64,000 nt of DNA from a virus, in IMG/VR virus record IMGVR_UViG_3300037222_000100, positions 103,870 through 167,869 of that record; one strand, written 5' to 3'. Shown here one piece after another: positions 1 through 64,000 of the stretch; position 1 is the stretch's first letter, and each line of letters opens with the position of its first letter. The translations under genes and the position numbers were made by a program. The notes under the pieces are model-generated. The model saw only the letters and a list, made by a program, of their open reading frames with translations. It was not told where the DNA came from and ran no database searches.

Positions 1-1362
1 TTTGTCCTCTAACTCTTTCAGGCGCGGATCAGCGGCAATAAACGGTGAAGCATCTCGACCTGTCACCGTCTCGACCTCTCCAGTCGGGCGAATCTCCACT
101 CCGGATTTCCAATCGACCAGGTGATGCGGGATGCCTGCGCTTTCTACATACTGCGAGTGTGATGTGCCATGATTGAAACTTTCGTTGGGATCGACATTAG
201 CGTCGCGAGGGTGATATGCCTTCCACGTATGGGGCTCACCGGCAATCATCAGACCTCGCCCCTGCCATCCGGGCTCCCACTGCATAGTGCTTGGCTGCGA
301 CTCAGGGGTGAGGCCCACGATGTCATCCATCTCGCTAGCAAACATCCGTTGCAATAGACCAGGCTCCTTGGGCGACTCGAAGGCCGGAGGAGTACGCCAT
401 GTCTCCTGATTCTGAAAGACGTTGGTTGGCTCAGGACGACTTGCCGGGGGTGTCGCTTGTTTGCACTGCGGGCAATACATCGTCCCATCAGAGAGCACGA
501 GTGCATCGGACTCACAGGTCGCGCACGGGGCCTGCTGTGCGGCCTCGTGAGTGCTGCCCTGGCGCACAGGACCAAGCGCGCCAGGTGTCTCTATAAGACC
601 CGGTGAAAAGCCATGCTCCATGGCGTGAGGGACACGCTGCCATCCCTTCATGACGGCAGGGTCTTCCTCGCCGCGCACCGGCCAACTGTGATCACAGTGA
701 ACGCAGAAGATGTCTCCCTGATCTGGGTCTTGCATTACTTCGCCGCCGCAATTGGGGCAACGAAGATTGAGCATTGGATCGACAAGGGCCGCAAGTGCGC
801 CTTGATGAGCCGGGCCTAGCGCAGGAAGGGTGGAAGGATTCTTCCAAGGACCCCGACCTTTTTCAAGGTGCCGAGGGTCAAGTAGCTCATCTGCTCCAGG
901 CATGTCCTCCCACTCACCGCCATCGTATGGAATGGTATAGCCACAATTGAGGCACTCACCATACCCGTTCATGGACGAGGGAACACGACACGATGGACAG
1001 GTGTGATTGGGGATCGATCCGCTCTCTGGGATCGAAGTTCCATCTGGGAGTCTAAGATCGCTCTCGACCAAAGCTGCGAGGGTAGGCAAGTCTGTGACCT
1101 TGCCATGCATGAAGTTGTCGCGACGCCAGGCAGGCTGTTCTGGGTGCCCGCCCATGATGGTGCCCTCGCCTAGCGGGTTGCCTCCCTGGTCCTTCTGTGT
1201 GTCGCTATCAACCATGTCCCGGAGCGTGCCATCGCTTTGAGTAGGGGACGGCTGATCGCGGAAAAAGCGCTTCCCACCACAATCCGGACAAGCAGTCGCG
1301 CCAGAGATATCGCCTGGCGAGAGGACGAAATGGTGCGAGCAATCTTCACAGCTAACCAGCAT
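1..1362 (-). CDS. Multi-zinc-ribbon protein, C-terminus cut off by window edge
   Basis: The frame is open from the ATG at 1362 to position 1 (454 codons, no stop), so the gene continues left of the window. Read directly, it starts MLVSCEDCSHHF and carries CxxC pairs in at least four places (CEDC/CPDCGG, CPSC/CLNCGY, CPNCGG/CVHC, CATC/CPQC), separated by Pro/Asp-rich linkers: a chain of zinc ribbons. No enzyme motif is visible. The start carries the late signature (TCATAATGACTG before ATG), which is almost identical to that of the SWIM protein at 58488. This suggests a co-expressed virion or packaged protein. Function unknown. Confidence 0.8.
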   Translation of the reverse strand, partial: MLVSCEDCSHHFVLSPGDISGATACPDCGGKRFFRDQPSPTQSDGTLRDMVDSDTQKDQGGNPLGEGTIMGGHPEQPAWRRDNFMHGKVTDLPTLAALVESDLRLPDGTSIPESGSIPNHTCPSCRVPSSMNGYGECLNCGYTIPYDGGEWEDMPGADELLDPRHLEKGRGPWKNPSTLPALGPAHQGALAALVDPMLNLRCPNCGGEVMQDPDQGDIFCVHCDHSWPVRGEEDPAVMKGWQRVPHAMEHGFSPGLIETPGALGPVRQGSTHEAAQQAPCATCESDALVLSDGTMYCPQCKQATPPASRPEPTNVFQNQETWRTPPAFESPKEPGLLQRMFASEMDDIVGLTPESQPSTMQWEPGWQGRGLMIAGEPHTWKAYHPRDANVDPNESFNHGTSHSQYVESAGIPHHLVDWKSGVEIRPTGEVETVTGRDASPFIAADPRLKELEDK

Positions 1363-1393
1363 CAGTCATTATGACACAGATGCGACGCAGTTG

Positions 1394-2257
1394 CTAGCCA
1401 GGGCGAACGCCCCACCCGGCAGGTGCGACCCAAGTGGAAGCGGTGTTTTTTGCCTCTTCGGCTGTCTCGTCTTCTGCGCCCTGCTGGATGACCCATTCGA
1501 ATGAGACTTCGAGACTCACGCCCCCTGCATTTTCGGCGGCGAGCACGACCGTTGATGTTCCTTTGGTCGTCGGGGTACCCGTGATCACTCCGGTCGCTGC
1601 ATTGATCGACAGTCCGGCTGGCAAACTGGATGCCGTATAGACGGTAGGTGTGCCTGTAGCAGCAACATGGAGCGCGGTGATCGGTGTGCCGTGATAGCTT
1701 AGCTGTTTCGCCGGTTTGCTAACGACAGGAACGGCTATTAGGATTTCCCATTCGAATTCAACTTCAACAGCCGACCCCGTTCCGTTTTTGGCGGACAGTT
1801 TGACTTTAGCTGTTTCGGCAGTCGTCGGCGTACCTGTGATTTCGCCGATTTTCGCTCCCGATTTTACGATTGACAAACCAGCGGGTAGTCCAGCAGCCGA
1901 GATTTCAGTAGGCGTTTCGGTAGCCACGATGGTCAGCGGCGTGATTACTGTTCCGATATGACCGGTCTGTTTAGCTGGTTTGGTAATGACCGGAACTTTG
2001 GGTTCGACTTCCCATTCGAATTCTACTTCAGGACTTGTGCCTTCAATGTTTTTGGCACTCAATTTGACTTTGGCTGTTTCAGCCGTGGTCGGCGTGCCTT
2101 CGATTATGCCCGTGAGCGGTTTGATCGTCAAGCCTGCGGGCAAGCCGGTCGCTTTGTATTCGAGAGGCATTTCAGTAGCTTCAACCTGGAATGGCGCGAT
2201 TGCTACGCTCTTTGTGGAGGTCTGTTTCGCTGGTTTTGTTACGACGGGGGCTGCCAT
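1394..2257 (-). CDS. Virion surface protein with three Ig-like (He_PIG type) repeats
   Basis: 287 aa made of three repeats of about 88 residues (roughly 4-92, 92-178, 178-265). Each carries the putative-Ig signature LPAGLxI...GxIxGTPTT followed by a beta-strand rich in KVKLSAKN and EFEW. Such domains decorate tail fibres and capsids and bind carbohydrate or cell surfaces. The start codon overlaps the stop of the upstream gene (TAATG), so the two are probably co-translated. The short acidic C-terminal tail ends WGVRPG. The same domain closes the fibre protein at 27506-28369. Receptor binding is an inference. Confidence 0.8.
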   Translation of the reverse strand: MAAPVVTKPAKQTSTKSVAIAPFQVEATEMPLEYKATGLPAGLTIKPLTGIIEGTPTTAETAKVKLSAKNIEGTSPEVEFEWEVEPKVPVITKPAKQTGHIGTVITPLTIVATETPTEISAAGLPAGLSIVKSGAKIGEITGTPTTAETAKVKLSAKNGTGSAVEVEFEWEILIAVPVVSKPAKQLSYHGTPITALHVAATGTPTVYTASSLPAGLSINAATGVITGTPTTKGTSTVVLAAENAGGVSLEVSFEWVIQQGAEDETAEEAKNTASTWVAPAGWGVRPG

Positions 2258-2682
2258 TAGACCCTACCGCGCTCGAAGGCTCGTGCGGCGAGACGGAATT
2301 CTTCCTGATCCGTTCCGCCGTTGGTGTAAACGACGCGCCAATATGGAGCCCCGGCGAAGGCGGAGAAGCTGACGGTGGCTTTAGCCGCAACCACAAAGGT
2401 CGCCGGACGTTTCGCCAGTTCCAACTCTTCCGGCCACGAACACGGAGCCCAATGACCTTCTTCGGCCCATTTCTGCATCAGGTCTTTCGTGTTTTCTGCT
2501 TTGGCGTAGTTTTCCGCGCTGGGTACTACCGGCAGATCAAAGCTCTCCTGGACTTCCAGTGTGCCCCCTTGATCGGAGGTCACGGTACCCGAAATCCATT
2601 CGGCGAAGTCCGCCTGTGCAGGCAGCGACGTGAAGACTTTTCCTTTTTTGAGCAGTGCGGTGGTGCCGACGAAATGTGCCAT
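2257..2682 (-). CDS. Putative virion-associated protein, unknown family
   Basis: 141 aa starting MAHFVGTTALLKKGKVF. It is beta-rich with no catalytic motif that I recognise. A GTG one codon upstream is possible, but the ATG at 2682 sits behind the late start signature (GCATAACGGGTG). It is first in a leftward two-gene unit with the Ig-repeat protein (1-nt stop/start overlap), which points to a structural role such as a tail or decoration component. Confidence 0.65.
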   Translation of the reverse strand: MAHFVGTTALLKKGKVFTSLPAQADFAEWISGTVTSDQGGTLEVQESFDLPVVPSAENYAKAENTKDLMQKWAEEGHWAPCSWPEELELAKRPATFVVAAKATVSFSAFAGAPYWRVVYTNGGTDQEEFRLAARAFERGRV

Positions 2683-2706
2683 CACCCGTTATGCCCTTGA
2701 ACGAGG

Positions 2707-2735
2707 TTGATTTGAAGCTGATCGACTGGTAGACT
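2707..2735 (+). promoter_or_regulatory. Leaderless sigma70-like promoter
   Basis: TTGATT (2707-2712), 17-bp spacer, TAGACT (2730-2735) preceded by TG. The -10 box ends 7 nt before the ATG at 2743, so transcription should start at or next to the A of the start codon. It opens the rightward early block. Confidence 0.75.
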
Positions 2736-2742
2736 GCCGCGC

Positions 2743-2955
2743 ATGAGCTTCAACGCCAAGGGAGCCATGGATCGCTTCCATCCTCTGGCCGTGACCTACG
2801 AAGGTGTTTCGGGCTGGTGGGTCTGTGACGGCCATGCCGATACCGAGCACACCCTAGCTGTGCCATGCATCGAGGAGCCCTGCGAGGATCGCGATGAGGC
2901 AGTGGCGCTCTGTGCTATTCTGAACGAAGATCATGAGTCCTCCGTCAATGGGTAA
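2743..2955 (+). CDS. Small protein of unknown function
   Basis: 70 aa with two cysteines (PCIEEPC) and a WWVCDGHAD stretch. The family is not recognised. It is first gene behind the leaderless promoter at 2707-2735, and its 3' end overlaps the next gene. Confidence 0.7.
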   Translation: MSFNAKGAMDRFHPLAVTYEGVSGWWVCDGHADTEHTLAVPCIEEPCEDRDEAVALCAILNEDHESSVNG

Positions 2956-3505
2956 GACCGCTCTCATCGTCGTTGATGCACAGAACGACTATCAGCCGGA
3001 CGGCATCCTCGGCTTCCCTGGCAGTGACTCCATCATCGGACCCCTGGTCGAGTTCGGCACGCTCGCTGCCGATGTCGTGATAGCATCGCGCAATCAGCGT
3101 CCGTCCAACCACGAGTCGTTCGCTTCTGAGTCTCATGGCGGTCACTGGCCCGCCAATTGCATCAAGGGTACGAAGGGGGCTGCGCTCGTTTCGGACATTG
3201 CAGCCATAGCCGACTACGTTGTGACCAAGGGCTTGCGCAAAGATCAAGGAGGCTACACGGCGTTCGAAGCCGGGACGCTGCGACCACTCAAGAGCCTAGA
3301 GGACATCCTGGCCGACGAGAAGGTCACGCACATCGCCATAGGCGGATATTGGTTGGAGTGGTGCGTCGCGCAGACAGCCTTCGATGCCAACGCCTTGGGC
3401 TACCCGACCGCCGTTGAGTTGACCGCCACACAGTCGCTTGCGACCCGACCCGATCAAGCAGATCAGATACAGCGATTGCAGAAGGCGGGCATCGTTTGTG
3501 TCTGA
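2948..3505 (+). CDS. Isochorismatase-superfamily protein, nicotinamidase-like (degenerate metal site)
   Basis: 185 aa from the ATG at 2948; an ATG at 2933 is also possible. The family hydrolyses nicotinamide to nicotinate in NAD salvage. Visible motifs are the catalytic Asp in VVDAQNDYQPDG, the Lys in VTKGLRKD, the nucleophile Cys in YWLEWCVAQTAFDA, and the HWPANC..GTKGA segment. The usual DWHP metal-binding motif is replaced: the sequence reads SRNQRPSNHESF, so the Asp and His ligands are Asn and Arg. Either the metal geometry differs or the substrate has changed. It overlaps the upstream gene by 8 nt. Confidence 0.85.
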   Translation: MGKTALIVVDAQNDYQPDGILGFPGSDSIIGPLVEFGTLAADVVIASRNQRPSNHESFASESHGGHWPANCIKGTKGAALVSDIAAIADYVVTKGLRKDQGGYTAFEAGTLRPLKSLEDILADEKVTHIAIGGYWLEWCVAQTAFDANALGYPTAVELTATQSLATRPDQADQIQRLQKAGIVCV

Positions 3506-3522
3506 TGCTATAGTGGCGCGTG

Positions 3523-3834
3523 ATGTCTGACAAACCAACTCCCTACGCCATCTCGCTCGTGCTGCATCGCGGCGTGAATCCAGGATGGCGTGTCCATACT
3601 GCACCTGTTAGCGCCCCAGAGGGCGTACCTGTCTCGATCAAAGAGGCCGAGGCGTTTGCTCGCACGGCAGGAGACATCGCGGGCTACGGCGAGGAGACAC
3701 CGACTCCGTTTGAAGTTGTTCGCGATGGCACCACGGAGTATCGTGCAGAGGTCGAGGCGCAGCTATCAGAGGCCGAGACGCGCGCAGCCACCATCCCCGC
3801 CTTGCGTCGTGCGCTAAAGGACTTCGAGTCATGA
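3523..3834 (+). CDS. Small early protein, unknown function
   Basis: 103 aa with an Ala/Glu-rich helical C-terminus; not recognised. A TATAGT -10 box (3509-3514, TGC extended) lies 8 nt before the ATG, indicating a leaderless start. A GTG one codon earlier is less likely. Confidence 0.65.
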   Translation: MSDKPTPYAISLVLHRGVNPGWRVHTAPVSAPEGVPVSIKEAEAFARTAGDIAGYGEETPTPFEVVRDGTTEYRAEVEAQLSEAETRAATIPALRRALKDFES

Positions 3835-4082
3835 TGCATCCCGAAGATTGGGTGCGTGAACGCGCTAACGAACCGCTATCTCGGCACGAGCAATACTCAC
3901 GCGACGTGACTTGCATACCTGAGGGCGTAGACCTTTTCTATCCGACAGGATCGCCTCGCGATCTTGCCATTAGCCAAGCCATCCGACAGGCGGTCGATCA
4001 ATGGATCGCCGATGATATGGACGGTGCGCTAACATGTCTTCAAGCGGCGGAGGAATTCGTCCACACCCACATACCCTTCTGA
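3831..4082 (+). CDS. Small protein, unknown function
   Basis: 83 aa, mixed charged, with a helical C-terminal half (AISQAIRQAVDQWIADDMDGAL) and no known motif. The start overlaps the upstream stop (ATGA), so it is translationally coupled. Confidence 0.6.
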   Translation: MMHPEDWVRERANEPLSRHEQYSRDVTCIPEGVDLFYPTGSPRDLAISQAIRQAVDQWIADDMDGALTCLQAAEEFVHTHIPF

Positions 4083-4093
4083 AAGGAGAATCG

Positions 4094-4447
4094 ATGTTCT
4101 TTGACACAACCTTGCAGGTCTTCTCGCTCGATCTGGCCACCGTACTGCCGGAGGTAGACGAGAGCGGTCAGACACAGGGCACTCCGCACCTAGTCCTGGC
4201 CATGGTGACGGGCATTGCTATCCCTACCCCAGAGGGGCGACAGGTCCTTCCTGTTGGTGTCATCCGCGTTCCTCTCGGCCGTGAGCTAGCCATTGCCAAA
4301 GCGCAAGAGTTGCTAGAGGCAGCCGAAGCGCTTCCTGAGCCGAAGCCGGAGAGCGACCTGGCCATCGTCCACAGCATGGAGGAGGCTCGCCAGGCGGCTG
4401 AGTTCGACCAGCAGGTTCGTAGCGGCGCTGTTGCTGAGTCTGCATGA
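4094..4447 (+). CDS. Unknown beta-type early protein
   Basis: 117 aa. I chose the ATG at 4094 over the upstream in-frame ATG at 4034 because GAAAGGAG lies 5 nt before it. The sequence alternates hydrophobic strands (TTLQVFSLDL, VLAMVTGIAI) and ends in an acidic helix. No family recognised. Its stop overlaps the dcd start (ATGA). Confidence 0.65.
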   Translation: MFFDTTLQVFSLDLATVLPEVDESGQTQGTPHLVLAMVTGIAIPTPEGRQVLPVGVIRVPLGRELAIAKAQELLEAAEALPEPKPESDLAIVHSMEEARQAAEFDQQVRSGAVAESA

Positions 4448-5019
4448 CCGTGCTCAGCGATCAGGACGTACGCGCCCGTCTCAAGGCGCGTAGCAAAGGC
4501 ATCGGCATCAAGCCCTGCAAGGACAGCCAGGTGCAACCAGCAAGCGTCGATTTGACGCTCGCAAATGAATTCTCGGTCTTCCCACAGCCGCACTTCGACT
4601 CGCGCTTCGAGTCGGAGTTCGTCATCGACATGGAGGACGCAAAGAAAGTCCCGGTCAAACGCTTCGTCTCTAACGAGTGGCACCTGGAGCCGGGAGAACT
4701 GGTGCTGTGTTCGACAGCAGAGTACGTTGAAATCCCGTCCGACATCCAGGCGCAGGTCCACGGCGAGTCCTCTCTCGGTCGTCTCGGTCTGCTCGTTCAC
4801 GCGACGGCGGGCTTCATCGACCCCGGCTTCAAAGGGAACATCACTTTGGAGATGTACAACCTGAACAAGAGGTCCATTGTCCTACGCGCAGGCAAGTCCA
4901 TCTGCCAGCTATCGTTCGCGCTGCTCTCATCTCCCGCAGAGTTCCCGTATGGGCATCCGAAGCTCAAGTCGAAGTACCAGAACCAGAAAGGCGTTCAAGG
5001 GTCGCTCTATGCTGGCTGA
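4444..5019 (+). CDS. dcd: dCTP deaminase
   Basis: 191 aa. Converts dCTP to dUTP, feeding dTMP synthesis or a modified-base pathway. Family signatures are the N-terminal segment QPASVDLTLANEF, the signature loop GESSLGRLGLLVHATAGFIDPGF, and the catalytic-Glu strand NITLEMYNL. The usual GRSS of the loop is GESS here, an Arg-to-Glu change at a normally conserved position, while the following SLGRLG Arg is kept. A MazG-like pyrophosphohydrolase follows with an 11-nt overlap, so the pair probably adjusts nucleotide pools during infection. Confidence 0.92.
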   Translation: MTVLSDQDVRARLKARSKGIGIKPCKDSQVQPASVDLTLANEFSVFPQPHFDSRFESEFVIDMEDAKKVPVKRFVSNEWHLEPGELVLCSTAEYVEIPSDIQAQVHGESSLGRLGLLVHATAGFIDPGFKGNITLEMYNLNKRSIVLRAGKSICQLSFALLSSPAEFPYGHPKLKSKYQNQKGVQGSLYAG

Positions 5020-5290
5020 GATTCAGTACGAGCAGGCCCTTCATGGCATCGATCCGACTCTCGCTGCCGTCAAACGAAAGCGCGAAGAGCAGCTTGAGAA
5101 GTGGGGGACCCAGGACCACGATCCTGAGATGTGGTACGCCATCCTTGGCGAGGAGTTCGGAGAGGTCGGCAAGGAGATCGCAGAGGGGCGCATCAAACCC
5201 TTCGACAAGGCCAAGTACCGCAAAGAGTGCCTCCACACCGCTGCCGTTGCTCTGGCCATGGTCCAGTGCGTAGATGACGGAATCGCTTGA
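5009..5290 (+). CDS. MazG-like nucleotide pyrophosphohydrolase
   Basis: 93 aa, starting at an ATG inside the end of dcd. The four-helix MazG signature is visible: EEFGEVGKEI, followed by KYRKECLHTAAVALAMVQ. The family hydrolyses (d)NTPs to NMPs with Mg. Coupling to dcd suggests dNTP (dUTP) pool control. The short single-domain form is common in phages. The exact substrate cannot be read from sequence. Confidence 0.82.
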   Translation: MLAEIQYEQALHGIDPTLAAVKRKREEQLEKWGTQDHDPEMWYAILGEEFGEVGKEIAEGRIKPFDKAKYRKECLHTAAVALAMVQCVDDGIA

Positions 5291-5315
5291 AATCCGTAGC
5301 CTAAGCTGGTATACT
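5287..5315 (+). promoter_or_regulatory. Leaderless sigma70-like promoter
   Basis: TTGAAA (5287-5292), 17-bp spacer, extended -10 TGG-TATACT (5310-5315), then 7 nt to the ATG at 5323. It overlaps the end of the MazG-like gene. Confidence 0.8.
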
Positions 5316-5322
5316 ATGGCGT

Positions 5323-5373
5323 ATGACCAATACCGAAGAGTTCCCTCCCACCGCTGAGCAGCAGGCCGCTTGA
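5323..5373 (+). CDS. Leaderless 16-aa peptide
   Basis: MTNTEEFPPTAEQQAA, placed exactly 7 nt after a near-consensus -10 box. It could be a real micropeptide or a leader ORF for the next gene, whose own promoter starts inside its stop codon. Confidence 0.5.
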   Translation: MTNTEEFPPTAEQQAA

Positions 5374-5398
5374 CAATCGCGAGCAAAGAGAGGATAAT
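5370..5398 (+). promoter_or_regulatory. Leaderless sigma70-like promoter
   Basis: Consensus TTGACA (5370-5375), 17-bp spacer, GATAAT (5393-5398), then 8 nt to the ATG at 5407. One of the best promoter matches in the window. Confidence 0.85.
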
Positions 5399-5406
5399 CT
5401 CAAGCT

Positions 5407-6183
5407 ATGACCGCTGAGAGCAAACCCTTCCTAGGCCGCTGCAAGCAGTGCGACTACGCGGTCTTCACGACCGAGGAGGACATCGGCAAGGTGAACGATC
5501 TGGCTGGAGTGCAAGCAGGGCGCACAGCCATGAGAGTCTCAGGCCGGGGCGGAGTCGTGGCACGCTGCACAAACAACCACCGGGTCTTCTCACTCAGGCG
5601 GATCGAGGGCACCTACAGCGAGGACTTCAAATGCGACTCGCGGTGCATGAACGCCAAGGGGCACAAGTGCAAGTGCTCATGTGGCGGGCTCAATCACGGT
5701 CGCGGGCACGCGGTCCAGCTTCAGTCCCTCGGTACGGCCGTCGCCAACATCAACGAGGGCTACGGCATCACTGGCGTCCGGGTCGGTGGCCAGAGCATCT
5801 CCAACGACGAGCTTCGCGGGCGTCGGGAGGACGAGGAGGACACGGCCGCTGAGCGCCGCCTGATTGCAGCACAGGCCAAGGACATGCGCTACCCCAAACA
5901 GCACATCGGGGAGATCGGTGAGAAAGTCTACTTCACGGGCGAGCTTCGCCAGAAGCGTGAGATCAACGACTCCATCCTGCATGTGTTCTATACCGAGGTC
6001 CACTCGGCTCCTCATAACGAGTTTGTCGGCGAGGCCAAGGTCGAGTGGTGGATGCCCGCCTCCGTGCCGGACCCCGGCTTCGAGATGGGCGAGGTCTACG
6101 ACCTCAAGGCTAAGGTCAAGCGCCACGACCACCATCCCAAATGGGGCAACGCTACTGTTGTCACCTACCTAGAGGAGGTCTGA
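5407..6183 (+). CDS. Zinc-binding protein with Cys-rich N-terminal half
   Basis: 258 aa. N-terminal half: CKQC at about 12, a CTNNH segment, then CDSRCMNAKGHKCKCSCGG near residues 79-97, a pattern I associate with conserved actinophage proteins. The C-terminal half (about 165-258) is beta-rich and looks like an OB-type or small barrel fold (KVYFTGELRQKREIND...). Nucleic-acid binding is a guess. It is driven by its own TTGACA/GATAAT promoter and overlaps the next gene (TGATG). Confidence 0.75.
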   Translation: MTAESKPFLGRCKQCDYAVFTTEEDIGKVNDLAGVQAGRTAMRVSGRGGVVARCTNNHRVFSLRRIEGTYSEDFKCDSRCMNAKGHKCKCSCGGLNHGRGHAVQLQSLGTAVANINEGYGITGVRVGGQSISNDELRGRREDEEDTAAERRLIAAQAKDMRYPKQHIGEIGEKVYFTGELRQKREINDSILHVFYTEVHSAPHNEFVGEAKVEWWMPASVPDPGFEMGEVYDLKAKVKRHDHHPKWGNATVVTYLEEV

Positions 6184-6644
6184 TGGTAGTCCGCGAGAAG
6201 AACCAAGCCGCCAAATACCTCCGCGAGCAGATCGCCGAGGCGGAGGCCCTTCTCGCAGGGCTGCGCGCGGACGAGGAGGTACTGAAGGATTATCCTCCCG
6301 AGACGCCGACGTGGCACTGTGCTGTCATCTCTGCGTGGTCCTCGGAGGGCGAGCCTAGCTGGTCAGGCGACCTCCAGGCAGCAGACCTACGTGAGGCCGT
6401 CTACGAGGCCATGCTTGCCTTCTGCAAGAAGGCGCAGCGTGTCTTTCCCGGCCACAAGGGCAGCACCGGTAAGGTCTACGACTACTTCGATGTGCAGGGA
6501 GATGTGCTTGTCGCGCTACGGCTGCCAAATGGATCGCTCATTCCGGCTGATAGCGAGAGCGTCGAAAAGCTCAAGCGCGAGTTCAAGCGCAAAGCTTCTA
6601 CGCCGAAGCCCGTACGCAAACGACCGAAAGGGATCACGTCATGA
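6183..6644 (+). CDS. Unknown phage protein with coiled-coil start and basic tail
   Basis: 153 aa from the ATG overlapping the previous stop. Residues 5-35 form a helix (YLREQIAEAEALLAGLRADE). The tail is Lys/Arg-rich (KLKREFKRKASTPKPVRKRPK), suggesting nucleic-acid contact. No family recognised. Confidence 0.65.
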   Translation: MVVREKNQAAKYLREQIAEAEALLAGLRADEEVLKDYPPETPTWHCAVISAWSSEGEPSWSGDLQAADLREAVYEAMLAFCKKAQRVFPGHKGSTGKVYDYFDVQGDVLVALRLPNGSLIPADSESVEKLKREFKRKASTPKPVRKRPKGITS

Positions 6645-6919
6645 GTCTGTTGATTTGGATCGGAGTCGTCTGGGGCGGAGCTACTCTGGCGATGATGCTG
6701 CTGCTCTGGAACAAGCCCTTCTACTGGAACTTCAAAGGGAACCGCACGCAGCTTCATACGCCTCTGTTCAAGGTCGGAATCTGCGCGTTCTTCGCGGCAT
6801 TCCTGCTCCTCTCGGCTGTCCCGCACGTCCTCTTGCGTTTCGTGGGCCTCCGGGGCTTCTGGGACGCGAAGGACAAAAGCTACACGCTGATGAACCCCTT
6901 CCGGCGGAGAGGACGGTAG
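6641..6919 (+). CDS. Small membrane protein, two transmembrane helices
   Basis: 92 aa with hydrophobic helices at about 3-23 and 45-66 and a basic C-terminus (NPFRRRGR). Start overlaps the upstream stop (ATGA). Such proteins are common in actinophage early regions. Function unknown. Confidence 0.7.
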   Translation: MSLLIWIGVVWGGATLAMMLLLWNKPFYWNFKGNRTQLHTPLFKVGICAFFAAFLLLSAVPHVLLRFVGLRGFWDAKDKSYTLMNPFRRRGR

Positions 6920-6943
6920 ACGGCCTCTGCTACAATGGGGACC

Positions 6944-7237
6944 ATGGATAACCCCTCAACCGACGCCCCCGTCATCTTCATCGAGGACGACGAGCCCACC
7001 GACGAGCAGCTACAAATCGCCTTCCATCGCGCCAAGAAGGAGTTCGGCGACTGCGTAGCAGATTACGAGAGCGAGGCATTCGAGACAGAGTTCGCAGACC
7101 AACTCAATCTCATCCTGAATGAGGAGGCCATAGGCAACCTCGTTGAGAAGGGCCTCATGGAGGTTCGTGTCCGCGATGATGGTCATCTAGGCTATGCCGT
7201 GACCTCGACCGGAGAGGCCGTCCTGGGGGCTCTGTGA
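6944..7237 (+). CDS. Acidic small protein, possible winged-helix fold
   Basis: 97 aa. Start chosen at 6944 because TGC-TACAAT (6931-6936) lies 7 nt upstream (leaderless). It is acidic and helical, ending in a wing-like strand pair (VRVRDDGHLGYAVTSTGEAVL). A DNA-binding role is possible but weakly supported. Confidence 0.65.
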   Translation: MDNPSTDAPVIFIEDDEPTDEQLQIAFHRAKKEFGDCVADYESEAFETEFADQLNLILNEEAIGNLVEKGLMEVRVRDDGHLGYAVTSTGEAVLGAL

Positions 7238-7428
7238 TTCTACGGGACTGTCCTACATGTGGAAAGCCGCAGCATCTAGAATCGTATGGATCGAGGGGAG
7301 CTTGGTACATACACACGATGAGCGGACAAATGCCGTGTCAACTTGAAAGGGATCATGACCACAAGAGCCACCACCAGCAAACCCCGCAAACGCCGGAAGG
7401 ACGCGGGCCGACCCAAGGAACTGTCTGA
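7234..7428 (+). CDS. Small zinc-finger protein (GTG start)
   Basis: 64 aa; GTG overlaps the upstream stop (GTGA). CPTCGK at 6-11 with later H and C residues (IHTMSGQMPC) suits one zinc site. The C-terminal 25 codons overlap the next gene in another frame, so the end may be non-functional. Confidence 0.5.
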   Translation: MILRDCPTCGKPQHLESYGSRGAWYIHTMSGQMPCQLERDHDHKSHHQQTPQTPEGRGPTQGTV

Positions 7429-7699
7429 GGCGCACAAGGAGAAGATGCGCGTCGCTCGTGAGCGTAAGCGAAAGGAGCGAGAAAAAGCGGAGGTCAAAGA
7501 CGAGCAGAAGGCGCTCCGCGAAAGCATCAAGCGACTCCAAGCTCATCTCGCCAAATCCGTACGCGAGGACGACAAAGCGTACGCGCGATACCGTCGCTCT
7601 TCGGGCGAAAAGAACTTCAATCTCTGGCTCCGGGCGAACACCAATCTGCTCAACGCGACCACCGCGCTCAGCGCGCACGAACAGAGGCTCACGGCATGA
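7355..7699 (+). CDS. Highly basic coiled-coil protein
   Basis: 114 aa starting at the ATG behind GAAAGGG. Residues 5-60 are extremely Lys/Arg-rich (KPRKRRKDAGRPK...), followed by a helical region. A nucleic-acid-binding or scaffolding role is plausible. Not recognised as a family. Confidence 0.65.
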   Translation: MTTRATTSKPRKRRKDAGRPKELSEAHKEKMRVARERKRKEREKAEVKDEQKALRESIKRLQAHLAKSVREDDKAYARYRRSSGEKNFNLWLRANTNLLNATTALSAHEQRLTA

Positions 7700-7929
7700 A
7701 GAAGACCAAGCCAGAACTCCGTGAGGAGAACAAGCGTCTGCTCACGGAGGTCGCTCGACTGAAAACGGACATCTGGGTCCTGGAAGCCGACAAGGGCGTG
7801 CTTGAACAGCGTCTTGGTCTGCGTCCCAAGTCCAAACTCATCCCAGAGAGCGCTCATGATCAACAGCCCCTCTCTTCTGTGCTCGTCGGCACCGTTGCTG
7901 ATAGACTTAGACGAGTCCGCGAAAGGTAA
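7696..7929 (+). CDS. Short coiled-coil protein
   Basis: 77 aa. Residues 5-42 have clear heptads (LREENKRLLTEVARLKTDIWVLE). Start overlaps the upstream stop (ATGA), so it is probably made together with the basic protein before it. Confidence 0.65.
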   Translation: MKKTKPELREENKRLLTEVARLKTDIWVLEADKGVLEQRLGLRPKSKLIPESAHDQQPLSSVLVGTVADRLRRVRER

Positions 7930-7967
7930 TAGACGATGCTCGATGCCCAACGATCAATTGGAGGAAA

Positions 7968-8156
7968 ATGATGCGACGAGTTGTAGTCAGTAGCGACACG
8001 GGACGCCTCTACACCTACGAAACCGATCTTGACGTTTCGGAGGGTGATGTGGTGCTTTTGCCACCGGGCGGGTCAGACGAGCCTTGGGAGGGCACCGTGA
8101 CATCGTTCGCGTCCAAATACAAGGGACCATGCAAGAAGATCATTGAAGTGGTATGA
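7968..8156 (+). CDS. Small beta-rich protein, unknown
   Basis: 62 aa, with a clear GGAGG 4 nt before the ATG, unusual here because many neighbours are leaderless or coupled. The fold is likely a small barrel (SDTGRLYTYETDLDVSEGDVV). Function unknown. Confidence 0.65.
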   Translation: MMRRVVVSSDTGRLYTYETDLDVSEGDVVLLPPGGSDEPWEGTVTSFASKYKGPCKKIIEVV

Positions 8157-8524
8157 CCGGCATTCCAACAAAGCGCCTACTTCCATTCCTAGCTATTCTG
8201 TCTATCGGTCTTGTTGGTTGCGGCTCTACCACTATCCAAACCGTAACAGTTCACAAGCCCGCGCCTGTTGTGCCAGTCCAACCAACGTGCGGTTATGTCT
8301 GCAAATTGGCTCAAGAATCGGTATCCAAAGAAGCCGCAGAATACGAAGCCAAGAAGAGAAGTAAAGCATACGCAGAAAGAAATCGTGAAGAATCCCACCG
8401 CAATACAGAAGCGGTTGAACTGTTCAACCGGCAAAGTAGGAACCAGTACCAGGCAGCCAAAGAACGCGAATGGCGTAATGAACATACTCACCAATGCAGT
8501 CCGTCCGCAATGTCTAATTGCTAA
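8153..8524 (+). CDS. Predicted lipoprotein
   Basis: 123 aa with a lipoprotein signal: basic TKR, hydrophobic LLPFLAILSIGL, then lipobox LVGC at about 20-23. The mature part is Glu/Lys/Asn-rich and helical. Phage lipoproteins in early blocks often modify the infected cell surface or block superinfection; that role is inference. Overlaps the upstream gene (ATGA). The A+T content is higher than in the neighbours, as in the HNH gene that follows. Confidence 0.75.
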   Translation: MTGIPTKRLLPFLAILSIGLVGCGSTTIQTVTVHKPAPVVPVQPTCGYVCKLAQESVSKEAAEYEAKKRSKAYAERNREESHRNTEAVELFNRQSRNQYQAAKEREWRNEHTHQCSPSAMSNC

Positions 8525-8542
8525 TCAGGTCTTGATCCAGAC

Positions 8543-9040
8543 GTGAGCTACGACCAGAAAGCATACAAGAAACAATATGACCTCGATCACAAAGAGGAAA
8601 AGAACGAAAAGGGTAAATCTTACTATATCGCGAACCGCGAGACTATCAAAAAGAAATCTCGTAAACACTACGAAAAGAATAAAGAGGCAATTCAGGCCCA
8701 ACGTCGCGCAAAAGTTCTATCTAGCCTAACCTCCCAAGCCGTTAGATGCGCAGCCGTAAAGCGATGGCAAAAGAGAAATCCCGAGAAGGCTCGGATAATC
8801 AACACTAACGCGGGTAAAGATCGTAAAGCGCGAAAGCTCAAACAGTTCGTTGAGCACATCGACCGTGCCGTAGTCTATGAACAGCACGACGGAATCTGCG
8901 GCATCTGCGAAAAGCCCATCGTGGGAAAGTTCCATGTAGATCACATCATGCCGCTTGCCAAAGGTGGTTTGCACTGCTATACTAATGTGCAAGTTGCTCA
9001 TCCGAAGTGTAATTTGTCCAAGAAGGACAAAATCCTATGA
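8543..9040 (+). CDS. HNH endonuclease (free-standing, probable homing enzyme)
   Basis: 165 aa from GTG. The N-terminal half is Lys-rich and helical (a DNA-binding arm). The C-terminal HNH core is CGICEKP...FHVDHIMPLAKGG...NVQVAHPKCN, with paired CxxC zinc ligands. Lower GC than the flanking genes suggests a recent arrival. Stop overlaps the next start (ATGA). Confidence 0.9.
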   Translation: MSYDQKAYKKQYDLDHKEEKNEKGKSYYIANRETIKKKSRKHYEKNKEAIQAQRRAKVLSSLTSQAVRCAAVKRWQKRNPEKARIINTNAGKDRKARKLKQFVEHIDRAVVYEQHDGICGICEKPIVGKFHVDHIMPLAKGGLHCYTNVQVAHPKCNLSKKDKIL

Positions 9041-9399
9041 CCGATATTCCCCCCGATCTCAAGCGCTTGCTCGATCCCGGTCAATCGCCTGATCCCGATC
9101 CTGGTCCCATACAATTTTTGTGGGTCTATGACCCCGTAGAGAATGAGGTCCACGTCGATCACAACGAAGATCGGCACCCGACTGAGCGCATCACGCACAA
9201 AGACTTCAAGACCGATGTGACGCACGAGAGCGCTGTGCGTGGTTTCGCCTACCGCATCAAGGGCGGTTGGAGGATCACTGATCGAGACAGCCAGGAGGTC
9301 AAGGACCCATACATCGTGAAGCTTGTGATCGCCGCTCTCAAGGGCGAGCCCGCTGCACAGCCGGGACCACATCCGCGTCCCCATGGCATGCCATCATGA
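9037..9399 (+). CDS. Unknown phage protein
   Basis: 120 aa. Acidic, Pro-rich N-terminus, then a beta-rich part with VDHNEDRHPTERITH and a helix (PYIVKLVIAALKGE). Not recognised. Coupled by ATGA overlaps on both sides. Confidence 0.6.
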   Translation: MTDIPPDLKRLLDPGQSPDPDPGPIQFLWVYDPVENEVHVDHNEDRHPTERITHKDFKTDVTHESAVRGFAYRIKGGWRITDRDSQEVKDPYIVKLVIAALKGEPAAQPGPHPRPHGMPS

Positions 9400-9692
9400 G
9401 CGAGCTAAGCACGTTCCCGAGCATAGAGCACTCGATCAAGGAGATCGTTGAGCGACGCCAGAACCATGTCGTATCTGGTGCGCCCCATGACTCGTTGACG
9501 GATTACATTGGCGAGCTACAGGCAAAGCTCAATCGCATCTACACGCTCGCCGATGAAGCTCGCGGATGCGTCGGACAGATCGATCACACGTTCGGTCAGG
9601 CGCAGCAGACGAACGAGGACTGCGAACTGTGCCAGGCTAAGGTTGCCCTGGACGAGATTCGTCGTGAGGCGAATCTGTCGCTGCGGCCGTAG
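9396..9692 (+). CDS. Unknown helical protein
   Basis: 98 aa, helical, with one CELC pair near residue 77. Not recognised. Its 3' end overlaps the opposing gene at 9637-9957 by 56 nt. Confidence 0.6.
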   Translation: MSELSTFPSIEHSIKEIVERRQNHVVSGAPHDSLTDYIGELQAKLNRIYTLADEARGCVGQIDHTFGQAQQTNEDCELCQAKVALDEIRREANLSLRP

Positions 9693-9957
9693 CCTCTTTG
9701 CGTCGCGTCATCTCATTGATATGTTCGCGATTGATCTTCCCGTCACTGGGCACATGGGGATGATGTACGTGGCAGAGTTTCAGATGGCCGTGCGTGAAGC
9801 GCCCCAGTCGATGACATCCTTCCTGGTTGCATTCGAAATGATGCCAAGCCCCAAAGAATAGAGCTAGTCCCCCAAGCCCCTCGACACAGGCGATGACTTC
9901 GGTCCAGGAGGACGTAAATGGGATGTGGCTGAGGATGCTAGCGAGTAGAACGATCAT
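9637..9957 (-). CDS. Membrane protein with Cys/His cluster
   Basis: 106 aa. An N-terminal hydrophobic stretch (VLLASILSHIPF plus about 22-40) precedes a Cys/His motif, FECNQEGCHRLGRF...HLKLCHVHHP, a pattern familiar from actinophage small proteins. It is the only minus-strand gene inside the rightward early block. The late-type start signature (GCTAATAGACG) precedes its ATG, so it may be expressed at a different time from its neighbours. Confidence 0.75.
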   Translation of the reverse strand: MIVLLASILSHIPFTSSWTEVIACVEGLGGLALFFGAWHHFECNQEGCHRLGRFTHGHLKLCHVHHPHVPSDGKINREHINEMTRRKEATAAATDSPHDESRPGQP

Positions 9958-10001
9958 CGTCTATTAGCTTGCAGAAGGAGGTTCGATCTTGCAAGACGCG
10001 C

Positions 10002-10030
10002 TTGAGATACGCTATGGACTTTGGTATACT
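10002..10030 (+). promoter_or_regulatory. Leaderless sigma70-like promoter
   Basis: TTGAGA (10002-10007), 17-bp spacer, TGG-TATACT (10025-10030), then 7 nt to the ATG at 10038. It restarts transcription after the opposing gene. Confidence 0.8.
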
Positions 10031-10037
10031 ATGGGAT

Positions 10038-10811
10038 ATGACCAAGGCACAGATTGACCCCCGCCAGCACGACGAAGCCACCGCCGCCCTGTACTTCGAG
10101 CTTGACGAGGCGCAGCGCCATCTCGCCCGCGCCATCGCCCGCGTGATCAGGTCCGCTGGCGTCAAGGAGCACCGCTTCGGCAAGGACACGAAGCGCGGGT
10201 GGGGCTCCGAAGACGAGTACTACCCCTACGACGAGGCTGTCGAGCGCGTCGAGGACAAGAGCCTCCTGGACGAGGTTGATCACGCCGAGGCCGAGATCGC
10301 TAGCCTCGACAACGCGATCTTCGCCGCCGAAGCCAAGTACACCGGCTGGAGTCGCTTCTTCCTCGTGACGAGCAGTATGGGCCACATCCATTCCTCGATG
10401 CACTGCGACACCTGCTACGACAGCACGACCTACGGCTGGCTCCCTGAGCTTTCCGGTCTGCTTGAAGCTCACGCGGTTATGGCCCACGGTGAAGTTCTCT
10501 GCACGCGCTGTTTCCCGAGCGCCCCGGCTGGCGACACGATCAGCGTCGCCAAGGCCGCGACACTCGCATGGTCACCTGACCGCGACGAGAAAAGAGCTAA
10601 GGCCGAGGCTGCTCGCGAGGCCAAAGCTGCCGCCAAGATCAAGAAAGCTGCGAGCAAACTCAAGTACGACGAAAGCCTCGCACACAAGGTCAACGCCCTC
10701 TTCGACCTGGATGTGCCGGATGTCTACCACTGGACCTGGGACCACAAGGGCTACGACAACGCCTACTTCGTCTACAGCGACATGGGTCGGAGGGCAGCAT
10801 GCGCTTCCTAA
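10038..10811 (+). CDS. Conserved-type actinophage protein with HHC-type zinc site
   Basis: 257 aa; start set by the promoter 7 nt upstream. Helical N-terminus (ELDEAQRHLARAIARVIRSAG), a central segment HIHSSMHCDTCYD ... LCTRCFPSAP that should bind zinc (residues about 115-165), then an Ala/Lys-rich coiled coil and a C-terminal stretch YHWTWDHKGYDNAYF. I recognise the central segment as recurring in actinophages. Its function is not known to me. Confidence 0.75.
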   Translation: MTKAQIDPRQHDEATAALYFELDEAQRHLARAIARVIRSAGVKEHRFGKDTKRGWGSEDEYYPYDEAVERVEDKSLLDEVDHAEAEIASLDNAIFAAEAKYTGWSRFFLVTSSMGHIHSSMHCDTCYDSTTYGWLPELSGLLEAHAVMAHGEVLCTRCFPSAPAGDTISVAKAATLAWSPDRDEKRAKAEAAREAKAAAKIKKAASKLKYDESLAHKVNALFDLDVPDVYHWTWDHKGYDNAYFVYSDMGRRAACAS

Positions 10812-11335
10812 TCATCCTCCTCACGCTCTGCTCTCTCACTCTTCCTACAATCGCTTCCGCTACCGACGTAACCGATATTCCGGTCGTGCAACAAGACCTC
10901 GCCATCGCCACTCAATACTGGGGCGTCACGATATCGCCCTACGCGGTCGAAGTCAGACCCCTCGTACTGACGGGTGCCGTAGCCGAATCGGAACAGCCGG
11001 GTCATTCGCAGCGCCTTTCGGCTGAAACGGCGCGCGCTCTCTTGCCAAAGACGAGCGAATACAGATGGGCTTGTGTCATCATCGTTCACGAGTACGGACA
11101 CTCGACCGGCCACGGACATGTTACTGACCCGAACAATGTCATGTATCCGGCTCCGTCTGCTGACTCGGTTCCCGGATGCAACGCAGCTTTCCCATCGCTG
11201 GAAGAAGAGGCGCACGCTGAAGTCAGAATTGAACAGGCCGAAATCAAGAACGAAAACAGGGCAGCCGCTAAGCGTCATCGCAGCGCAGCCCAAAAGCACC
11301 ACCGCCATCACCATCACGCTAAAAGGAAACGCTGA
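10799..11335 (+). CDS. Secreted matrixin-like zinc metalloprotease
   Basis: 178 aa. Signal peptide at 1-22 (MRFLIILLTLCSLTLPTIASA). Metzincin site HEYGHSTGHGH at about 98-108, followed by a Met-turn (VMYP) about 10 residues later: three His ligands plus catalytic Glu. The tail is Glu/Lys/His-rich (KHHRHHHHAKRKR). Likely secreted and acting on cell-envelope or extracellular protein, perhaps at entry or release. It overlaps the upstream gene by 13 nt and has GGAGGG before the ATG. Very small for the family. Confidence 0.85.
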   Translation: MRFLIILLTLCSLTLPTIASATDVTDIPVVQQDLAIATQYWGVTISPYAVEVRPLVLTGAVAESEQPGHSQRLSAETARALLPKTSEYRWACVIIVHEYGHSTGHGHVTDPNNVMYPAPSADSVPGCNAAFPSLEEEAHAEVRIEQAEIKNENRAAAKRHRSAAQKHHRHHHHAKRKR

Positions 11336-11336
11336 G

Positions 11337-11831
11337 ATGTCTAACCTGCTCGAATGGGAGGGACCTGACGACGCACCGCTGTCGGACGTGTCTGCTTGGG
11401 TCGATGCGAATATCAAGGAGGGCGTCGTCTGTCCGATCACCGGGCGTACGATCAAGATGTGGGTGCAGAAGCTCGACACGAACATGGCGCAGAGCCTCAT
11501 TCGCCTGTACAAAGTTGCTCCATCGAGAGCCTTCGTCCACTATCCCACGGCGCTCGCGCACCTGACCCCCAAAGGCCAAGACAACCACAAGATCAGCCAA
11601 CTCAAGTGGTGGTACTTTGTCGAGGAGGAGTTGACGCTGCGCCCGGATGGAGGACGCGCTGGCTATTGGCGCATCACCGAGCCAGGAATCAAATTCGTCC
11701 TGGATGAGATCAAGGTGCCCGCCAAAGCTTTGACCTGGAGAGGCGAAGTCGAAGACTGGTCGGGCGAGGAAATCGGAATCACCGACGCCCTCGGTGAGAG
11801 CTTCATCTACAGGGAGCTAATGGACGCATGA
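11337..11831 (+). CDS. Probable winged-helix protein
   Basis: 164 aa from the ATG just after the protease stop. VCPITGRTIKMWVQKLDTNMAQSL, then KISQLKWWYFVEEE and a wing (GYWRITEPGIKFV), look like a helix-turn-helix with wing. I recognise the pattern as recurrent in phages. DNA binding is inferred. Confidence 0.65.
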   Translation: MSNLLEWEGPDDAPLSDVSAWVDANIKEGVVCPITGRTIKMWVQKLDTNMAQSLIRLYKVAPSRAFVHYPTALAHLTPKGQDNHKISQLKWWYFVEEELTLRPDGGRAGYWRITEPGIKFVLDEIKVPAKALTWRGEVEDWSGEEIGITDALGESFIYRELMDA

Positions 11832-12370
11832 GTGGACATTGGTGGACATACGATGATGGCGGTCGTGCCGCTGCGGGCTACAAGGGCACCACAGGAGACT
11901 GCGTGACGCGCTCTATAGCCATCGCCACGGGTCTGCCCTACCAGGAGGTCTACGATGCCCTGAACATCGCTCGTGCGCACCCTGTCGCGGCTAGTCCGGC
12001 AACGAGACGCAAGCTCATCAACTCCTCTGCGCGTACGGGACTCCATCGACGCACCTATCAGCAGTTCTTGGAGGACATCGGTTGGGTCTGGACCCCCACC
12101 ATGAGCATCGGCTCAGGATGTCGCATGCATCTCTTGCGCGATGAGCTTCCTTCTGGTAGACTCATCTGCAAAGTGAGCAAGCATTTGGTCGCCGTCATCG
12201 ATGGCGTCATTCGAGAGTCTCTAATGGAGAAGCGCCCACCGCAACCCCCTCCGACCTCAGAAGCCGTGTCTTCTGGCGTTGGCTGCTCTCGCTGTGGCTG
12301 TCGCCCCCGAGCACCCCAAGACATCGTATGCGACCCCTGTCGCAAGAAGCTTGACAAGGAGAAATCATGA
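11828..12370 (+). CDS. Papain-like (C39-like) cysteine-protease-fold phage protein
   Basis: 180 aa. YKGTTGDCVTRSIAIATGLPYQEVYDAL matches a widespread phage and bacterial family with a papain-like fold. The candidate nucleophile is the Cys in GDCVTR (about 24) and the candidate general base is the His in SKHLVAVIDG (about 118). A zinc knuckle follows at the C-terminus (CSRCGCRP...CDPC), which is not in the usual core. ATGA overlap with both neighbours. Substrate unknown. Confidence 0.7.
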   Translation: MSGHWWTYDDGGRAAAGYKGTTGDCVTRSIAIATGLPYQEVYDALNIARAHPVAASPATRRKLINSSARTGLHRRTYQQFLEDIGWVWTPTMSIGSGCRMHLLRDELPSGRLICKVSKHLVAVIDGVIRESLMEKRPPQPPPTSEAVSSGVGCSRCGCRPRAPQDIVCDPCRKKLDKEKS

Positions 12371-12738
12371 AGCGCAGAATCTTCAATTACGAACTCCAGG
12401 CCGAGGGACGCCAGATGATCCAGATTCCCAAGGGCTCCGATGTGATTGGCGTGGTCGAGAAGTACGGACTGCCATTCCTCCTCGCTGTCGTTGATGAGGA
12501 CCAGCCTGTCGAGCCGCGCATCTTCCGCATCGTGACCACGGGCGAGGTCTTCAACTACGAACGCCTCTGGTTCGTCGGGACCATGCGCCTGGGCGGCAAC
12601 GGCAAGGAACCGTGGTATACTGCCCACGTCTTCGAGGTCGAGACAGCCTTGCCGCAACTCAACCCCGATCCCATCGAGGATCGCTTTCAAGACGATCTAA
12701 AGGAGCTACAGCGTGAGTACGCAGAGCCAGTATCCTGA
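12367..12738 (+). CDS. Conserved phage protein (DUF7352-like)
   Basis: 123 aa with strand pattern KRRIFNYELQ...MIQIPKGSDVIGV..., a short aromatic middle and RIVTTGE, as in a small phage family of unknown function. Naming of the family is from memory. C-terminus acidic. Confidence 0.6.
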   Translation: MKRRIFNYELQAEGRQMIQIPKGSDVIGVVEKYGLPFLLAVVDEDQPVEPRIFRIVTTGEVFNYERLWFVGTMRLGGNGKEPWYTAHVFEVETALPQLNPDPIEDRFQDDLKELQREYAEPVS

Positions 12739-12973
12739 GCACGACAAGCTGAAGGCCGTCCAGGAGGAATCACAGTGCATCGGGGAGTTCCTCGATACCT
12801 GTGGCTACACGCTCGCCAAGTGGAGCAAGGAGCCCCATCTGGTTGACTACGCGGAGCTTGTCCCGGTGGGCAACATCCCAGACATCCTTGCCGAGTACTT
12901 CGACATCGACCAGAACAAGCTGGAGGAAGAGAAGCGCGCCATGCTGGAGAAGATGAGGACGGCCAACGCATGA
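12713..12973 (+). CDS. Conserved small phage protein (GTG start)
   Basis: 86 aa. The pattern YPEHDKLKAVQEESQCIGEFLD ... ILAEYFDIDQNKLEEEKRAML recurs in many phages. It is helical, and function is unknown. Overlaps the upstream gene by 26 nt. Confidence 0.7.
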   Translation: MSTQSQYPEHDKLKAVQEESQCIGEFLDTCGYTLAKWSKEPHLVDYAELVPVGNIPDILAEYFDIDQNKLEEEKRAMLEKMRTANA

Positions 12974-13254
12974 ACGCTGCCGTCGAGTCCGCCTTGATGC
13001 GCACGCTCCTCGCAGAGCAGCGTCGGAACATGATCCGCGAGGTACGCCGCTCTTGGCCTCATCTCAAGGAGCACCAAGCGGAAGAGGCTGTGGATAATGC
13101 CACGGTCGCAGAGGGCGCTTTCGGGTCCTCCGCTATCGTGGCATCGATCCTCGACAGGAAGGGTAGGGAGCAAGGAAATGTCTCCTGGGGCTTCGATGGC
13201 GAATGTCCCACCTGCGAGCAGTCCGTACGATTCAAAAAAGACGCCCAGCAATGA
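12970..13254 (+). CDS. Helical protein with C-terminal CPTC
   Basis: 94 aa. Basic helix at 10-35, then GECPTCEQSVRFKK near the end (half a zinc site). Not recognised. ATGA overlap. Confidence 0.6.
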   Translation: MNAAVESALMRTLLAEQRRNMIREVRRSWPHLKEHQAEEAVDNATVAEGAFGSSAIVASILDRKGREQGNVSWGFDGECPTCEQSVRFKKDAQQ

Positions 13255-13589
13255 AGCTACAACTCAATACGCTCGGTCATCCGCAAGAGCCCGTCATAGG
13301 CGAAGTCGAGATCGCGCTTTCTCGACGCAACCTGCTCGCGCTCCTGCACAAGCTCGACTGGGAGGGTTCCGCGCGAACCATCCAGAAGATGGTCGGAGGA
13401 GTAGTCCTCACGGTCGTGGCCGAGGATGACGACGAGCATTACGGCGACGATGGTGCTGGAGTCATGCACGACGAAACGGAGCGTTTCATTGAGACGCACG
13501 AGGAGACGCGACGTGAGGCCCGTGAGAGGATCAGACACGAACGCATCGAGGACGAGAATGATATTGCGCGATTCGAGGGCGGTGAGTGA
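13251..13589 (+). CDS. Acidic phage protein, unknown
   Basis: 112 aa from the ATG overlapping the previous stop. ALSRRNLLALLHKLDWEGSAR followed by VVAEDDDEHYGDDG and an Arg/Glu-rich helix (TRREARERIRHERIED). No known activity. Confidence 0.6.
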   Translation: MKLQLNTLGHPQEPVIGEVEIALSRRNLLALLHKLDWEGSARTIQKMVGGVVLTVVAEDDDEHYGDDGAGVMHDETERFIETHEETRREARERIRHERIEDENDIARFEGGE

Positions 13590-14203
13590 TGGGCCTCCTT
13601 GCATGCACCCCCAGTCTCACTGACGAAATCCGTAACGCGCGCAATGCCGGTCGCACTCCGCGTGTGCATCCGAATGGCTTCCTTCAGCTAGACCTGGAGC
13701 CCGACCGTATGTCCACGGGTAGGCCCATCGCAAAGCGTCGGCTGCACATCTTTGATGACCGGCTGCCGCGTCAGAGCGTGCGTACATCGGTCCACGATCA
13801 CATCTTCGACATGTCCTCCTTCGTCCTGAAGGGGACCATTCTGAACGATACCTACATCACGGTGCCCGATGAGGAGGGCGACCTGGAAATCCACCAGGCG
13901 CAGGCGACGAAGGGTATGGAGACGAACCTAGTCTCAACTGGTCATCGCTGCACGCTCAGGCTCAAGCACACCGAGCACGTCTACATGGGCGAATCGTACA
14001 GGTTCCCTGCCCTTACCTTCCATGACTCTCGCCACGAAGGCGTGGCTGCCACGATCATGACCAAGGGAGACACGTTCCCTCTCAAGACTCCGCGAGTGCT
14101 CGTGCCGGTGGACGCAGAGCCCGACAACAGCTTCAGCCGGGAAGAGCAGGACATCCCGGCGCTGTGGACTCTGATCGAGGACACCTTTAGCTTCCAGCTA
14201 TGA
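13589..14203 (+). CDS. Cupin-like protein of a phage/bacterial family
   Basis: 204 aa (GTG at 13586 also possible). HPNGFLQLDLEP, then SVHDHIFDMSSFVLKGTI: two His in HDH and a following Gly-rich strand as in cupin metal sites, with a second half carrying HDSRHEG. It may be an oxygenase-like or sugar-binding cupin; substrate not deducible. Confidence 0.6.
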   Translation: MGLLACTPSLTDEIRNARNAGRTPRVHPNGFLQLDLEPDRMSTGRPIAKRRLHIFDDRLPRQSVRTSVHDHIFDMSSFVLKGTILNDTYITVPDEEGDLEIHQAQATKGMETNLVSTGHRCTLRLKHTEHVYMGESYRFPALTFHDSRHEGVAATIMTKGDTFPLKTPRVLVPVDAEPDNSFSREEQDIPALWTLIEDTFSFQL

Positions 14204-14973
14204 TCTTTACCATCATCCTCGCCGTCCTCTGTGGATGCTCGATTCTCACGGTGACGCTCGGCACACATCAGTTCGTTACGTCCATTCAGCCGACCAACGA
14301 GCAGCAGCGTATACGTCCGACAAAGTTCGACAGGCTCATCGAGGCGTACATGAAGAGTGACCCTGCTGACGTATCCGCCACGATTGAGTTCTTGCTGAAG
14401 GCGGAGACGCTAACTGACCCCTTTGCCGAGGCTCCTGCGCCAGCATTCAATCCTCCCCCAAAGCCTTCTGACGCCGCCACAAGTGCGCGCCCGGCGAAGT
14501 TCCGTCGAGGGGCCTACGATGTCATAGATGATCTTGAGCGGTCCTATGCCATGACCTATGGCGTCCCGACATTTGCGCTCCAGTGCCAGCTATGCGGAGA
14601 AATCGGGTCCTTCAGCAGCGGCACATGTCATGCCTGTGGCGGGAGGGCAACACATCCATCATGGGTGATCTGGCACGAGGGTCATGGCGTGGATTACTAC
14701 GACAAACAGAAGATGGAAGTGGACGCTTACCGGATGCAGAAGGCAGGCAAGAAGATCACCGTCTTCGATTCGAACGGCAAGCAACTATTCGTGGCTCCGT
14801 CACCGCGCTTGATCCAAGAGCGTCATCGCACACGCGACAAACGAGGACGCTTCGTAAAGCAGAGCAAGCATGATTGTGAGTGCGGCTTGTGCTCTGGAAC
14901 GGGGATGATCTACCCGATGGATGAGCCCTACCCCATTCGTCCGCCTCTCCCAGGTAGACTGATTCGGGCCTAA
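14200..14973 (+). CDS. Membrane-anchored zinc-ribbon protein
   Basis: 257 aa. N-terminal membrane helix (2-24), Pro-rich linker, then two zinc sites: CQLCGE...CHACGG (about 127-146) and CECGLCSGTG near the C-terminus (DnaJ-like). It ends the rightward early block and converges with the 830-aa late gene (4-nt overlap). Confidence 0.7.
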   Translation: MIFTIILAVLCGCSILTVTLGTHQFVTSIQPTNEQQRIRPTKFDRLIEAYMKSDPADVSATIEFLLKAETLTDPFAEAPAPAFNPPPKPSDAATSARPAKFRRGAYDVIDDLERSYAMTYGVPTFALQCQLCGEIGSFSSGTCHACGGRATHPSWVIWHEGHGVDYYDKQKMEVDAYRMQKAGKKITVFDSNGKQLFVAPSPRLIQERHRTRDKRGRFVKQSKHDCECGLCSGTGMIYPMDEPYPIRPPLPGRLIRA

Positions 14974-17462
14974 CCCTTGCCTGCCTCATTGACCTGAGCC
15001 CAAATCTCAGGCGTCGAGAGATGCGTCTGTTCGGTGATGTGCTGCATGAGCGTTTGACCCGGCTGCCCCGTGAGTCTCTCTCCGGTCTGAGGATGCGTGA
15101 ACCACGGCGAGCGTAGGACGGCACTCGTCTTGCGCGCAAGCACCTGGTAGGGGACCTTGGTCTGTGGCGAGTGGACCTGTTCGTCCCATTCTTCGCCCAC
15201 CTGGGTACGGACGGGCTGCGTGTTGCGCCACCAATCGGGAGCCTGTTTCGCCCACGCATCGCCCTTGAGGTTCTGTTCCTTTTCCTGCCAGTCGATGGAG
15301 TCGTGTGGCACCGGGTCCAGGACGCGAATGCCGGAGTGATCCTGGTGCGTGCCTTCGCCCGTGCGCTTGTTGTCCCACATGCCCCACTGGAAGGCTCCTA
15401 GCGGGACGTGGCCGTAGCCTGCCGCGTCTCGACCGGCTCCCAGTTCGCGCTCGAACTTGAAGTAGTCACGGTTGTTCATCTCCTTCTCGTAGCTCTTGCC
15501 GAGCACGTCCATCATGTGCGTATCGATGGTGGCTAGCTGCGAGGTCATCGGCTGAAGCAAGAGCCATGCGAACGATGCGCACTTCGGACCTGCGCCAGGA
15601 ATGCCTAGCTGCATGACGACAGAGCGGAAGTGATGCCCCGTACCGTCATGCTCGTGAACATCTTCGAGCGCTGCCTTGAGTAGCTCGTCAATATGCTGGC
15701 TGATCTGAGCAATGGCCTTGAGATGGGTCCCCATGAACGCGCCATAGCGATCAAGTGTCGGCGGCTTCACCTGCGGTTCGAGCGGGAAGAGACTGTCCTC
15801 TTGCGTGGGCTCCTTCTTGGCTGCCGTAACGTAGTCGGAGTGGTCGAGCTTGGGCTGATGCTCCTTGAGGAAGACTTCAATCTTCTTGGCGATAGCCTTG
15901 TTGGCCAAGTTCTCGATCTCGTAGTGGTTCAACTGCTTCTCCTCAGGCACGCCCTGCTGCGACTCGGTGATCTTGTCCTGCTCTTCCTGTTCCCAATCGT
16001 ACATCTCGCGCTGCGCTCGCTCCTGGGCAGCTTTCCATCCAGCCTGTGGATCGCGCTGGTAGATGAGCGACTCGAACTTCGGCAGGAGCTTGAAGTACGG
16101 CCTGTGTGAGAAGCGAGCATCCTCTCCGAAGTTCTTGACGTTGTGAGCCTGACGCTTGTTCTCCAGCGTGTTCCAGTAGACGACCGGATCGGTGACACTC
16201 GATGGGACCGTCGAGATGTCCTGGTAGTGGACCGTGTTCCAACGCAGGTCCTTCTGCGGACTCAGGAGCACGACGCGGAAGGCATTGACGATGGCCTGCT
16301 TCATGCGCTCGTAGTCGGGCTCGTTCTCGCCCGTCCTCAGGCTGGCCCACTCGGTATCGATGAGCTTCGCTGTGTCCATGACCTGCTGAGACTCCAGCGG
16401 GTCGCCGTGATGGAGGTAGGCGTTGGGTTCCTGTGCCTGCACGCCCGACTCCCATCCCTCGTTCGGATCGGCGAAGGTTGGATCGACCGTCCCTGCCGCG
16501 ACGTGACTGAAGCTGGTGCCCGGAACATAGTTGTAGGTCGGTTGAAGTCCTAGCGCCTCTTGCTGATGCGGAGCCACATTGTCCTGGGGCAGACCGACCG
16601 GTTTCGAGGGCTTGATGGCGGGCATGGCCACCGGAGCGACCGACTGGGAGGGATGCACCCCTGAGAAGCCCGGAGAGACACCCTCAGCGCGCTGTGCGGG
16701 CTCGTAGAACTCAGGGAACAGCGCCACCTTCTGCGGGCCAAAGTGACGGTAGTGGGCCGCATATGCGGTCTGACCGATGCACTCGCTGAAGAGGGCCTTC
16801 TGAGCCTCTGCGGAGAGCAGCGGGAAGTGAGCCTGACACGCCTTGTTCTCTCCCTCCCATCCGAAGTCGCCGCCTGATACGCCGTGGCCCAGAACGTCGT
16901 GGACGATGCGAAAGGCGACGTTCTGCTCTGGGGTCCAAAGAGGATGCTCGCTGTTGGCGCGCGAGACTTGGAAATGCTGGCGTTTGTGGATGTCGTCAGT
17001 CATCGCCTGCGCGTGCGGGTAGGGCTCTGGGTCGTTGACCTCCTCGATATGAAGCTGATTGCGCAGGACATCGGCTCGACGCATGGAATCGTCGGCTAGC
17101 TCTTTGTACGCTGCTGCTGCCTTCGGATCGTAGACAGGGGCCTTGGCGTAGGCTTCTGCGATGGGCTGAAGCTGATCGGTCCAGTCGGTCCTCCACATGC
17201 CGATCCTCTCCATCGCTGCGCTGCGCATATGGTTCTTGCGCTCGACCGCGAGCAGGAGATTGCGAACGGCCATCTCCTCGTCTGGGCCGGTCTTCTCGAT
17301 GTCCTCCCCGTGAGCGTTTGTTGCCGAGGCGACGTACTCGTCATCCTTCTTGTCGAACTTGACCTTCTTCATCGACCAGCCAGCATTACCGATCTGTGTG
17401 TAGAGGTCTACGAGGCTACTGGTGTAGCCCTGGAAGACGCCAGTGACGTTGATGCGAGACAT
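14970..17462 (-). CDS. 830-aa late protein: HDxxGH domain plus HhH-GPD-like DNA glycosylase motif
   Basis: Start at 17462, overlapping the upstream stop (TGATG). Residues about 140-265 carry HDVLGHGVSGGDFGWEGE and further His/Cys, a possible metal site of unknown family. Residues about 395-405 contain TSFSHVAA, a motif shared with other late proteins. Near 635-675 it reads GIPGAGPKCASF, then, after about 15 residues, IDTHMMDVLG. This matches the helix-hairpin-helix PGxGxK and the catalytic Asp (xDTHxxR/D) of EndoIII-type DNA glycosylases in order and near-identical spacing. Probably a virion or injected multidomain protein. The glycosylase call is inference. Confidence 0.75.
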   Translation of the reverse strand: MSRINVTGVFQGYTSSLVDLYTQIGNAGWSMKKVKFDKKDDEYVASATNAHGEDIEKTGPDEEMAVRNLLLAVERKNHMRSAAMERIGMWRTDWTDQLQPIAEAYAKAPVYDPKAAAAYKELADDSMRRADVLRNQLHIEEVNDPEPYPHAQAMTDDIHKRQHFQVSRANSEHPLWTPEQNVAFRIVHDVLGHGVSGGDFGWEGENKACQAHFPLLSAEAQKALFSECIGQTAYAAHYRHFGPQKVALFPEFYEPAQRAEGVSPGFSGVHPSQSVAPVAMPAIKPSKPVGLPQDNVAPHQQEALGLQPTYNYVPGTSFSHVAAGTVDPTFADPNEGWESGVQAQEPNAYLHHGDPLESQQVMDTAKLIDTEWASLRTGENEPDYERMKQAIVNAFRVVLLSPQKDLRWNTVHYQDISTVPSSVTDPVVYWNTLENKRQAHNVKNFGEDARFSHRPYFKLLPKFESLIYQRDPQAGWKAAQERAQREMYDWEQEEQDKITESQQGVPEEKQLNHYEIENLANKAIAKKIEVFLKEHQPKLDHSDYVTAAKKEPTQEDSLFPLEPQVKPPTLDRYGAFMGTHLKAIAQISQHIDELLKAALEDVHEHDGTGHHFRSVVMQLGIPGAGPKCASFAWLLLQPMTSQLATIDTHMMDVLGKSYEKEMNNRDYFKFERELGAGRDAAGYGHVPLGAFQWGMWDNKRTGEGTHQDHSGIRVLDPVPHDSIDWQEKEQNLKGDAWAKQAPDWWRNTQPVRTQVGEEWDEQVHSPQTKVPYQVLARKTSAVLRSPWFTHPQTGERLTGQPGQTLMQHITEQTHLSTPEIWAQVNEAGKG

Positions 17463-17812
17463 CAAGCCCGTCCTCTACGACCTCGGCAATTGACAAGACG
17501 CGCCTGTGCTTCTTCAAGTCGTTCTAGCCTTCGTTGACCCAGATGAGGCTTGAGCCGCTGTAGCGCGACGGCAACGGAGGTAGCTTGATGCAGTGTCCAC
17601 CGCCATGTGGGCTTCTTTCCGATCTTGGACTCGAAAGCATACGGCCCATTGAGTGTGCCACCCGCGATGCTTTGAACGCGAGCTAGAATATCCTGGTCCG
17701 TAGACTCGATAGCTAAGCCAACAGAATTGACGTTCGTGAAGAGGAAGCAGCCCTCGCCCTCAAACAGGCCAGCGAGCCAAGCCCAATCTATGCTTGATGA
17801 CATTTGATCCAT
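17462..17812 (-). CDS. Single-motif LAGLIDADG homing endonuclease
   Basis: 116 aa. LAGLFEGEGCF at about 11-21 is the LAGLIDADG helix, so the enzyme should act as a homodimer. Ends in basic GRRGRA. Starts with the late signature (CCATAATGGTTG) and couples to the 830-aa gene by a 1-nt overlap. It appears to have borrowed that gene's promoter position. Confidence 0.85.
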   Translation of the reverse strand: MDQMSSSIDWAWLAGLFEGEGCFLFTNVNSVGLAIESTDQDILARVQSIAGGTLNGPYAFESKIGKKPTWRWTLHQATSVAVALQRLKPHLGQRRLERLEEAQARLVNCRGRRGRA

Positions 17813-17887
17813 CAACCATTATGGTAGCGCACGCGCGTAGATAGAACCCCATCGTATAGATGAGAGCCCCGTAGCCAGCGCGCAGAT

Positions 17888-18022
17888 TCATTCCCTAACG
17901 GGATTGAATGCAACCTGGAAATCTTCCGTAGACACACTTGAGAAGCCGTGCTTACCTTTTCCAGACCATAAAAAGTAGTGTACCGTCGTCCCAAATGCCC
18001 ATTCCCAACCGACTGTCTTCAT
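17888..18022 (-). CDS. 44-aa protein after the lysin gene
   Basis: MKTVGWEWAFGTTVHYFLWSG..., one nt after the lysin stop with GGAAATAAG before the ATG. Aromatic-rich; could be a small membrane-associated lysis helper, but this is a guess. Confidence 0.5.
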   Translation of the reverse strand: MKTVGWEWAFGTTVHYFLWSGKGKHGFSSVSTEDFQVAFNPVRE

Positions 18023-18023
18023 C

Positions 18024-18491
18024 TTATTTCCTTGGTAGGGTAGCGCGAAGACGAATGATCTGTACGCGATCAAAGCTATGCGACTTCGGACGGCTACGGA
18101 AGTTCAGGTGGTGAAACTCTACGCCCGACTTATAGGGCTGGAAAAGGTCCCATCCGTGACGTTTGGCATGCAAGATCATCCTAGCGACATCACCATCGTT
18201 GACATCGATGCCCTGTTGCCACCATTCGAGCTTGCGGCCGATGGGTCCAGCGTAAGGTACGCCGTCGCTACGAAGCTCGTGAGTCGAGCGACCAGGGGGG
18301 TTAGCGGTACCAGCCGGAAGCGTTTCGAATAGCTCGCGCTGTGTATGCTTACCATGCGCGTGCAGAATCGCCTTGGCATCATCGCCGCGATAGATGCTGT
18401 TGACGGTGGCGTTAGACCATTTGGCCAAGAGAGCGAAGTAAGGACCGATGGCCGGATTGGACGGGCATCCTTGGATGACTACGAAGCTCAT
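18024..18491 (-). CDS. M15-like D-Ala-D-Ala peptidase domain (endolysin candidate)
   Basis: 155 aa. Zinc-ligand layout of a M15 (VanY/DacC-like) peptidase: His in RSTHELRSDGVPY, Asp in WWQQGIDVND, His in VEFHHLNF, with the long GW..FQPY segment between. This arrangement recurs in actinophage lysins cutting peptidoglycan peptides. No wall-binding domain is attached. The first strand (SFVVIQGCPSN) resembles a short cell-wall-type prefix. Start overlaps the upstream gene (TAATG). Confidence 0.75.
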   Translation of the reverse strand: MSFVVIQGCPSNPAIGPYFALLAKWSNATVNSIYRGDDAKAILHAHGKHTQRELFETLPAGTANPPGRSTHELRSDGVPYAGPIGRKLEWWQQGIDVNDGDVARMILHAKRHGWDLFQPYKSGVEFHHLNFRSRPKSHSFDRVQIIRLRATLPRK

Positions 18492-19117
18492 TAGGTGCCC
18501 GTCACGATGTCGGTGATGGTGACGGCATCAGTCGATTCGTGGATTTCCGCAGTCGATGACAGGAGGGATTCGAAGAGCATGATGCCACCGTTCTGTGCGT
18601 TGAAGATTCCGATCTTGGCAAGGATTACCGGAGTCACATCTTCGGCGTTAGCCGTGAAGGTCGCTTCGACCTTGTATTTGTTCGCCCCGAGATACGTGAA
18701 GGTCGCGAGTGCGCGAAGGAGTCCGCCTCCTGCTTTTTTGATCTCGCCTTTGAGCGTTTCGTTTTCGGCTTTCGGTTCTACTGCGTCCGCTGAGACAGCC
18801 AGCCAGGCAGCCGGGGTAGCACCAGAGGCGATGGAGAAAGCGAGCCCTTCAGCAGGCGTTTCCGCCGCAGCGCCTCCTCGTGTTGCTCCCGGCGTCTCCC
18901 ATCGAGCGACAGTCAGCACCGTGGCCGTGTTCGACAGTATCGTGCCGACGACAGCGCCCGTGTAGACATCCTGGCCAGCGAACTGATTGACGCCCCAGCC
19001 GGGAGCACCAGAGACTTTGAGGGTCGTCCCTGTTGTCGTTGTGGACGTGCCCGTGAAGCCGTTGGTGGCGTCTCCGAGTGCGTTCGCCCAGAGTCCTTTG
19101 CCCTTGGTCGTGATCAT
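18491..19117 (-). CDS. Structural (fibre/minor tail) protein
   Basis: 208 aa, Thr/Ala/Gly-rich, beta-structured (FTGTSTTTTGTTLKVSG), with a C-terminal half EVEATFTANAEDVTPVILAKIGIFNAQNG typical of tail-fibre-like phage proteins. It begins with the late signature variant GATAACAAGTGAG and directly precedes the lysin. Confidence 0.6.
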   Translation of the reverse strand: MITTKGKGLWANALGDATNGFTGTSTTTTGTTLKVSGAPGWGVNQFAGQDVYTGAVVGTILSNTATVLTVARWETPGATRGGAAAETPAEGLAFSIASGATPAAWLAVSADAVEPKAENETLKGEIKKAGGGLLRALATFTYLGANKYKVEATFTANAEDVTPVILAKIGIFNAQNGGIMLFESLLSSTAEIHESTDAVTITDIVTGT

Positions 19118-19141
19118 CTCACTTGTTATCTCCTCGAAGGG

Positions 19142-19297
19142 CTAGCATTTACCGTGATGGTTGCCGTTGGTGGCGGCACGACGTAGCTCATCAAGAATGC
19201 GGCGGTCTTGCTCAGAGGCAGTAAGGTCCGCTACGGCGATGAGACGACGCCAGTCCTCGACGGTCAGTTCAGCAGCGTGCAGATCGGCGGACAGCAT
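19142..19297 (-). CDS. 51-aa helical protein
   Basis: MLSADLHAAELTVEDWRRLIAVADLTASEQ..., ending NGNHHGKC. The late start signature GCTAATGTGTG sits before the ATG. It lies between the homing gene and the structural gene. Unknown function. Confidence 0.65.
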   Translation of the reverse strand: MLSADLHAAELTVEDWRRLIAVADLTASEQDRRILDELRRAATNGNHHGKC

Positions 19298-19332
19298 CAC
19301 ACATTAGCCACCGTTTCCTGTACAATGTAGGT

Positions 19333-19740
19333 ATGAAGCTAGCCTCCACAGATGCGGCCTACATCGCTGGATTCCTCGATGGTGAGGGATCGATCATGCT
19401 CTATCGCCGAAAGGATCGAGGCAAGGTTGAACTCCGAATCACCGCGACCAATACACATCGCGAGATTCTAGAGTGGATCATGTCCACAACAGGATGTGGT
19501 TCTATCATCGCGCAAGGGCAGCCTAACCCCGATAAGCACTATCCAGCTTGGCATTGGCGCATCAAGCCATCTGATTGCGTAGCCCTTCTTGAGGTCGTTC
19601 GACCCTACCTGCGACTCAAGGCATCGCAAGCTGATCTTGCCATGGAGTTCCAACAACGATCAGATACCGAGGGCAACGGGCTCTGGCAAGAAGACTATCG
19701 TGAGAGGATGGCTGCACTCAATCGCAGCAAGTGGCGGTGA
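19333..19740 (+). CDS. Single-motif LAGLIDADG homing endonuclease
   Basis: 135 aa. AYIAGFLDGEGSIMLYRR carries the LAGLIDADG helix. It is followed by a family-typical SxTGCGSI and an HWRIK strand. TACAAT (19321-19326) lies 6 nt before the ATG, so it has its own leaderless promoter. It ends one base before the stop of the opposing virion gene. Confidence 0.9.
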   Translation: MKLASTDAAYIAGFLDGEGSIMLYRRKDRGKVELRITATNTHREILEWIMSTTGCGSIIAQGQPNPDKHYPAWHWRIKPSDCVALLEVVRPYLRLKASQADLAMEFQQRSDTEGNGLWQEDYRERMAALNRSKWR

Positions 19741-20655
19741 TCAACCGCCGGATTTTATTTCAAGTTCCCAAGGAAATTCTATGACGTTGCCGCTTTCCAC
19801 GTTGATCACGGAGAAGACGCGGTGATCGAACATGACCGGCTTGAGCGAGAACGGCGATGTGCCGACAGGGGCCTGAACGGCACCAGTAGACTGTTTGTAG
19901 AAGGCCGGGACGGTGACGACCGAAGTCGTGTTGCTCGTGATGAGGCCCCAGATTTCTGTCGCTTCTGTCGGGACGATGATCTTGAGACGTTCGCCTTTGG
20001 TTTTTTTGTCTGAGGCAGTAAGCGGAGTGGCAGTGACTTTACCTTCTGTGGCAGTTACAGAGACAAGCGGTGAACCTGTAGCGGCCGAAAGGAGTTTCTG
20101 AGTGTGGATGCCCCACTCGGTAATCGCCAGCGAAGATTCTGCTTTGATTTTGCCGGTCGAGACGAGCTTTGGTTTACCTTCGCCGTTAGGTGTCGTGGTG
20201 TTGGTAGCTTCGACGGCTTCTGTCGCGTTCGGAGCCGCGAGAGTCTGAAGCTTGATGTCCTTTTCGCTGGCTGCTGTTGCGCCGGTTCCCCATGCTTGCC
20301 ACTTGAGGTTAGGGAAGAGATTGAAAGACGCTTCTGATGCTGCGTCAACTACCCAGTCCTCAGCGAGCGCAAGTACACCGACGTTGGTGACGAGGCCAGA
20401 GCCGAGATTGTGCTGCTCTACGATCTCGCCGAATGGGTTGCGCACGATGGCGCTGAGGCGGGTCTGAAGGAAGTACCGGCTAAAGAGATTGGCCTCGCCC
20501 TGGTCTTTCGAGAAAGCGACGCGACCGAGGCCGGGAATGCCGAACTGACGAACGCGACGAGCCTTGGTCTTCTTCTGCGCCGATCCGTAGTGCTTGACCA
20601 CTCGCGGCTGCATGTCAGCGGAGAGGCCGACTCCTGGGGTCTGTGTCTTTGCCAT
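19741..20655 (-). CDS. 304-aa virion protein
   Basis: Basic N-terminus (KTQTPGVGLSADMQPRVVKHYGSAQKKTKARR), then a domain with NPFGEIVEQHNLGSGLVTNVGVLALAEDW and beta-rich Ala/Thr repeats, ending FPWELEIKSGG. Such RNPFGE..GSGLVTNVG segments occur in tail-tip or fibre-adapter proteins, but I cannot name the family. Strong late signature GGTAATAGGCG at the start. Confidence 0.65.
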   Translation of the reverse strand: MAKTQTPGVGLSADMQPRVVKHYGSAQKKTKARRVRQFGIPGLGRVAFSKDQGEANLFSRYFLQTRLSAIVRNPFGEIVEQHNLGSGLVTNVGVLALAEDWVVDAASEASFNLFPNLKWQAWGTGATAASEKDIKLQTLAAPNATEAVEATNTTTPNGEGKPKLVSTGKIKAESSLAITEWGIHTQKLLSAATGSPLVSVTATEGKVTATPLTASDKKTKGERLKIIVPTEATEIWGLITSNTTSVVTVPAFYKQSTGAVQAPVGTSPFSLKPVMFDHRVFSVINVESGNVIEFPWELEIKSGG

Positions 20656-20730
20656 CGCCTATTACCTTGCGTCGCTCCTTCTTTTGAAGGTATGCGGCAT
20701 AGCAGCATGCTCCGGAGAGTAATAGATGCG

Positions 20731-21114
20731 ATGGCCTCATCCTTTCTCCCGGCAAAGAAGAATCTGCCCATATGGCAGGAAAGCACGTTCAGGTACCAGT
20801 TCGAATGGAAAGACGACGACGGCAAATCCGTCAAACCGCATGACCTCACTGGCTACACGGGTCGGGCCATTCTCAAAGGAGACGACGGGTCCGAACTCGA
20901 ACTGACGACCGAAAACGGAGGCATCCACTTTGGCGGCATCTCGGACGAACCAACCAACGGTCTAGTCGAAATCTATCTGACCAAGGCTCAGACCGAAGCG
21001 CTCACTTGGAAAAAGCGAGCTAGCTTCACACTCAAAGTGGTCGAACCGAATCCGCCAAACGACGACTTCCCGCTGCTCACTGGCAGATTTTTCTTGGCCG
21101 GACCTCCGCGCTAG
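20731..21114 (+). CDS. Small beta-sandwich structural protein
   Basis: 127 aa: TFRYQFEWKDDDGKSV...DLTGYTGRAILKGDDG, then GIHFGG...GLVEIYLT and SFTLKVVE...LLTGRFF. The order dGxxxDLTGYxgR ... LLxGxxxl fits small baseplate or fibre-base beta-sandwich proteins of phages. Late signature AGTAATAGATGCG before ATG. Divergent from the 304-aa gene. Confidence 0.65.
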   Translation: MASSFLPAKKNLPIWQESTFRYQFEWKDDDGKSVKPHDLTGYTGRAILKGDDGSELELTTENGGIHFGGISDEPTNGLVEIYLTKAQTEALTWKKRASFTLKVVEPNPPNDDFPLLTGRFFLAGPPR

Positions 21115-21650
21115 GGTCGATAACGCGCGAGGATTTCATCCGCGAAAGCGATGAGGTCTTTTACTCTCGCCCCCGCCGGATGCTTGCCGGACCATAACTC
21201 AAGGTTCGTGGGACGGTTGTCGTGACGAATGAGATTCTTGTGATGAACCGTCTCATCTGGGAAGAGGGCTCGACCAAGGTGCTTTTCCATGACGAGACGA
21301 TGCTTGGGCGTTTTCTTCGTCCCAACGATCACATATCCTTCATCATTGATGAATCCTGATCCGTTGGATTTGCGCTTGCGAAGTCGTCGTTTGAGAGGCT
21401 TGCCTTGGAATTGTTGCAGATAATGCCCATTGCAGAGGCCCTTTGCCTTGACGGGTTCTGAGCAACCGCGCACAGAACAGATTGCGCCCGTACAAGCGTG
21501 TGGCGGTGCATGTATTTGGAGGGGTTTCAAAGGCTTCCCGTGCAGTTGTTGCCGATAGTGCGGCTCACAAAGACCCTTAGTGCAAGCAGGACGTTCGCAT
21601 CCCAAAAACGCACAAATCACCATGCCATCAAGTTTAGCAGCGCCAGACAT
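21111..21650 (-). CDS. HNH homing endonuclease with two Cys/His knuckles
   Basis: 179 aa. Two N-terminal knuckles (CAFLGCERP...GLCEPHY and CSVRGCSEP...GLCNGHY), then an HNH_3-type core: HRLVMEKHLGRAL..DETVHHKN..R.DNRPTNLELW. Convergent with the structural gene, overlapping by 4 nt. Probably a mobile insertion between structural genes. Confidence 0.92.
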   Translation of the reverse strand: MSGAAKLDGMVICAFLGCERPACTKGLCEPHYRQQLHGKPLKPLQIHAPPHACTGAICSVRGCSEPVKAKGLCNGHYLQQFQGKPLKRRLRKRKSNGSGFINDEGYVIVGTKKTPKHRLVMEKHLGRALFPDETVHHKNLIRHDNRPTNLELWSGKHPAGARVKDLIAFADEILARYRP

Positions 21651-21712
21651 TACAGGATCACTGTAAGGACCCGTACGCCGAGAAAGAGGCGGCTCCGCGC
21701 GAGTAATGAGTA

Positions 21713-22453
21713 ATGGCCCTCCCTGAGCTTATAGCCAACTCGCCCAACCCTGGCGTACGTGAACCGTTGACAACGCTCGCCGAAGCACTCAGCGAAGCGG
21801 GTCTTAGTCTCAAACTCACTGCCAAACTTCCTACGGCGCTTCAAGGGCCAGGACAGACACGATTGCTCATAGACAACGAGATCATTCTGATCGAAGCAAC
21901 GAGCGAAACGACAGTGACCATCCTCGAACGGGGAGCGGAGGGATCGACCAAAAAAGCACACGTCAGCGGTTCGCAGGTCTACCATATCCTCACTACCGAA
22001 GGAGCGAAGCGTGCATTGACACTGGGCGCAAGCACTGCGGGCTCGGCATATCGCTCATCTCTTCAGAAAATCCCTACCGCCAGTGGCACACGCGTCAAAC
22101 TTGACAAAGTGCTATTTGATCTTGGAGCAAATTTCAACATCGCTGAAGGATTTTATGTTGTCCCGGTAGCCGGGTATTACTCGGTAACTGGGGTCGCAAG
22201 CATCGCCCTTACTGCGGTAGCCGAAGCGACCTTTATCGTTGCTATCGGTGTCAACGGTATCGAACGAATTCGCGGTCATCGATTCGAAGCTAAACCCGGC
22301 GCTCCGGGGTTGGAGAATGGAACGGCAGCAGGAATCTTGCAATTAGCCAAAGGCGATAAAGTGGAATTGATCGCTTGGCAATTCACAGGAGCCGAACGAG
22401 AACTTGAGATCGCCGAAACCGAGAATCGACTCGATGTGGTAAGGATGGCATAA
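21713..22453 (+). CDS. Tail-fibre protein with C1q-like jelly-roll head
   Basis: 246 aa. N-terminal about 100 residues (MALPELIANSPNPGV...TRLLIDNEIILIE) are shared with the next gene and probably form the attachment part. The C-terminal part LDKVLFDLGANFN...GFYVVPVAGYYSVTG...LQLAKGDKVELIAWQ has the strand pattern of C1q/TNF-like trimeric heads, which often bind receptors. Late signature AGTAATGAGTA at the start. TAATG-type overlap with the next gene. Confidence 0.75.
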   Translation: MALPELIANSPNPGVREPLTTLAEALSEAGLSLKLTAKLPTALQGPGQTRLLIDNEIILIEATSETTVTILERGAEGSTKKAHVSGSQVYHILTTEGAKRALTLGASTAGSAYRSSLQKIPTASGTRVKLDKVLFDLGANFNIAEGFYVVPVAGYYSVTGVASIALTAVAEATFIVAIGVNGIERIRGHRFEAKPGAPGLENGTAAGILQLAKGDKVELIAWQFTGAERELEIAETENRLDVVRMA

Positions 22454-23283
22454 TGGCCCTTCCAGAGCTAATCGTCAATTCCCCAACGCCTGGTGTACAG
22501 GAACCGATTGCTACGCTCGCTGAAGCGTTGACTGAAGAAGGCGGCACAGTCAAACTCTCACAGCCGATGCCAGCCGGATTGCAAGGCACGGGACAAACGC
22601 GGCTCCTGATCGACCACGAGATCATCCTTATTGAAGGCTCAGCGAGTCCCAACGTTACGGTGATCACACGAGGGGCAGAGGGTACTGCGAAAGCCATACA
22701 TGCTGTCAACACCAAAGTCTACCACGTACCCACGGCCGAAGGACTGAGACGCGCTCTTGCTCCATCGCTCGTGTCGGCGCTCCCCGGCAGCCCCATCGAT
22801 GGGCAGGAAGTGTACTACCAAAACACGGCTATGGGTGAATCTGGTGTCACCTGGCTGCTTCGCTATCGAGCGGCGTCGGCCTCTACCCACAAGTGGGAGT
22901 TCGTCGGGGGACCGGATTGGACCAAAGGACCATCGGGCACCGTCACGATTACAGCCATCGAAGAAAAACCTTTGGAAGGTGGCCCGGAAATCGTTGTGCC
23001 GCTGACAGGCGATTACGTGGCCAACATGGCAATGAGCATGCAACTCAACGTTGAAGGTCTACAGGAATTGTTCGGTCTGCTTTGCAAGAATGGTGTGGCG
23101 ATTGCTACGCCGATCATCCTCACAACCAATCCAACATTCTCACGCCTAGTGGCTTCGGGAACTAGCGGGCCGATATCACTCGCCGCCGCAGACAAACTGA
23201 CGCTCGCTGGCAAAAACGCTTTCGCTAAATCAGCCGGGTATGGATTGGGCGTTCTATCTCTCTCGCCTATAAGAGTCGGCTAG
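22453..23283 (+). CDS. Paralogous tail-fibre protein
   Basis: 276 aa. Residues 1-105 repeat the N-terminus of the preceding gene (MALPELIVNSPTPGVQ...TRLLIDHEIILIEG...ITRGAEG), but the C-terminal half is different (WEFVGGPDWTKGPSGTVTITAIE ... LAAADKLTLAGKN). This pattern suggests duplication and head-domain exchange. Confidence 0.75.
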   Translation: MALPELIVNSPTPGVQEPIATLAEALTEEGGTVKLSQPMPAGLQGTGQTRLLIDHEIILIEGSASPNVTVITRGAEGTAKAIHAVNTKVYHVPTAEGLRRALAPSLVSALPGSPIDGQEVYYQNTAMGESGVTWLLRYRAASASTHKWEFVGGPDWTKGPSGTVTITAIEEKPLEGGPEIVVPLTGDYVANMAMSMQLNVEGLQELFGLLCKNGVAIATPIILTTNPTFSRLVASGTSGPISLAAADKLTLAGKNAFAKSAGYGLGVLSLSPIRVG

Positions 23284-23320
23284 CGCCCTCTCAGCCCGAT
23301 TCGCTGAGGTAATAGGTGCG

Positions 23321-26300
23321 ATGGCCTTTCCTACAGTATCTCTGCTCGACAGCTTCAAACGAGCCGCAGAATCTCCACTCGGTCTAAACGAACCGTGGAA
23401 AACCGATTGGAAACTCATCAATGGCTGTACGGCCACAGGTGAAATCAAAGCGGGGGAACTCTACACAGCCAAAACGGCGTTTGCAACAGGTGAAGATGGT
23501 GCCTATTGGACCCTCGCTGAATTCACCAATCCTGGCGTCGCATGCGAAGTTCGAGCACTCACGACCGCCGAACGCCGTCTCGATCTCTGGGCCTGCCTAA
23601 GTAAACCAACCGAAGCAACGAAGAGTGGATATCGGCTCTCGGTAATCGCTGAAGCGACCGCAGGTAAATACACCTTCAAGCTAGAGAAGTGCGTCACGGG
23701 TACCTTCTCGACTCTCGTTGAAACGACGGCCATTGCAGTCGCCGTTGGTGACCGGATTGGCATCTCTGTACAGGCGGGCAAAGTCATTGCGTGGAAGAAA
23801 GTCGGAGCCGGAGCCTGGGAAGAAGTCAACTCCAAAGCGGATGCGGCATTCACCAAAGGTTTCGTTGGGATCATCTCTAAGGGAACGGGCCTGGCGGAGG
23901 CTCGCAACTTCGAAGCCGGTCCTAGCACAGTCATAGTGCAAAAACTCACAGCCAAACTAGAACCGGCTATTCCATCGTTCTCGAAACTCCTCAAGGCCAT
24001 CAAGAATCTGCGTGCCGTCTTGGGCGACACTATCGAATACGGAGCCGCGCTTGGCATGGACATGCTCGGTGCCCTTCAGTTGGGTGGCCTAGCAACGGAG
24101 AACTCGACCCTCACTGCACAGCTTCCTCGTCGCTTCGAATTCGTACGCACGTTCGTTGCTCAGTTGGGTGGACTCATCAACACTGCGGCTGCCTCGTTGG
24201 CTGTCAACTCCCTGACGGCATTCGAGCTAGGCGGCTCGACAGGTTCGACCTTGACGGCCAACATGGTGCCCTTCCTCCCGCGCACTCGATTCCTCGCAGT
24301 GTTGTCTTGGTCGGGGCATTTGACACGCACCGTTCGCTACTCTAGCGGGACGGCCAAATTCCCCATCGTCACTCTCCTCGATAGCTTCAAACGGGCCGAA
24401 GAAAACCCATTGAGCAATGGCGGCAAATGGGGCTTGAACAAACCGGGCAAAAACACGGGAGCGGTCAAAGAAGAAGCGTGGCTTTCTCTCCAGAATCCGA
24501 TATCGAAAGGCATATCCGCAGCGTACTGGACGCTCCGAGAATACACACGGCCCGGTGTGGCCGTCCAGGTTCATAAACTGGGTGAACACACAATCGAACT
24601 TTGGGCCTGTCTCAAAAAACCAACCGAAGCCAAAAAAAGTGCATACGTCCTCGAAGTCCAGGAAGAAGAACTAGCGGGCAAACGCACATTCGTATTGCGC
24701 CGATTTCTCGAAACAGAAGTTACAACGGAACTAGCCAGGACAGAAAACGTAACGGTCGCCGTAGGAGATCGCCTTGGCATCTCTGTACAGAATGGCAAAG
24801 TCCGTGGGTGGCTCAAAAAAGGAACTGGCGCTTGGGAAGTCATTGTCGAAGTTGCTGACGCCAACATCACCGTTGGATTCGTCGGCCTCTCTGGACAAGA
24901 GAGTCTCGAAGTGCCTTTCGCCGACTACACCAACTTCGAAGCGGGTGAACTTACAGCCATCATACGCATGATCGCTGAACTCGGCAGCGCGAGCAAATCA
25001 TCTCGCAATGCGCTACGGGCAATCGCGGCTTCACTCAAACCCGAAGTCACCGAGCAAAGAAACACGCTTCACGCATTCTTGGCAGCGCTCAAACCAGCAG
25101 GGTCCCTGATACCGAAATCTGAAGTCATCGTGGAACACCTGATGGCCGCATTGAGCTTCCTCGGGATTTTGCCACGCAATACCACACACGCATTGCCAGC
25201 CTCGCTTTCCTTCCTAGGTGCGCTTCCTCGCAACATCACCGACTTCCTCGCAGCGCACTTGAGCTTCACCGGGGCGTTGCCTCGCAACATCACGCGGTCT
25301 ACTGAGGCTGAACTTGGCCTTGCAGGTACTCTCCCTCGCAACACGACCGCTGCGCTTCTGGCCAAACTGACTTTTGCCGGAACGCTCTCTCGCAATATCC
25401 TTCGCAACCTGTCAGCCACGCTCACTCCGGAAGCACACCTTGGTAGGGCGATTAGCCATGTCCTTTCGGCCAGCGTTTCCTTCGTCGGCTCGTTGCCTCG
25501 TGAGACGCTGCACGCGCTCGAAGCCACCATCGAATTTGTTGGTAACCCACAACGAGTTATCGTCACGACAAGGATCGCGACCCTGAGCTTCGTAGGGTCC
25601 CTCGAAGAGCGCCTCAGCAAGAACTTCGAAGCGGTACTCTCGTTCGTAGGAACGTTGCCGAGGAACATCCGTCATCGTCTTAGCGGCATCCTCTCCTTCT
25701 CCACGACCCTGCTCGATGATGTGATCTTCCCGCTTAGGGCGACGATCTCATTCGATGTCACCCTGCGAAAAGAATTCGAACTGATCCACCGTCTCGAAGC
25801 AAGTCTCTCGTTCATCGGAGCCCTCCCTAGGAACATCCGTAGGCTCACTCGTGCGCACTTGACACCGGAAGGAACCCTTCCTCGTAACACCACCCATGAA
25901 CTATCGGCCACGCTCTCCTCGGCCGTCATTCTGAGCCGCGCTATTACAGCCGCACTAGCGGCTTCTCTCGCGCTCGAAGTAACGGCTGGGCGATCTACCG
26001 TCCACAACCTCGAAGCAGCCCTGAGCCCCACTGGACGCCTCTCTCGTGCCTTTTTGAAGGGCCTTGCCGCTACGCTCGCGTTCGAGGGACGTTTGCGGCG
26101 TTCTGTGGCCCACCTACTTACGTCTAGCCTCAACTTCCGAGGTAACCTCACATCCCTCACTCGCCATGGATTTGAAGCCGCACTCGAACTGTCAGCCAGG
26201 ATCAATCGAGAAAGCATTAGAAAGGTCCTTCAGGCCAGCCTCAGCTTCACCGCTAGCCTGCCACGTCAGATCACGCATTCCCTTCGCGCTGCGCTCTCGT

Positions 26301-26524
26301 TCTTGGGCCGCATCCGCAGGCCGCACGCAGGTACCCTCGTTGACTACGTGGTTCTCAAATTCGTGTCGGAGCCACCTAGCCTGACCGTGGTCTACAAGGA
26401 AGGTAAACCGGTCAGCGTGATCGACCGACTCTCCGACTATCCAGACACCGAACTGTCCGACTTCCCCGAACTCGAATTCGTGTCCATCGTTGAGAAGCGA
26501 CGCATCCTGAGAGGGAATAACTGA
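23321..26524 (+). CDS. 1067-aa fibre protein: two LamG-like domains plus about 20 copies of a 22-aa repeat
   Basis: Residues 1-205 and 346-545 are homologous beta-jelly-roll (concanavalin/LamG-like) domains: LLDSFKRA, AYWTL, DRxGISVQxGKVxxW, GFVG. From about 550 to 1000 runs a repeat of about 22 residues with consensus HxLxAxLSFxGxLPRNIT. This is likely a regular beta or helical rod. The C-terminal tail VSVIDRLSDYPDTELSDFPELE resembles that of the next gene. Late signature GGTAATAGGTGCG before ATG. Role: long adhesive fibre or tape-like rod (inferred). Confidence 0.8.
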   Translation: MAFPTVSLLDSFKRAAESPLGLNEPWKTDWKLINGCTATGEIKAGELYTAKTAFATGEDGAYWTLAEFTNPGVACEVRALTTAERRLDLWACLSKPTEATKSGYRLSVIAEATAGKYTFKLEKCVTGTFSTLVETTAIAVAVGDRIGISVQAGKVIAWKKVGAGAWEEVNSKADAAFTKGFVGIISKGTGLAEARNFEAGPSTVIVQKLTAKLEPAIPSFSKLLKAIKNLRAVLGDTIEYGAALGMDMLGALQLGGLATENSTLTAQLPRRFEFVRTFVAQLGGLINTAAASLAVNSLTAFELGGSTGSTLTANMVPFLPRTRFLAVLSWSGHLTRTVRYSSGTAKFPIVTLLDSFKRAEENPLSNGGKWGLNKPGKNTGAVKEEAWLSLQNPISKGISAAYWTLREYTRPGVAVQVHKLGEHTIELWACLKKPTEAKKSAYVLEVQEEELAGKRTFVLRRFLETEVTTELARTENVTVAVGDRLGISVQNGKVRGWLKKGTGAWEVIVEVADANITVGFVGLSGQESLEVPFADYTNFEAGELTAIIRMIAELGSASKSSRNALRAIAASLKPEVTEQRNTLHAFLAALKPAGSLIPKSEVIVEHLMAALSFLGILPRNTTHALPASLSFLGALPRNITDFLAAHLSFTGALPRNITRSTEAELGLAGTLPRNTTAALLAKLTFAGTLSRNILRNLSATLTPEAHLGRAISHVLSASVSFVGSLPRETLHALEATIEFVGNPQRVIVTTRIATLSFVGSLEERLSKNFEAVLSFVGTLPRNIRHRLSGILSFSTTLLDDVIFPLRATISFDVTLRKEFELIHRLEASLSFIGALPRNIRRLTRAHLTPEGTLPRNTTHELSATLSSAVILSRAITAALAASLALEVTAGRSTVHNLEAALSPTGRLSRAFLKGLAATLAFEGRLRRSVAHLLTSSLNFRGNLTSLTRHGFEAALELSARINRESIRKVLQASLSFTASLPRQITHSLRAALSFLGRIRRPHAGTLVDYVVLKFVSEPPSLTVVYKEGKPVSVIDRLSDYPDTELSDFPELEFVSIVEKRRILRGNN

Positions 26525-26525
26525 G

Positions 26526-27509
26526 ATGCCCAAAGAATCTGAAACGTTCAAAGCAAGTTTGACTTTCGCGGGCGCTCTACCTCGCAAAACCTTGCATGTC
26601 TTCCGTGCGCGAGTGCGCTTTCAGGGATCGCAGAATCGTGCGATGACACATTCGTTCCAAGCTGTTCTAGGTCCGACCGGTGTCCTAGCGCGAGTACTGG
26701 CGACCTTGCATCTCGTCGCATCGATCCGGTTTACGACTACTCTCCCTTCCATCTTCCATCGAGTTCTTCATGCCGCATTGACATTCGTCGGAGCACGACG
26801 ACGCAACACCACGCATGCGCTCCAGGCAACTCTCACTCCCAAAGGGCGACCGCTGCGGCGCTTCTTCATCGTGCCGTTCCGAGCAGTCCTATCGCCGTCT
26901 GTCTTGCTAGTGCGCGTGATCCGTCACCGTCTTCGGGCATCGCTCTCACCGACCGTCACGATGCTAAGTTTTCTCGCAAGAAAACTTAGCAGTTCGCTCT
27001 CCTTCGCAGCGCATCTTCCGCGCTCAACGCAGCATGCCCTTGGGGCTTCTCTCCGGCCATCTGGCGTACTTGGTGTCCACACTGAAGGCATGATCAAACG
27101 CTTCAACGCCACCTTGAGTCCCACCAGTGGACTCGCGCCCAACAAGACTGTGCGCCAGAAGTTCCTTGCGACTCTTGATCTCCGTTTCGCCGAACCGCAC
27201 ACATTGGTGTCTACGGTTACGCATACTCTTGGCCCCGATACTGTGACGCTGCTATCGCAGTCCACACCTTCATTGACGGTGCGCGTCGGCACAGACGCGA
27301 TCATCGATCAGACGGAAGATGGCAACGTCACAGAGCTAGCGCCGGATACTATCGAAGACGGCCTACATGACATCGTAGAGATCGGGTTCGAGCAGAAGCA
27401 ACTGCCGTTCGAGGATAGGTTGACGGACCCTCAGACCTTGGTACTCGATGAACTTGAAGATGATGAGCTAGACAGCACCAACATCATTCAGCGTTGGTTC
27501 CGGCGCTAG
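26526..27509 (+). CDS. 327-aa repeat protein, continuation paralogue of the fibre rod
   Basis: Residues 5-235 carry the same 22-aa repeat as the upstream gene (FKASLTFAGALPRKTLH...), about ten copies but more diverged. The tail is acidic (EDRLTDPQTLVLDELEDDELD). It starts 1 nt after the previous stop region, with GAATAACTGAG before ATG. A perfect 12-bp palindrome lies inside the gene at 26963-26990. Confidence 0.7.
   Translation: MPKESETFKASLTFAGALPRKTLHVFRARVRFQGSQNRAMTHSFQAVLGPTGVLARVLATLHLVASIRFTTTLPSIFHRVLHAALTFVGARRRNTTHALQATLTPKGRPLRRFFIVPFRAVLSPSVLLVRVIRHRLRASLSPTVTMLSFLARKLSSSLSFAAHLPRSTQHALGASLRPSGVLGVHTEGMIKRFNATLSPTSGLAPNKTVRQKFLATLDLRFAEPHTLVSTVTHTLGPDTVTLLSQSTPSLTVRVGTDAIIDQTEDGNVTELAPDTIEDGLHDIVEIGFEQKQLPFEDRLTDPQTLVLDELEDDELDSTNIIQRWFRR
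26963..26990. repeat. Perfect 12-bp inverted repeat inside a CDS
   Basis: GCTAAGTTTTCT (26963-26974) and its exact complement (26979-26990) around a 4-nt loop CGCA. It is markedly A+T-rich compared with the gene around it and falls at residues reading MLSFLARKLS. It could be a hairpin, a protein-binding site or a remnant of an insertion. Confidence 0.85.
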
Positions 27510-28369
27510 CCGACGATCATCTGAGTGGCGTTGCGCTTGGTGGTCAGTTCTTCGATGACCCATTCAAATTCCACAGAGTCTTCTCCTGCGCCTTTGACGG
27601 TAATCGTAACCATTGTCGATTCTAGTTTGGTCGGTTTGCCGGTGATCTTACCCGTGCCGACTTTGATGGTCAAGCCTTCTGGCAACCCGCTAGCTTCATA
27701 GGTCGTAGTATCTGTCGCCTCGATCTGCAATTCAACGGTTTCGCCCAGCCCGTTATGCTGTGTACCGGGATCGTTGACGCTCGTACCTCCGCCGCCCGCT
27801 TCGAAATTGGTTGTGTTACCGTCGGCGGCTTCGACGGCAAAACCGACGAACCCTGTCGTATAGGTGGCATCCGATACGGCGTGTCGTTCTTCCCATTCTC
27901 CTGCGCCTTTTTTGCGCCAGTATACGACTTGACCACCTTGGACAGATAGACCTACGCGATCACCAACTTCGAAAACCTCGGCTGCCGTAGTGGACAGAAC
28001 GGTGAAGCCGTTTTCGTCACATCGTTCTAGTTTGACTTCGAATTTGCCGCCGCCGCCAGTGTGTTTGAGCTTGAGACGATAGCCACTGATTTTTGCAGTC
28101 GTTGGGTCCGAGATACAAGCCCAGAGTGACCAATAACCCGCATCATCAATTCTTTTGTCACGCGTTATGGCAACGCCCGGACTAGCAAATTCGAGGGGGC
28201 TCCAATATGCACCTTCTACTTTGCCAGTATTAGCATTTTCCCAATTTTCTCCGTTGCACGATCCGGTTGTGGCGTTGATGGGAAAGAACGTTTTCCATTG
28301 GGCTCCATTGGAGAGCGGATTTTCAGTCCGTTTGAAGCTATCAAGGACGGCGGTCGTCGGGAAGGACAT
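27506..28369 (-). CDS. Fibre protein: LamG-like domain plus Ig-like (He_PIG) domain
   Basis: 287 aa. Residues 1-195 match the LamG-like domains of the 1067-aa gene (VLDSFKRTENPLSNG..., DRVGLSVQGGQVVYW, GFVGF). Residues 200-280 are one Ig-like repeat (ASGLPEGLTIKVGTGKITGKPT). It thus shuffles modules from two other fibre genes. Convergent overlap of 4 nt with the repeat protein. TAATG overlap with its upstream partner. Confidence 0.75.
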   Translation of the reverse strand: MSFPTTAVLDSFKRTENPLSNGAQWKTFFPINATTGSCNGENWENANTGKVEGAYWSPLEFASPGVAITRDKRIDDAGYWSLWACISDPTTAKISGYRLKLKHTGGGGKFEVKLERCDENGFTVLSTTAAEVFEVGDRVGLSVQGGQVVYWRKKGAGEWEERHAVSDATYTTGFVGFAVEAADGNTTNFEAGGGGTSVNDPGTQHNGLGETVELQIEATDTTTYEASGLPEGLTIKVGTGKITGKPTKLESTMVTITVKGAGEDSVEFEWVIEELTTKRNATQMIVG

Positions 28370-29130
28370 TACGCCACCGTGGCAACGTGCTCAATGAACG
28401 CAGTAAGGGCAAGCCCTTCGGGTGTGCTTTCGATGGTAGTACAGACCAATGTGAGTTTGTCTTTGTCTCCAAGCGCCGTAGGAGATTCGAGTTTGAGCGC
28501 TTCGGCTGCCGTTTTCGCTTTGACTTTGGTTGAGCCACCTTCGAATTTGAGAGCCACTCCATTGAGCATGAGTTCGAATTCGGCTTTGCCTTTCACGAGT
28601 TCGAATTCGATTTCTATGAGAGTCTTTGTCTCGCCAGGTCCGAGGCGGAAGAACCCGCCAGGGACCGTTCCTTCGGTAACCTTTTCGGCGATGGCCCAAG
28701 TCGGCCCTGTGATGAAGTGAGCGTGAAGCCCGGTGACAAAGATCGGCTGCCATTCCCCTTCGACATAGCAGAACACTTCCCTGGTTTCCTCGATCAGACG
28801 TGCATCCCCCGGTTCGTGATCCGTGAGTGCTTCGAGCGCTGCTTTGTCAGCGACGGGGGCCTGCCAAGAAGAGAGCGACTTCCATTCTTTCGCTACGTCG
28901 TCATACCCATAGAGCCGGAGGGATTCTATGACCAAGCGCACATCTCCGCCTTCAGGGCTTGAGAGCGCAAGCAAAGCGGCATGCGTAGTGACGGGCTCTA
29001 GCCAGTGGACTTCGTATTCTTCCGTGAATTTGGACAGACGCGTTTCGAGCGCCTGCGCCGTTTCGCGGTCGAACGGGGTGTTTTCGCTAGGAAGGTTTTC
29101 CCACGGGAAGAGGGTGAATTTGACCGGCAT
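28369..29130 (-). CDS. Virion protein, likely fibre or baseplate component
   Basis: 253 aa from the ATG with late signature AGTAATGGGTG. N-terminus FTLFPWENLPSENTPF, then two similar short repeats: ALLALSSPEGGDVRLVIESLRLYGYD and ALEALTDHEPGDARLIEETREVFCYVEGEW, a motif seen in phage fibre proteins. The C-terminal beta domain (LIEIEFELVKGKAEFELMLNG) resembles a capping or head domain. Confidence 0.65.
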   Translation of the reverse strand: MPVKFTLFPWENLPSENTPFDRETAQALETRLSKFTEEYEVHWLEPVTTHAALLALSSPEGGDVRLVIESLRLYGYDDVAKEWKSLSSWQAPVADKAALEALTDHEPGDARLIEETREVFCYVEGEWQPIFVTGLHAHFITGPTWAIAEKVTEGTVPGGFFRLGPGETKTLIEIEFELVKGKAEFELMLNGVALKFEGGSTKVKAKTAAEALKLESPTALGDKDKLTLVCTTIESTPEGLALTAFIEHVATVA

Positions 29131-29139
29131 CACCCATTA

Positions 29140-29310
29140 CTATCGCGCAAGCTCCTCTTTCTCTGGCCTCCAGGGAAAGTCTCGTCGGTCATGGAGCGCC
29201 AAGCCAATGCCCACGATGATCAAGACGAGTCCATCGAGTCCGTGATGCAGGTGTCGCCCGCACAGATAGACCCGGCGCGGAGCGGGTGTGATGTGGATGA
29301 GCTTCCTCAT
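29140..29310 (-). CDS. 56-aa membrane protein
   Basis: MRKLIHITPAPRRVYLCGRH..., then membrane helix GLVLIIVGIGLAL and HDRRDFPWRP. This VYLCGRHLHHG ... HDRRDFPW layout is familiar from small actinophage proteins. ATGA overlap with the 1213-aa gene. Confidence 0.75.
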   Translation of the reverse strand: MRKLIHITPAPRRVYLCGRHLHHGLDGLVLIIVGIGLALHDRRDFPWRPEKEELAR

Positions 29311-32300
29311 AGTCCTGGTACGTCATTCTGGAACTGGACGTTATGGTAGCGGCTCTCGTCCAGGCTATCCGGTTCGGTGCGCTGCGGCTCGGTGTTGGCG
29401 AAGTCCCATCCTTCTGACGAGTCGAGCTTGAGACGTTGATCGTATGCCCGTAGCGCCGCTGCTAGCTCAGGAGTCGAAGATTCAGCGTTCTCGTAGTTGC
29501 GGTCCATCGCGCCCTGGTCGCGCACCGTCCCATTGGGCCGGATGATCAGATGATGGGCCGGTCCCGGCTGTGCCGCGTTTTCATCGTCACCCCATACATC
29601 GCCGTGCGTGCGTTCATCGGCCCACGTCACGAGATGGTCGGTGTCCGGATAGTAGATACCCTTGCCCCATTGCCCCGGTTCCCATGGTGCGGGTGTAGCC
29701 CCAGCCGTGAACTGATGCGCTTCAAGCGGCTCCCAAGCTCCAGCGCGCATCACGCCCGGCGTCAATGCCTCGGGAGGAATCACGCCCCGGTATCCAATGT
29801 GGTTGCCCTGAGCAACTTGACGCTCCGTCTCACCAGGCACGTCTCCGTATCCCATGGCGTCGGCCATCTGCCCCAACGAGTCGTATCCCTCCTGTGGACT
29901 GATAGTCGCTTCAGGAATCATGTTGTCCTCATCGGGGTTGATGTGCTGAGGGTCCAAGTGTGCCGGATTGATCTTCAACACGATAGGCTCCTCTGGCGGA
30001 TCAGCACGCCTGTCTACATCATCGATTGATCGATCTCTAGCGTCCATGGGATACTGAGCCATGTATACATGACCGGGGCGCGGGATTAGCCACTCATCTG
30101 GCGTTGTCTTTCCGAACTCATTCGGATTGGGTTTCCCATAGTTGGTTCCTCCGGCAACGTCAGAGTCCCAAGGGTGCAATCCGTTGCGCATGATCGACTC
30201 TAGGCGCGCGGGCGTCGTGCCATGGTATAGGGCGCTCTTTGGCCCCTTCTGCCAATTGTGCCAAAAGCTCTCGTCAACCGGCATGGCCGTCTTGAGTTGC
30301 CATTTCTCGTCATTTTTGGCAATTCCCGTGAAGCTGAACATCTGCTGTTGTCCCGTACCTCCTGGACCGATCTTCCAAGTGTTCTGCGGGTCATACAGAT
30401 GTGGTGTATGTGGCCACACAATACCCGGCTGAGGAGGTTCACGATGATAGGGACCCAGATACCCCTCTTCGGGGGGTGCTTGAGGGATATTGACCTCCCA
30501 ACTCGGGAATGTCTCATTCCAGCGCTGGATGTTCCGAACATGATCATTGTCAGGCTGCTCTCCCGGCTCCATCAACTCGCCGTTCTCGCCATACGTTTCA
30601 TTGATGTGATTCTGGAGAGCATCTGTCATCTCGCTTTGATGGCCATGGTGTTTGATAGCTTCGAGGAACTCTTGCTGCTGCTGGTCGAATCGCCTATCGT
30701 GGAACTCTTGCTGCTGTCGAGAGCGAGCCGGGTCCTGACCCTCGGGCGCATGATACACATGTTTGTACTGGTCCGCGTAGTCCGCACTTACGCCTGTCCA
30801 CTCCGGCTCTTCCCAGTTGTACTCGGTATTTTCTCCAGGTTCGCGTCCTTCAACGAAGTCGTGTTCTACCTCCTGATACCGTCTATCAGGGTGATGGTAT
30901 TGAGTGTAGTCGCTTACGTCTTCTGCCTGCGGAAAGTTGGCATAGAGCAGTTCACGATCTTCTTCAGGGTCCTCCTCTTCGTGGCCAACGGCATTATCGC
31001 GTTCCGTCTCTTTGCCCACATGATCGCCCCACTCATTGAGCATGTCCTGATACTCCGGCTTGACTGGATCATCATTTGGCCCGAACATCTCTGCCAGCGT
31101 TCCATCGGAGTTGTAGTGCCAAGTAACATGCGGACGCCCCTTCGGGTCGCGCAGTGAGTAAGCGTCGATCAAACCGTTTTCAAGGCAGTGGCCATATTTC
31201 TCATCGTTGCCAATGCAGTGACCCATCATGGTACCCTCGGCACCTAGGTCCTCCGCGTCCTGCAATTGCTTGATGTGCCAGCCCGACTTGCGGGGGGCAA
31301 CTGTCTTGGGGTACATCTCGCGCAATGACCTTAGCTCCGGGTCGGTGTCGCCCTTGCCTTCGCGCTCCGCCCGTTCGACATCTACGCGACCTAGACCTGT
31401 ATGATACTGATCCTCGTTTTCAGCCACTCGGTCCCAATCAATCCCCGACACGCCACCCTTATGTGGCTCGAACTTATGAACCACCTTGCCTGCATGGCTA
31501 AGTTCCTCGGTCTGTTTTTCACGACGCACTTCCTCGCTATGGGCTCGCGCTCTCTCGTTCATTTTCTGCGGCGTCCAATCACCTTCTAGAACATTGACGC
31601 CTCGACGTAGCGGATGCTGACGAGCCTCGTACCAATTGTGCCAGTTAGGAAGGACATGATCGAGTGGATTGAAGTAACGGTCTTCGACATTGGCCTTAAC
31701 CTTGTCGGAGTAAGGACGCTCACCCTCGGGAACAGGACTCCAGTCTTCTGGCTCTTCATCGCGTCCCTTTTGGAACTCTCGAAAGGCCCGATTCTTCTCC
31801 TCTTGCTCCCGTTCGCCGTCATCGACCTCTTGCTTTTTCTGCTTCCAATCCTTCAACCATCGCTCGTAAGAATTGCCACCTTGCCAGAACTGAAGGTGAG
31901 GACCTCCGACAGTGCCCTCCGGAAGGTCCCTATCTCCGCCAACACGAATGTCCCCCTTCTTGAAACGATGGGCTAGATACGGTGCGAGCGACTCGCGCTC
32001 CTCACCTAGTCGCTCGACCATGATGCGCTTGAACTCCTCGCCCTCTGGTGTGCGAAGGGCCTTGTCCGGCGCTTTCAGGACTTTGTTCAGATTCGGGCCA
32101 CCGAGCTTGGTCAGTTTCGCGTGCGCGTCATTCCACGGGCAGTTGCAACGCTCTCCCGTCCAGAGGTTATGATGCCACGTCCCCGTCGAGTTGCCGAAGT
32201 GCCATTGCTCCTTGCCGTGGAAACCAACATCCTTGAAACGAGGGTCCGCTTCTTCCACTATGCGTCGATAGTCGCGAGGGTCGTTCTCGCCGTATTGCTC

Positions 32301-32948
32301 CGGACGTGGCTTGTAGAACTTTACACGTCCGGCGCGTGAGATGTTGAAGGCAGTATCCCAGAAGGAAGTCGGCTGGCCTTCCCACTCGCCTCCATGGGGA
32401 TCGTAACCCTTCCAATTGACCTCATCAACTAGACCTTGGGGATGCTTGAGATCAAAGACTTGCTCGGCGTACTGGGCGTGACTCGGCGTGCCATCCTGAC
32501 CTTCAGTCGTCCAGGTGTGGACGTTCCCTTCGGGATCGAGCATGCCCTTACCTGGACGACCAAGGTCCCAGTTCAACTGATGTCCGGCTGAGCCCTGTGC
32601 CGCGACCTTGCTATGGAAGTCCCACTGGTCGTAGTCCACAGGCTCAATACCAAGATGCTGATTGACATCCTCTTCGCCCTCAAACCCCGGCGAGTACCAA
32701 GTCGCTTTGTCGCCTCGGCGCTGACCATACTCGTACTCGGGATACTCGTGATGGGGAAATTCAGTTGGCGCACCAACGATGTGTTCGATCATCTCGCCGT
32801 GATGCGTAAAGGGTCCGCCAACCCATACCCGGTGATAGTTCGGGTCGTAGATCAGCGGGCCACTGGAGTGCGATCCTTGACCGCCCATGTCCTCTACCTC
32901 GGGTGGACCGAGAGAGGAGAACTTCCAATTCAGGACATGCTCTGCCAT
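29307..32948 (-). CDS. 1213-aa late multidomain protein: PcfJ-like core and ART/KptA-like domain
   Basis: Start at 32948 (late signature TCATAATGGGTGCG). N-terminal module LIYDPNYHRVWVGGPFTHHGE is echoed in the 934-aa protein. Residues about 118-125 read FHSKVAAQ (shared motif). A zinc-type CNCPWND occurs near 275. At about 605-655, AEGTMMGHCIGN...YSLRDPKGRPHVTW matches the PcfJ family. At about 960-1110, SALYHGTTPARLESIMRNGL...GHVYMAQ...YRGVIPPEAL has the layout of ADP-ribosyltransferase / RNA 2'-phosphotransferase folds (H, SI..GL, VYMA). The linkers are long and rich in His/Glu/Pro/Gln. Possibly a packaged effector; activity unproven. Confidence 0.75.
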   Translation of the reverse strand: MAEHVLNWKFSSLGPPEVEDMGGQGSHSSGPLIYDPNYHRVWVGGPFTHHGEMIEHIVGAPTEFPHHEYPEYEYGQRRGDKATWYSPGFEGEEDVNQHLGIEPVDYDQWDFHSKVAAQGSAGHQLNWDLGRPGKGMLDPEGNVHTWTTEGQDGTPSHAQYAEQVFDLKHPQGLVDEVNWKGYDPHGGEWEGQPTSFWDTAFNISRAGRVKFYKPRPEQYGENDPRDYRRIVEEADPRFKDVGFHGKEQWHFGNSTGTWHHNLWTGERCNCPWNDAHAKLTKLGGPNLNKVLKAPDKALRTPEGEEFKRIMVERLGEERESLAPYLAHRFKKGDIRVGGDRDLPEGTVGGPHLQFWQGGNSYERWLKDWKQKKQEVDDGEREQEEKNRAFREFQKGRDEEPEDWSPVPEGERPYSDKVKANVEDRYFNPLDHVLPNWHNWYEARQHPLRRGVNVLEGDWTPQKMNERARAHSEEVRREKQTEELSHAGKVVHKFEPHKGGVSGIDWDRVAENEDQYHTGLGRVDVERAEREGKGDTDPELRSLREMYPKTVAPRKSGWHIKQLQDAEDLGAEGTMMGHCIGNDEKYGHCLENGLIDAYSLRDPKGRPHVTWHYNSDGTLAEMFGPNDDPVKPEYQDMLNEWGDHVGKETERDNAVGHEEEDPEEDRELLYANFPQAEDVSDYTQYHHPDRRYQEVEHDFVEGREPGENTEYNWEEPEWTGVSADYADQYKHVYHAPEGQDPARSRQQQEFHDRRFDQQQQEFLEAIKHHGHQSEMTDALQNHINETYGENGELMEPGEQPDNDHVRNIQRWNETFPSWEVNIPQAPPEEGYLGPYHREPPQPGIVWPHTPHLYDPQNTWKIGPGGTGQQQMFSFTGIAKNDEKWQLKTAMPVDESFWHNWQKGPKSALYHGTTPARLESIMRNGLHPWDSDVAGGTNYGKPNPNEFGKTTPDEWLIPRPGHVYMAQYPMDARDRSIDDVDRRADPPEEPIVLKINPAHLDPQHINPDEDNMIPEATISPQEGYDSLGQMADAMGYGDVPGETERQVAQGNHIGYRGVIPPEALTPGVMRAGAWEPLEAHQFTAGATPAPWEPGQWGKGIYYPDTDHLVTWADERTHGDVWGDDENAAQPGPAHHLIIRPNGTVRDQGAMDRNYENAESSTPELAAALRAYDQRLKLDSSEGWDFANTEPQRTEPDSLDESRYHNVQFQNDVPGL

Positions 32949-32992
32949 CGCACCCATTATGACGCAGATTCACGCTCGATACCTCGCTCTGC

Positions 32993-33022
32993 TTGACACG
33001 GCGGGGTACGCACTGATATCCT
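32993..33022 (+). promoter_or_regulatory. Sigma70-like promoter with a transcribed leader
   Basis: Consensus TTGACA (32993-32998), 18-bp spacer, TATCCT (33017-33022). Unlike most promoters here it is not leaderless: about 65 nt separate it from the coding region. It drives rightward, divergent from the 1213-aa late gene. Confidence 0.7.
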
Positions 33023-33034
33023 ATCTCGTTCTTC

Positions 33035-33065
33035 AAGGACCGCTAGGTTCGCCCTGGCGGTCCTT
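33035..33065 (+). promoter_or_regulatory. Strong hairpin in the 5' leader of the RlpA-like gene
   Basis: A 13-bp stem (33035-33047 with 33053-33065, one G.T pair) closes a 5-nt loop TTCGC, followed by TTTCC. It starts within about 10 nt of the predicted transcript start. It may be an attenuator/terminator or a 5' stabilising hairpin. Confidence 0.7.
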
Positions 33066-33092
33066 TCCATTCCATCAAGGAGGCTGAGAGCA

Positions 33093-33467
33093 ATCTCGTT
33101 TGTTGCCAAGACAGCAGTATTCATCGCATTTCTGCCGTTCCCCATAGTCCACCATCACCACCATGTCCACCATCGGCACCCTAAGCCGGTCATGGCTCCA
33201 GCGCTTGCATCCTGGTTCAACGACGGAGTTGAAGCCACTGCATGTGGAACCCACGTCACGAACGGGTTCGCCCACTTGCCAGAAGCCGGATGGGCATGCG
33301 GCGCGAAAGTACGGTTCTGCTATCGCAAGCGGTGCGTGACCGGCGTGCGAGAGGACTCCGGTCCATACGTTGCGAGTCGCACGTTCGACCTCACGCCTAG
33401 CCTCAAGGCTGACCTCGGATGCTCCGATCTATGCCACTTGCGATGGAGGCGCTTGACGCCCCGCTAG
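33093..33467 (+). CDS. Secreted RlpA-like double-psi beta-barrel protein (non-canonical start)
   Basis: About 124 aa. GVEATACGTHVTNGFAHLPEAG ... VTGVREDSGPYVASRTFDLTPSL is the RlpA/DPBB signature (Cys-Gly, Ala-His, DSGP, fDL). The preceding signal sequence SFVAKTAVFIAFLPFPIV is followed by a His-rich stretch (HHHHHVHHRH). There is no ATG/GTG/TTG before the signal. GGAGG at 33079-33083 is ideally spaced (9 nt) from an ATC codon at 33093; CTG at 33084 is the other option. Starting at the ATG at 33192 would lose the signal. Likely wall-associated, helping lysis or entry. Confidence 0.75.
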   Translation: MSFVAKTAVFIAFLPFPIVHHHHHVHHRHPKPVMAPALASWFNDGVEATACGTHVTNGFAHLPEAGWACGAKVRFCYRKRCVTGVREDSGPYVASRTFDLTPSLKADLGCSDLCHLRWRRLTPR

Positions 33468-33472
33468 GGGTA

Positions 33473-33910
33473 CTACGCGGCTAAGGCACGGCGATGTGCT
33501 TTGCTACGTAGATCACGTTCTGCCTTGCATCTGCGACATTCGTGTCGGCCACGAGGATTGACGTAGACGTTATCAAGCGTCATCTCATGTCCGTATTGGC
33601 AATGCGTTTTTCGGGGCTGTCGATGGGCCGTAGCACCAGGGCGGCGGTTTTCCGCCTGCTCTTTGCGCGTAGCCCATCGACAGTTGCCCGGCTCGTAGTG
33701 CCCGTCGTTGTCGATCCGATCAAGCGTTAGGCCCTCCGGGCGCTCTCCCATATCGGCGAGGAAGTTCTCAAAGCTCTCCCATCGCGCGCAGACTGCGATG
33801 CCTCGTCCGCCATAGTTCTCGTGCTCGCGACATCGTTGGCGCATCAAGACCCAGGTCGTATAGGTCGGGTCCTTGCGTCCTGCATAACCGTGTTGAACGA
33901 GGAACGTCAC
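33473..33910 (-). CDS. HNH homing endonuclease
   Basis: 145 aa from a GTG placed 7 nt after TATACT (leaderless). The ATG at 33943 would be upstream of that promoter. Core [22 protein letters not shown] is a typical phage HNH signature. The C-terminal finger [23 protein letters not shown] likely binds DNA. Confidence 0.9.
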
Positions 33911-33928
33911 GGACTCTAGTATACCTCC

Positions 33929-33957
33929 TTGACAGGCGATCATGGGGCTGCTAAGAT
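33929..33957 (+). promoter_or_regulatory. Sigma70-like promoter of the ncRNA
   Basis: TTGACA (33929-33934), exactly 17 bp, TGC-TAAGAT (33952-33957). No ORF with a plausible start follows before the terminator at 34027, which is why I assign it to an RNA gene. Confidence 0.85.
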
Positions 33958-33961
33958 GTAG

Positions 33962-34058
33962 GGCGTCGCCGCTCCTCCCTACTCGGCGGCTAGGGAGTTG
34001 AGCGCGACTTGTTGGTCATCGATAGAGGGCGGCTCCATCTCCCCGGAGCCGCCCTTTG
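33962..34058 (+). ncRNA. Candidate structured small RNA, about 95 nt
   Basis: Bracketed by a near-perfect promoter and a strong terminator, with no credible coding frame. The 5' half folds into a long hairpin: GTCG pairs with CGAC, CGCTC with GAGCG, and CTCCCTA with TAGGGAG (about 33964-34008), closing a C/G-rich loop. A short linker (TTGTTGGTCATCGATAGA) then leads to the terminator hairpin. I do not recognise a known RNA family. It may be a regulatory or decoy RNA. Confidence 0.75.
34027..34058 (+). terminator. Intrinsic terminator
   Basis: Perfect 10-bp GC-rich stem (34027-34036 with 34045-34054), 8-nt loop, then TTTGTC. Ends the ncRNA transcript. Confidence 0.85.
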
Positions 34059-34071
34059 TCGTTCCTGGTCC

Positions 34072-34100
34072 TTGACTTCCGTTCGATGCTCCGGTATACT
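34072..34100 (+). promoter_or_regulatory. Leaderless-type sigma70 promoter
   Basis: TTGACT (34072-34077), 17 bp, TATACT (34095-34100), then 6 nt to an ATG at 34107. That ATG opens a different frame from the DUF4326-like frame that follows. Confidence 0.8.
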
Positions 34101-34219
34101 CTCCGCATGCGCGTCTCCGCCGACAGATTCCCACGCTCAAGGGTAAGCGCCTCGGATGCTACTGCAAGCCGCAATCGTGTCACGGCGACATTCTTGCTAG
34201 ACTGGCGGATGCATCATGA
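34076..34219 (+). pseudogene. DUF4326-like fragment lacking an in-frame start
   Basis: The frame ending at 34219 encodes TLKGKRLGCYCKPQSCHGDI..., the highly characteristic C-terminal motif of DUF4326 proteins (normally over 100 aa), but is open only back to 34076 and has no ATG/GTG/TTG. The promoter-linked ATG at 34107 is in another frame (49-aa ORF to 34256). Its TGA overlaps the next gene's ATG (ATGA), the usual coupling here, so this frame was recently or still is translated. Explanations: 5' deletion, a frameshift mutation, programmed frameshifting, or a sequencing indel. Confidence 0.65.
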
Positions 34220-34410
34220 GCGCTACAGCCGAAGAGCAACGTGTGTTACTAGCTAGCCGCAAGGAGTTCGCCCTATGGTTCTCCTGCATCACCTGCGATG
34301 CTCTGCCTGGCGAAGAGTGCAGGGGCCTAGGCTGCGGCCCCGGCGAAATGCATCGAGATCGTGTGCGGATGGCTAGAGAACTGGATCAGCTAGAGGACGG
34401 CGCATCATGA
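34216..34410 (+). CDS. Small zinc-binding protein
   Basis: 64 aa. CITCDALPGEECRG..C...EMHRDRV is the C-C...C...H motif of small actinophage zinc proteins. Coupled to neighbours by ATGA overlaps. Confidence 0.7.
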   Translation: MSATAEEQRVLLASRKEFALWFSCITCDALPGEECRGLGCGPGEMHRDRVRMARELDQLEDGAS

Positions 34411-34595
34411 AGGGCGACGACGCATATCTACTACTGGTAGAAACCCAGGTCCAGGCGAATGCCCTTTGGCAAGCTGCCAAGGAGGCCAAGATGGAGCCTC
34501 ATTCGGTTGAGATCATCCGTAACTTCGTCGGGGGCCTCGGGACCATCCAAGCTAATTGGGAGACAGAGCGAGCCCGATGGCAGGAGGCCGTCTGA
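34407..34595 (+). CDS. Small helical protein
   Basis: 62 aa (VETQVQANALWQAAKEAKM...). Unknown. ATGA overlap upstream, TGATG overlap downstream. Confidence 0.6.
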   Translation: MKGDDAYLLLVETQVQANALWQAAKEAKMEPHSVEIIRNFVGGLGTIQANWETERARWQEAV

Positions 34596-34660
34596 TGGCG
34601 TTCCATTCACGAGACGGGCTTTTCTTTGAGCGCAACGACGAGGACGCAGAGCTACGCTCG
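34595..34660 (+). pseudogene. N-terminal fragment of an unknown gene fused out of frame to a NADAR tail
   Basis: The ATG at 34595 overlaps the previous stop and encodes MAFHSRDGLFFERNDED, which looks like a natural start of a small phage protein. Downstream of about 34645 the same frame becomes an Arg/Ser-rich shadow of the NADAR frame and only stops at 34888. Best read as a deletion junction. Confidence 0.5.
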
Positions 34661-34884
34661 TATCCAACTGGGAGGACATCAAGATCGAGGTCATGCGGGA
34701 CCTCCTCTACCAAAAGTTCGAGGAGCCGACGATCAAGGCGAAGCTCGTGGCCACCAACCCCTCTGAGCTTATCGAGGGGAACAACTGGGGCGATGACTTC
34801 TGGGGCGACTGTAGTGGCAACGGCCAGAACATGCTCGGCCAACTCCTCGAAGAGGTCCGGCAGTGGTATCTGGCGATCACATGA
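34630..34884 (+). pseudogene. NADAR-family fragment (C-terminal part)
   Basis: The open frame encodes QRRGRRATLV, then NWEDIKIEVMRDLLYQKF and LIEGNNWGDDFWGDC, then GQNMLGQLLEEVR: the conserved C-terminal third of NADAR (YbiA-like) N-glycosidases, which act on ADP-ribosylated or nucleotide-derived substrates. The N-terminal catalytic part is missing. The first in-frame ATG is 34693 (63 aa). The stop overlaps the next start (ATGA). Loss of function is likely unless a frameshift restores a fusion. Confidence 0.7.
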
Positions 34885-35093
34885 CTGAGGGTACTCGCGT
34901 CATCTTCGCCTCGATTGCGGGCCTCCTCCCGTGGGGTATCGCGGCCATCGTCACCAACTGGTACAACGAACTCCAGTCAAACGGCATTCATACTCTCGGC
35001 GTTCGTCATGCCCTTCTCTTGCTGGTCATGCAATTCGTTCTCGGCATCGTGACGTACTTCGTTCTGGATAACGGACACATGAGAGCGAGATAA
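34881..35093 (+). CDS. Two-helix membrane protein
   Basis: 70 aa, helices at about 6-24 and 44-62 (FASIAGLLPWGIAAIV; ALLLLVMQFVLGIVTYFVL). The layout is holin-like but there is no lysis gene next to it. Stop lies inside a 17-bp direct repeat. Confidence 0.7.
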   Translation: MTEGTRVIFASIAGLLPWGIAAIVTNWYNELQSNGIHTLGVRHALLLLVMQFVLGIVTYFVLDNGHMRAR

Positions 35094-35106
35094 CGGACAC
35101 ATGAGC
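35068..35106 (+). repeat. 17-bp tandem duplication creating a stop/start junction
   Basis: GATAACGGACACATGAG occurs at 35068-35084 and 35090-35106 (period 22). The first copy is coding; the second supplies the TAA stop of the membrane gene and the ATG of the next gene. Confidence 0.85.
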
Positions 35107-35313
35107 TACGTCGAGACTGACTTGCTTCCTAAGCCGGATACGGACATGCGAACGGTCTACTACAAGGTCGAGCCCGAAGAGCTAGATGCTCTCATCAAAC
35201 GTAGAGAAGGACCTTGGGCCTATACGATCTACGGTTGGGTCCGGGTGCCCAAGCGTCATCAGCATGACTACCATTTTCCTCCCATCACGCCCAGATTGGC
35301 GCTTCCGGTATGA
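35101..35313 (+). CDS. Small unknown protein
   Basis: 70 aa (MSYVETDLLPKPDTDMRTVYY...). Contains a WAYTIYGWVRVPKRHQHDYHFPP aromatic/His stretch; not recognised. Start lies in the second copy of a 17-bp repeat. Confidence 0.6.
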   Translation: MSYVETDLLPKPDTDMRTVYYKVEPEELDALIKRREGPWAYTIYGWVRVPKRHQHDYHFPPITPRLALPV

Positions 35314-35486
35314 GGGCACAGGTCTATGCGCTCGTCGCCATCGCTCTCGGACCGTGGGTTGCTGCTCTATGGGCGACAGGAGAGATGACGCAAGGCGGCA
35401 GTTCTCCGTGGCTGCGTCGGCTCGTCAAGGCCGTCTTCTGGACCTGTCTCGCGGCGGCAATCGTGCTATCGTTGATCGAACCATGA
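35310..35486 (+). CDS. Two-helix membrane protein, 58 aa
   Basis: Helices at about 3-20 (VYALVAIALGPWVAALWA) and 38-55 (AVFWTCLAAAIVLSLI). ATGA overlaps both neighbours. Unknown function. Confidence 0.7.
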   Translation: MRAQVYALVAIALGPWVAALWATGEMTQGGSSPWLRRLVKAVFWTCLAAAIVLSLIEP

Positions 35487-35665
35487 AGGTCCACGGACAT
35501 CTCTCACGAGAGGCAGAGCTAGGCGAGTTCGCTGTCGTGCGTCCATACGTGGCCATCGGGCGCGTGACAGGCTGCGTGCCAGACGACACGATCCGGTTCC
35601 CATCGAGGAGGGCCAGGTACGCCGAGGCAACATCTTCACCTACGACATTGGCAAACCCTACTTGA
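35483..35665 (+). CDS. Unknown protein, probably frame-shifted at its 3' end
   Basis: 60 aa, MKVHGHLSREAELGEFAVVRPYV.... Convincing to about residue 38 (CVPDDTI). After that the frame reads Arg/Ser/Thr-rich while an overlapping frame (35590-35787) becomes protein-like, so the natural product may join the two. Confidence 0.5.
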   Translation: MKVHGHLSREAELGEFAVVRPYVAIGRVTGCVPDDTIRFPSRRARYAEATSSPTTLANPT

Positions 35666-35787
35666 ACAAGCACGGCAAGCGCACCGGCAAATGGTGGGTT
35701 ATAGCCAGGGGCGGTCGAGACTGGCATCAGTACTTGATGAACCGCAGTGAAATCGAGTCGATGAGGGTCGTAGATTCTGCCGGGTAG
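35590..35787 (+). pseudogene. Start-less downstream half of the same gene
   Basis: 65 codons, DPVPIEEGQVRRGN ... KRTGKWWVIARGG ... RSEIESMRVV, a plausible small barrel but with no start codon and in a different frame from the upstream 35483 ORF. Third damaged or shifted gene within 1.7 kb. Confidence 0.5.
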
Positions 35788-35867
35788 AACGATGGCCCAT
35801 CTCGCTTTCGCTCGACGGGCAGTAGGATAGCACATCGATCTGGGGTTTGCGAGGGGGAGGGGGGGCA

Positions 35868-36056
35868 ATGCGCGACCAATCATGTAACGGATGTCGGGAC
35901 ACACATAGGAGTGACGTGTGTAGGGTTTCATCCGGGAAGCAGACCAGGACGGTCCTCTTCTCGTATGCGCTCTCGCGCAGATCGTGTAACGTAGGGACCG
36001 GAATAGGACCCATCTGCGAGATCACGCAGAGTGACGAGCGATGTGATCGAGCTTAG
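35868..36056 (+). CDS. Possible Cys-rich small protein
   Basis: 62 aa from the ATG after a G-rich tract (GGGGGAGGGGGGG). CNGCRDTHRSDVC suggests a zinc site with later Cys residues. Its 3' end is antisense to an HNH gene. Low confidence. From 35788 to 35867 I see nothing else. Confidence 0.35.
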   Translation: MRDQSCNGCRDTHRSDVCRVSSGKQTRTVLFSYALSRRSCNVGTGIGPICEITQSDERCDRA

Positions 36057-36441
36057 GTAGTGGTTCGAGATGACCGGGATTGACACAACGCTTCTCTTCG
36101 CACAGGTGGTGAAGCTCCATGTCTTCGGGTACGGGGCCGTTGATGAGTTCCCAGGCGACCTTATAGGCGCGCATGGTTCGCTGTTTGACCTTGAAGCGCC
36201 CGTACCCTTTGTCACCGCATCCTGCTAGCCACAGCCAGCAAGGACCCAACTCAGGATGAGCCTTCGGTATGGGACCCGCTCTGTTCACCTTCTCAAAGAA
36301 GCGTTCGTGTAGCGACCGGGACTTAGGACCACGACGAGTAGCGGGCAATGCGCCTAGAAGTTTCTGTGCGCGGTAATGGCGTTCGCAGAGTTCAAAGGCA
36401 TAGCGTGGCCGGGGGCAGCCATCTTCCTTGCAGAGTCTCAT
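36022..36441 (-). CDS. HNH homing endonuclease
   Basis: 139 aa. N-terminal knuckle CKEDGCPRPRYAFELCERHY, then an HNH core CWLWLAGCGDKGYGRFKV...ELHHLCEEKRCVNPGHLEPL. TGC-TACACT lies 6 nt before the ATG (leaderless promoter). Confidence 0.9.
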   Translation of the reverse strand: MRLCKEDGCPRPRYAFELCERHYRAQKLLGALPATRRGPKSRSLHERFFEKVNRAGPIPKAHPELGPCWLWLAGCGDKGYGRFKVKQRTMRAYKVAWELINGPVPEDMELHHLCEEKRCVNPGHLEPLPKLDHIARHSA

Positions 36442-36553
36442 GGCGACAGTGTAGCAGTAGCGGGACCCCTATTCCATTGAAAACCATATGCTGACATGTG
36501 GATCGGGTACTTTCGTGAGTTTATAGGGAGCCCTCATTGCAAAGACGGACGGC

Positions 36554-36648
36554 ATTCACTCATTCATCCACGCACGCTGCGCGCGTGTACATGACACAGC
36601 GCAGGTGAATGTGTAACAGTGAATGGTGTTACCTGATTCACTCATTCA
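36554..36648. repeat. Iteron-like direct and inverted repeats in an intergenic region
   Basis: ATTCACTCATTCA occurs at 36554-36566 and 36636-36648. Between them the inverse GTGAAT occurs at 36605 and 36619. GTAACA/TGTTAC form a dyad (36613-36618/36627-36632). From 36442 to 36672 there is no gene. This could be an operator cluster or a replication origin. Confidence 0.6.
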
Positions 36649-36672
36649 CACCTACTTAGTATACTCCCGTGC

Positions 36673-36759
36673 GTGAGAAGGAGGCTAGCTGGGGGATGGT
36701 TCGGGAGGGGATGCACATCAGGGCAGGCAGTGCAAGAGCAGCAGGCAGGCTGCGCGTGA
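36673..36759 (+). CDS. Possible leaderless 28-aa peptide (GTG)
   Basis: TATACT (36660-36665) is 7 nt before the GTG. Encodes MRRRLAGGWFGRGCTSGQAV..., Gly/Arg-rich. Only the promoter position supports it. Confidence 0.3.
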   Translation: MRRRLAGGWFGRGCTSGQAVQEQQAGCA

Positions 36760-36857
36760 TGTACTCGACTACACTCAGGGCGTGTACTATCGCCATGAAC
36801 GTGACACGATTGGTAGTCCCTAGTCCCTGGACACGGGACAACGATGCATGTTGTTGA
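36759..36857 (+). CDS. Possible 32-aa peptide coupled by TGATG
   Basis: MYSTTLRACTIAMNVTRLVV.... Start overlaps the previous small stop; no other support. A further Cys-rich frame (36844-36960) lies opposite the better-supported minus-strand gene. Confidence 0.25.
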   Translation: MYSTTLRACTIAMNVTRLVVPSPWTRDNDACC

Positions 36858-36865
36858 AGCGTACG

Positions 36866-37045
36866 TCAACAGTGTGCTGTGTTCGTGCCTGGCGTGTGGC
36901 TGGCTGTGCTATCGCTGTCATCATACGTGCTACCGATCCTGTATGGTGCATCACGCATGACCTGCTCAGAGCATGCCTTCAGCCAATGACTACATACTTG
37001 GCCGAGGTACGAGCACTGCATTCCACACTCAGGACATGACCACAT
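36866..37045 (-). CDS. 59-aa zinc-finger protein
   Basis: MWSCPECGMQCSYLGQVCSHW: CPEC plus C...C..H ligands, then a hydrophilic Ser/Thr-rich tail. TATGAT lies 7 nt upstream of the ATG (leaderless). Confidence 0.65.
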   Translation of the reverse strand: MWSCPECGMQCSYLGQVCSHWLKACSEQVMRDAPYRIGSTYDDSDSTASHTPGTNTAHC

Positions 37046-37101
37046 GCCGTGCATCATAACAGTTGGGGGCGGATTGCCGCTACTCGTGCTACACTAGAGC
37101 C

Positions 37102-37299
37102 ATGTCAATGTCACGACGTACTCAAACCACTGGCGTTCTCTCTGCCCTGAGACGCTTCCTGCTCATCTGTAGTCTCGCCGCCTTCGTCATCGCTGTGCTG
37201 ATCTCTGTGGGCGTGATCACGCCGACGCTCCGCGAGCTTGCGATCTCATTCAGTCTCTTTGTTGCTGGCGTTGCCTGCCTGCTCGCCTGCGACGAGTGA
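37102..37299 (+). CDS. Two-helix membrane protein
   Basis: 65 aa. Basic N-terminus (MSMSRRTQTT), helices at 18-36 and 46-62. Leaderless: TGC-TACACT ends 6 nt before the ATG. Function unknown. Confidence 0.7.
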   Translation: MSMSRRTQTTGVLSALRRFLLICSLAAFVIAVLISVGVITPTLRELAISFSLFVAGVACLLACDE

Positions 37300-37302
37300 T
37301 CC

Positions 37303-37404
37303 ATGGGCACAGCGCTTGTCGTCGCTGCTTACGTCGTGACGTTCGTTGCGCTCTGGTGGTTCGTATCGAAGTACGAAGACTATGACCGCGACCATTGGTC
37401 GTGA
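37303..37404 (+). CDS. 33-aa single-helix membrane protein
   Basis: MGTALVVAAYVVTFVALWWF, then a charged tail YEDYDRDHWS. Starts 3 nt after the preceding gene. Confidence 0.65.
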   Translation: MGTALVVAAYVVTFVALWWFVSKYEDYDRDHWS

Positions 37405-37422
37405 TCTGCTATCATGCCGAGC

Positions 37423-37596
37423 ATGGACATCATTCAAGATCACCCCGACTACAACAAGACCGTGAAGTTCTGGTATGAGGCTGGCCACGACGCAGGTCAG
37501 CAACTAGGCGAAGGACGCGGTTGGCAGCGAGGCGTGCGTGCATTCAAGGATCGTCTGCGCCGTTGGCTTGAGCCGCAGTCGCTCACTGCGTCCTAG
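37423..37596 (+). CDS. 57-aa basic protein
   Basis: MDIIQDHPDYNKTVKFWYEAGHDAGQQLGEGRGWQRG...; helical with a basic C-terminus. Leaderless: TGC-TATCAT ends 7 nt before the ATG. Overlaps the stop of the opposing HNH gene. Confidence 0.7.
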   Translation: MDIIQDHPDYNKTVKFWYEAGHDAGQQLGEGRGWQRGVRAFKDRLRRWLEPQSLTAS

Positions 37597-38042
37597 CGGC
37601 TTGCCGCTCGTCTCGCGCTCTCTCGTGCCGTCTTGGCCGCGTGGCATGGGCAGCATCGAGCCCTGAGGTTCTCGACCGTGTGCTCGCCGCCATCCCATAG
37701 CGGTATCTCGTGATCAGCCTCCCAGGCGCGTTCTTCATAGCGTCCCTCGTCATTGAGACGCACGCCCACGAAGAAGCCGCAGTCAGCGCAGCGTAGCTCC
37801 TTGCCTTCCCTCTGCGCTATCACCAACAGAGCTTGACGCGGATTCCAGGTCATCGAGTCGCGGAAGGCTTGGGCGCAGTCGCGGCCCTCGCGATCTGGGT
37901 AGCAGTAGCGCCTGATGCTGGCCCTGCTTCCCTTGAGCTTGTGGCCGCACCATCTGCATGTGCCCTTTGGGGCATCTGGCACTGCGGGATGAGCCAGGAA
38001 GAGAACGCCGCCGCGCTTAGCTATGCTCGACGTACTCGCCAT
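37593..38042 (-). CDS. HNH endonuclease
   Basis: 149 aa (GTG at 38051 possible). Zinc pair CRWCGHK near 30 and core CADCGFF...WEADHEIPLWDGGEHTVENLRARCCPCHAAKT: the canonical HNH (EADHxxPL, ENL, CxxCH). May be homing or packaging-related. It overlaps the upstream small gene by 26 nt. Confidence 0.9.
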   Translation of the reverse strand: MASTSSIAKRGGVLFLAHPAVPDAPKGTCRWCGHKLKGSRASIRRYCYPDREGRDCAQAFRDSMTWNPRQALLVIAQREGKELRCADCGFFVGVRLNDEGRYEERAWEADHEIPLWDGGEHTVENLRARCCPCHAAKTARESARRAASR

Positions 38043-38220
38043 CCTCGTCACGCAGGAGCGTAGTTAGCTCGTGATGCACCCACGGGCGCTCTTGCTTGAA
38101 GCCACGCGGGAAGAGCTTGGCGATAGCCATGCGGTCCTCGCTCGTCAACTCGGCGTCGAGATGCAGCATCGCCTGACCATCGTCCTCTAGCAGTAGCTCA
38201 CACATGATCGAACGCCTCAT
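38017..38220 (-). CDS. 67-aa acidic protein
   Basis: MRRSIMCELLLEDDGQAML...; unknown. Leaderless start: TAGTAT ends 7 nt before the ATG, and this -10 overlaps the -10 of the divergent gene. Confidence 0.65.
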   Translation of the reverse strand: MRRSIMCELLLEDDGQAMLHLDAELTSEDRMAIAKLFPRGFKQERPWVHHELTTLLRDEDGEYVEHS

Positions 38221-38226
38221 GGTTGA

Positions 38227-38233
38227 TATACTA
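38227..38233. promoter_or_regulatory. Shared bidirectional -10 element
   Basis: The heptamer TATACTA reads TATACT on + (7 nt before GTG 38240) and TAGTAT on - (7 nt before ATG 38220). One -10 can serve two divergent leaderless genes. Confidence 0.7.
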
Positions 38234-38239
38234 GCAGCC

Positions 38240-38431
38240 GTGAGGAAGTTCCCGCATCCCATGTTCCGACGCGATGCCCTCGCTGCGTGGCTACACCATC
38301 ACCCCAAGACCCTAATGGCTGCCTCCGAGGACGTGATCAGAGATGAGTCCGATCTCTATCCTCGTGACGTGTTCGGCTCCCATCAGGTCCACAACGACAT
38401 GCGTGTGCTTGAGGGAGAAGGCCGCATATGA
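38240..38431 (+). CDS. 63-aa protein, leaderless GTG start
   Basis: MRKFPHPMFRRDALAAWLHH...; helical, His-rich (LHHHP, SHQVHND). Possibly DNA-binding. Start set by the -10 spacing. Couples to the next gene by ATGA. Confidence 0.6.
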   Translation: MRKFPHPMFRRDALAAWLHHHPKTLMAASEDVIRDESDLYPRDVFGSHQVHNDMRVLEGEGRI

Positions 38432-38862
38432 TCTTGGTCCCGCTCATCGCTGGCGCTGTGTCTTCCGCCATCTTCCTGCTGTGGTGGTGGCTCTGGCCTC
38501 GGCCTAAACCTAGCGTCTGGTACGTGAACGGCAAGCGCATCCCCGATGATGTACGCGCTCGTGCCGAAAAGGCAGGCTGCGATGAGCGTCAAGCTCCCCA
38601 CGCTCCTTCTACTCTATCCAGTCTACCTCGTGCTCAAGGCCATGGCCTGGGCGCTCGACAGACTCGAACGCTAATGGGGTCATGCAGTAAGAAAGCCTAC
38701 TCGAATCAAGACCAGGCTGAGAAACGCGGACGTAACATCGAAGCGGTCGAAGGCAAGAAGCTCTGGACCTATTGCTGCACCACCTGCGGCAAATGGCACT
38801 TGACTAGCAAACGCCCTGCCAAGCGCTCCTACAAGTGCCGCGACGGCAAACGCAACCGCTAG
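38428..38862 (+). CDS. Membrane protein fused in frame to a zinc-knuckle protein
   Basis: 144-aa frame. Part A (1-55): membrane helix LIAGAVSSAIFLLWWWLW and a WYVNGKRIPDD tail. Part C begins at an internal ATG (38674): MGSCSKKAYSNQDQAEKRG ... YCCTTCGKWHL, a typical independent phage zinc protein of 62 aa. Between them the frame is a Ser/Pro/Arg-rich shadow of a nested gene (38582-38674). Part A has no own stop, so the ribosome would make an A-C fusion as well as C alone. Confidence 0.6.
   Translation: MILVPLIAGAVSSAIFLLWWWLWPRPKPSVWYVNGKRIPDDVRARAEKAGCDERQAPHAPSTLSSLPRAQGHGLGARQTRTLMGSCSKKAYSNQDQAEKRGRNIEAVEGKKLWTYCCTTCGKWHLTSKRPAKRSYKCRDGKRNR
38582..38674 (+). CDS. 30-aa membrane peptide nested out of frame
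   Basis: MSVKLPTLLLLYPVYLVLKA..., a clear one-helix protein in the +1 frame inside the previous ORF. Its TAA overlaps the ATG of the zinc-knuckle part (TAATG), the usual coupling in this genome. No gene is seen from 38863 to 38962. Confidence 0.6.
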   Translation: MSVKLPTLLLLYPVYLVLKAMAWALDRLER

Positions 38863-38962
38863 CTGCCACCCCTGCTCGGTGGCATCAACTGGCAGGTTTG
38901 GCTCTCGCGTGTAACTATGTCCTCAGTAACACGATTAGCATATGTCAGGTTAGCCGACACTC

Positions 38963-39388
38963 TCAGACGCTAAATTGACCACGCCACAGCCGCCACGCTT
39001 CGCACTCACACGCCGAGTATTCTTGGCCGCACCCTTGGCAATGCGAGTAGGCGTAATCCTCCGGGCTCACAAGACGCTTACCTGTCCCGTCACAGGCATC
39101 GCAGCAGGCGGGATGCCTGATCTTGTTGTTCATGATCGCCACGCCATGCTTGCCGGTGCCACCACATTGTCCACATACATCAACGTACTCGTGAGCGATG
39201 ATAGCCGCTTCTGCATCGTGCTCGTCTTGGTCCCGCGCTCGATGGTTGAGCCCGGCCCTGAGCTTGCGACGCACGGCTTCAATCTGCTCCCCTCGATGAC
39301 CGCTCTCGCCCAGTGTGAGGATGGCTGCGCTAAGCGCTACGGCCTCATGGCGGTCGAGGATGATTGTGATGTTGTCGTCCCAACTCAC
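38963..39388 (-). CDS. DnaJ-type zinc-finger protein
   Basis: 141 aa from GTG overlapping the upstream stop (GTGA). CGQCGGTGKHG ... CCDACDGTGKRL (paired CxxCxGxG) plus CQGCGQEYSACEC near the C-terminus; N-terminal helix with DRHEAVALSAAILTL. Third of three adjacent genes with this finger. Confidence 0.75.
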   Translation of the reverse strand: MSWDDNITIILDRHEAVALSAAILTLGESGHRGEQIEAVRRKLRAGLNHRARDQDEHDAEAAIIAHEYVDVCGQCGGTGKHGVAIMNNKIRHPACCDACDGTGKRLVSPEDYAYSHCQGCGQEYSACECEAWRLWRGQFSV

Positions 39389-39666
39389 AGCCGTCTGCCT
39401 GTACCCTCGCAGGTGTCGCACTCCTCACTCTCGAAGCTGCTGCCATAGTCTTCAGGCCCATGCACGCGGACGAAGCCTGTGCCGCCGCATAGCGCGCATG
39501 GAGGGATCAGGTGTTCGCGTATCGTCATGAGCGCATCAGCCAGAACATCATCGATCAGGTCCACCGCTCCGAACTTGCGAATCAGGCCCGCGTTAGCCCA
39601 CTTCCGTAGCTCTGCCACAGTCCCAGGCGCGTGAGCGAAGCCACCTTGATGGCGCAGCAAGCTCAT
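39385..39666 (-). CDS. DnaJ-type zinc-finger protein
   Basis: 93 aa. CALCGGTGFVRV ... CDTCEGTGRRL at the C-terminus; helical N-terminus (ELRKWANAGLIRKF). ATGA overlap upstream, GTGA overlap downstream. Confidence 0.75.
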   Translation of the reverse strand: MSLLRHQGGFAHAPGTVAELRKWANAGLIRKFGAVDLIDDVLADALMTIREHLIPPCALCGGTGFVRVHGPEDYGSSFESEECDTCEGTGRRL

Positions 39667-39917
39667 GGCTGTTCTCCCGTGCCGTGACAGACAGGACAGG
39701 TGTAGTCGGGTTCACCATCGACATCGGTATCCCACTCGACATCGATTTCGCCTCTCCCTTCGCACTCATCGCATTCAGCCGCCTCTGCTTCTGCGTCTTC
39801 AACGCAAACGCGCTCGTCCTCAAGCTCTTGGACACGACCCTCCCAGTCGTCGCGTTCGATCTGAGCCGACCACAGGTCTTCCTCGACCTCTCTCAAGGTG
39901 CGCGTTAGATCAGGCAT
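39663..39917 (-). CDS. DnaJ-type zinc-finger protein
   Basis: 84 aa. Coiled-coil N-terminus (REVEEDLWSAQIERDDWEGRVQ), then CDECEGRG ... CPVCHGTGEQP. First of the tandem trio, perhaps derived by duplication; binding partner unknown. Confidence 0.75.
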   Translation of the reverse strand: MPDLTRTLREVEEDLWSAQIERDDWEGRVQELEDERVCVEDAEAEAAECDECEGRGEIDVEWDTDVDGEPDYTCPVCHGTGEQP

Positions 39918-40198
39918 GGGAGAAGCGCGTCATAGACGCGCTGGTCGATGATCGAAGGATGAAAGATCAGGTCATTCACGAGCCTTCCACGGCCACACCC
40001 AGACTGATGCGTAGAGATGATGTCGATCTCTCTGCCGTCCGTGAGACGAATGCGACATTTGGGGCTGCCGCTGGCCATGTCTTTGTACTGGTCGCGCAGA
40101 GCCGCATCGAGGTTGCTGGCGCTCTCAGCATGGGGCATGACAACCAAGACGATTGGTCCCTTGGCTTCGAGCACCTGCACCACTATGTCATCAAGCAT
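39905..40198 (-). CDS. Conserved-looking protein of unknown function
   Basis: 97 aa, MLDDIVVQVLEAKGPIVLVV...CRIRLTDGREIDIISTHQSG.GRGRLVNDLI. The alternation resembles a P-loop-type alpha/beta fragment, but no Walker motif is present. Start overlaps the upstream gene by 8 nt. Confidence 0.6.
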   Translation of the reverse strand: MLDDIVVQVLEAKGPIVLVVMPHAESASNLDAALRDQYKDMASGSPKCRIRLTDGREIDIISTHQSGCGRGRLVNDLIFHPSIIDQRVYDALLPCLI

Positions 40199-40682
40199 GT
40201 ACAGGTACCTCGCCGCACCACGGACAGAAGCGTTTGCCGCAGTCACCATCGCCATCGGTGTCGTACGGACATGGCTGCTTGTGACGCCACTCACTCCACG
40301 ACGGGTCTGTGGCCTTGAACTCCGTCCACTCCTCGATATCGGGCTTCGGGTCGAAGGTCTTGAATTCGCCCTCATACGCGTCGCGTTCATTCCAGTCGCG
40401 ACAGCGCTCGCACACGAATGCACCAAGAGGCGCGTCATGGCTTTCATCGGGTTCATAGTCCTCGAAGAACTGATCCTCGTTTTCAGGATCGCTGTAGAAC
40501 AGGTGCTCAGAGCAGAAGAAGAGGCCGCAGCCCATCTCTCCACCGTAGGGCTCGCCGCCGCAGACATAGCCGAGCCCGCGATCTATCTCGACATCGCACC
40601 CTGGATGATCGCACATTGCGGGTACGCCATAACCGATATCTCGGCCCCATCTATCGTCATATCCAATCATCCAACCCATCAT
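40191..40682 (-). CDS. Multi-zinc-finger protein
   Basis: 163 aa. CDHPGCDVEIDRGLGYVCGG, CGLFFCSEH, CERCRDW and CGKRFCPWCG give at least three zinc sites (about 24-60, 90-95, 145-158). The first motif recurs in phages and bacteria. Role unknown. Confidence 0.75.
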   Translation of the reverse strand: MMGWMIGYDDRWGRDIGYGVPAMCDHPGCDVEIDRGLGYVCGGEPYGGEMGCGLFFCSEHLFYSDPENEDQFFEDYEPDESHDAPLGAFVCERCRDWNERDAYEGEFKTFDPKPDIEEWTEFKATDPSWSEWRHKQPCPYDTDGDGDCGKRFCPWCGEVPVHA

Positions 40683-40939
40683 TCGCTCCAGTCTTCGCTG
40701 TGGCTTAGCACCTTGATGATCAGATCATAGCGCTCGATTGACTCTTCGTGATGCGCTATGTGTTCCTCGGGCGAAGATAAACCCACTCGCTCATGTTCAG
40801 GCAATTCCTCACCATCGATATCGGAGAAATGTTGATTGCCCCCAAATCCCTCCTGTCGCTCACGATAGTACTTGACCCATTCGACGTGTATTTGCCTATG
40901 CTCGTTGGCATATGCGATGGCCTGCTCTTTGTCGGTCAC
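40679..40939 (-). CDS. 86-aa acidic helical protein
   Basis: GTG start (GTGA overlap). MTDKEQAIAYANEHRQIHVE...; no known family. ATGA overlap downstream. Confidence 0.6.
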   Translation of the reverse strand: MTDKEQAIAYANEHRQIHVEWVKYYRERQEGFGGNQHFSDIDGEELPEHERVGLSSPEEHIAHHEESIERYDLIIKVLSHSEDWSE

Positions 40940-41478
40940 GGCTTGCTCCCCGATTGCACACCGTATTCTTCCGCCAACTCGGCTGGCGTGAGGCTTGAGG
41001 GGTTGGACTTGAAATTGGCCCAACCGCGTACCAAGCATTGAGCAACAAGGCCGCTGCATATCTCTGTGCCATTCATGCCAAACCAGAGTCCCCGACCGGG
41101 CGTGAGAAAGCGCAGCGCACAAGCAAAGATCACGGTCCACCCATACTTCTGTCCCACGCAGCTTTGAGCGAAGCCGATAGCTTGCGCTCTGTCTGTAGAT
41201 GCGAGATGGGTTGAAACTACTTGGCGCTCGATGTTGTCGTAGTCCGAGAGCGGCGTACGGACGACGCCCTTCGTCAGAGCCTCAATAACGTAACCGGGGC
41301 TGTTCCATCCACTGTGCCCACCGGGATCGGTCCCGCTTTCGGGTGCTTGAACGACAAAGACGACATGCGACCAGCGTGCGCCCGAACGGAAGCGTAGGCG
41401 CTCGCCCATGCGGATGATGGAGCTTGCCAAGCCCTTACGATGGCAGAGGATGAAGTCGCCAGGTTCAGGATTGGGCAT
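40936..41478 (-). CDS. NlpC/P60-type (YiiX-like permuted papain) cysteine hydrolase
   Basis: 180 aa from the ATG behind GAAAGGA. PGDFILCHRKG, then RWSHVVFVV (catalytic His), VIEALTKGVV and GTEICSGLVAQ (nucleophile Cys): the permuted papain order. Likely an amidase or peptidase acting on peptidoglycan or a lipid/protein amide. No signal peptide is seen, so export would need a holin or the act is cytoplasmic. Confidence 0.75.
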   Translation of the reverse strand: MPNPEPGDFILCHRKGLASSIIRMGERLRFRSGARWSHVVFVVQAPESGTDPGGHSGWNSPGYVIEALTKGVVRTPLSDYDNIERQVVSTHLASTDRAQAIGFAQSCVGQKYGWTVIFACALRFLTPGRGLWFGMNGTEICSGLVAQCLVRGWANFKSNPSSLTPAELAEEYGVQSGSKP

Positions 41479-41764
41479 GTGGTCCTTTCGTGCTGTGCTG
41501 CCATCCGTTGAGTGGGCGACCATGCGCAGGGCTCGTACAGCGGATATGCTCGCCGATCAGATGAGCGTGACCCGTACATGCAAACGGCTCAGTGATCGGC
41601 TCATGCTTGTTGCCACGCATAGCACGGGTCTTGCCGACCCACAAGTTCATTAGCCCAAGGTAGGTCAGGTCTGGGTTGATAGCCTTGGGCGGATCAAGCA
41701 GCGTGTCGCTGACCATGCCGTCGTCATCACACAACCGCGTCTCCATTGTGTAGTCATCAGTCAT
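41465..41764 (-). CDS. 99-aa protein with Cys/His motif
   Basis: FACTGHAHLIGEHIRCTSPAHG (C..H..H....C..H) at about 62-83; acidic N-terminus. Unknown. 14-nt overlap with the downstream hydrolase. Confidence 0.65.
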   Translation of the reverse strand: MTDDYTMETRLCDDDGMVSDTLLDPPKAINPDLTYLGLMNLWVGKTRAMRGNKHEPITEPFACTGHAHLIGEHIRCTSPAHGRPLNGWQHSTKGPHAQS

Positions 41765-41952
41765 ACGTTCTCACAGAAGTCCGCGTGTCGGCTGCCACCA
41801 TCCCTGCAAGCATAGCAGGCGGGCACTACTGACTCGCGCTCAACACCTGCTTTCCAATAGCGCTCGCATCGCCAACACCACAACGACTTCGAGCCACGCC
41901 GACGACCACGTACGGGCGTTAGTTCAGTCTCGCACGCAGGACAGACTCTCAC
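41761..41952 (-). CDS. Zinc-ribbon protein
   Basis: 63 aa. CPACETEL...LWCWRCERYW plus CYACRDG...CENV; GTG start with GGAAGG upstream. Confidence 0.75.
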   Translation of the reverse strand: MRVCPACETELTPVRGRRRGSKSLWCWRCERYWKAGVERESVVPACYACRDGGSRHADFCENV

Positions 41953-42125
41953 GAGTCCTTCCTCACAAAACCTACCAGCTTACAGCGCACAGGCAACGTC
42001 TCGTAGCCTATCTCACCCATGCGCGTCCACGCGGCGTCGAAGCTCCTGATGCGCTCGGTGCCAAGAGCCGACGTAATCTCGATCTCAGCCACCATCGTCT
42101 CCTTCTTGTCATCCTTCTTAGCCAT
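41949..42125 (-). CDS. 58-aa protein
   Basis: MAKKDDKKETMVAEIEITSALG...; beta-type, basic ends. Unknown. GTGA coupling downstream, 8-nt overlap upstream. Confidence 0.65.
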   Translation of the reverse strand: MAKKDDKKETMVAEIEITSALGTERIRSFDAAWTRMGEIGYETLPVRCKLVGFVRKDS

Positions 42126-42306
42126 CCTGTGCTAGTCGCCTGTACGCGTCGCACTGCACGCATTCGCCGGGTTCGTGATCCTCGAAGGCGAGTCCAGCCA
42201 TCCCCTCGACGCTATCGTTGAAGGCGGAGCGTAGCTCAAGCATGCGTATCTGCACCGCATCCTCGTACGCCTCGGCAGCAAGAGAGTCGTAACTGTCACC
42301 CGTCAT
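42118..42306 (-). CDS. 62-aa acidic protein
   Basis: MTGDSYDSLAAEAYEDAVQ..., ending ECVQCDAYRRLAQDG. Leaderless: TGC-TAAAAT ends 7 nt before the ATG. Confidence 0.65.
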   Translation of the reverse strand: MTGDSYDSLAAEAYEDAVQIRMLELRSAFNDSVEGMAGLAFEDHEPGECVQCDAYRRLAQDG

Positions 42307-42336
42307 GTTACGCATTTTAGCAGGGGGCAACGAAAA

Positions 42337-43284
42337 CTACGACGTGATGCGCTCACCATCTTCATCGCACTCGAACAACACTCGACATGCCGGGGCCTTG
42401 ACCTTATCAACTGTTGAGCCCACCACGGCGTCACTAATCGTGACTATCGTATCGAGAGCAACCTCGCACGCAACAAATCGCGTGCCATTGCTGTACTTTC
42501 TTGCCAACATTGGACGCGGCGAAAAATGAAGTCCTCCGCCACACGAGGGATGATCGTTCCAATCGGAACAAGTAGTCTTCGACCCTGGGGAATAATCCGC
42601 GCCGTGATCACTACGAAAATCATCATTGACGAGCTTGAAGAGCACCACTTTTTTGCGTTTTGGCTTGAGATCGTAGTAATCACAAAACTCCTCAACAGTC
42701 TCACACGTCGGAACCTGAATTACTATGCCGCCTTTGATAGTCGAGGCCAAGCCGCGTCGATGTATCGCAACGTATTTCCCGGCTCTCACGGTCGAGTTGC
42801 CCCAGGCTTCCACGGTCGAGTTGTCCCAGGCTTCCACGGTCGAGTTGCCCCCGGCTTCCACGGTCGAGTTGCCCCCGGCTCTCACGGTCGAGTTGTCCCC
42901 GGCTCTCACGGTCGAGTTGTCCCAGGCTCTCACGGTCGAGTTGCCCCCGGCTCTCACGGTCGAGTTGCCCCAGGCTTCCACGGTCGAGTTGCCCCCGGCT
43001 TCCACGGTCGAGTTGCCCCCGGCTCTCACGGTCGAGTTGTCCCCGGCTTCCACGGTCGAGTTGCCCCAGGCTCTCACGGTCGAGTTGTCCCAGGCTTCCA
43101 CGGTCGAGTTGCCCCCGGCTCTCACGGTCGAGTTGCCCCCGGCTCTCACGGTCGAGTTGTCCCAGGCTCTCACGGTCGAGTTGCCCCCTACGACAAAGAA
43201 CCCGTCGCGGCAAACGGGTATATCGCCATTTGCGAGCGCCTTGTCCAGCGCCGCTTGTGTCGTCACATTCACGAACTCGCTCAC
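42337..43284 (-). CDS. Beta-repeat protein with 17 tandem NSTV octapeptides
   Basis: 315 aa. Residues 33-168 are 17 copies of (G/D)NSTV(R/E)A(G/W), which should wind into a right-handed beta-solenoid. The C-terminal domain (PTCETVEEFCDYYDLKPKRKKVV...SCGGGLHFSP...) resembles DUF7666-type phage proteins, often paired with polymer-forming repeats. GTG start behind AAAGGGG. Copy number is likely to vary because the DNA repeat is near-exact. Confidence 0.8.
   Translation of the reverse strand: MSEFVNVTTQAALDKALANGDIPVCRDGFFVVGGNSTVRAWDNSTVRAGGNSTVRAGGNSTVEAWDNSTVRAWGNSTVEAGDNSTVRAGGNSTVEAGGNSTVEAWGNSTVRAGGNSTVRAWDNSTVRAGDNSTVRAGGNSTVEAGGNSTVEAWDNSTVEAWGNSTVRAGKYVAIHRRGLASTIKGGIVIQVPTCETVEEFCDYYDLKPKRKKVVLFKLVNDDFRSDHGADYSPGSKTTCSDWNDHPSCGGGLHFSPRPMLARKYSNGTRFVACEVALDTIVTISDAVVGSTVDKVKAPACRVLFECDEDGERITS
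42781..43188. repeat. 17 x 24-bp direct tandem repeat
   Basis: Contiguous 24-bp units (GGCTCTCACGGTCGAGTTGC core) with only a few alternating variants (TCTCAC/TTCCAC, CCCC/CCCA, GCC/TCC). No spacers, so this is not CRISPR. Unit length is a multiple of 3, which keeps all frames open. Confidence 0.95.
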
Positions 43285-43355
43285 GTTATAGCCCCTTTAC
43301 TGTGGATCGCAGATCAAACATCACAATCGTGTAGTTTAGCAGCTATACTCGAAGA

Positions 43356-43394
43356 ATGCAAGCCATCTGCCTGCAAGATCGGAAGGATTTCTAA
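43356..43394 (+). CDS. Leaderless 12-aa leader peptide
   Basis: MQAICLQDRKDF, 6 nt after TATACT (43344-43349). Its TAA overlaps the next ATG (TAATG), and GGAAGG inside it can serve as the next gene's RBS. Confidence 0.5.
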   Translation: MQAICLQDRKDF

Positions 43395-43525
43395 TGGACT
43401 GGAGCGCGCTTGGGGGCGTCCTGGCGTGCTTCTACGCCCTGCTGCTTTGGTGCGGTTTCAAGATTGAGGAACGCAAACGGCTAAACGAGCACGTCAACCC
43501 AAAAAAGCATAGCAAGCTCCTCTGA
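43394..43525 (+). CDS. 43-aa single-helix membrane protein
   Basis: MDWSALGGVLACFYALLLWC..., charged C-terminus (KIEERKRLNEHVNPKKH). Its 3' end overlaps the opposing gene by 45 nt. Confidence 0.7.
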   Translation: MDWSALGGVLACFYALLLWCGFKIEERKRLNEHVNPKKHSKLL

Positions 43526-43705
43526 GTCGTCAAAAGGCTCTTCGGCCTCGAAGAGGTTGTCCAAGCCTGCGATGAGAAGGTCGCCGATTTGCTCGCTCTC
43601 CTCTACACCGAATAGCTCCTCGAACTCTTCGAAGCTCTCACTGTCTGCATTCAGTCTGTCAATGAGGTCCATGTACATTACCTTCGCGCTTGAAGGGATT
43701 TGCAT
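43481..43705 (-). CDS. 74-aa very acidic protein
   Basis: Glu/Asp-rich (DSESFEEFEELFGVEESEQ...). Could mimic DNA or buffer basic partners, but that is speculative. Unknown family. Confidence 0.6.
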   Translation of the reverse strand: MQIPSSAKVMYMDLIDRLNADSESFEEFEELFGVEESEQIGDLLIAGLDNLFEAEEPFDDSEELAMLFWVDVLV

Positions 43706-43719
43706 GCTACACTCCCCGG

Positions 43720-43803
43720 ATGTTCGATAATGCCTGGATCATCCCGGCTTCCGTCATCCTGTGCGCCCTATTGTTCGCGCTGGCCCTGGCTGAAGTTATC
43801 TAG
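43720..43803 (+). CDS. 27-aa membrane peptide
   Basis: MFDNAWIIPASVILCALLFA.... Leaderless: TGC-TACACT ends 6 nt before the ATG. Its TAG and the opposing gene's stop share the palindrome CTAG. Confidence 0.65.
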   Translation: MFDNAWIIPASVILCALLFALALAEVI

Positions 43804-44042
43804 TCGCGAGGTCGTCGGTCGATGCGCGCAACCCACTCGTAGCCGCGCTCGGGATCATCGTGTATCGGGAACGTATGAGCGGCGTAGCCGCCAGGGTATG
43901 TAATCGGGTTCCATATCCATGGATGCGAGATATGCGTGATGTCTGCCCAGTCGCAATCATGCCACCCCATGAGCGTCATGCCGACGACTCCGGTCCAGTA
44001 TCGCGCTAGGCACCAAGGGCATTGCGTTTCGAAGAAGCTCAT
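43800..44042 (-). CDS. 80-aa aromatic protein
   Basis: MSFFETQCPWCLARYWTGVVG..., CPWC followed by many Trp/His (GWHDCDWADITHISHPWIW). Unknown. ATGA overlap upstream. Confidence 0.65.
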   Translation of the reverse strand: MSFFETQCPWCLARYWTGVVGMTLMGWHDCDWADITHISHPWIWNPITYPGGYAAHTFPIHDDPERGYEWVARIDRRPRD

Positions 44043-44875
44043 CCTCTGCCTAGGTACGGAGATACGAATCCAGATTGTACACAGTAGACATTGAAGCCGT
44101 GCTCGCACGATGGCGTTGAAGAAGAGGGCAAGCGAATGCCTCGAAACCCATCGTACTTGGTCAACTCCTCCGCCTCGAAGTAGATCAGATGTCCGTCGCT
44201 CGTGATGGACTCACCGGGCGTGAGCTTACGTATACGACGATTGGTGCTGCCCTCGCCATCAGGACGCAGCGTGCGATACGTGAGCCATGCTTCTTGCTTG
44301 AGCGCCGTAAGGCTGATCTCCACACCCATGCTGCGATGGATGGGCTTACCATTGACCTCTATGCGGCGCTCGTAAGGCTTAGCGATGGCCATGACGATGA
44401 CCGCCAACCCGTTACGGACATCATCTTCGATGCACTTGCGCACGACAGCCGTGTACGCGCTCCCTAGTCCAAGAACCTCAGCCCGCATGTAGTCCACAGG
44501 CAAGCCTGCGGCTTCAAGCGCCTGCCTGTGCGGATTGAAGTTGTCGAGAGGAACACCGTTCCACACGCCGAAGGTCGCGATGATCTCAAGCTCGTAATCG
44601 AGATTGCGTAGCGCGCACTCAAAGGGGCTAGCAGAAAAGGTCGCGTCCCAATGCTCCCAACAGAAGTTTTCGCTGTCGATCTCGTAACACGCAATCTCGA
44701 CAGGGCTCGTTAGCTCATCGTGATCGAGCGCATGATCCACATCGATCTCATCAAGGCGCTCTAGCTCTGTCTTCTCGCCAAAGCAGGACGTTAGCTCCTC
44801 GTCTGAGGGAATCCACGGCTGAGGCACGGTGGTGTCGAGACTAAGCTCGAAGAATTGGATATCAGGAATGCTCAT
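44039..44875 (-). CDS. 278-aa unknown protein
   Basis: MSIPDIQFFELSLDTTVPQP...; acidic, alpha/beta, with a C-terminal CEHGFNVYC. No family recognised. Leaderless start: TGC-TACAAT ends 7 nt before the ATG. Antisense frames are shadows. Confidence 0.65.
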   Translation of the reverse strand: MSIPDIQFFELSLDTTVPQPWIPSDEELTSCFGEKTELERLDEIDVDHALDHDELTSPVEIACYEIDSENFCWEHWDATFSASPFECALRNLDYELEIIATFGVWNGVPLDNFNPHRQALEAAGLPVDYMRAEVLGLGSAYTAVVRKCIEDDVRNGLAVIVMAIAKPYERRIEVNGKPIHRSMGVEISLTALKQEAWLTYRTLRPDGEGSTNRRIRKLTPGESITSDGHLIYFEAEELTKYDGFRGIRLPSSSTPSCEHGFNVYCVQSGFVSPYLGRG

Positions 44876-44935
44876 TCGTTGCATTGTAGCAGGCGTAGAT
44901 TTACTGCTCGGCCCATATTCACCGCTGCTGTGAAT

Positions 44936-45049
44936 CTAAGGTTCGTGCGATTCGCGACGGGCATCATACGAGGCGTAACACACGTCACACGAGCCGTCCT
45001 TGCAGCTACAGGGTTCGCGTGCGGAGTCAACGAAGTGTCGGCCCTCCAT
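44936..45049 (-). CDS. 37-aa Cys-rich protein
   Basis: MEGRHFVDSAREPCSCKDGS then CDVC: four Cys for one zinc. No clear promoter; likely downstream of the 31-aa gene. Confidence 0.55.
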   Translation of the reverse strand: MEGRHFVDSAREPCSCKDGSCDVCYASYDARRESHEP

Positions 45050-45086
45050 ATGAGGGCGGCTACTGATGGTGGGGACTATGAACTGG

Positions 45087-45182
45087 CTACGACAACCGCC
45101 CTCCCGGTGTGGGCTTCACAGCCGTATGCACGGTCCATCCTTTGTCGTCTGCGACAAGACGGAATCTCATGGCCTCATGCAT
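45087..45182 (-). CDS. 31-aa leaderless protein
   Basis: MHEAMRFRLVADDKGWTVHT..., 7 nt after TGC-TATACT. Confidence 0.55.
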   Translation of the reverse strand: MHEAMRFRLVADDKGWTVHTAVKPTPGGRLS

Positions 45183-45201
45183 GTGCGACAGTATAGCAGC
45201 G

Positions 45202-47544
45202 CTACATGTCTGCCCGTACGATTCCCGTCTGGGCTATGTCGGGCTTGCGGTTCCTATGCCACTGATGTTCTTCGCGATCAATGGTGGGATCGTCTTGATG
45301 CACGTCATACCCGCAGTTCTTGCAGGTGTGCTCGTTGTTGTCATCCTTGCCACACGCAGGACAAGTCCATGTGGCTGCTATGATGTGCCAATGAGACATC
45401 TCAACCCTAACGCTCTGGCCTTCATCGGGCTTGGCGCTGTGATCGGTGCTCTTGCTGGTAGCGTGCTCATTGGGCTCGCCATCCCGCTCGGCATCGTGGT
45501 CTTTGCCAGCATCGTGAACTGAGCCCTCCGAAGTCATGTAGTTCCGGGGCTGATCCTGGGGATATCCCACTGGATTAGACTCAGGGATGCTCCACGAATG
45601 ATCGTGGCCCTGCTCGGTCGCATGTAGGCCATGCACGGGACAGTCGAGCTTATGGCCTTTGTCGCAGGTGCAACCTAGAGGGTCCTCGGGATGTGGCGTG
45701 CGCTGTGCTGGCTCATCGTGAGGAATGAGCGCTGGCATCTGATCAGGCATCTCACGCGTATCTGCCTGATCGGCTGATGTCTTGATCTCGTGGACGCCGC
45801 ACACTTCGTCCTCGCCAACCTTCTCGCGTGCTTTCTGCTCATGCTTGTCGCACACGGGGATAAAGGCCATGCCCTCGGCCCAAAGCAGCGATTTGGTCGC
45901 AGGCTCTTTGCAGTACTTGCACTTGTGCGGACGTTCGGTCTTGCGAACCTTGTCCTTTGCTTGCGCCCGCATCCATGTGCGGGGAGCATCGGCATTGTCG
46001 TAGCCCACGGGGCTCGCAGGATTAGGGAAGTCCCATACATGCTCATACGCCGTCTCATCGGCGTTCATTCCATGGACGGGGCAATCAAGCTTGTGCCCAT
46101 GCTCGCAAGTACAGTCGCGGTCGGTCGGCTCGAACGCGGGCTGATCCCGCAGCGGGCCGTGCTCTTGGTTCCACGAATCAGCGAACTTCACTAGCTCACG
46201 CATGTAGGGGGCTGCTATGATGTGTGCATGCTTGGAGATATTCTGTGGGGCGGGGCTTGTCTCGTCGGACTCATTGCCATGGCGAAAGTCTGGATGCGCT
46301 AGATGTGGTTCTTGCTTGGACTCGCGCTCGGTGCTCTTTGGAGGGACCTCTGGTGGCTCTCTGACGACTCCGGGGACGAGGACGAAGACGACTGAAGCCT
46401 CCTTCTCCTCGCGTGGCGTGCTAACAGTGCTCTCTGCCGTCTTTACAGCGGGAGCCCGCAATGCGGACACGTCGTTTTGAACGAATGCGTCCCGCGTGCA
46501 ATGGCTTCCGCTACGTTCCGTTTTTGAGTCATGAGCCGTAGGTTGCTGATCCGGTTGTCCGAAGGATTGTGATTGAGATGACCAACTACCTTGTTGGACG
46601 GCGGTATCCTTTTGTGCCTCGCCATCCAAACTACCCGATGCAGCTTGACTTTGTAGGACTTGATCCCGAGGCGACGGAACGATAGCTCCGTTTCCATGTA
46701 TCCTTGACCCCCTACGTACCCAATCGCCCTGCTCCAAGGTTTGCCCTTGATCGGACGATGATGACGAAACACTTGGCCTGTCGCGAAATCGACCGTTATC
46801 CACCGCTCCTTGAGCGCCCATAGAATCGTCTCGTTGATTGTCATCATCATCGAGTATATCATCGCGAGGAGACGATACGGATGACATCGAAGTCTCGAAC
46901 GTGAGCTTGGGCGGCTTGAGTCCTTTGGGTAGGCTAGGACCATAGGCGATGGTCATGTGCGGCGCGTACTTGTCTTTCGAGTAAGGACCTGGGTCCACAC
47001 CTACGGCTTCGGCTGCCTCGGCTAGCCTGTTGTGATGATCATGAATCGTGTCCGACTCCACGAGAAGCACAATAGGATGCAGGCCATCCTTTTCTTCGCT
47101 CGGCGGGAACTCCTTGAGGCCCTTGGCCGTGACTGCATGTGATTCGTGCTCGATCCACTTAGCGTCATGATGAGAACCTGCGCCGTCGCCCTGAGCGAAG
47201 AGCATCGTGATGTGATAGTCCTCAAGCGGCTCTAGCTCCGTGCTCTCCGGCCAGTCCTGCTCCTGCACCCAGTTGTAAATCTCGGTCGCAGCCTGCTTAG
47301 GGATGTCGAGCCCGACATGTAGCTCGTCTTTCGCCTTGGCTGTCTTGGGCTCGGGCGTGAGCTTCTTCATCTGCCATTCGCGAATGCGTTGCTGCTGCTC
47401 GTCATGGACCTCGTATTCGAGAGGCGTCCGAATGTACATGCGCTCGGCTGGAGTCATCTCGATATCGCTCTTGTCCCAAGCGGCTGCCTTTTGCAGCGCT
47501 GTGAGCCCTTCTGTGGAGTTTGAGGTCTTGGCTGTGGATTCCAT
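45202..47544 (-). CDS. 780-aa late protein: 2H phosphoesterase plus several zinc knuckles, interrupted by nested genes
   Basis: Residues about 70-210 form a LigT-like 2H phosphoesterase: DYHITMLFA and APHMTIAYGP give the two HxT motifs (RNA 2'-5'/cyclic phosphate chemistry in the family). Then zinc modules: CTCEHGHKLDCPVHG (about 477) and its repeat CTCDKGHKLDCPVHG (about 622), CKYCKEP...CDKHE, and CPACGKDD...CKNCGYD near the end. HIIAA occurs twice (AHIIAAPY, WHIIAATW). Residues about 233-367 are the out-of-frame shadow of an HNH gene, and other stretches are antisense to small + genes, yet the frame stays open throughout. The real product may be shorter. Confidence 0.6.
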   Translation of the reverse strand: MESTAKTSNSTEGLTALQKAAAWDKSDIEMTPAERMYIRTPLEYEVHDEQQQRIREWQMKKLTPEPKTAKAKDELHVGLDIPKQAATEIYNWVQEQDWPESTELEPLEDYHITMLFAQGDGAGSHHDAKWIEHESHAVTAKGLKEFPPSEEKDGLHPIVLLVESDTIHDHHNRLAEAAEAVGVDPGPYSKDKYAPHMTIAYGPSLPKGLKPPKLTFETSMSSVSSPRDDILDDDDNQRDDSMGAQGAVDNGRFRDRPSVSSSSSDQGQTLEQGDWVRRGSRIHGNGAIVPSPRDQVLQSQAASGSLDGEAQKDTAVQQGSWSSQSQSFGQPDQQPTAHDSKTERSGSHCTRDAFVQNDVSALRAPAVKTAESTVSTPREEKEASVVFVLVPGVVREPPEVPPKSTERESKQEPHLAHPDFRHGNESDETSPAPQNISKHAHIIAAPYMRELVKFADSWNQEHGPLRDQPAFEPTDRDCTCEHGHKLDCPVHGMNADETAYEHVWDFPNPASPVGYDNADAPRTWMRAQAKDKVRKTERPHKCKYCKEPATKSLLWAEGMAFIPVCDKHEQKAREKVGEDEVCGVHEIKTSADQADTREMPDQMPALIPHDEPAQRTPHPEDPLGCTCDKGHKLDCPVHGLHATEQGHDHSWSIPESNPVGYPQDQPRNYMTSEGSVHDAGKDHDAERDGEPNEHATSKSTDHSAKPDEGQSVRVEMSHWHIIAATWTCPACGKDDNNEHTCKNCGYDVHQDDPTIDREEHQWHRNRKPDIAQTGIVRADM
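45391..45522 (+). CDS. 43-aa membrane protein antisense to the 780-aa gene
   Basis: MRHLNPNALAFIGLGAVIGA..., two short Gly/Ala-rich hydrophobic helices. TGC-TATGAT ends 6 nt before the ATG. The protein-like sequence argues it is real, though it lies opposite a late gene. Confidence 0.55.
   Translation: MRHLNPNALAFIGLGAVIGALAGSVLIGLAIPLGIVVFASIVN
46228..46302 (+). CDS. 24-aa membrane peptide antisense to the 780-aa gene
   Basis: MLGDILWGGACLVGLIAMAK..., 6 nt after TGC-TATGAT (46216-46221). Second occurrence of this promoter arrangement opposite the HIIAA codons. Confidence 0.45.
   Translation: MLGDILWGGACLVGLIAMAKVWMR
46303..46395 (+). CDS. 30-aa membrane peptide with acidic tail
   Basis: MWFLLGLALGALWRDLWWLS then an Asp/Glu tail; starts directly after the preceding stop. 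The helix-plus-charged-tail layout looks like a genuine small phage protein. Confidence 0.5.
   Translation: MWFLLGLALGALWRDLWWLSDDSGDEDEDD
46443..46844 (-). CDS. HNH homing endonuclease nested out of frame in the 780-aa ORF
   Basis: 133 aa: MTINETILWALKERWITVDF..., core LHRVVWMARHKRIPP...VGHLNHNPSDNRISNLRLMT, C-terminal CPHC. TGA-TATACT lies 8 nt before the ATG, so it carries its own leaderless promoter. The surrounding 780-aa frame reads through it as Ser/Gln/Asp-rich sequence. Confidence 0.85.
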   Translation of the reverse strand: MTINETILWALKERWITVDFATGQVFRHHRPIKGKPWSRAIGYVGGQGYMETELSFRRLGIKSYKVKLHRVVWMARHKRIPPSNKVVGHLNHNPSDNRISNLRLMTQKRNVAEAIARGTHSFKTTCPHCGLPL

Positions 47545-47585
47545 CGTCTTTGCTCTAGGGAGGCCCTGAGCGCGTCCCTGTGCGC

Positions 47586-48611
47586 CTACAGCTTGATGAT
47601 ATTGTTGGCGACCGTGAATGGCTGCATGTTGTTGTGGCCCGTGTTCGTTCCGGTCGATGACGTGACTGTCGATGGGGTCGATGCGCCACCGCTCAATGTG
47701 CCGCTGACCGAGACACCAAGAGAGCCAGAGTTGCCCGTTCTTTCATTCGAGTTGGGCGTGCCCAAGCCTGAGATTTGCTGCGCGGTACGTCCTGGCGTGC
47801 CAAGCGTAGCCCCGAAGACTTTGGATGCAGAATCGTACTCCTTGTAGCAGAGGTAACCTGCGCCATCGCCTCCTCCGCCTTGATTTGGATGGCCGTGCGT
47901 GTGATCTGATGCAGAGCCGCTAAGAGAGCCTCCAACCGATACGCCAAAGCCCATCGGCGGGACTGTATGCGTGTGTGCCGCTAGCTCGCCAATAGACAGC
48001 ACATGGTTCTCTTCTCCGGCTTTGTCTCCCACCGTGCGTACCGTGAGGCCGGGGCCTGCACCTGCGCCTACGACGACGCGCCCGCGTGTGTCGGGGACAT
48101 TGAAGTGCGTACCGTCAGCAGTACCGTATTTGGTGCCGATGACCCCGAAGAGTTTCGCGTGTGCCGTGCGTAGATAGCTCGTGCCATCTGTGAGTACATA
48201 TCCTTCGGGAGCAGCATCTCCGCCGAACGGAAGAATCGTCCCGCTAGGTACGAGTGCTTCTTGAACCGCTTTGACCAGTCCTTTGAGCGTAACGCTTTCT
48301 TCGCCGACCTGTTCGACGCCATCACCAGGGAGCGCATCCCAACCGTAGATCGTCGGCGCGATGGTCGGTTTGCCACCGTTGACTTCGATGTCGTACGTGC
48401 CTTCCGGGAGCCAACCGACGATTTTACCGTCTTTGTCTGTGGTCGGCACAATAGTGCCAGAGCCCGTCTCGGCCGCGAATACGACAGCACCGCTCGAATC
48501 CGAACGGTGCGTAATTGTGACGCTCGCGCCTACGACCGGAGTCGAGACTTGCTTGCCTCCGACTTCAACGAGCGTGTCTACGACGAAAGGTATCTCAATG
48601 CGCTTTGCCAT
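47586..48611 (-). CDS. Tail-collar domain fibre protein
   Basis: 341 aa. N-terminal part (1-105) with a carboxypeptidase-regulatory-like beta fold (VVGASVTITHRSDSSG...LPEGTYDIEVNG). Phage tail-collar domain at about 112-170 (PSGTILPFGGDAAPEGYVLTDG, FNVPDTRGRV). Gly/Ser/Thr-rich tip with HTHTVPP and a final MQPFTVANNIIKL, the classic short-fibre C-terminus. TGATG coupling to the HNH gene upstream. Confidence 0.9.
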   Translation of the reverse strand: MAKRIEIPFVVDTLVEVGGKQVSTPVVGASVTITHRSDSSGAVVFAAETGSGTIVPTTDKDGKIVGWLPEGTYDIEVNGGKPTIAPTIYGWDALPGDGVEQVGEESVTLKGLVKAVQEALVPSGTILPFGGDAAPEGYVLTDGTSYLRTAHAKLFGVIGTKYGTADGTHFNVPDTRGRVVVGAGAGPGLTVRTVGDKAGEENHVLSIGELAAHTHTVPPMGFGVSVGGSLSGSASDHTHGHPNQGGGGDGAGYLCYKEYDSASKVFGATLGTPGRTAQQISGLGTPNSNERTGNSGSLGVSVSGTLSGGASTPSTVTSSTGTNTGHNNMQPFTVANNIIKL

Positions 48612-48910
48612 CAGTCTACCTCTCCATGGCACAAGCGACAAAGCCATTCGATATCAAAGGGTTTCGTGTAGTCACGGTGATGAGCTTCGATAACTCCTCG
48701 CCCCGGAAGTGGTTCGCCATTCCAGCCGTCGTAACGACCACATGCCTCACAGATTGCTGGTCGAACAAGATCACCCCTTCTCAGCGCTCCGTTGACGAGT
48801 CGATGAGCCTCGTACTTCTCTGGATGGCGTTTCCTCCAGGTTCGGTTTTGCTCAACCATCTTCGCAGGATGAGTCTTCTTCCATCGTTCCTGTGACTTCG
48901 TGTTTGCCAT
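48611..48910 (-). CDS. Compact HNH protein
   Basis: 99 aa. CEACGRYDG...IEAHHRDYTKPFDIEWLCRLCHGE: zinc CxxC pairs with HH-x-D. A homing-type gene that carries the late signature GGTAATAGGCG in front of the collar gene, as the LAGLIDADG gene at 17462 does for its neighbour. Confidence 0.88.
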   Translation of the reverse strand: MANTKSQERWKKTHPAKMVEQNRTWRKRHPEKYEAHRLVNGALRRGDLVRPAICEACGRYDGWNGEPLPGRGVIEAHHRDYTKPFDIEWLCRLCHGEVD

Positions 48911-48947
48911 CGCCTATTACCTCGGCGGATAACCCTTGTTTGCTTCT

Positions 48948-49460
48948 CTACGGTAGGCGAACGACGATTTCTTTGATCACTTCTTTGACGGTCGGACCGA
49001 CTGGACCAATCGGACCTACGGGGCCGATTGGACCGCGTAATCCCGAAGGACCTCGTTCGCCCACTGGACCTCGGGGACCGGGAATGCCGACACCTGCTCC
49101 ATTTGCCCCTCGCGGGCCAGGCGGTCCTTGAGGGCCGTGTACTGACTGTCCGGGTGGCCCCGTGGCTCCTCGACCGCCTTGAACCCCAGTAGCACCACGA
49201 GAACCCGCAGGCCCTCTTGCTCCTGCCGGACCCTTTGCGCCTCGGGGACCAGGTGCGCCCTGCTTACCGGCAATCACGAGCTTCTTGTTGTGAATGACAG
49301 GCTCCACGAGCTTAGTCACACGTTCCACTCGCTCGATGCGAGTGGCAAGGTGCTTTCGAGCGCTGATGTCTCCTTCGATCTTGTAAAAGGAGAAGGCTGC
49401 GAGTAGAGCCAGGACCGCAACGCTGGCAATGATAAATGCACGAAAGCGCTTCTCGGTCAT
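48948..49460 (-). CDS. Membrane-anchored collagen-like protein
   Basis: 170 aa. N-terminal [10 protein letters not shown] plus membrane helix (10-30), short coiled coil, then about 30 GXY triplets ([16 protein letters not shown]...) and an ILVRLP-type end. First of three paralogous N-termini with RFRxFIIAS in this cluster. Confidence 0.8.
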
Positions 49461-49464
49461 TTAC

Positions 49465-50082
49465 TCACGTCGCTGGTACTTCGGCTGCTGGTCCAGGTGG
49501 GCCTGGAGGACCCGGTTCGCCCTGAGGGCCTGCTGGACCTACTTCACCCGCTGGACCCTGAGGACCGACAGCGCCTTCTTTGCCGACTTCGCCTTGGGCT
49601 CCCTGCGGTCCTACTGCACCTACTTCACCCTGCGCGCCAGTATCGCCCTTAGCGCCTTGTGCTCCGTCTGTGCCATTCGTTCCTGCCTTGCCTTCAGCCC
49701 CGCCAGGACCTACAGGACCGATAGGCCCAAATGGTCCTGCGGGTCCTTGAGGACCAGGAGCACCGATACCACCTGGCTGACCGGGGGCTCCAATCTGACC
49801 TACGCCAGGGATGCCAGGAAGGCCCGGTAGACCCGCCTTACCAGCAAGGAACTTACGAGTGCCGTGCTCAAGTTTGGTGACCTGGAGTACCAGGACGTGG
49901 TTCTGCCGCGTGAGTGTTTCGATCTTCGAGTTCTCAATTGCCTGATAGGCATTTGAGATAGCCTGATCGTGCGTACGCTGTGAAGCCAGACTTTGTATCT
50001 GGGTGAACCCAATTCCAGCCAAAGCGATAGCTATGGCAAGGCTCGCGATGATGAATATCCGAAAACGTGTCGAGAAAGTCAT
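49465..50082 (-). CDS. Membrane-anchored collagen-like protein
   Basis: 205 aa. [11 protein letters not shown] then a membrane helix, a heptad region ([20 protein letters not shown]), and about 38 GXY triplets to the C-terminus. Likely forms a membrane-tethered trimeric rod or a virion fibre. The start overlaps the upstream stop. Confidence 0.8.
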
Positions 50083-50426
50083 TTGCTTACTCCCGTAGGA
50101 ATCGGAACGGGTGCGCCTGATGCAGTCGTCGCGGCCTCAAGTGCCTTACAGTTGAGCGGCTTGAGTTTCCAAGCGGGGATGACCCGTTTCGATTCGATGC
50201 GGTTCGCGTTGATTGCATCGCACCATGTACCAACATTACTTGCGCGATTAGCAAGATTGGTTTTTGTGATCGCCGCTACTTTGACGGCTAGTTGGCCTTG
50301 AGCCGTAGCCTCAGTTTCAATGCGCCCGGCTTGCGCCGCGAACTGCGAAAACCCATATCCCACTAGCAATGCAGCCACGATGACTGAAGCAATGATGAAG
50401 AGACGGAAGCGTTGAGTCGCCATCAC
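50079..50426 (-). CDS. RFRxFIIAS-family membrane protein without collagen
   Basis: 115 aa. [10 protein letters not shown] plus membrane helix, then a periplasmic-type helix and [12 protein letters not shown]...LNCKALEA (two Cys). Paralogous N-terminus to the two collagen proteins downstream; lies next to the holin candidate. Confidence 0.75.
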
Positions 50427-50794
50427 TTGCCCCTTTTACTGGACGCTGATGATGATTTGGAGGAGGACGCCGAGTGCCCCGCATGCGAAGGCCCAGGCGA
50501 CGGTGTTGGGCCATCTGCGGATGGTTGCGTGCCCTCTTCGTTCTCGCTGTAGTTCTCTGGGAATTGTACCCCCATCAGGGACATGATAATCCGTGCGAAT
50601 GTGCTCGGACGATTTCCTTTGTTGTCTCCTCGAAGGGCCGGAATTGATCCGAAAAGAAAGATCACCAGGAAGATCAAGATGGGCTGTGCCGGTTTGTCCG
50701 AAAAGAGTTGGGTGTACAGGATTACCAACGCTATCCCGCCCAGGAACAGATCGCGCAACAGACTGGGCCATCGAGATTTCCTTTGTTGCGTCAT
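50423..50794 (-). CDS. Holin candidate
   Basis: 123 aa. Two hydrophobic helices (about 15-33 and 40-58: LFLGGIALVILYTQLF, ILIFLVIFLFGSIPAL), then a hydrophilic Ser/Lys-rich tail ending KRGK. The layout fits class II-type holins, but the lysin is 32 kb away, so this is tentative. Confidence 0.55.
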   Translation of the reverse strand: MTQQRKSRWPSLLRDLFLGGIALVILYTQLFSDKPAQPILIFLVIFLFGSIPALRGDNKGNRPSTFARIIMSLMGVQFPENYSENEEGTQPSADGPTPSPGPSHAGHSASSSKSSSASSKRGK

Positions 50795-50912
50795 TCATCG
50801 GTCAGGGACAGGAGAGACACCATTGCAAGTATTACCTCCACGTTGTCCCAGCTTTTCCTCTTTCTCTAAGTGAATCGTGCTAAGGTAGTGCTAATGATGC
50901 TAACGTAGAACG

Positions 50913-50943
50913 AAAAAGAGGCCCGCCGCAGCGAGCCCCTTTG
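50913..50943. terminator. Bidirectional intrinsic terminator
   Basis: 8-bp stem (50918-50925 with 50932-50939, G.T pairs allowed) with A5 on the left and T3 on the right. On the minus strand it ends the collagen transcript from 50966. Confidence 0.75.
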
Positions 50944-50965
50944 ACGTACATCGATAACGACTTGC

Positions 50966-51838
50966 TTAGCCTCTACCCGTTTCAGTAGGCTGAGCGTTTG
51001 GGTTGTAGTGGTGCTTCTTGACCTTCTTGTGCTTCGGTGCCGCGACCTTCTTAGGGGCCACAACACACGGACAACATGTACCCTGAGGACCAACCGGACC
51101 TGCTACTCCGGAGATACCAGGGATACCCTGTGTGCCCGTGGTACCCGTGAACCCAGTTAGACCCGTAGTACCGATAGGACCTTCAGGACCCTGCGGACCT
51201 AGAGGACCGGATGGGCCTGCGGGACCCTGAGGACCTGCGGGGCCTTTCGGACCAGGTACCTCTGACGCCGGACCAGTCGGACCCTGAGGACCGATTGGAC
51301 CAGTTAGCCCCTTCGCCCCTTCTTTACCTGCGGGACCTTCAGTACCGGTTGAGCCTTTCGCTCCATCAGTTCCTTTAGGTCCTGCTGGACCAGTATCGCC
51401 CTTGGGTCCCGCCGGACCCGGTGAGCCAACACCGTTTGCGCCTTTCGGACCTTCCGGTCCCGTTGGACCCTGAGGGCCAGGTGTACCCGTAACAGGCCCA
51501 CAGTTCACAAAGGTAGCCGTAGCGCTCTGATAACCGTCTGTTTTGCTAGCAGCGTTGCTGACCCAAACGAGGATGGAGTGCTCATTGTCGTCCATCGCAC
51601 GAATGCCGATAGACAACACCTTGCCCGCTGCACCATTGCTCGTACCGTGAAGCACAAGATGGCCATCCTGTTCGATGTTGTACTGCCATGGACCCGACTC
51701 AGCGGGAAGCGTGACATCTGCCTCCCCGCAAGAAACGAGAGTGACAGCGCCTCCGCCCCATGCGAAGGACGATGCGGGAACGGCCAGCGCTGCCATTGCA
51801 GCGACGATACCGATGATGTACCTGAAGTTGTGCTTCAC
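50966..51838 (-). CDS. Secreted collagen-like protein
   Basis: 290 aa from GTG, chosen because AGGAAGG lies 6 nt upstream and a signal peptide follows ([20 protein letters not shown]...SSFA). A beta domain (about 30-100, [16 protein letters not shown]) precedes about 45 GXY triplets and a basic C-terminus ([15 protein letters not shown]). Possibly a host-exported adhesin or a virion protein. Confidence 0.8.
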
Positions 51839-51908
51839 GATATGCCTTCCTGTTGAATATGTCATGACATTTCGCCTGGAGTCTACCAAGAAATCGCGTC
51901 TAACGCAA

Positions 51909-51936
51909 GAGCGCCCCACCCGAAGGCGAGGCGCTC
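51909..51936 (-). terminator. Probable terminator
   Basis: 7-bp stem GAGCGCC/GGCGCTC, 22 nt after the stop of the gene at 51958-52863; only a weak T-run follows. Confidence 0.5.
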
Positions 51937-51957
51937 GTGAGCGAACTAAACTAGCGT

Positions 51958-52863
51958 CTAGTTATGGATGCTGCCTACGTTGCCGCCGCCCGAAGCGTCA
52001 GCATTGTCCCACGTTCCGTTACTCGTAGTGATGTAGTGGAACTGCCATGCGTAACTACCAGGCACAGAAGCATTGAAGAAGACTTTGAAGAAGTCTCCCG
52101 TATTGCTCACTGCGCCTGCTGCTGCCGGATTGAATCCAACGGGCGTGGGAACGGTGAATACCTCATCGCCAACGAATTGCCCTTCGATACCCGCGTTCAG
52201 CGATTGACAGTTGGGCGTTACGCCTTCGCCGCCATTGGTTACGAAAGTGCCGTTGAACAACTCCGTCACGACGAATGTACCGTCCGACTGGGGAGATACA
52301 ATGAATGTTCTGGTGAACGTATCGTTCGCCCAAACCGATTCATGGTCGCTGTTTTCCGGAGGCCCTGAACATCCAGACGTATCTTCGCTCGTGGACGAAT
52401 ATGGACCAAAGACCAGCGGGCTAGTGCCAGCCGGACCCTGAGGACCAGTCGCACCTGCCGGACCCACTGGACCGGGGATGGTACTAGCCTCTCCAGTAGC
52501 ACCAGTGTCGCCCTTAGGACCCTGCGGACCAGCGGGTCCCGGCACCGTGCTGGCGGAACCTTCTTTGCCTTCGGGACCCGCAGGACCCGTTGCTCCGATG
52601 GCCCCTTGTAGCCCCTGCTTGCCTTCTGGACCAATCGGACCAGCTACTCCAGGGATGCCCGGAAGGCCCTGAGCGCCTTTAGGACCTTTGGGACCAACCG
52701 GGCCTCGCGCGTAGTAGTTCTTGCATTTGGTTTTCGTACCCGTAACCGTCGTACAGTTCGAATACGTTGCCTTTGCCGATACGGCCTTCGTTGCCAATGC
52801 TGTACTCGTACCGCCAAGCGCCAGAAGCGCCGTCGCCACGAGTCCTACAAGAATGCGCTTCAT
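51958..52863 (-). CDS. Secreted collagen-like protein with C-terminal globular domain
   Basis: 301 aa. Signal peptide [20 protein letters not shown]..., a short Cys pair region ([14 protein letters not shown]), about 33 GXY triplets, then a 140-aa beta domain ([20 protein letters not shown]...[10 protein letters not shown]). AAGGAAT before the ATG. The head domain resembles exported bacterial proteins, suggesting acquisition from a host. Confidence 0.8.
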
Positions 52864-52920
52864 GATATTCCTTTGCTTGGGGATCAGAGTCGTTCTGATC
52901 GTGAGTGTACAGGACTGCAA

Positions 52921-53175
52921 CTACGAAGTCAAGGGTGATCCGTCAGCTTCTTTGAACTCGATGATGATGGCCTCGCCGTCATCAACGATGGCAGTCTCGA
53001 CCTTGAGTCCCATGGTCTTAGCCGTCCGGTGCGCGAGCACGCGGAATGATGCAGCTTGCCCATTGAAGTCCTCGCCCGCATAGAGCTTGTAGACCTGGCC
53101 GTCGCTCCAGATGCCCCATGGGTAGATCGGAGGACGCCCTTGACGCGTCGGGAACTCATCGATCACGTCACTCAT
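52921..53175 (-). CDS. Small conserved phage protein
   Basis: 84 aa: YPWGIWSDGQVYKLYAGEDF...SFRVLAHRTAKTMGLKVET. The pattern PWxxWxdGxxwxLxxGxDF is common in actinophages; function unknown. ATGA overlap upstream. Confidence 0.7.
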   Translation of the reverse strand: MSDVIDEFPTRQGRPPIYPWGIWSDGQVYKLYAGEDFNGQAASFRVLAHRTAKTMGLKVETAIVDDGEAIIIEFKEADGSPLTS

Positions 53176-53810
53176 GGCCAACGTCTCATGATCTCACGCT
53201 TGATGTCATTCCAAGCGTGGTTGGCATAGGTCAGCACAGCCGATTCCAGGAAGCTGATGATCTGAAGACGGTCTTGGGCTAGCTGCGTCTGTCGAGCGCC
53301 CTCGGCTGCCTCCTCAGACGCCCTAGTCTCAGCAACGAATAGGCTCGCTTCCACGGACCCGCGAAGCGTCGCCTCCTCGAAGGCCAACTCCTTCCAGTTG
53401 TCACGTTCAGCGCACGCTTCGCGGAGATCATCCCTATGTTCGTGGACGATCCCAATCGCGATGGAGTAAAGCTGCTCCCACTCCTCGCTCGCGAGTTCTG
53501 CCCTGTCGCGTTCGGCCATCAACTCATCTGCCGTCTCGCGCATCTTGCGCAGACGGTATGCCAAGTCAGGAGCCATGTCGGCCGTGGCAAGGATGTCGAG
53601 CTTTACGCCGTTATTGAGATATGCATCAATCTCCTGCCGAGCCTGCACGTCGGGCTCCACGAAGGAAATGTGAGTCGTGGGCGCGGGACTGACCCTCCGG
53701 TAACAGATACCGCAGTCCGGATCATCACACGTCCCGTTCGTCAGGGCATCTATAGCCGCCTCAACGCTTGCATCGTACTCCCGACGAGCTTGTGAATCAG
53801 CAGCGGCCAT
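53172..53810 (-). CDS. Coiled-coil protein with a CxxxxC pair
   Basis: 212 aa. CDDPDCGICYR at about 27-37, then a long charged helix (about 85-190). Unknown. TGATG overlap with its upstream partner. Confidence 0.65.
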   Translation of the reverse strand: MAAADSQARREYDASVEAAIDALTNGTCDDPDCGICYRRVSPAPTTHISFVEPDVQARQEIDAYLNNGVKLDILATADMAPDLAYRLRKMRETADELMAERDRAELASEEWEQLYSIAIGIVHEHRDDLREACAERDNWKELAFEEATLRGSVEASLFVAETRASEEAAEGARQTQLAQDRLQIISFLESAVLTYANHAWNDIKREIMRRWP

Positions 53811-54055
53811 CAGTCATCGCTCACGATGTCATCGATTTTCACGGTCACCGCATCATCGGGCAAATCCGCCCACCCGTCCAAGTTGGATAGCGAGAGCCCA
53901 AGACCGATCAGATTGATGGCCAAATGCTCAAGGAGTGCCTTCTCGCTGGCGAAAGGAACGCCATACATGGCCTCGCCTCGATCTAGGTCCAGAACGGCGT
54001 CATCCTGCACATCGATGGAGGCATAAGTCGTTAGCGTGATCGGTATCTTAGTCAT
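53810..54055 (-). CDS. 81-aa acidic protein
   Basis: MTKIPITLTTYASIDVQDDA...; beta N-terminus, helical middle, Asp-rich end. Leaderless: TGC-TACACT ends 8 nt before the ATG. Confidence 0.65.
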   Translation of the reverse strand: MTKIPITLTTYASIDVQDDAVLDLDRGEAMYGVPFASEKALLEHLAINLIGLGLSLSNLDGWADLPDDAVTVKIDDIVSDD

Positions 54056-54098
54056 GACGTAGGAGTGTAGCAGAAGTGGAGATGGATGGGGCGAGGAC

Positions 54099-54536
54099 TC
54101 ATTTCTTTTCTCCTCGCAGGATTTTCCTCGCCTTGTCGTAGCGACCACCCGGCTGGCGCATCCCCTGCTTATCCGCAGGACATGGCCGAGTGCAGTTGTC
54201 GTCGTTATCTGCCAGCTTGACTTCCTTAGCGATCTCTCCGGCCTCGCCTTCGGCCATTGCGATGCCTCGAATGTAGTCAAGGTAGGTTTCCTCCGGCATG
54301 CGGGTGAGGAGGAACAGCGCCGAGTACTCCACGTCGCTGATGCCAGCGCTCTTGAGCGCTCCGAAGTTGGTCGGGCCATCCTCGACCGCATCGTGCAACC
54401 AAGCGACGACCTTGGCACGCGGCTTGACTTTGACCGCCACCCGTTCAAGGTGCCCGAACTCGGGCTCGCTTGACCAATCGATGCGCCCATAGGAGAGCAG
54501 AGCAGCAATGGCCTTGGCCTCCTTATGAGTCATCAT
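54099..54536 (-). CDS. HD-domain phosphohydrolase
   Basis: 145 aa. LERVAVKV...AKVVAWLHDAVEDGPTN carries the HD pair. YLDYIRGIA and EVKLADNDDN complete the RelA/SpoT-hydrolase-like layout (small ppGpp-hydrolase or nucleotidase relatives). A phage (p)ppGpp or nucleotide hydrolase is the best guess. ATGA overlap upstream. Confidence 0.82.
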   Translation of the reverse strand: MMTHKEAKAIAALLSYGRIDWSSEPEFGHLERVAVKVKPRAKVVAWLHDAVEDGPTNFGALKSAGISDVEYSALFLLTRMPEETYLDYIRGIAMAEGEAGEIAKEVKLADNDDNCTRPCPADKQGMRQPGGRYDKARKILRGEKK

Positions 54537-54760
54537 CGCGACACCCCACAAGCGATCAGGAAGCGGTCGCGATCAAAGCGAGGATTCTCCCGTTCGAATT
54601 CGTCTGCAAGAGCTTCAGCGCTGACCTCGATCCCATGACTATAGTTCTCAAGCAGCCGTTGAGACATGCGACTGAGACTCTCGTTTGATGCGTCAGCCAA
54701 GAAACCATTGCGCTGTCGATTGAGGACAGCCGCCACCATTTGATAGTCCTTTTTAGTCAT
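54533..54760 (-). CDS. Conserved small phage protein
   Basis: 75 aa from the ATG with GGAGG upstream: MTKKDYQMVAAVLN...LADEFERENPRFDRDRFLIAC. The NPRFDRxRFLxACG ending recurs in many phages; function unknown. Confidence 0.75.
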   Translation of the reverse strand: MTKKDYQMVAAVLNRQRNGFLADASNESLSRMSQRLLENYSHGIEVSAEALADEFERENPRFDRDRFLIACGVSR

Positions 54761-54890
54761 TGACTGTGGCCTCCTGAATGACTCGCTTTGCTTTGCGAAT
54801 CTCTGCATCAGTAAACTGACATTGATTCTTCATGATGAACTGCGCTTTGCGCAGCCGCTCTGCGTATCGATAGGTGTAGCGAGAAAGCAT
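54753..54890 (-). CDS. 45-aa basic helical protein
   Basis: MLSRYTYRYAERLRKAQFIM...; 6 nt after a TATACT -10 box with TTGCAG 17 bp further up. Basic and possibly DNA-binding. Confidence 0.65.
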   Translation of the reverse strand: MLSRYTYRYAERLRKAQFIMKNQCQFTDAEIRKAKRVIQEATVND

Positions 54891-54896
54891 GAATAT

Positions 54897-54925
54897 AGTA
54901 TATCAGACTAGGCTAACGCCTGCAA
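54897..54925 (-). promoter_or_regulatory. Leaderless sigma70-like promoter
   Basis: TTGCAG, 17-bp spacer, TGA-TATACT on the minus strand, 6 nt before the ATG at 54890. Confidence 0.75.
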
Positions 54926-55109
54926 GAGCGGCCTGCGCGAGTGAGAGCGATGGCCAAGGCGTCGGATAGAGTTGTGCCCGCCAATGCGTGTAGACCTTAC
55001 CATCTGGCCAACGTGCGTTGACGTAGCCCAACCCAAACTCAATGGCCCGCTTGCCCTTGACGTTGGGATCAGGCACGATCTCCACAGGAATGCCCAGGTA
55101 GTAGAACAT
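54903..55109 (-). CDS. 68-aa protein
   Basis: MFYYLGIPVEIVPDPNVKGK...; beta-type with KVYTHWRAQLYPTPW. Unknown. 1-nt overlap with the SEC-C gene. Confidence 0.6.
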   Translation of the reverse strand: MFYYLGIPVEIVPDPNVKGKRAIEFGLGYVNARWPDGKVYTHWRAQLYPTPWPSLSLAQAALAGVSLV

Positions 55110-55441
55110 CAGCGACCGCAGCACTTCTTGAACTTCTTGCCGCTGCCGCAGGCGCATGGCTCGTTCCGTCCCTGCTTCGGTGCCTGAGGGCGCAAGAGGA
55201 CACGTTGCCGAATGCGACAGATGATCGTATCCGGATCGGCATCTGAGAGATCAAGGTCGCCGTCCTCGAAGCCTTCGCACTTCGGACATTCGGTCAGGAC
55301 CTCGCCCCGCCAGTATGTAGGGAGGCCCTCCCATCCGCAGCGGTTGCAGCGAGCCATCCCGCCGAGAGAGGCACCGGTCTTCCAGTCCCGGCACGCGGAC
55401 AGGTCGAGCATGCCGCGCTCCTCAAGGACCTCGGTGATCAT
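55109..55441 (-). CDS. Zinc-ribbon protein with SEC-C motif
   Basis: 110 aa. CNRCGWEG...CPKC zinc ribbon (about 32-55) and a C-terminal GRNEPCACGSGKKFKKCCG, the SEC-C zinc motif of SecA and other proteins. It may bind SecB-like or translation partners; role in phage unknown. Confidence 0.85.
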   Translation of the reverse strand: MITEVLEERGMLDLSACRDWKTGASLGGMARCNRCGWEGLPTYWRGEVLTECPKCEGFEDGDLDLSDADPDTIICRIRQRVLLRPQAPKQGRNEPCACGSGKKFKKCCGR

Positions 55442-55641
55442 GTGCCCACCGTGATGGTGAAGTTGATCTCATCGAGATCGATTGGCTTGCGATAGGACCA
55501 CCCTCGATGAGGGTCCCACGCAATCTCAGCGTCGGCTGGCAAATCATGCAGGACACGGATCGCTTCGAAATGCGCCTGCGTGGGCTGACCCTCAAACGGC
55601 TCATTCAGTTGATCGCGGGCCTCGAATGCATCCATCCTCAT
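55438..55641 (-). CDS. 67-aa protein
   Basis: MRMDAFEARDQLNEPFEGQP...; ends DEINFTITVGT. Unknown. ATGA overlaps. Confidence 0.6.
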   Translation of the reverse strand: MRMDAFEARDQLNEPFEGQPTQAHFEAIRVLHDLPADAEIAWDPHRGWSYRKPIDLDEINFTITVGT

Positions 55642-55922
55642 GTCCCAACCGTAGTGCCCTGTTTCTTCTTCCAGGACATACGTTTGTCTGCGTACGGTTC
55701 CTTGTCGTCTTGAAGCAGCGCTCGACCAGCCTCGTTGCGAGTCTTGAACTTGCCCTTGGTAGACACCTTCCATCCGGCGTCTGCGCCACGAGCGAGCCAC
55801 CAGCTTCGCGTGATGCCTTTCTCGTCGCGAAAGGTGTGCTTCTCTACGACGCCACGAAACTTCGTGTCGCCCTCATGCGCGAGCACGCGATAGCGAGATG
55901 GGGTGATTTCACGGAAGATCAT
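55638..55922 (-). CDS. 94-aa basic protein
   Basis: MIFREITPSRYRVLAHEGDT..., WWLARGADAGWKVSTKGKF; beta-type, basic. Unknown. Confidence 0.6.
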   Translation of the reverse strand: MIFREITPSRYRVLAHEGDTKFRGVVEKHTFRDEKGITRSWWLARGADAGWKVSTKGKFKTRNEAGRALLQDDKEPYADKRMSWKKKQGTTVGT

Positions 55923-56336
55923 CTAGCACCGCCCTGGATCGTGTCGATCAGTGCCAGGCTCAGCATCGTCCTCGCACGTTGCAACGGGAGTCGTGACGAT
56001 CTTCTTGATACGCGCTCGTTCCTCACGCGGGACCAATAGATCAGCAAAGGTAGATATCGGCCAGTCACCGCGCTGCTGCTCACCCCACTCGGGCTCGGGG
56101 TCGCTGATGACAAGCTCGACGCTACCATCGGCATCTATCTGCATGAGCGCAGGTCGCGTGTCTACGGAAGCTACAAGGCGCAGGATGGCGCGTGCCTCTT
56201 CCAGCCGACCCTCAAGCGTGTAAACGTTGTACCGGTTCTGCTTAGCAAGTGGCACATCGATTTCAGCGCTATACGCATGTTCGAGCGTCCGAACGCGGTC
56301 TTCAAGCGACGCTCTGAGATCAGCGAATGTCATCAT
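55923..56336 (-). CDS. 137-aa protein with helical N-terminus
   Basis: MMTFADLRASLEDRVRTLEH...; helical 5-60, then a beta part and an acidic end. Unknown. 4-nt overlap with the upstream gene. Confidence 0.6.
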   Translation of the reverse strand: MMTFADLRASLEDRVRTLEHAYSAEIDVPLAKQNRYNVYTLEGRLEEARAILRLVASVDTRPALMQIDADGSVELVISDPEPEWGEQQRGDWPISTFADLLVPREERARIKKIVTTPVATCEDDAEPGTDRHDPGRC

Positions 56337-56593
56337 GCCTCCTCTAGCAACTCCGCCAAAGCAATCTCAGCGTTGTGGATTTGCCGTAGCGTCAAAAGCC
56401 AAGCGCATACGTCCTCGCTTGTTTTCACGCGCTGTACGATCAAGCTTTCGGTCGAGATGTCATCGAGCATCCCGCCGTAATGCGCCTGAGCGACCGCCAA
56501 GCTGCGCTGCTCCTGGCGAGCCTTGAGATAGCGAGCCCTGCGCTTTCTGCGCTCGGGCTGGCCCTCCGGGGGCGATTGAGAATCGCGCCACAT
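56333..56593 (-). CDS. 86-aa basic helical protein
   Basis: MWRDSQSPPEGQPERRKRRA..., then helices to the end. Start set by the TGATG overlap with the 33-aa membrane gene. Confidence 0.6.
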   Translation of the reverse strand: MWRDSQSPPEGQPERRKRRARYLKARQEQRSLAVAQAHYGGMLDDISTESLIVQRVKTSEDVCAWLLTLRQIHNAEIALAELLEEA

Positions 56594-56694
56594 CAGAGTC
56601 GCCCTCCCAAGAGGACATAGCCCAGATAGCTGATGAGCACACAAGCGCCTATCGCGCCCAAGAATGCCCATCCGAAAGAGAGCGCCGCGATCAT
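56593..56694 (-). CDS. 33-aa membrane protein
   Basis: MIAALSFGWAFLGAIGACVL..., one helix. TGATG coupling downstream, ATGA overlap upstream. Confidence 0.65.
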   Translation of the reverse strand: MIAALSFGWAFLGAIGACVLISYLGYVLLGGRL

Positions 56695-56819
56695 TCTGCT
56701 CGCCGACCCATCTCATAGTCGTACGAGCGAAGCTCACAGACGGCCTCGGCGTGATCCATCCTTTTCCGCAACTCGAAGTACTCGCTTTCGTACTTCTGAA
56801 GTAGTTCTCCCGCGCTCAT
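56691..56819 (-). CDS. 42-aa coiled-coil protein
   Basis: MSAGELLQKYESEYFELRKR...; charged helix. Overlaps both neighbours by 4 nt. Confidence 0.65.
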   Translation of the reverse strand: MSAGELLQKYESEYFELRKRMDHAEAVCELRSYDYEMGRRAE

Positions 56820-57040
56820 GTCGGTAGCTCCCCGTAGTCTTGTTGGAACCGTTCGCGATGACCCAGAAGGTCCTTGAGCCAGTCGGCCGCGTCGTACAGG
56901 CCAAAGCGCGTAGCGAGGACGAGCATGTCTTTCAACTGGTCGTCCAGGCTTTCCTGCGATTGATTGGCCGCTACGCCTTTGCTCACGCGCACAGCATCGT
57001 CCATCAACTGCGCACTGCCAGAACCACTTTCGTATCGCAT
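56816..57040 (-). CDS. 74-aa protein, first of a small-gene operon
   Basis: MRYESGSGSAQLMDDAVRVS..., helical with DWLKDLLGHRERFQQDYG. Leaderless start behind a near-consensus promoter (57049-57077). Confidence 0.65.
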   Translation of the reverse strand: MRYESGSGSAQLMDDAVRVSKGVAANQSQESLDDQLKDMLVLATRFGLYDAADWLKDLLGHRERFQQDYGELPT

Positions 57041-57048
57041 AGCCCTAG

Positions 57049-57077
57049 ATAATATCAGAGCGATGAACCAAAGTCAA
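57049..57077 (-). promoter_or_regulatory. Leaderless sigma70-like promoter
   Basis: TTGACT, 17-bp spacer, TGA-TATTAT, 8 nt before the ATG at 57040. Likely drives the leftward small-gene run down to about 55 kb. Confidence 0.8.
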
Positions 57078-57265
57078 GCAATGAGTTCGGTAACGACTTC
57101 GATCAAGATGATTAGCACAACAACAGCGATTGTCTCGTAGATCGTCAAACGCAAGACTTCGCGCCACGTAGGCTGCGGATTCCACGAGGCCCATAGCTCA
57201 CCCGCTTGCTTTAGTCGGCAGACGATCAGGTTCTTGATTTCTTTGATGGCAAACCTTAGGTTCAT
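57074..57265 (-). CDS. 63-aa membrane protein
   Basis: MNLRFAIKEIKNLIVCRLKQ..., C-terminal helix TIAVVVLIILIEVV. Coupled to the SWIM protein by ATGA, so probably late. Confidence 0.7.
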   Translation of the reverse strand: MNLRFAIKEIKNLIVCRLKQAGELWASWNPQPTWREVLRLTIYETIAVVVLIILIEVVTELIA

Positions 57266-58488
57266 CGTCGTTGCACGGCGGGTCCGGGAGGCTGAATGCC
57301 TCCGCGTGGGATCAAGTCCTTTGGCCAGAACCATCCTGTGATGCCGTGAGGTTCCATTCTACCAGCTTGAGCCTGCGGTCCCGCGAAGTAGACGTTCACG
57401 AGCCCTAGAGGATCAGAACCAAGGACCTCGCCAATGCTGTTGGCCGGAATAGTGGCCGTCTGGCCTGCATTCAAGCCAACGGTCTGCCCAACGTCCTCCT
57501 GTTTCAACTGGACCATCTGTCCGTTCGTGAACTGCTGCGCCGCGACGTGGGAGAACGTGCCGCCTGGAGACTGGATCGGGTTGAGTGGCGTCTGTGGCTT
57601 GAGGCCAGGGACGGACACAGGATTGATCGCGGGCTGAAGGGAGGGATCATGCGGGTACTGCGGAATGAGTTCAGGTGGCTCGGGCGCTTGCCCCGGAGGA
57701 GGCGTGCCTGGTCCAGCCGGTATGGGGGCTATCTGATTCTGCATCCCAGGCTGTTGCGGGCCAGGAGCGGTCGCTGGAGGCACCATACCCGTGCCGCCAC
57801 CAGGGACCTGCGCCATGCCTTCTGGCGCTGGAACGGCTCCAGGACCGCCTTCCTGCGGCGCTTGCGGGCCTTCAGCGCCGGGTCCCGTTTCTTCATCGAG
57901 AGGCATTGTCTGCGCAAGCCAGTAGGTGGCCAGCACATGAGAGCACACCCGACCCTCGTACTTCTTCCACTGACGAGTGCGTTGCCAGGCGAACTGATCC
58001 CACTTACAGCCGCACGACCAGAGCGAGATAGCCTGCGAGCTTGGGTCCTGCCGTGTGATTTCTGTCGTGTAGTCGCCGTGATCGCCTTCGACGTGGCCAG
58101 CGATGATCTGAGCGCTGTTGCGCAGGATGTGGACTTTGCCTGACTGGATAAGACGCTTGGCCTTTGCTTCGATATCGTTCCAGTCCGCTTCCTTGATCAA
58201 CTGCGTGTCGGCGTGATCCCAATCGAGACGATACTGCGCCCGCTCGATGCCGTGGCCAACTAGCTGCGCCTCCACGATGCGGCAAGCATACTCGCGGTCG
58301 AGGATCGAACCCCCACTGGCGAAGACATGAGCGACCCCCGGCGTGACCGAAAACCATGTTGCGTCCGTGTGTCCGATACGCAAAGAGTGCGCCGGTAGCT
58401 CGGGTGGCGCGTCGGCGAGCGCGAGACGGTAGTAATCCTCCTCCCAGGACCCTATATCTTGCGTTGAGATAACCTTAGACCACGACAT
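57262..58488 (-). CDS. 408-aa late protein with SWIM zinc finger and SH3-like end
   Basis: N-terminal alpha/beta part (1-140, FSVTPGVAHVFASGGS...). SWIM finger at about 150-190: WSCGCKWDQFAWQRTRQWKKYEGRVCSHVLATYWL (CxC...CxH), a DNA/protein-binding module. A Pro/Gln/Gly linker (200-300) follows, then TFSHVAAQQ (shared motif) and a barrel-like end (MVQLKQEDVGQTVGL...WFWPKDLI). Starts at the late signature TCATAATGACTGA. Probably virion-associated. Confidence 0.75.
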   Translation of the reverse strand: MSWSKVISTQDIGSWEEDYYRLALADAPPELPAHSLRIGHTDATWFSVTPGVAHVFASGGSILDREYACRIVEAQLVGHGIERAQYRLDWDHADTQLIKEADWNDIEAKAKRLIQSGKVHILRNSAQIIAGHVEGDHGDYTTEITRQDPSSQAISLWSCGCKWDQFAWQRTRQWKKYEGRVCSHVLATYWLAQTMPLDEETGPGAEGPQAPQEGGPGAVPAPEGMAQVPGGGTGMVPPATAPGPQQPGMQNQIAPIPAGPGTPPPGQAPEPPELIPQYPHDPSLQPAINPVSVPGLKPQTPLNPIQSPGGTFSHVAAQQFTNGQMVQLKQEDVGQTVGLNAGQTATIPANSIGEVLGSDPLGLVNVYFAGPQAQAGRMEPHGITGWFWPKDLIPRGGIQPPGPAVQRR

Positions 58489-58514
58489 TCAGTCATTATG
58501 ACGCAGTACGGTCG

Positions 58515-58682
58515 TCAATTCCACCGTGCGTTGACTCTCTGCATGATAGCAGAAACCTGTCGCTCGTCCAGGTCGAGATCGCGCGCAAGAGACTGTTCTA
58601 TCTCCTCAGGCGAAAAGAGGCCAGTGGCAGTCTGCGCGATGCGCAGCGCCGTCGTCATCTTGTCGGGCTCCGTGACGCTCAT
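58515..58682 (-). CDS. 55-aa helical protein
   Basis: MSVTEPDKMTTALRIAQTAT...SLARDLDLDERQVSAIMQ; helix-turn-helix-like. ATGA overlap with the upstream small gene. Confidence 0.65.
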   Translation of the reverse strand: MSVTEPDKMTTALRIAQTATGLFSPEEIEQSLARDLDLDERQVSAIMQRVNARWN

Positions 58683-58831
58683 ACCGAGGGGTCATTCGTC
58701 ATGAGCAGGGGAAGGTCCTCGCGTCCAAGCTCCCGCAGCTTCTCCTCAGCTTCCTCAAGCGAGTCGGCTTCGATGAAGACGCCAAGCTCTGGCGTCTCGT
58801 CTGTCTCGTGGTTATATGGCGTGATGATCAT
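58679..58831 (-). CDS. 50-aa acidic protein
   Basis: MIITPYNHETDETPELGVFI..., strand then a Glu-rich helix. Overlaps both neighbours. Confidence 0.65.
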   Translation of the reverse strand: MIITPYNHETDETPELGVFIEADSLEEAEEKLRELGREDLPLLMTNDPSV

Positions 58832-58995
58832 GACTGCTCCTCATCTAGGGGCTCAGCGATAAGCTCACGGAACCATTGACGGTCCGGCGTATCCACAGGC
58901 TTGCCTGTGTGCTCTTCCTCAAGTACAGCCGCGTTCTCGCGAGCAATGGCGCTCCCTACGGCGCGATCCAACTTGGTTTCAGGGTATCGGGGCAT
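58828..58995 (-). CDS. 55-aa protein, leaderless
   Basis: MPRYPETKLDRAVGSAIARE...; 7 nt after TATACT. First of three small coupled genes. Confidence 0.65.
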   Translation of the reverse strand: MPRYPETKLDRAVGSAIARENAAVLEEEHTGKPVDTPDRQWFRELIAEPLDEEQS

Positions 58996-59002
58996 AGCCC
59001 AT

Positions 59003-59032
59003 AGTATACAGGATACGCTACTGCGCTGTCAA
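59003..59032 (-). promoter_or_regulatory. Leaderless sigma70-like promoter
   Basis: TTGACA, 18-bp spacer, TATACT, overlapping the last codons of the 934-aa late gene. Confidence 0.75.
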
Positions 59033-61822
59033 GGGCTGTTCGTAATCTAGGCCACGAACAGGGACTTCCTGATTCGCAACCGAATCCCACATGCTCTTCT
59101 GATGACCGTTCCAGGCTCGCTGATAAGCTTCATCGTGATCATCATGGCCTTCGGTCACATCGAGCACAATGTTGCCCTCGTGCTTCCAGGCCCCGACGTA
59201 TTTCCCCGGCTCATGGAGACGATCCTTGAACCTGGCGATAAAGTCTTCCACGGCCTGAGGACTGAATTGATCCTCGGGTATCGGCGTCTGGGTGGCCAGG
59301 TCAGGAGCAAAGCCATAACGCGCAGTCGGCCCGTTGCCGTAGAGATCACGCGTGCTGCCACCCATCTGCATTGTCTCGTCATAGACCTTGTGGGCGACTG
59401 GGTTGCTCGCCTTGAACTGCCAACGCTCCTCGGGTTCATTTCGTGGTGTCACGACTGGCGGCTTACCCATATATGTGACCTCAGGATCACTCGGTAGCTC
59501 CCAAGCAGGATTGAGCTTCTTAGTCGGATTCGTGAACTGAGCCCCCGGCACCGCGCGACGAAGAGCCTCCTCGGTCATATACTGCTTCTGATACTGATTC
59601 ATGTCATCGTGGTCCAAGCTGATCTGCGGCCTAGCATGCGTTGTGACGTAACCGTTCTCGTTGATGTCCCCAAACGCCATTTCCTTAGGTAGCACATCTT
59701 CCCATATTGGGTGATGGGCGAGTTCCGAGTGCGTTGAATGCTCGCCCTCCTCACGACCCATCTGGCCCAAGAGTAGACGATTGCTGTTCGGGTGGTACAC
59801 GAACTTCGCCACTTGCGGATTGCCTGCGATCTTCGCCTCATGACCGGGAACCGGACGTTCCGTGAAGGGTATCTTCGCCCATGGCGTCGGTATCTCTTTG
59901 TCGTTTGTCTCTTCGTGAGCCTCTTCTGAATGCTCGGGCGTTAGGCCCCAAGAGGGATGGTGCTCCTCCAATGCGAGGCGCGATGGCTGTACGGCCGTTG
60001 GCACGTAGTAACGCTTGGGCTCGGTGCCGTGGTAGCCGCCCAATTCCTCGTTTGGACTATCTGGATCGTATCCGCGCCCCGTCTCCTCAGCACGCAACCT
60101 CTCCTGCTCATCATGAATGCGACCGAGGTCCCAGTCGTTGTCATGCGCCTTCTGACTTACTAGCGCCTCGGGGTCCGGAGCTATGGGCAGACCATGAGCC
60201 TGCACCGAGTAGATGTCCATTCCGTTAGGATCGTCGTTTCGCTCGACAGGTTCCGCCTCATCGTGCCACGCCTCTTGCTCCTCCTCGGGCCAGTCCTCAA
60301 AACCCTCGGGAGGATCAGGGTACTCGTATCGATCTTCTTCGTAGTCCTCATTATCATGCCCGTACTCTCCCGGCTCGCGGGGATTGATCTGCTGATGCAT
60401 CGTGTGCGTGTATGCGCGCGCATCATCGAGATTGTCAAAGAGATAGTTGCCCGGAGGCTGCGGCCAAGTGTAGTCCCACGGCGACTCCTCGCGGCGTCCC
60501 TGCTCATGTCCCTCTAGACCATGCTCTAGGATCGACTCGCGATTCTTGCGCGGAGAAACATGGAACATCGTCTGGAAGCCCATCGGGGTCTGCACGGAAG
60601 TCTTTCCTTCGCGCTGCTGCTTCAACTCGTCGTAGTAGGAATGGAGGTCGCGTAGCGGGCCGACTTTGAAGTTCATGTTCGGATGCTCGACCTCTAGCGG
60701 AGTCGGACTGTAGCCCAGAGTGATATGAGGCTTGTAGCCACCGGGGAAGCGCGAGACTGGTAGGCCGCGTTGCTGCGCTTCGTCCATCAAACGTTCCGTA
60801 TCTGCCTCCAATTGCGGATGATGCACGCGCATGACGACCGGTGCTTGCTCGCCGACTTTGGGCGGAGAGAAACTCTCGACCCCTGTTGTCTGCACAGGAT
60901 ACGTGAGTCCGCTATGTGACTCCGCCCAGTCGTGGTGACTCGGGTCCCCAAAACCACTCGGACTGTAGACGCCCGTGACGTGATAGCGATCAGGGGGTGC
61001 CATGCGCGAACCCAGTGGCCACGGAAGCGTGTGCGCCCACTCGTGGATCGCGTGCTTCGTCTCATCCGGCACCATATAGCTCGGGGCGAACCAATCGCTT
61101 GCGGCCGTCTTAGCGATGTACTCGCCGCTTACGCCGCTGATCTGAGGAAAGAGCCCGCGATTGGCCAGCATCTTGTAGATGATGTTGGACTCCGCGAAAT
61201 CTCCCTTGCCCTTCGCCATGTCACGCTGACGCTTTTTGTGGATCGAGTGCCAGAATTCGATGGCCTGGTCGGGCTCGTAGCGCAACAGACGTTCCATCTT
61301 GTCGGCCATCTGGAGCGCCCAGGCGTAGAAACCACCTTGCTCCGCCTTCACATCATGCACGCGGTTCTTCTCGGGAGGCACGATCCACTGGTTCGTGTCG
61401 ATGTCATAGCCGGAACGCAGTCCCGGCTTGTATAGGTCAGACGGCTTGAGGCCACCGCCCACCACGAAGTCCTGAAGAGGAAACGGGGTTCCCGGCAATG
61501 TCTTGCCATCAAGTTTACTCACCATCAGCGCGATCATCTCGGCACGCGACCACTCGGGGAACTTAGCAACGTCCACGAAGAGCGAAATGTCGATATCGCT
61601 GTCGTTGGAGTACTGGTATGTGCAAATGCTCCCCGTAAGGACGAGAGACAGCCAATCCTCGACATTGGTGTAGCCAGCGGTTTTGAGAGTGTGATAGATG
61701 ACGCGCTTGATCCAATGCGCGTGCTCCGTCTTGAGACTCGGCTTCTCGGCAGCCGGATTGTCCCAGACACGAGGATCAAGCTCGGCGTGAATGGGGTCGA
61801 GGATATTACCGATTCGTGTCAT
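59018..61822 (-). CDS. 934-aa late protein: nucleotidyltransferase, 2H phosphoesterase and ART-like modules
   Basis: Residues about 55-85: LVLTGSICTYQYSNDSDIDISLFVD, the GS...DxD site of a Pol-beta-type nucleotidyltransferase. About 275-375: YHVTGVYSP and KPHITLGYSP, the two HxT motifs of a 2H phosphoesterase. About 415-470: FHVSPRKNRESILEHGL...YLFDNLDDARAY, the H, SI..GL and Y features of ART/RNA 2'-phosphotransferase folds. Near 700: FVYHPNSNRLLLGQMG...THSEL, shared with the 1213-aa protein. Highly acidic linkers. The trio recalls RNA end-processing enzymes. Late signature GGTAATAAGC at the start. Activity unproven. Confidence 0.78.
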   Translation of the reverse strand: MTRIGNILDPIHAELDPRVWDNPAAEKPSLKTEHAHWIKRVIYHTLKTAGYTNVEDWLSLVLTGSICTYQYSNDSDIDISLFVDVAKFPEWSRAEMIALMVSKLDGKTLPGTPFPLQDFVVGGGLKPSDLYKPGLRSGYDIDTNQWIVPPEKNRVHDVKAEQGGFYAWALQMADKMERLLRYEPDQAIEFWHSIHKKRQRDMAKGKGDFAESNIIYKMLANRGLFPQISGVSGEYIAKTAASDWFAPSYMVPDETKHAIHEWAHTLPWPLGSRMAPPDRYHVTGVYSPSGFGDPSHHDWAESHSGLTYPVQTTGVESFSPPKVGEQAPVVMRVHHPQLEADTERLMDEAQQRGLPVSRFPGGYKPHITLGYSPTPLEVEHPNMNFKVGPLRDLHSYYDELKQQREGKTSVQTPMGFQTMFHVSPRKNRESILEHGLEGHEQGRREESPWDYTWPQPPGNYLFDNLDDARAYTHTMHQQINPREPGEYGHDNEDYEEDRYEYPDPPEGFEDWPEEEQEAWHDEAEPVERNDDPNGMDIYSVQAHGLPIAPDPEALVSQKAHDNDWDLGRIHDEQERLRAEETGRGYDPDSPNEELGGYHGTEPKRYYVPTAVQPSRLALEEHHPSWGLTPEHSEEAHEETNDKEIPTPWAKIPFTERPVPGHEAKIAGNPQVAKFVYHPNSNRLLLGQMGREEGEHSTHSELAHHPIWEDVLPKEMAFGDINENGYVTTHARPQISLDHDDMNQYQKQYMTEEALRRAVPGAQFTNPTKKLNPAWELPSDPEVTYMGKPPVVTPRNEPEERWQFKASNPVAHKVYDETMQMGGSTRDLYGNGPTARYGFAPDLATQTPIPEDQFSPQAVEDFIARFKDRLHEPGKYVGAWKHEGNIVLDVTEGHDDHDEAYQRAWNGHQKSMWDSVANQEVPVRGLDYEQPLTAQ

Positions 61823-61840
61823 GCTTATTACCCATCAGTT

Positions 61841-62080
61841 CTATCGCCACTCTTGGCCATATCGCCACTCCCACGCCCAGAACCACTCGTCGCCCTGCTT
61901 GTAGAGAACGGTTGGCTGGCCTGCCGCCCAATCTATGCCGTCAGGAGTGACCTCATTGACGGGGACACGATAAGCCGCCCACTGCTCGTTGGTGCCGCCA
62001 TCCTCACGCGGGCGTTGTCGATTCCGGTAGAAGGCCGCGAATAGAGCGTGGTCCTCCGGATCGCTCAGAACGACTGTCAT
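61841..62080 (-). CDS. 79-aa protein
   Basis: MTVVLSDPEDHALFAAFYRN..., Trp-rich end (WFWAWEWRYGQEWR). ATG behind AAGGAGCGCC. Unknown. Confidence 0.65.
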   Translation of the reverse strand: MTVVLSDPEDHALFAAFYRNRQRPREDGGTNEQWAAYRVPVNEVTPDGIDWAAGQPTVLYKQGDEWFWAWEWRYGQEWR

Positions 62081-62283
62081 GGCGCTCCTTGTCGTACGCG
62101 ATGATCGTCTGATCCGGCGTCTTGATCCCAAAGCAAAGCACATGCCTCGGCAGGTCGGTGGTCGGGATCAACAATATAGATTTGGAAGAGGTCTTCAAGA
62201 GTGCCGTCCTCTCGCTTGATGAAGACACGCTTAGGACGCCGCCTTCGGTTGATGTACTTGACTGACGATGGAAAGGCTTGCAC
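62077..62283 (-). CDS. 68-aa protein (GTG start)
   Basis: Basic N-terminus (YINRRRRPKRVFIKRED), then acidic. GGAGG 4 nt before GTG. ATGA coupling downstream. A 13-codon mini-ORF precedes it. Confidence 0.6.
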   Translation of the reverse strand: MQAFPSSVKYINRRRRPKRVFIKREDGTLEDLFQIYIVDPDHRPAEACALLWDQDAGSDDHRVRQGAP

Positions 62284-62320
62284 TACGCCTCCGGTTGTGC
62301 TTGAATGTACTCCTGCGCCC

Positions 62321-62992
62321 TCATACTAGCAACCTCGCCTTTGCTGCGCTGAACTCATCCTCCGTCAGCGCACCCGCTTCACGAAGCGATGCCAGTTTGG
62401 CAAGCTCGTCCGATGTAGATGTGACAGGAGCGGGGTCAGCCGTGGCTGGCGTTAGCTGTGCCGCAAGACGGTTGACTTCAACCGCAAACTTGCGGGCATC
62501 GCGTGAGCATATTTCGTGACACTCTTGCGTAACACTTATGTCTGGACCCGTGATGGTTAGGAACACATGACCGGCGATCTTTTTGCCGCCAAGCAATCCC
62601 GTGCCAACAGTCCACGTTGCCTTGGACTTTGAGGTCTGATCTATAGAAGCCTCAGCCCCGATGATAGAGCCAGCCTTTTGATAACGCTTGCTCGCCTTGA
62701 CAAGTTTGCCATGCGTGATTGCAACCTCACCATGCTCATAGAGCACCATAGTACCTCCGGGCAGCCCTCCATCTTTCCCTACGGGAACTTTGATCTTGAA
62801 CTTTGCAACCTCAGCGCCACGCTCGGATGCCGCTTGAGCAATACGCTCAGGCTGCCACTGCTCCTGAAAGCTCTTATTCTCAGCCTCTTGATCTTTCCTA
62901 GCCTGACGCTCGGGATCGTTCTTGCGCTCTGACGCCTTGACAGCGGCATAACCAACGGGGGACGTATACTTGAGTGCGCTTTTGAGCTTCAT
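62321..62992 (-). CDS. SHOCT-domain protein
   Basis: 223 aa from the ATG overlapping the HNH stop. Charged helix at 15-60, a PH/barrel-like beta region at 70-185 (GTMVLYEHGEVAITHGKLVKA...), and a C-terminal SHOCT motif (DELAKLASLREAGALTEDEF). Family function unknown, often oligomerising. Confidence 0.7.
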   Translation of the reverse strand: MKLKSALKYTSPVGYAAVKASERKNDPERQARKDQEAENKSFQEQWQPERIAQAASERGAEVAKFKIKVPVGKDGGLPGGTMVLYEHGEVAITHGKLVKASKRYQKAGSIIGAEASIDQTSKSKATWTVGTGLLGGKKIAGHVFLTITGPDISVTQECHEICSRDARKFAVEVNRLAAQLTPATADPAPVTSTSDELAKLASLREAGALTEDEFSAAKARLLV

Positions 62993-63516
62993 GCTGCCTC
63001 CGGTAGGTAGCGTTGCTGGATTGTATCCGCCCAGTCTAGCAAATCTTGGACTCGTTGTCCAGCGGGATGAGACTTCGACCAAAGCTCAAGATTCTCGTTA
63101 CGATTGTCATCGCGCACTCCGTTCTTGTGATGGACCTCCTCGTCGGGCAGAAGTGCCCGCCCAAGACGCTGCTCCATAACGGCACGATGAAGCGCTATAC
63201 GCTTTCCATTGCGATAAATGATCCGATACCCACGCGCATCAATTGTTCCGAACCCTCGACGGCCCTGAGCCTTGAGCGGAACATCCGCTTGCACATCTCC
63301 GGCCTTCCTGTGCCGCTCCCAGTGAGCGTGGCACCAGCCCTTCGCCACCACTGGTCGCCAGCACCCCTCAACAGCGCATTCCTCGCCTGCATAGGGACCA
63401 CCGTATCGCCTTGCCAAAGGATCGCCATAGCGAAGTTGTTTACGATAGTGCGCCTCACATAGGCCGCTCTTCTTGGAGCGGGCCGGTCGGTCGCACAGGT
63501 TGATCTGGCAAAGCAT
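62989..63516 (-). CDS. HNH homing endonuclease
   Basis: 175 aa from the internal ATG. Two knuckles (CQINLCDRPA...GLCEAHY; CAVEGCWRPV...GWCHAHW), then HRAVMEQRLGRAL..DEEVHHKNGVRDDNRNENLELW. Nearly the same architecture as the gene at 21111. It overlaps the 3' end of the CCA-enzyme-like gene. Confidence 0.9.
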   Translation of the reverse strand: MLCQINLCDRPARSKKSGLCEAHYRKQLRYGDPLARRYGGPYAGEECAVEGCWRPVVAKGWCHAHWERHRKAGDVQADVPLKAQGRRGFGTIDARGYRIIYRNGKRIALHRAVMEQRLGRALLPDEEVHHKNGVRDDNRNENLELWSKSHPAGQRVQDLLDWADTIQQRYLPEAA

Positions 63517-64000
63517 TGATGTATTCTCTCGCCAATTGTAGTAGCCGATCTCTGGCATTATCCTGTGGCGATTCAACAACTCGGTTCGTTAGCTGACGCA
63601 GGATTGTACCAATCTGCGGTCCCGGTTTCAAGCCCAGGCTTTGGAGGTCGTCGCCGTTGACGCTGATCATGCTCTGATTCGTCGGCGCTCCAGCGTGCCG
63701 TACACCCTCGACCAGTTCGTGCATCTTGTCTACGCTAGTGCGCGCAGCCACTTCCTCGGGGGTCTGGCCCTTGCCAGTCATATCGCCCCTGCGCAACGTC
63801 AGAAGATCATCCGCCGCATCCCCAACGCGGTTGAGGAACTTGCGTGCGCCTTTCGGCGATGAGAAGGCCGGGAACATGTGATGGCTGATGAGATTGTGGA
63901 CGTTACGAATCTTCGAGACGGGGTAGTTGTACGTTTCACGGAGACGTTGCTCGGCGATGTCTGCGCCCACTTTCGCGTGATCGGCACCGACCGGCTGGCC
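63455..64000 (-). CDS. tRNA nucleotidyltransferase (CCA-adding / PAP family), N-terminus cut off by window edge
   Basis: The frame is open to position 64000. HAKVGADIAEQRLRETY...VHNLISHHMF resembles the HD-like helical region. The end NGDDLQSLGLKPGPQIGTILRQLTNRVVESPQDN matches the C-terminal signature of the class II CCA-adding/poly(A) polymerase family. The N-terminal catalytic DxD lies outside the window. The last about 20 codons overlap the HNH gene, which has probably replaced the natural end. Confidence 0.82.
   Translation of the reverse strand, partial: GQPVGADHAKVGADIAEQRLRETYNYPVSKIRNVHNLISHHMFPAFSSPKGARKFLNRVGDAADDLLTLRRGDMTGKGQTPEEVAARTSVDKMHELVEGVRHAGAPTNQSMISVNGDDLQSLGLKPGPQIGTILRQLTNRVVESPQDNARDRLLQLAREYINALPDQPVRPTGPLQEERPM

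Follow-up and report, generated by a model that had tools for sequence, protein, structure and literature searches.

Extended -10 boxes adjoining start codons point to leaderless mRNAs in an uncultured large phage and its relatives

In the 64-kb window (the whole stretch of DNA analysed, 64,000 nt) of an uncultured phage of a large myovirus lineage, probably with an actinobacterial host, a promoter-like box, TGnTAnnnT, recurs 6-8 nt ahead of start codons. This rule is statistically clear and conserved in the phage and its relatives and points to real tiny genes; the mRNAs should begin at the ATG. The motif, its distance and ATG specificity, its conservation, the scarcity of Shine-Dalgarno sequences and the agreement with annotated starts in Myrna, a cultured relative that infects Mycobacterium smegmatis, are seen directly, and their best explanation, which we hold to be very likely, would be leaderless mRNAs, as the initial annotation had proposed, transcribed from extended -10 promoters by the host sigma factor. 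Actinobacteria have long been known to make such mRNAs, and the kin of this phage are actinobacterial phages; the placement is a known kind of signal, here in a new phage group. A nucleotide query against annotated phages returned no match, and WhiB, sought as a host marker, was not found.

The initial annotation listed 28 start codons as preceded by a TAnnnT box, often with TGn before it. At all 28 the box does end 6-8 nt ahead of an ATG or GTG, and at 21 a TG lies one base 5' of it. Eight sites were said to carry a TTG at a spacer of 17-18 bp; seven do (2743, 5323, 10038, 34107, 54890, 57040 and 58995), while the eighth, 5407, has a spacer of 19. Seventeen of the 28 are genes called by codon usage with a simple custom caller, three more are supported by homology (5323, 45391, 46844), and eight have the box only. 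At least two sites lie beyond the list, namely 21623(-), which starts an HNH gene, and 43324(-), a boxed GTG divergent to 43356. The sites are given below, with d the distance in nt between box and start codon.

2727..2955 (+): extended -10 TGGTAGACT (d = 7), ATG 2743, 70-aa gene; called; sister ortholog boxed
3506..3834 (+): extended -10 (d = 8), ATG 3523, 103-aa gene; called; box near ortholog start
5307..5373 (+): extended -10 TGGTATACT (d = 7), ATG 5323, 16-codon ORF
5395..6183 (+): weak TAATCT box (d = 6), ATG 5407, 258-aa gene; called; low box score; box absent in sister
6928..7237 (+): extended -10 TGCTACAAT (d = 7), ATG 6944, 97-aa gene; called; sister keeps box
10022..10811 (+): TTGAGA -35 and extended -10 TGGTATACT (d = 7), ATG 10038, 257-aa gene; called; box conserved in G002
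19321..19740 (+): TACAAT box (d = 6), ATG 19333, LAGLIDADG endonuclease gene (Pfam 5.8e-5); low box score
21114..21639 (-): box (d = 7), ATG 21623, 170-aa HNH_3 endonuclease ORF; absent from the initial list
33473..33923 (-): TATACT box (d = 7), GTG 33910; called gene; ambiguous, the box overlapping a GGAGGT that resembles a Shine-Dalgarno sequence 12 nt from the GTG
34095..34256 (+): TATACT box (d = 6), 49-aa ORF at 34107; box only
36022..36456 (-): extended -10 TGCTACACT (d = 6), ATG 36441, 139-aa HNH_3 endonuclease gene (Pfam 2.6e-10); called
36660..36759 (+): TATACT box (d = 7), 28-aa GTG ORF at 36673; box only
36866..37061 (-): extended -10 TGTTATGAT (d = 7), ATG 37045, 59-aa ORF divergent to 37102; box only
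37087..37299 (+): extended -10 TGCTACACT (d = 6), ATG 37102, 65-aa ORF; box only; hydrophobic translation
37407..37596 (+): extended -10 TGCTATCAT (d = 7), ATG 37423, 57-aa gene; called
38017..38236 (-): extended -10 TGCTAGTAT (d = 7), ATG 38220, 67-aa gene; called; -10 region common with 38240(+)
38224..38431 (+): extended -10 TGATATACT (d = 7), GTG 38240, 63-aa gene; called; divergent pair with 38220(-)
42118..42322 (-): extended -10 TGCTAAAAT (d = 7), ATG 42306, 62-aa gene; called
43344..43394 (+): TATACT box (d = 6), 12-aa ORF at 43356; box only
43705..43803 (+): extended -10 TGCTACACT (d = 6), 27-aa ORF at 43720; box only
44039..44891 (-): extended -10 TGCTACAAT (d = 7), ATG 44875, 278-aa gene; called
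45087..45198 (-): extended -10 TGCTATACT (d = 7), 31-aa ORF at 45182; box only; top box score of the list
45376..45522 (+): extended -10 TGCTATGAT (d = 6), ATG 45391, gene for a 43-aa hydrophobic protein, antisense within 45202-47544
46213..46302 (+): extended -10 TGCTATGAT (d = 6), 24-aa ORF at 46228; box only
46443..46861 (-): extended -10 TGATATACT (d = 8), ATG 46844, 133-aa HNH_3 endonuclease gene (Pfam 1.4e-14), within 45202-47544 in a different frame
53810..54072 (-): extended -10 TGCTACACT (d = 8), ATG 54055, 81-aa gene; called
54753..54905 (-): extended -10 TGATATACT (d = 6), ATG 54890, 45-aa gene; called; TTG spacer 17
56816..57057 (-): TTGACT -35 and extended -10 TGATATTAT (d = 8), ATG 57040, 74-aa gene; start kept in four relatives, box in one of these four
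58828..59008 (-): TTGACA -35 and TATACT box (d = 7), ATG 58995, 55-aa gene; called

The bare TAnnnT is weak evidence. At N6-8 before ATG it occurs 77 times in the window, against an expectation of 35.2 +/- 5.3 when dinucleotides are shuffled and of about 40 from the counts at neighbouring distances, so that about half of these matches are due to chance, and in the remainder of the record it shows no enrichment (59 vs 56). It was therefore dropped as a criterion in favour of TGnTAnnnT and of a weight matrix whose training set was confined to the relatives. The scan of TGnTAnnnT-N6-8-ATG against shuffled sequence that had been suggested as a check comes out well above expectation, with 23 matches in the window vs 2.1 +/- 1.3 (at most 6 in any of 60 shuffles) and 16 vs 3.4 in the remainder; over the whole record the extended pattern occurs 39 times and its reversed form 6 times. 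Against shuffles, the sister record has 60 vs 12 matches and Myrna 13 vs 1.6. It could still be argued that TAnnnT is so loose that a search before every ATG is bound to succeed, a view that accommodates the chance-level bare matches (about half in the window, essentially all in the remainder) and the eight listed ORFs for which the box is the sole support; we consider it very improbable, however, given an extended box that is ten-fold enriched, specific for ATG and for distance, and conserved. Chance is rejected for extended boxes taken together, but may account for single weak sites such as 5407, 19333, 36673 and 43356.

The further proposal that leaderless expression is the default for small genes of this phage does not hold. 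Boxes precede 25 of the 217 called genes (about 11%), among them 6/44 genes shorter than 70 aa and 8/90 of 150 aa or more, and 14/94 of those that look first in their transcription unit; neither the size classes nor the position within transcription units bears out the default, which is rejected. It is the converse that is right: strong extended -10 boxes mostly adjoin a start codon (18/26, about two thirds). Of the remaining eight, four lie 42-53 nt ahead of a called start, and leadered promoters thus exist in the phage.

These four also lend some substance to the reading that the boxes are real promoters of leadered mRNAs translated from a downstream codon, the nearby ATG being incidental, to which we give only a slight chance because several observations run against it. 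ATG is the most enriched of the 64 triplets at the box distance (133 vs 34 in the phage and relatives). A Shine-Dalgarno sequence of at least 4 nt is found at only 3/25 boxed starts and, when any candidate start is considered, in 7/25 boxed vs 119/192 unboxed genes. In several orthologs (10038, L002:8927, L003:8259, L006:13611) the similarity of the proteins sets in at the boxed ATG. In Myrna, 8 of the 13 motif matches fall exactly at annotated start codons. A further three share the frame of annotated genes but have an ATG that differs from the annotated start, and current annotation may misplace these three starts; the other two matches precede tRNA genes rather than coding starts. In the Myrna sequence (NC_011273) the predicted transcript starts are at 3019, 9351, 52035, 56706, 133429, 134129 and 134656 (+) and 89208 (-), and for the three differing genes at 3851, 4614 and 57051 in place of the annotated codons.

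In the leaderless reading, the boxes would be -10 elements, mostly of the extended form TGnTA(t/c)A(c/a)T and sometimes accompanied by a TTG -35, and would be read by the housekeeping sigma factor of the host. Their placement would set the start of transcription at the ATG or no more than two bases away from it, and the resulting leaderless mRNA would be translated without a Shine-Dalgarno sequence. The elements expected of a SigA-type promoter are present, comprising a consensus -10 that may be preceded by TGn and a -35 TTG at a spacer of 16-19 bp; the three free positions of the box hold T/C, A and C/A, i.e. a SigA-like TATACT, and in relatives a TTG occurs at spacers of 16-19 in 18/70 cases vs 2/70 when the spacer is shifted. 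Boxes are found again at the starts of orthologs (12/18 vs 9/108, P = 2e-7), with losses at some of them (5407, 57040). Instead of the host factor, a sigma factor or polymerase encoded by the phage might serve these promoters, and the clustering in one module at 36-48 kb of 17 among the 27 strongest boxed starts fits a temporal class; against this, the consensus is that of an ordinary sigma-70/SigA extended -10, and we regard the idea as very unlikely. Searches for sigma-70 region 2 and region 4 found no match in the phage, its sister or Myrna.

The expectation that the rule would allow tiny genes to be predicted is supported in three dubious ORFs by independent evidence, and eight candidate ORFs have the box only. 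The gene at 46844 encodes an HNH endonuclease. The 43-aa protein at 45391 has homologs in the sister (57.5% identity; likewise boxed and antisense) and, at 63%, in a 221-kb contig. Two phages have this boxed gene within a structural gene, in antisense orientation, and a third has it at another place. The ORF at 5323 has a conserved N-terminus, with 11/16 identity to that of a boxed 129-aa sister protein, and is probably a truncated remnant. Six homing-endonuclease genes lie behind boxes, one of them weak. We tentatively suggest, as a possibility short of even likelihood, that in this lineage a promoter and its start codon make up a single portable unit of ~20-25 bp; if so, new genes such as homing endonucleases and tiny membrane proteins could insert at any place, including the opposite strand or another frame of structural genes, and would need neither an operon nor a Shine-Dalgarno sequence for their expression. 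No relatives of 45202-47544 or 44042-44875 turned up when viral contigs were scanned with these two regions. The strand opposite the 46228 ORF encodes a KHAHIIAAP motif resembling one at 45391. The practical value lies in a rule, applicable from sequence alone, that places start codons and finds very small genes in poorly known large phages with actinobacterial kin.

The closest precedent is the TA-led genes of Actinobacteria, in which TANNNT lies ~12 bp upstream (first T) of >20% of genes (Zheng et al. 2011, PMC3160421). Here too TANNNT stands ~10-12 bp 5' of the start more often than in dinucleotide shuffles, Shine-Dalgarno sequences are mostly lacking at boxed starts and the box is conserved at orthologs; the differences are the setting in an uncultured large myovirus lineage, a stronger dependence on TGn and the share of about 11% of called genes. 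In Mycobacterium, experimentally mapped leaderless transcripts account for about 14% of genes (PMC7148126), a similar share and likewise with the start at the ATG, which in the phage is predicted from sequence. Leaderless promoters have also been predicted in mycobacteriophages, namely PL1/PR2/PL2 of cluster O (PMC4351075) and P90 of Adephagia (PMC11373665), which are likewise SigA-like, have the first base of the start codon as their +1, and include a divergent leaderless pair; those are single promoters, whereas here the arrangement is lineage-wide, quantified and conserved in myoviruses, Myrna included. Other phages carry a distinct GGAAC-N5-TATAAT-N6-ATG array; GGAAC promoters were not found in the phage, its sister or Myrna and are therefore treated apart from the leaderless boxes. 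Finally, bidirectional promoters with a symmetric common -10 have preferred distances of 18, 10 and 23 bp (Warman et al., PMC12825309). The pair 38220(-)/38240(+) fits this geometry, 20 bp separating its predicted starts on either side of a single -10, and may be such a promoter, with the difference that both mRNAs would be leaderless; a second divergent pair, L039 18125/18146, has its start codons, and presumably its transcript starts, 21 bp apart and would fit likewise.

The IMG/VR virus record spans 167,869 bases, the window being its bases 103870-167869. Its structural genes include those for a portal, a major head protein, a baseplate and a tail sheath. Among annotated phages, the closest portals are those of Rhodococcus phage E3, Gordonia phages Skog and Pupper and cluster C mycobacteriophages, and a tail sheath search returned a nearly identical list of kin, which points to a likely actinobacterial host. 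A sister record (G001) is near full-length at 169,966 bases with a portal identity of 79%, and several fragments were also detected.

The initial annotation listed 28 starts in the window at which a TAnnnT box ends 6-8 nt before the start codon, and proposed leaderless mRNAs. Each site was confirmed as described, 21 of them with the TGn extension; of the eight TTG elements placed at 17-18 bp, seven lie there and the remaining one has a spacer of 19. The extended pattern TGnTAnnnT-N6-8-ATG, scanned for as that annotation had suggested, exceeds dinucleotide shuffles in the window (23 vs 2.1), in the same record outside it (16 vs 3.4), in the sister (60 vs 12), in a further relative, G002 (15 vs 1.9), and in the cultured Mycobacterium phage Myrna (13 vs 1.6, with a sharp spacing peak at 6). 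Against the same shuffles, bare TAnnnT shows an enrichment of about two-fold inside the window and none elsewhere in the record, and the looser rule therefore lets in numerous sites that match by chance. Most of the other phages examined showed the extended pattern no more often than the same pattern reversed (E3, 0 vs 2; Finch, 1 vs 3; Phrappuccino, 2 vs 2; lambda, 3 vs 2; P1, 5 vs 5).

A triplet test, which presupposes no start codon and ranks the triplets 6-8 nt past TGnTAnnnT, returned ATG as the most enriched triplet in the phage, the sister, the other relatives and Myrna alike. Across the phage and its relatives, ATG follows at that distance after 52 of 81 strong boxes of the form TG[CA]TA[CT]A[CA]T (4.9 expected). 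When the last variable base was allowed to be A, C or G, the phage alone had 26 strong boxes, 21 of them intergenic or at gene edges; since 18 of the 26 adjoin ATG or GTG, leaderless transcription is the usual predicted output of its strong extended -10 promoters. Of the eight without an adjoining start, four lie 42-53 nt ahead of a called start, as is usual for leadered genes.

The Myrna annotation, made by others, offers an independent check: 8 of the 13 pattern matches fall exactly at annotated start codons, three are in frame with an annotated gene at a different codon (3851, 4614, 57051), and two precede tRNA genes. The exact starts are as follows.

Myrna annotated starts matched exactly
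3019, 9351, 52035, 56706, 133429, 134129, 134656 (no strand sign)
89208, minus strand

Where relatives have an ortholog, it was boxed for 12 of 18 boxed vs 9 of 108 unboxed genes (odds ratio 22, P = 1.8e-7). At 10038, L002:8927, L003:8259, L006:13611 and L004:16867 (locus:position) the proteins are similar from their first residues onward; gain and loss of boxes were also seen (5407, 57040).

Genes were called with an approximate codon-usage caller written for this analysis. A box stands at a candidate start in 25 of 217 called genes (2.2 at shifted distances) and in 14 of 94 unit-first genes, a share (25/217) close to the 14% reported as leaderless for mycobacteria (PMC7148126). The suggestion that leaderless mRNAs are the default for small phage genes does not hold, boxed genes making up only 6/44 below 70 aa, 11/83 at 70-149 aa, 6/58 at 150-299 aa and 2/32 above that, as well as that same minority overall. 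A Shine-Dalgarno of at least 4 nt accompanies 3 of the 25 boxed starts, and one at any candidate start was found for 7/25 boxed vs 119/192 unboxed genes.

The idea that the box predicts tiny genes was supported at 45391, 46844 and 5323, each with a homology or family match; behind eight other ORFs (34107, 36673, 37045, 37102, 43356, 43720, 45182, 46228) there is the box alone.

Genes nested in the 780-aa structural gene 45202-47544, minus strand
45391-45522, plus strand: 43-aa hydrophobic protein, antisense
46443-46844, minus strand: HNH_3 endonuclease (1.4e-14), other frame

The sister homolog of 45391(+) (57.5% over 40 aa, ungapped) is also boxed and antisense, and codon-position differences between the two, 15/9/24, are as expected if selection acts on this frame and not on the opposite strand. 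A 221-kb contig that is otherwise different holds a third homolog (63% over 41 aa), which is not antisense there and has no clear box. The large frame runs through the HNH_3 region as a low-complexity stretch, which suggests an insertion that left it open. Both 45202-47544(-) and 59018-61822(-) weakly match 2H phosphoesterase-like RNA ligase/Acb1 (anti-CBASS), under the Pfam cut-off. The 16-codon ORF at 5323(+), probably a remnant, matches the N-terminus of a boxed 129-aa sister protein, whose gene would here, in the region 5323-5406(+) of the window, be cut to those 16 codons; the next gene, 5407, has a new weak box in front.

The simplest account is that the host housekeeping sigma would read the extended -10 promoters, with transcription beginning at the ATG; no sigma-70 region 2 or region 4 was found in the phage. 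The starts 38220(-) and 38240(+) have one pseudo-symmetric -10 in common, a geometry that would fit known bidirectional promoters (PMC12825309). Homing-endonuclease genes are frequent among those boxed (19333, with a weak box, 21623, 36441, 46844, L002:15970, L003:2434). At two starts the place of a -35, immediately before the extended -10, is taken by a GC-rich hairpin, which may be a terminator adjoining a leaderless promoter; that at L003:2434 was seen in this phage, that of the L003:2068 ortholog in several relatives. The leaderless box of 8259(-) in the same locus directly follows a tRNA.

Features of locus L003
2068 (record base 22068), minus strand: start whose ortholog bears the hairpin in several relatives
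2434 (record base 22434), minus strand: hairpin-bearing start
6360-16440, single strand: 32 tRNA genes, small protein genes interspersed

Leaderless genes with this TAnnnT-type signal are already established in Actinobacteria (PMC3160421), and single leaderless promoters were predicted earlier in mycobacteriophages (PMC4351075; PMC11373665); as judged from the open literature searched, the addition made here is a lineage-wide, conserved and quantified leaderless case in large myoviruses.

The 221-kb contig reached through the third 45391(+) homolog carries a unit that is not part of this phage, GGAAC-N5-TATAAT-N6-ATG, 36 times (reversed pattern, 0), mostly in one small-gene array.

Small-gene arrays with the GGAAC unit (sequence pattern)
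L069, IMGVR_UViG_3300040801_004034, 190001-210000
Also L076, L079, L101, L113, L115, L124 and L137

No paper on this promoter element was found in the open literature, and the unit is absent from the three cultured Kyanoviridae tested (C48C1, P-RSM6, syn9). It appears to mark a leaderless promoter class of its own, in which GGAAC is an element at about -22. In 11 multi-copy contigs picked by the pattern itself, the gap from GGAAC to the -10 is 5 nt in 90 cases, and that from the -10 to the ATG is 6 nt in 62. Further contigs, which are AT-rich, also carry the unit, and one of them encodes a T4-type DNA polymerase.
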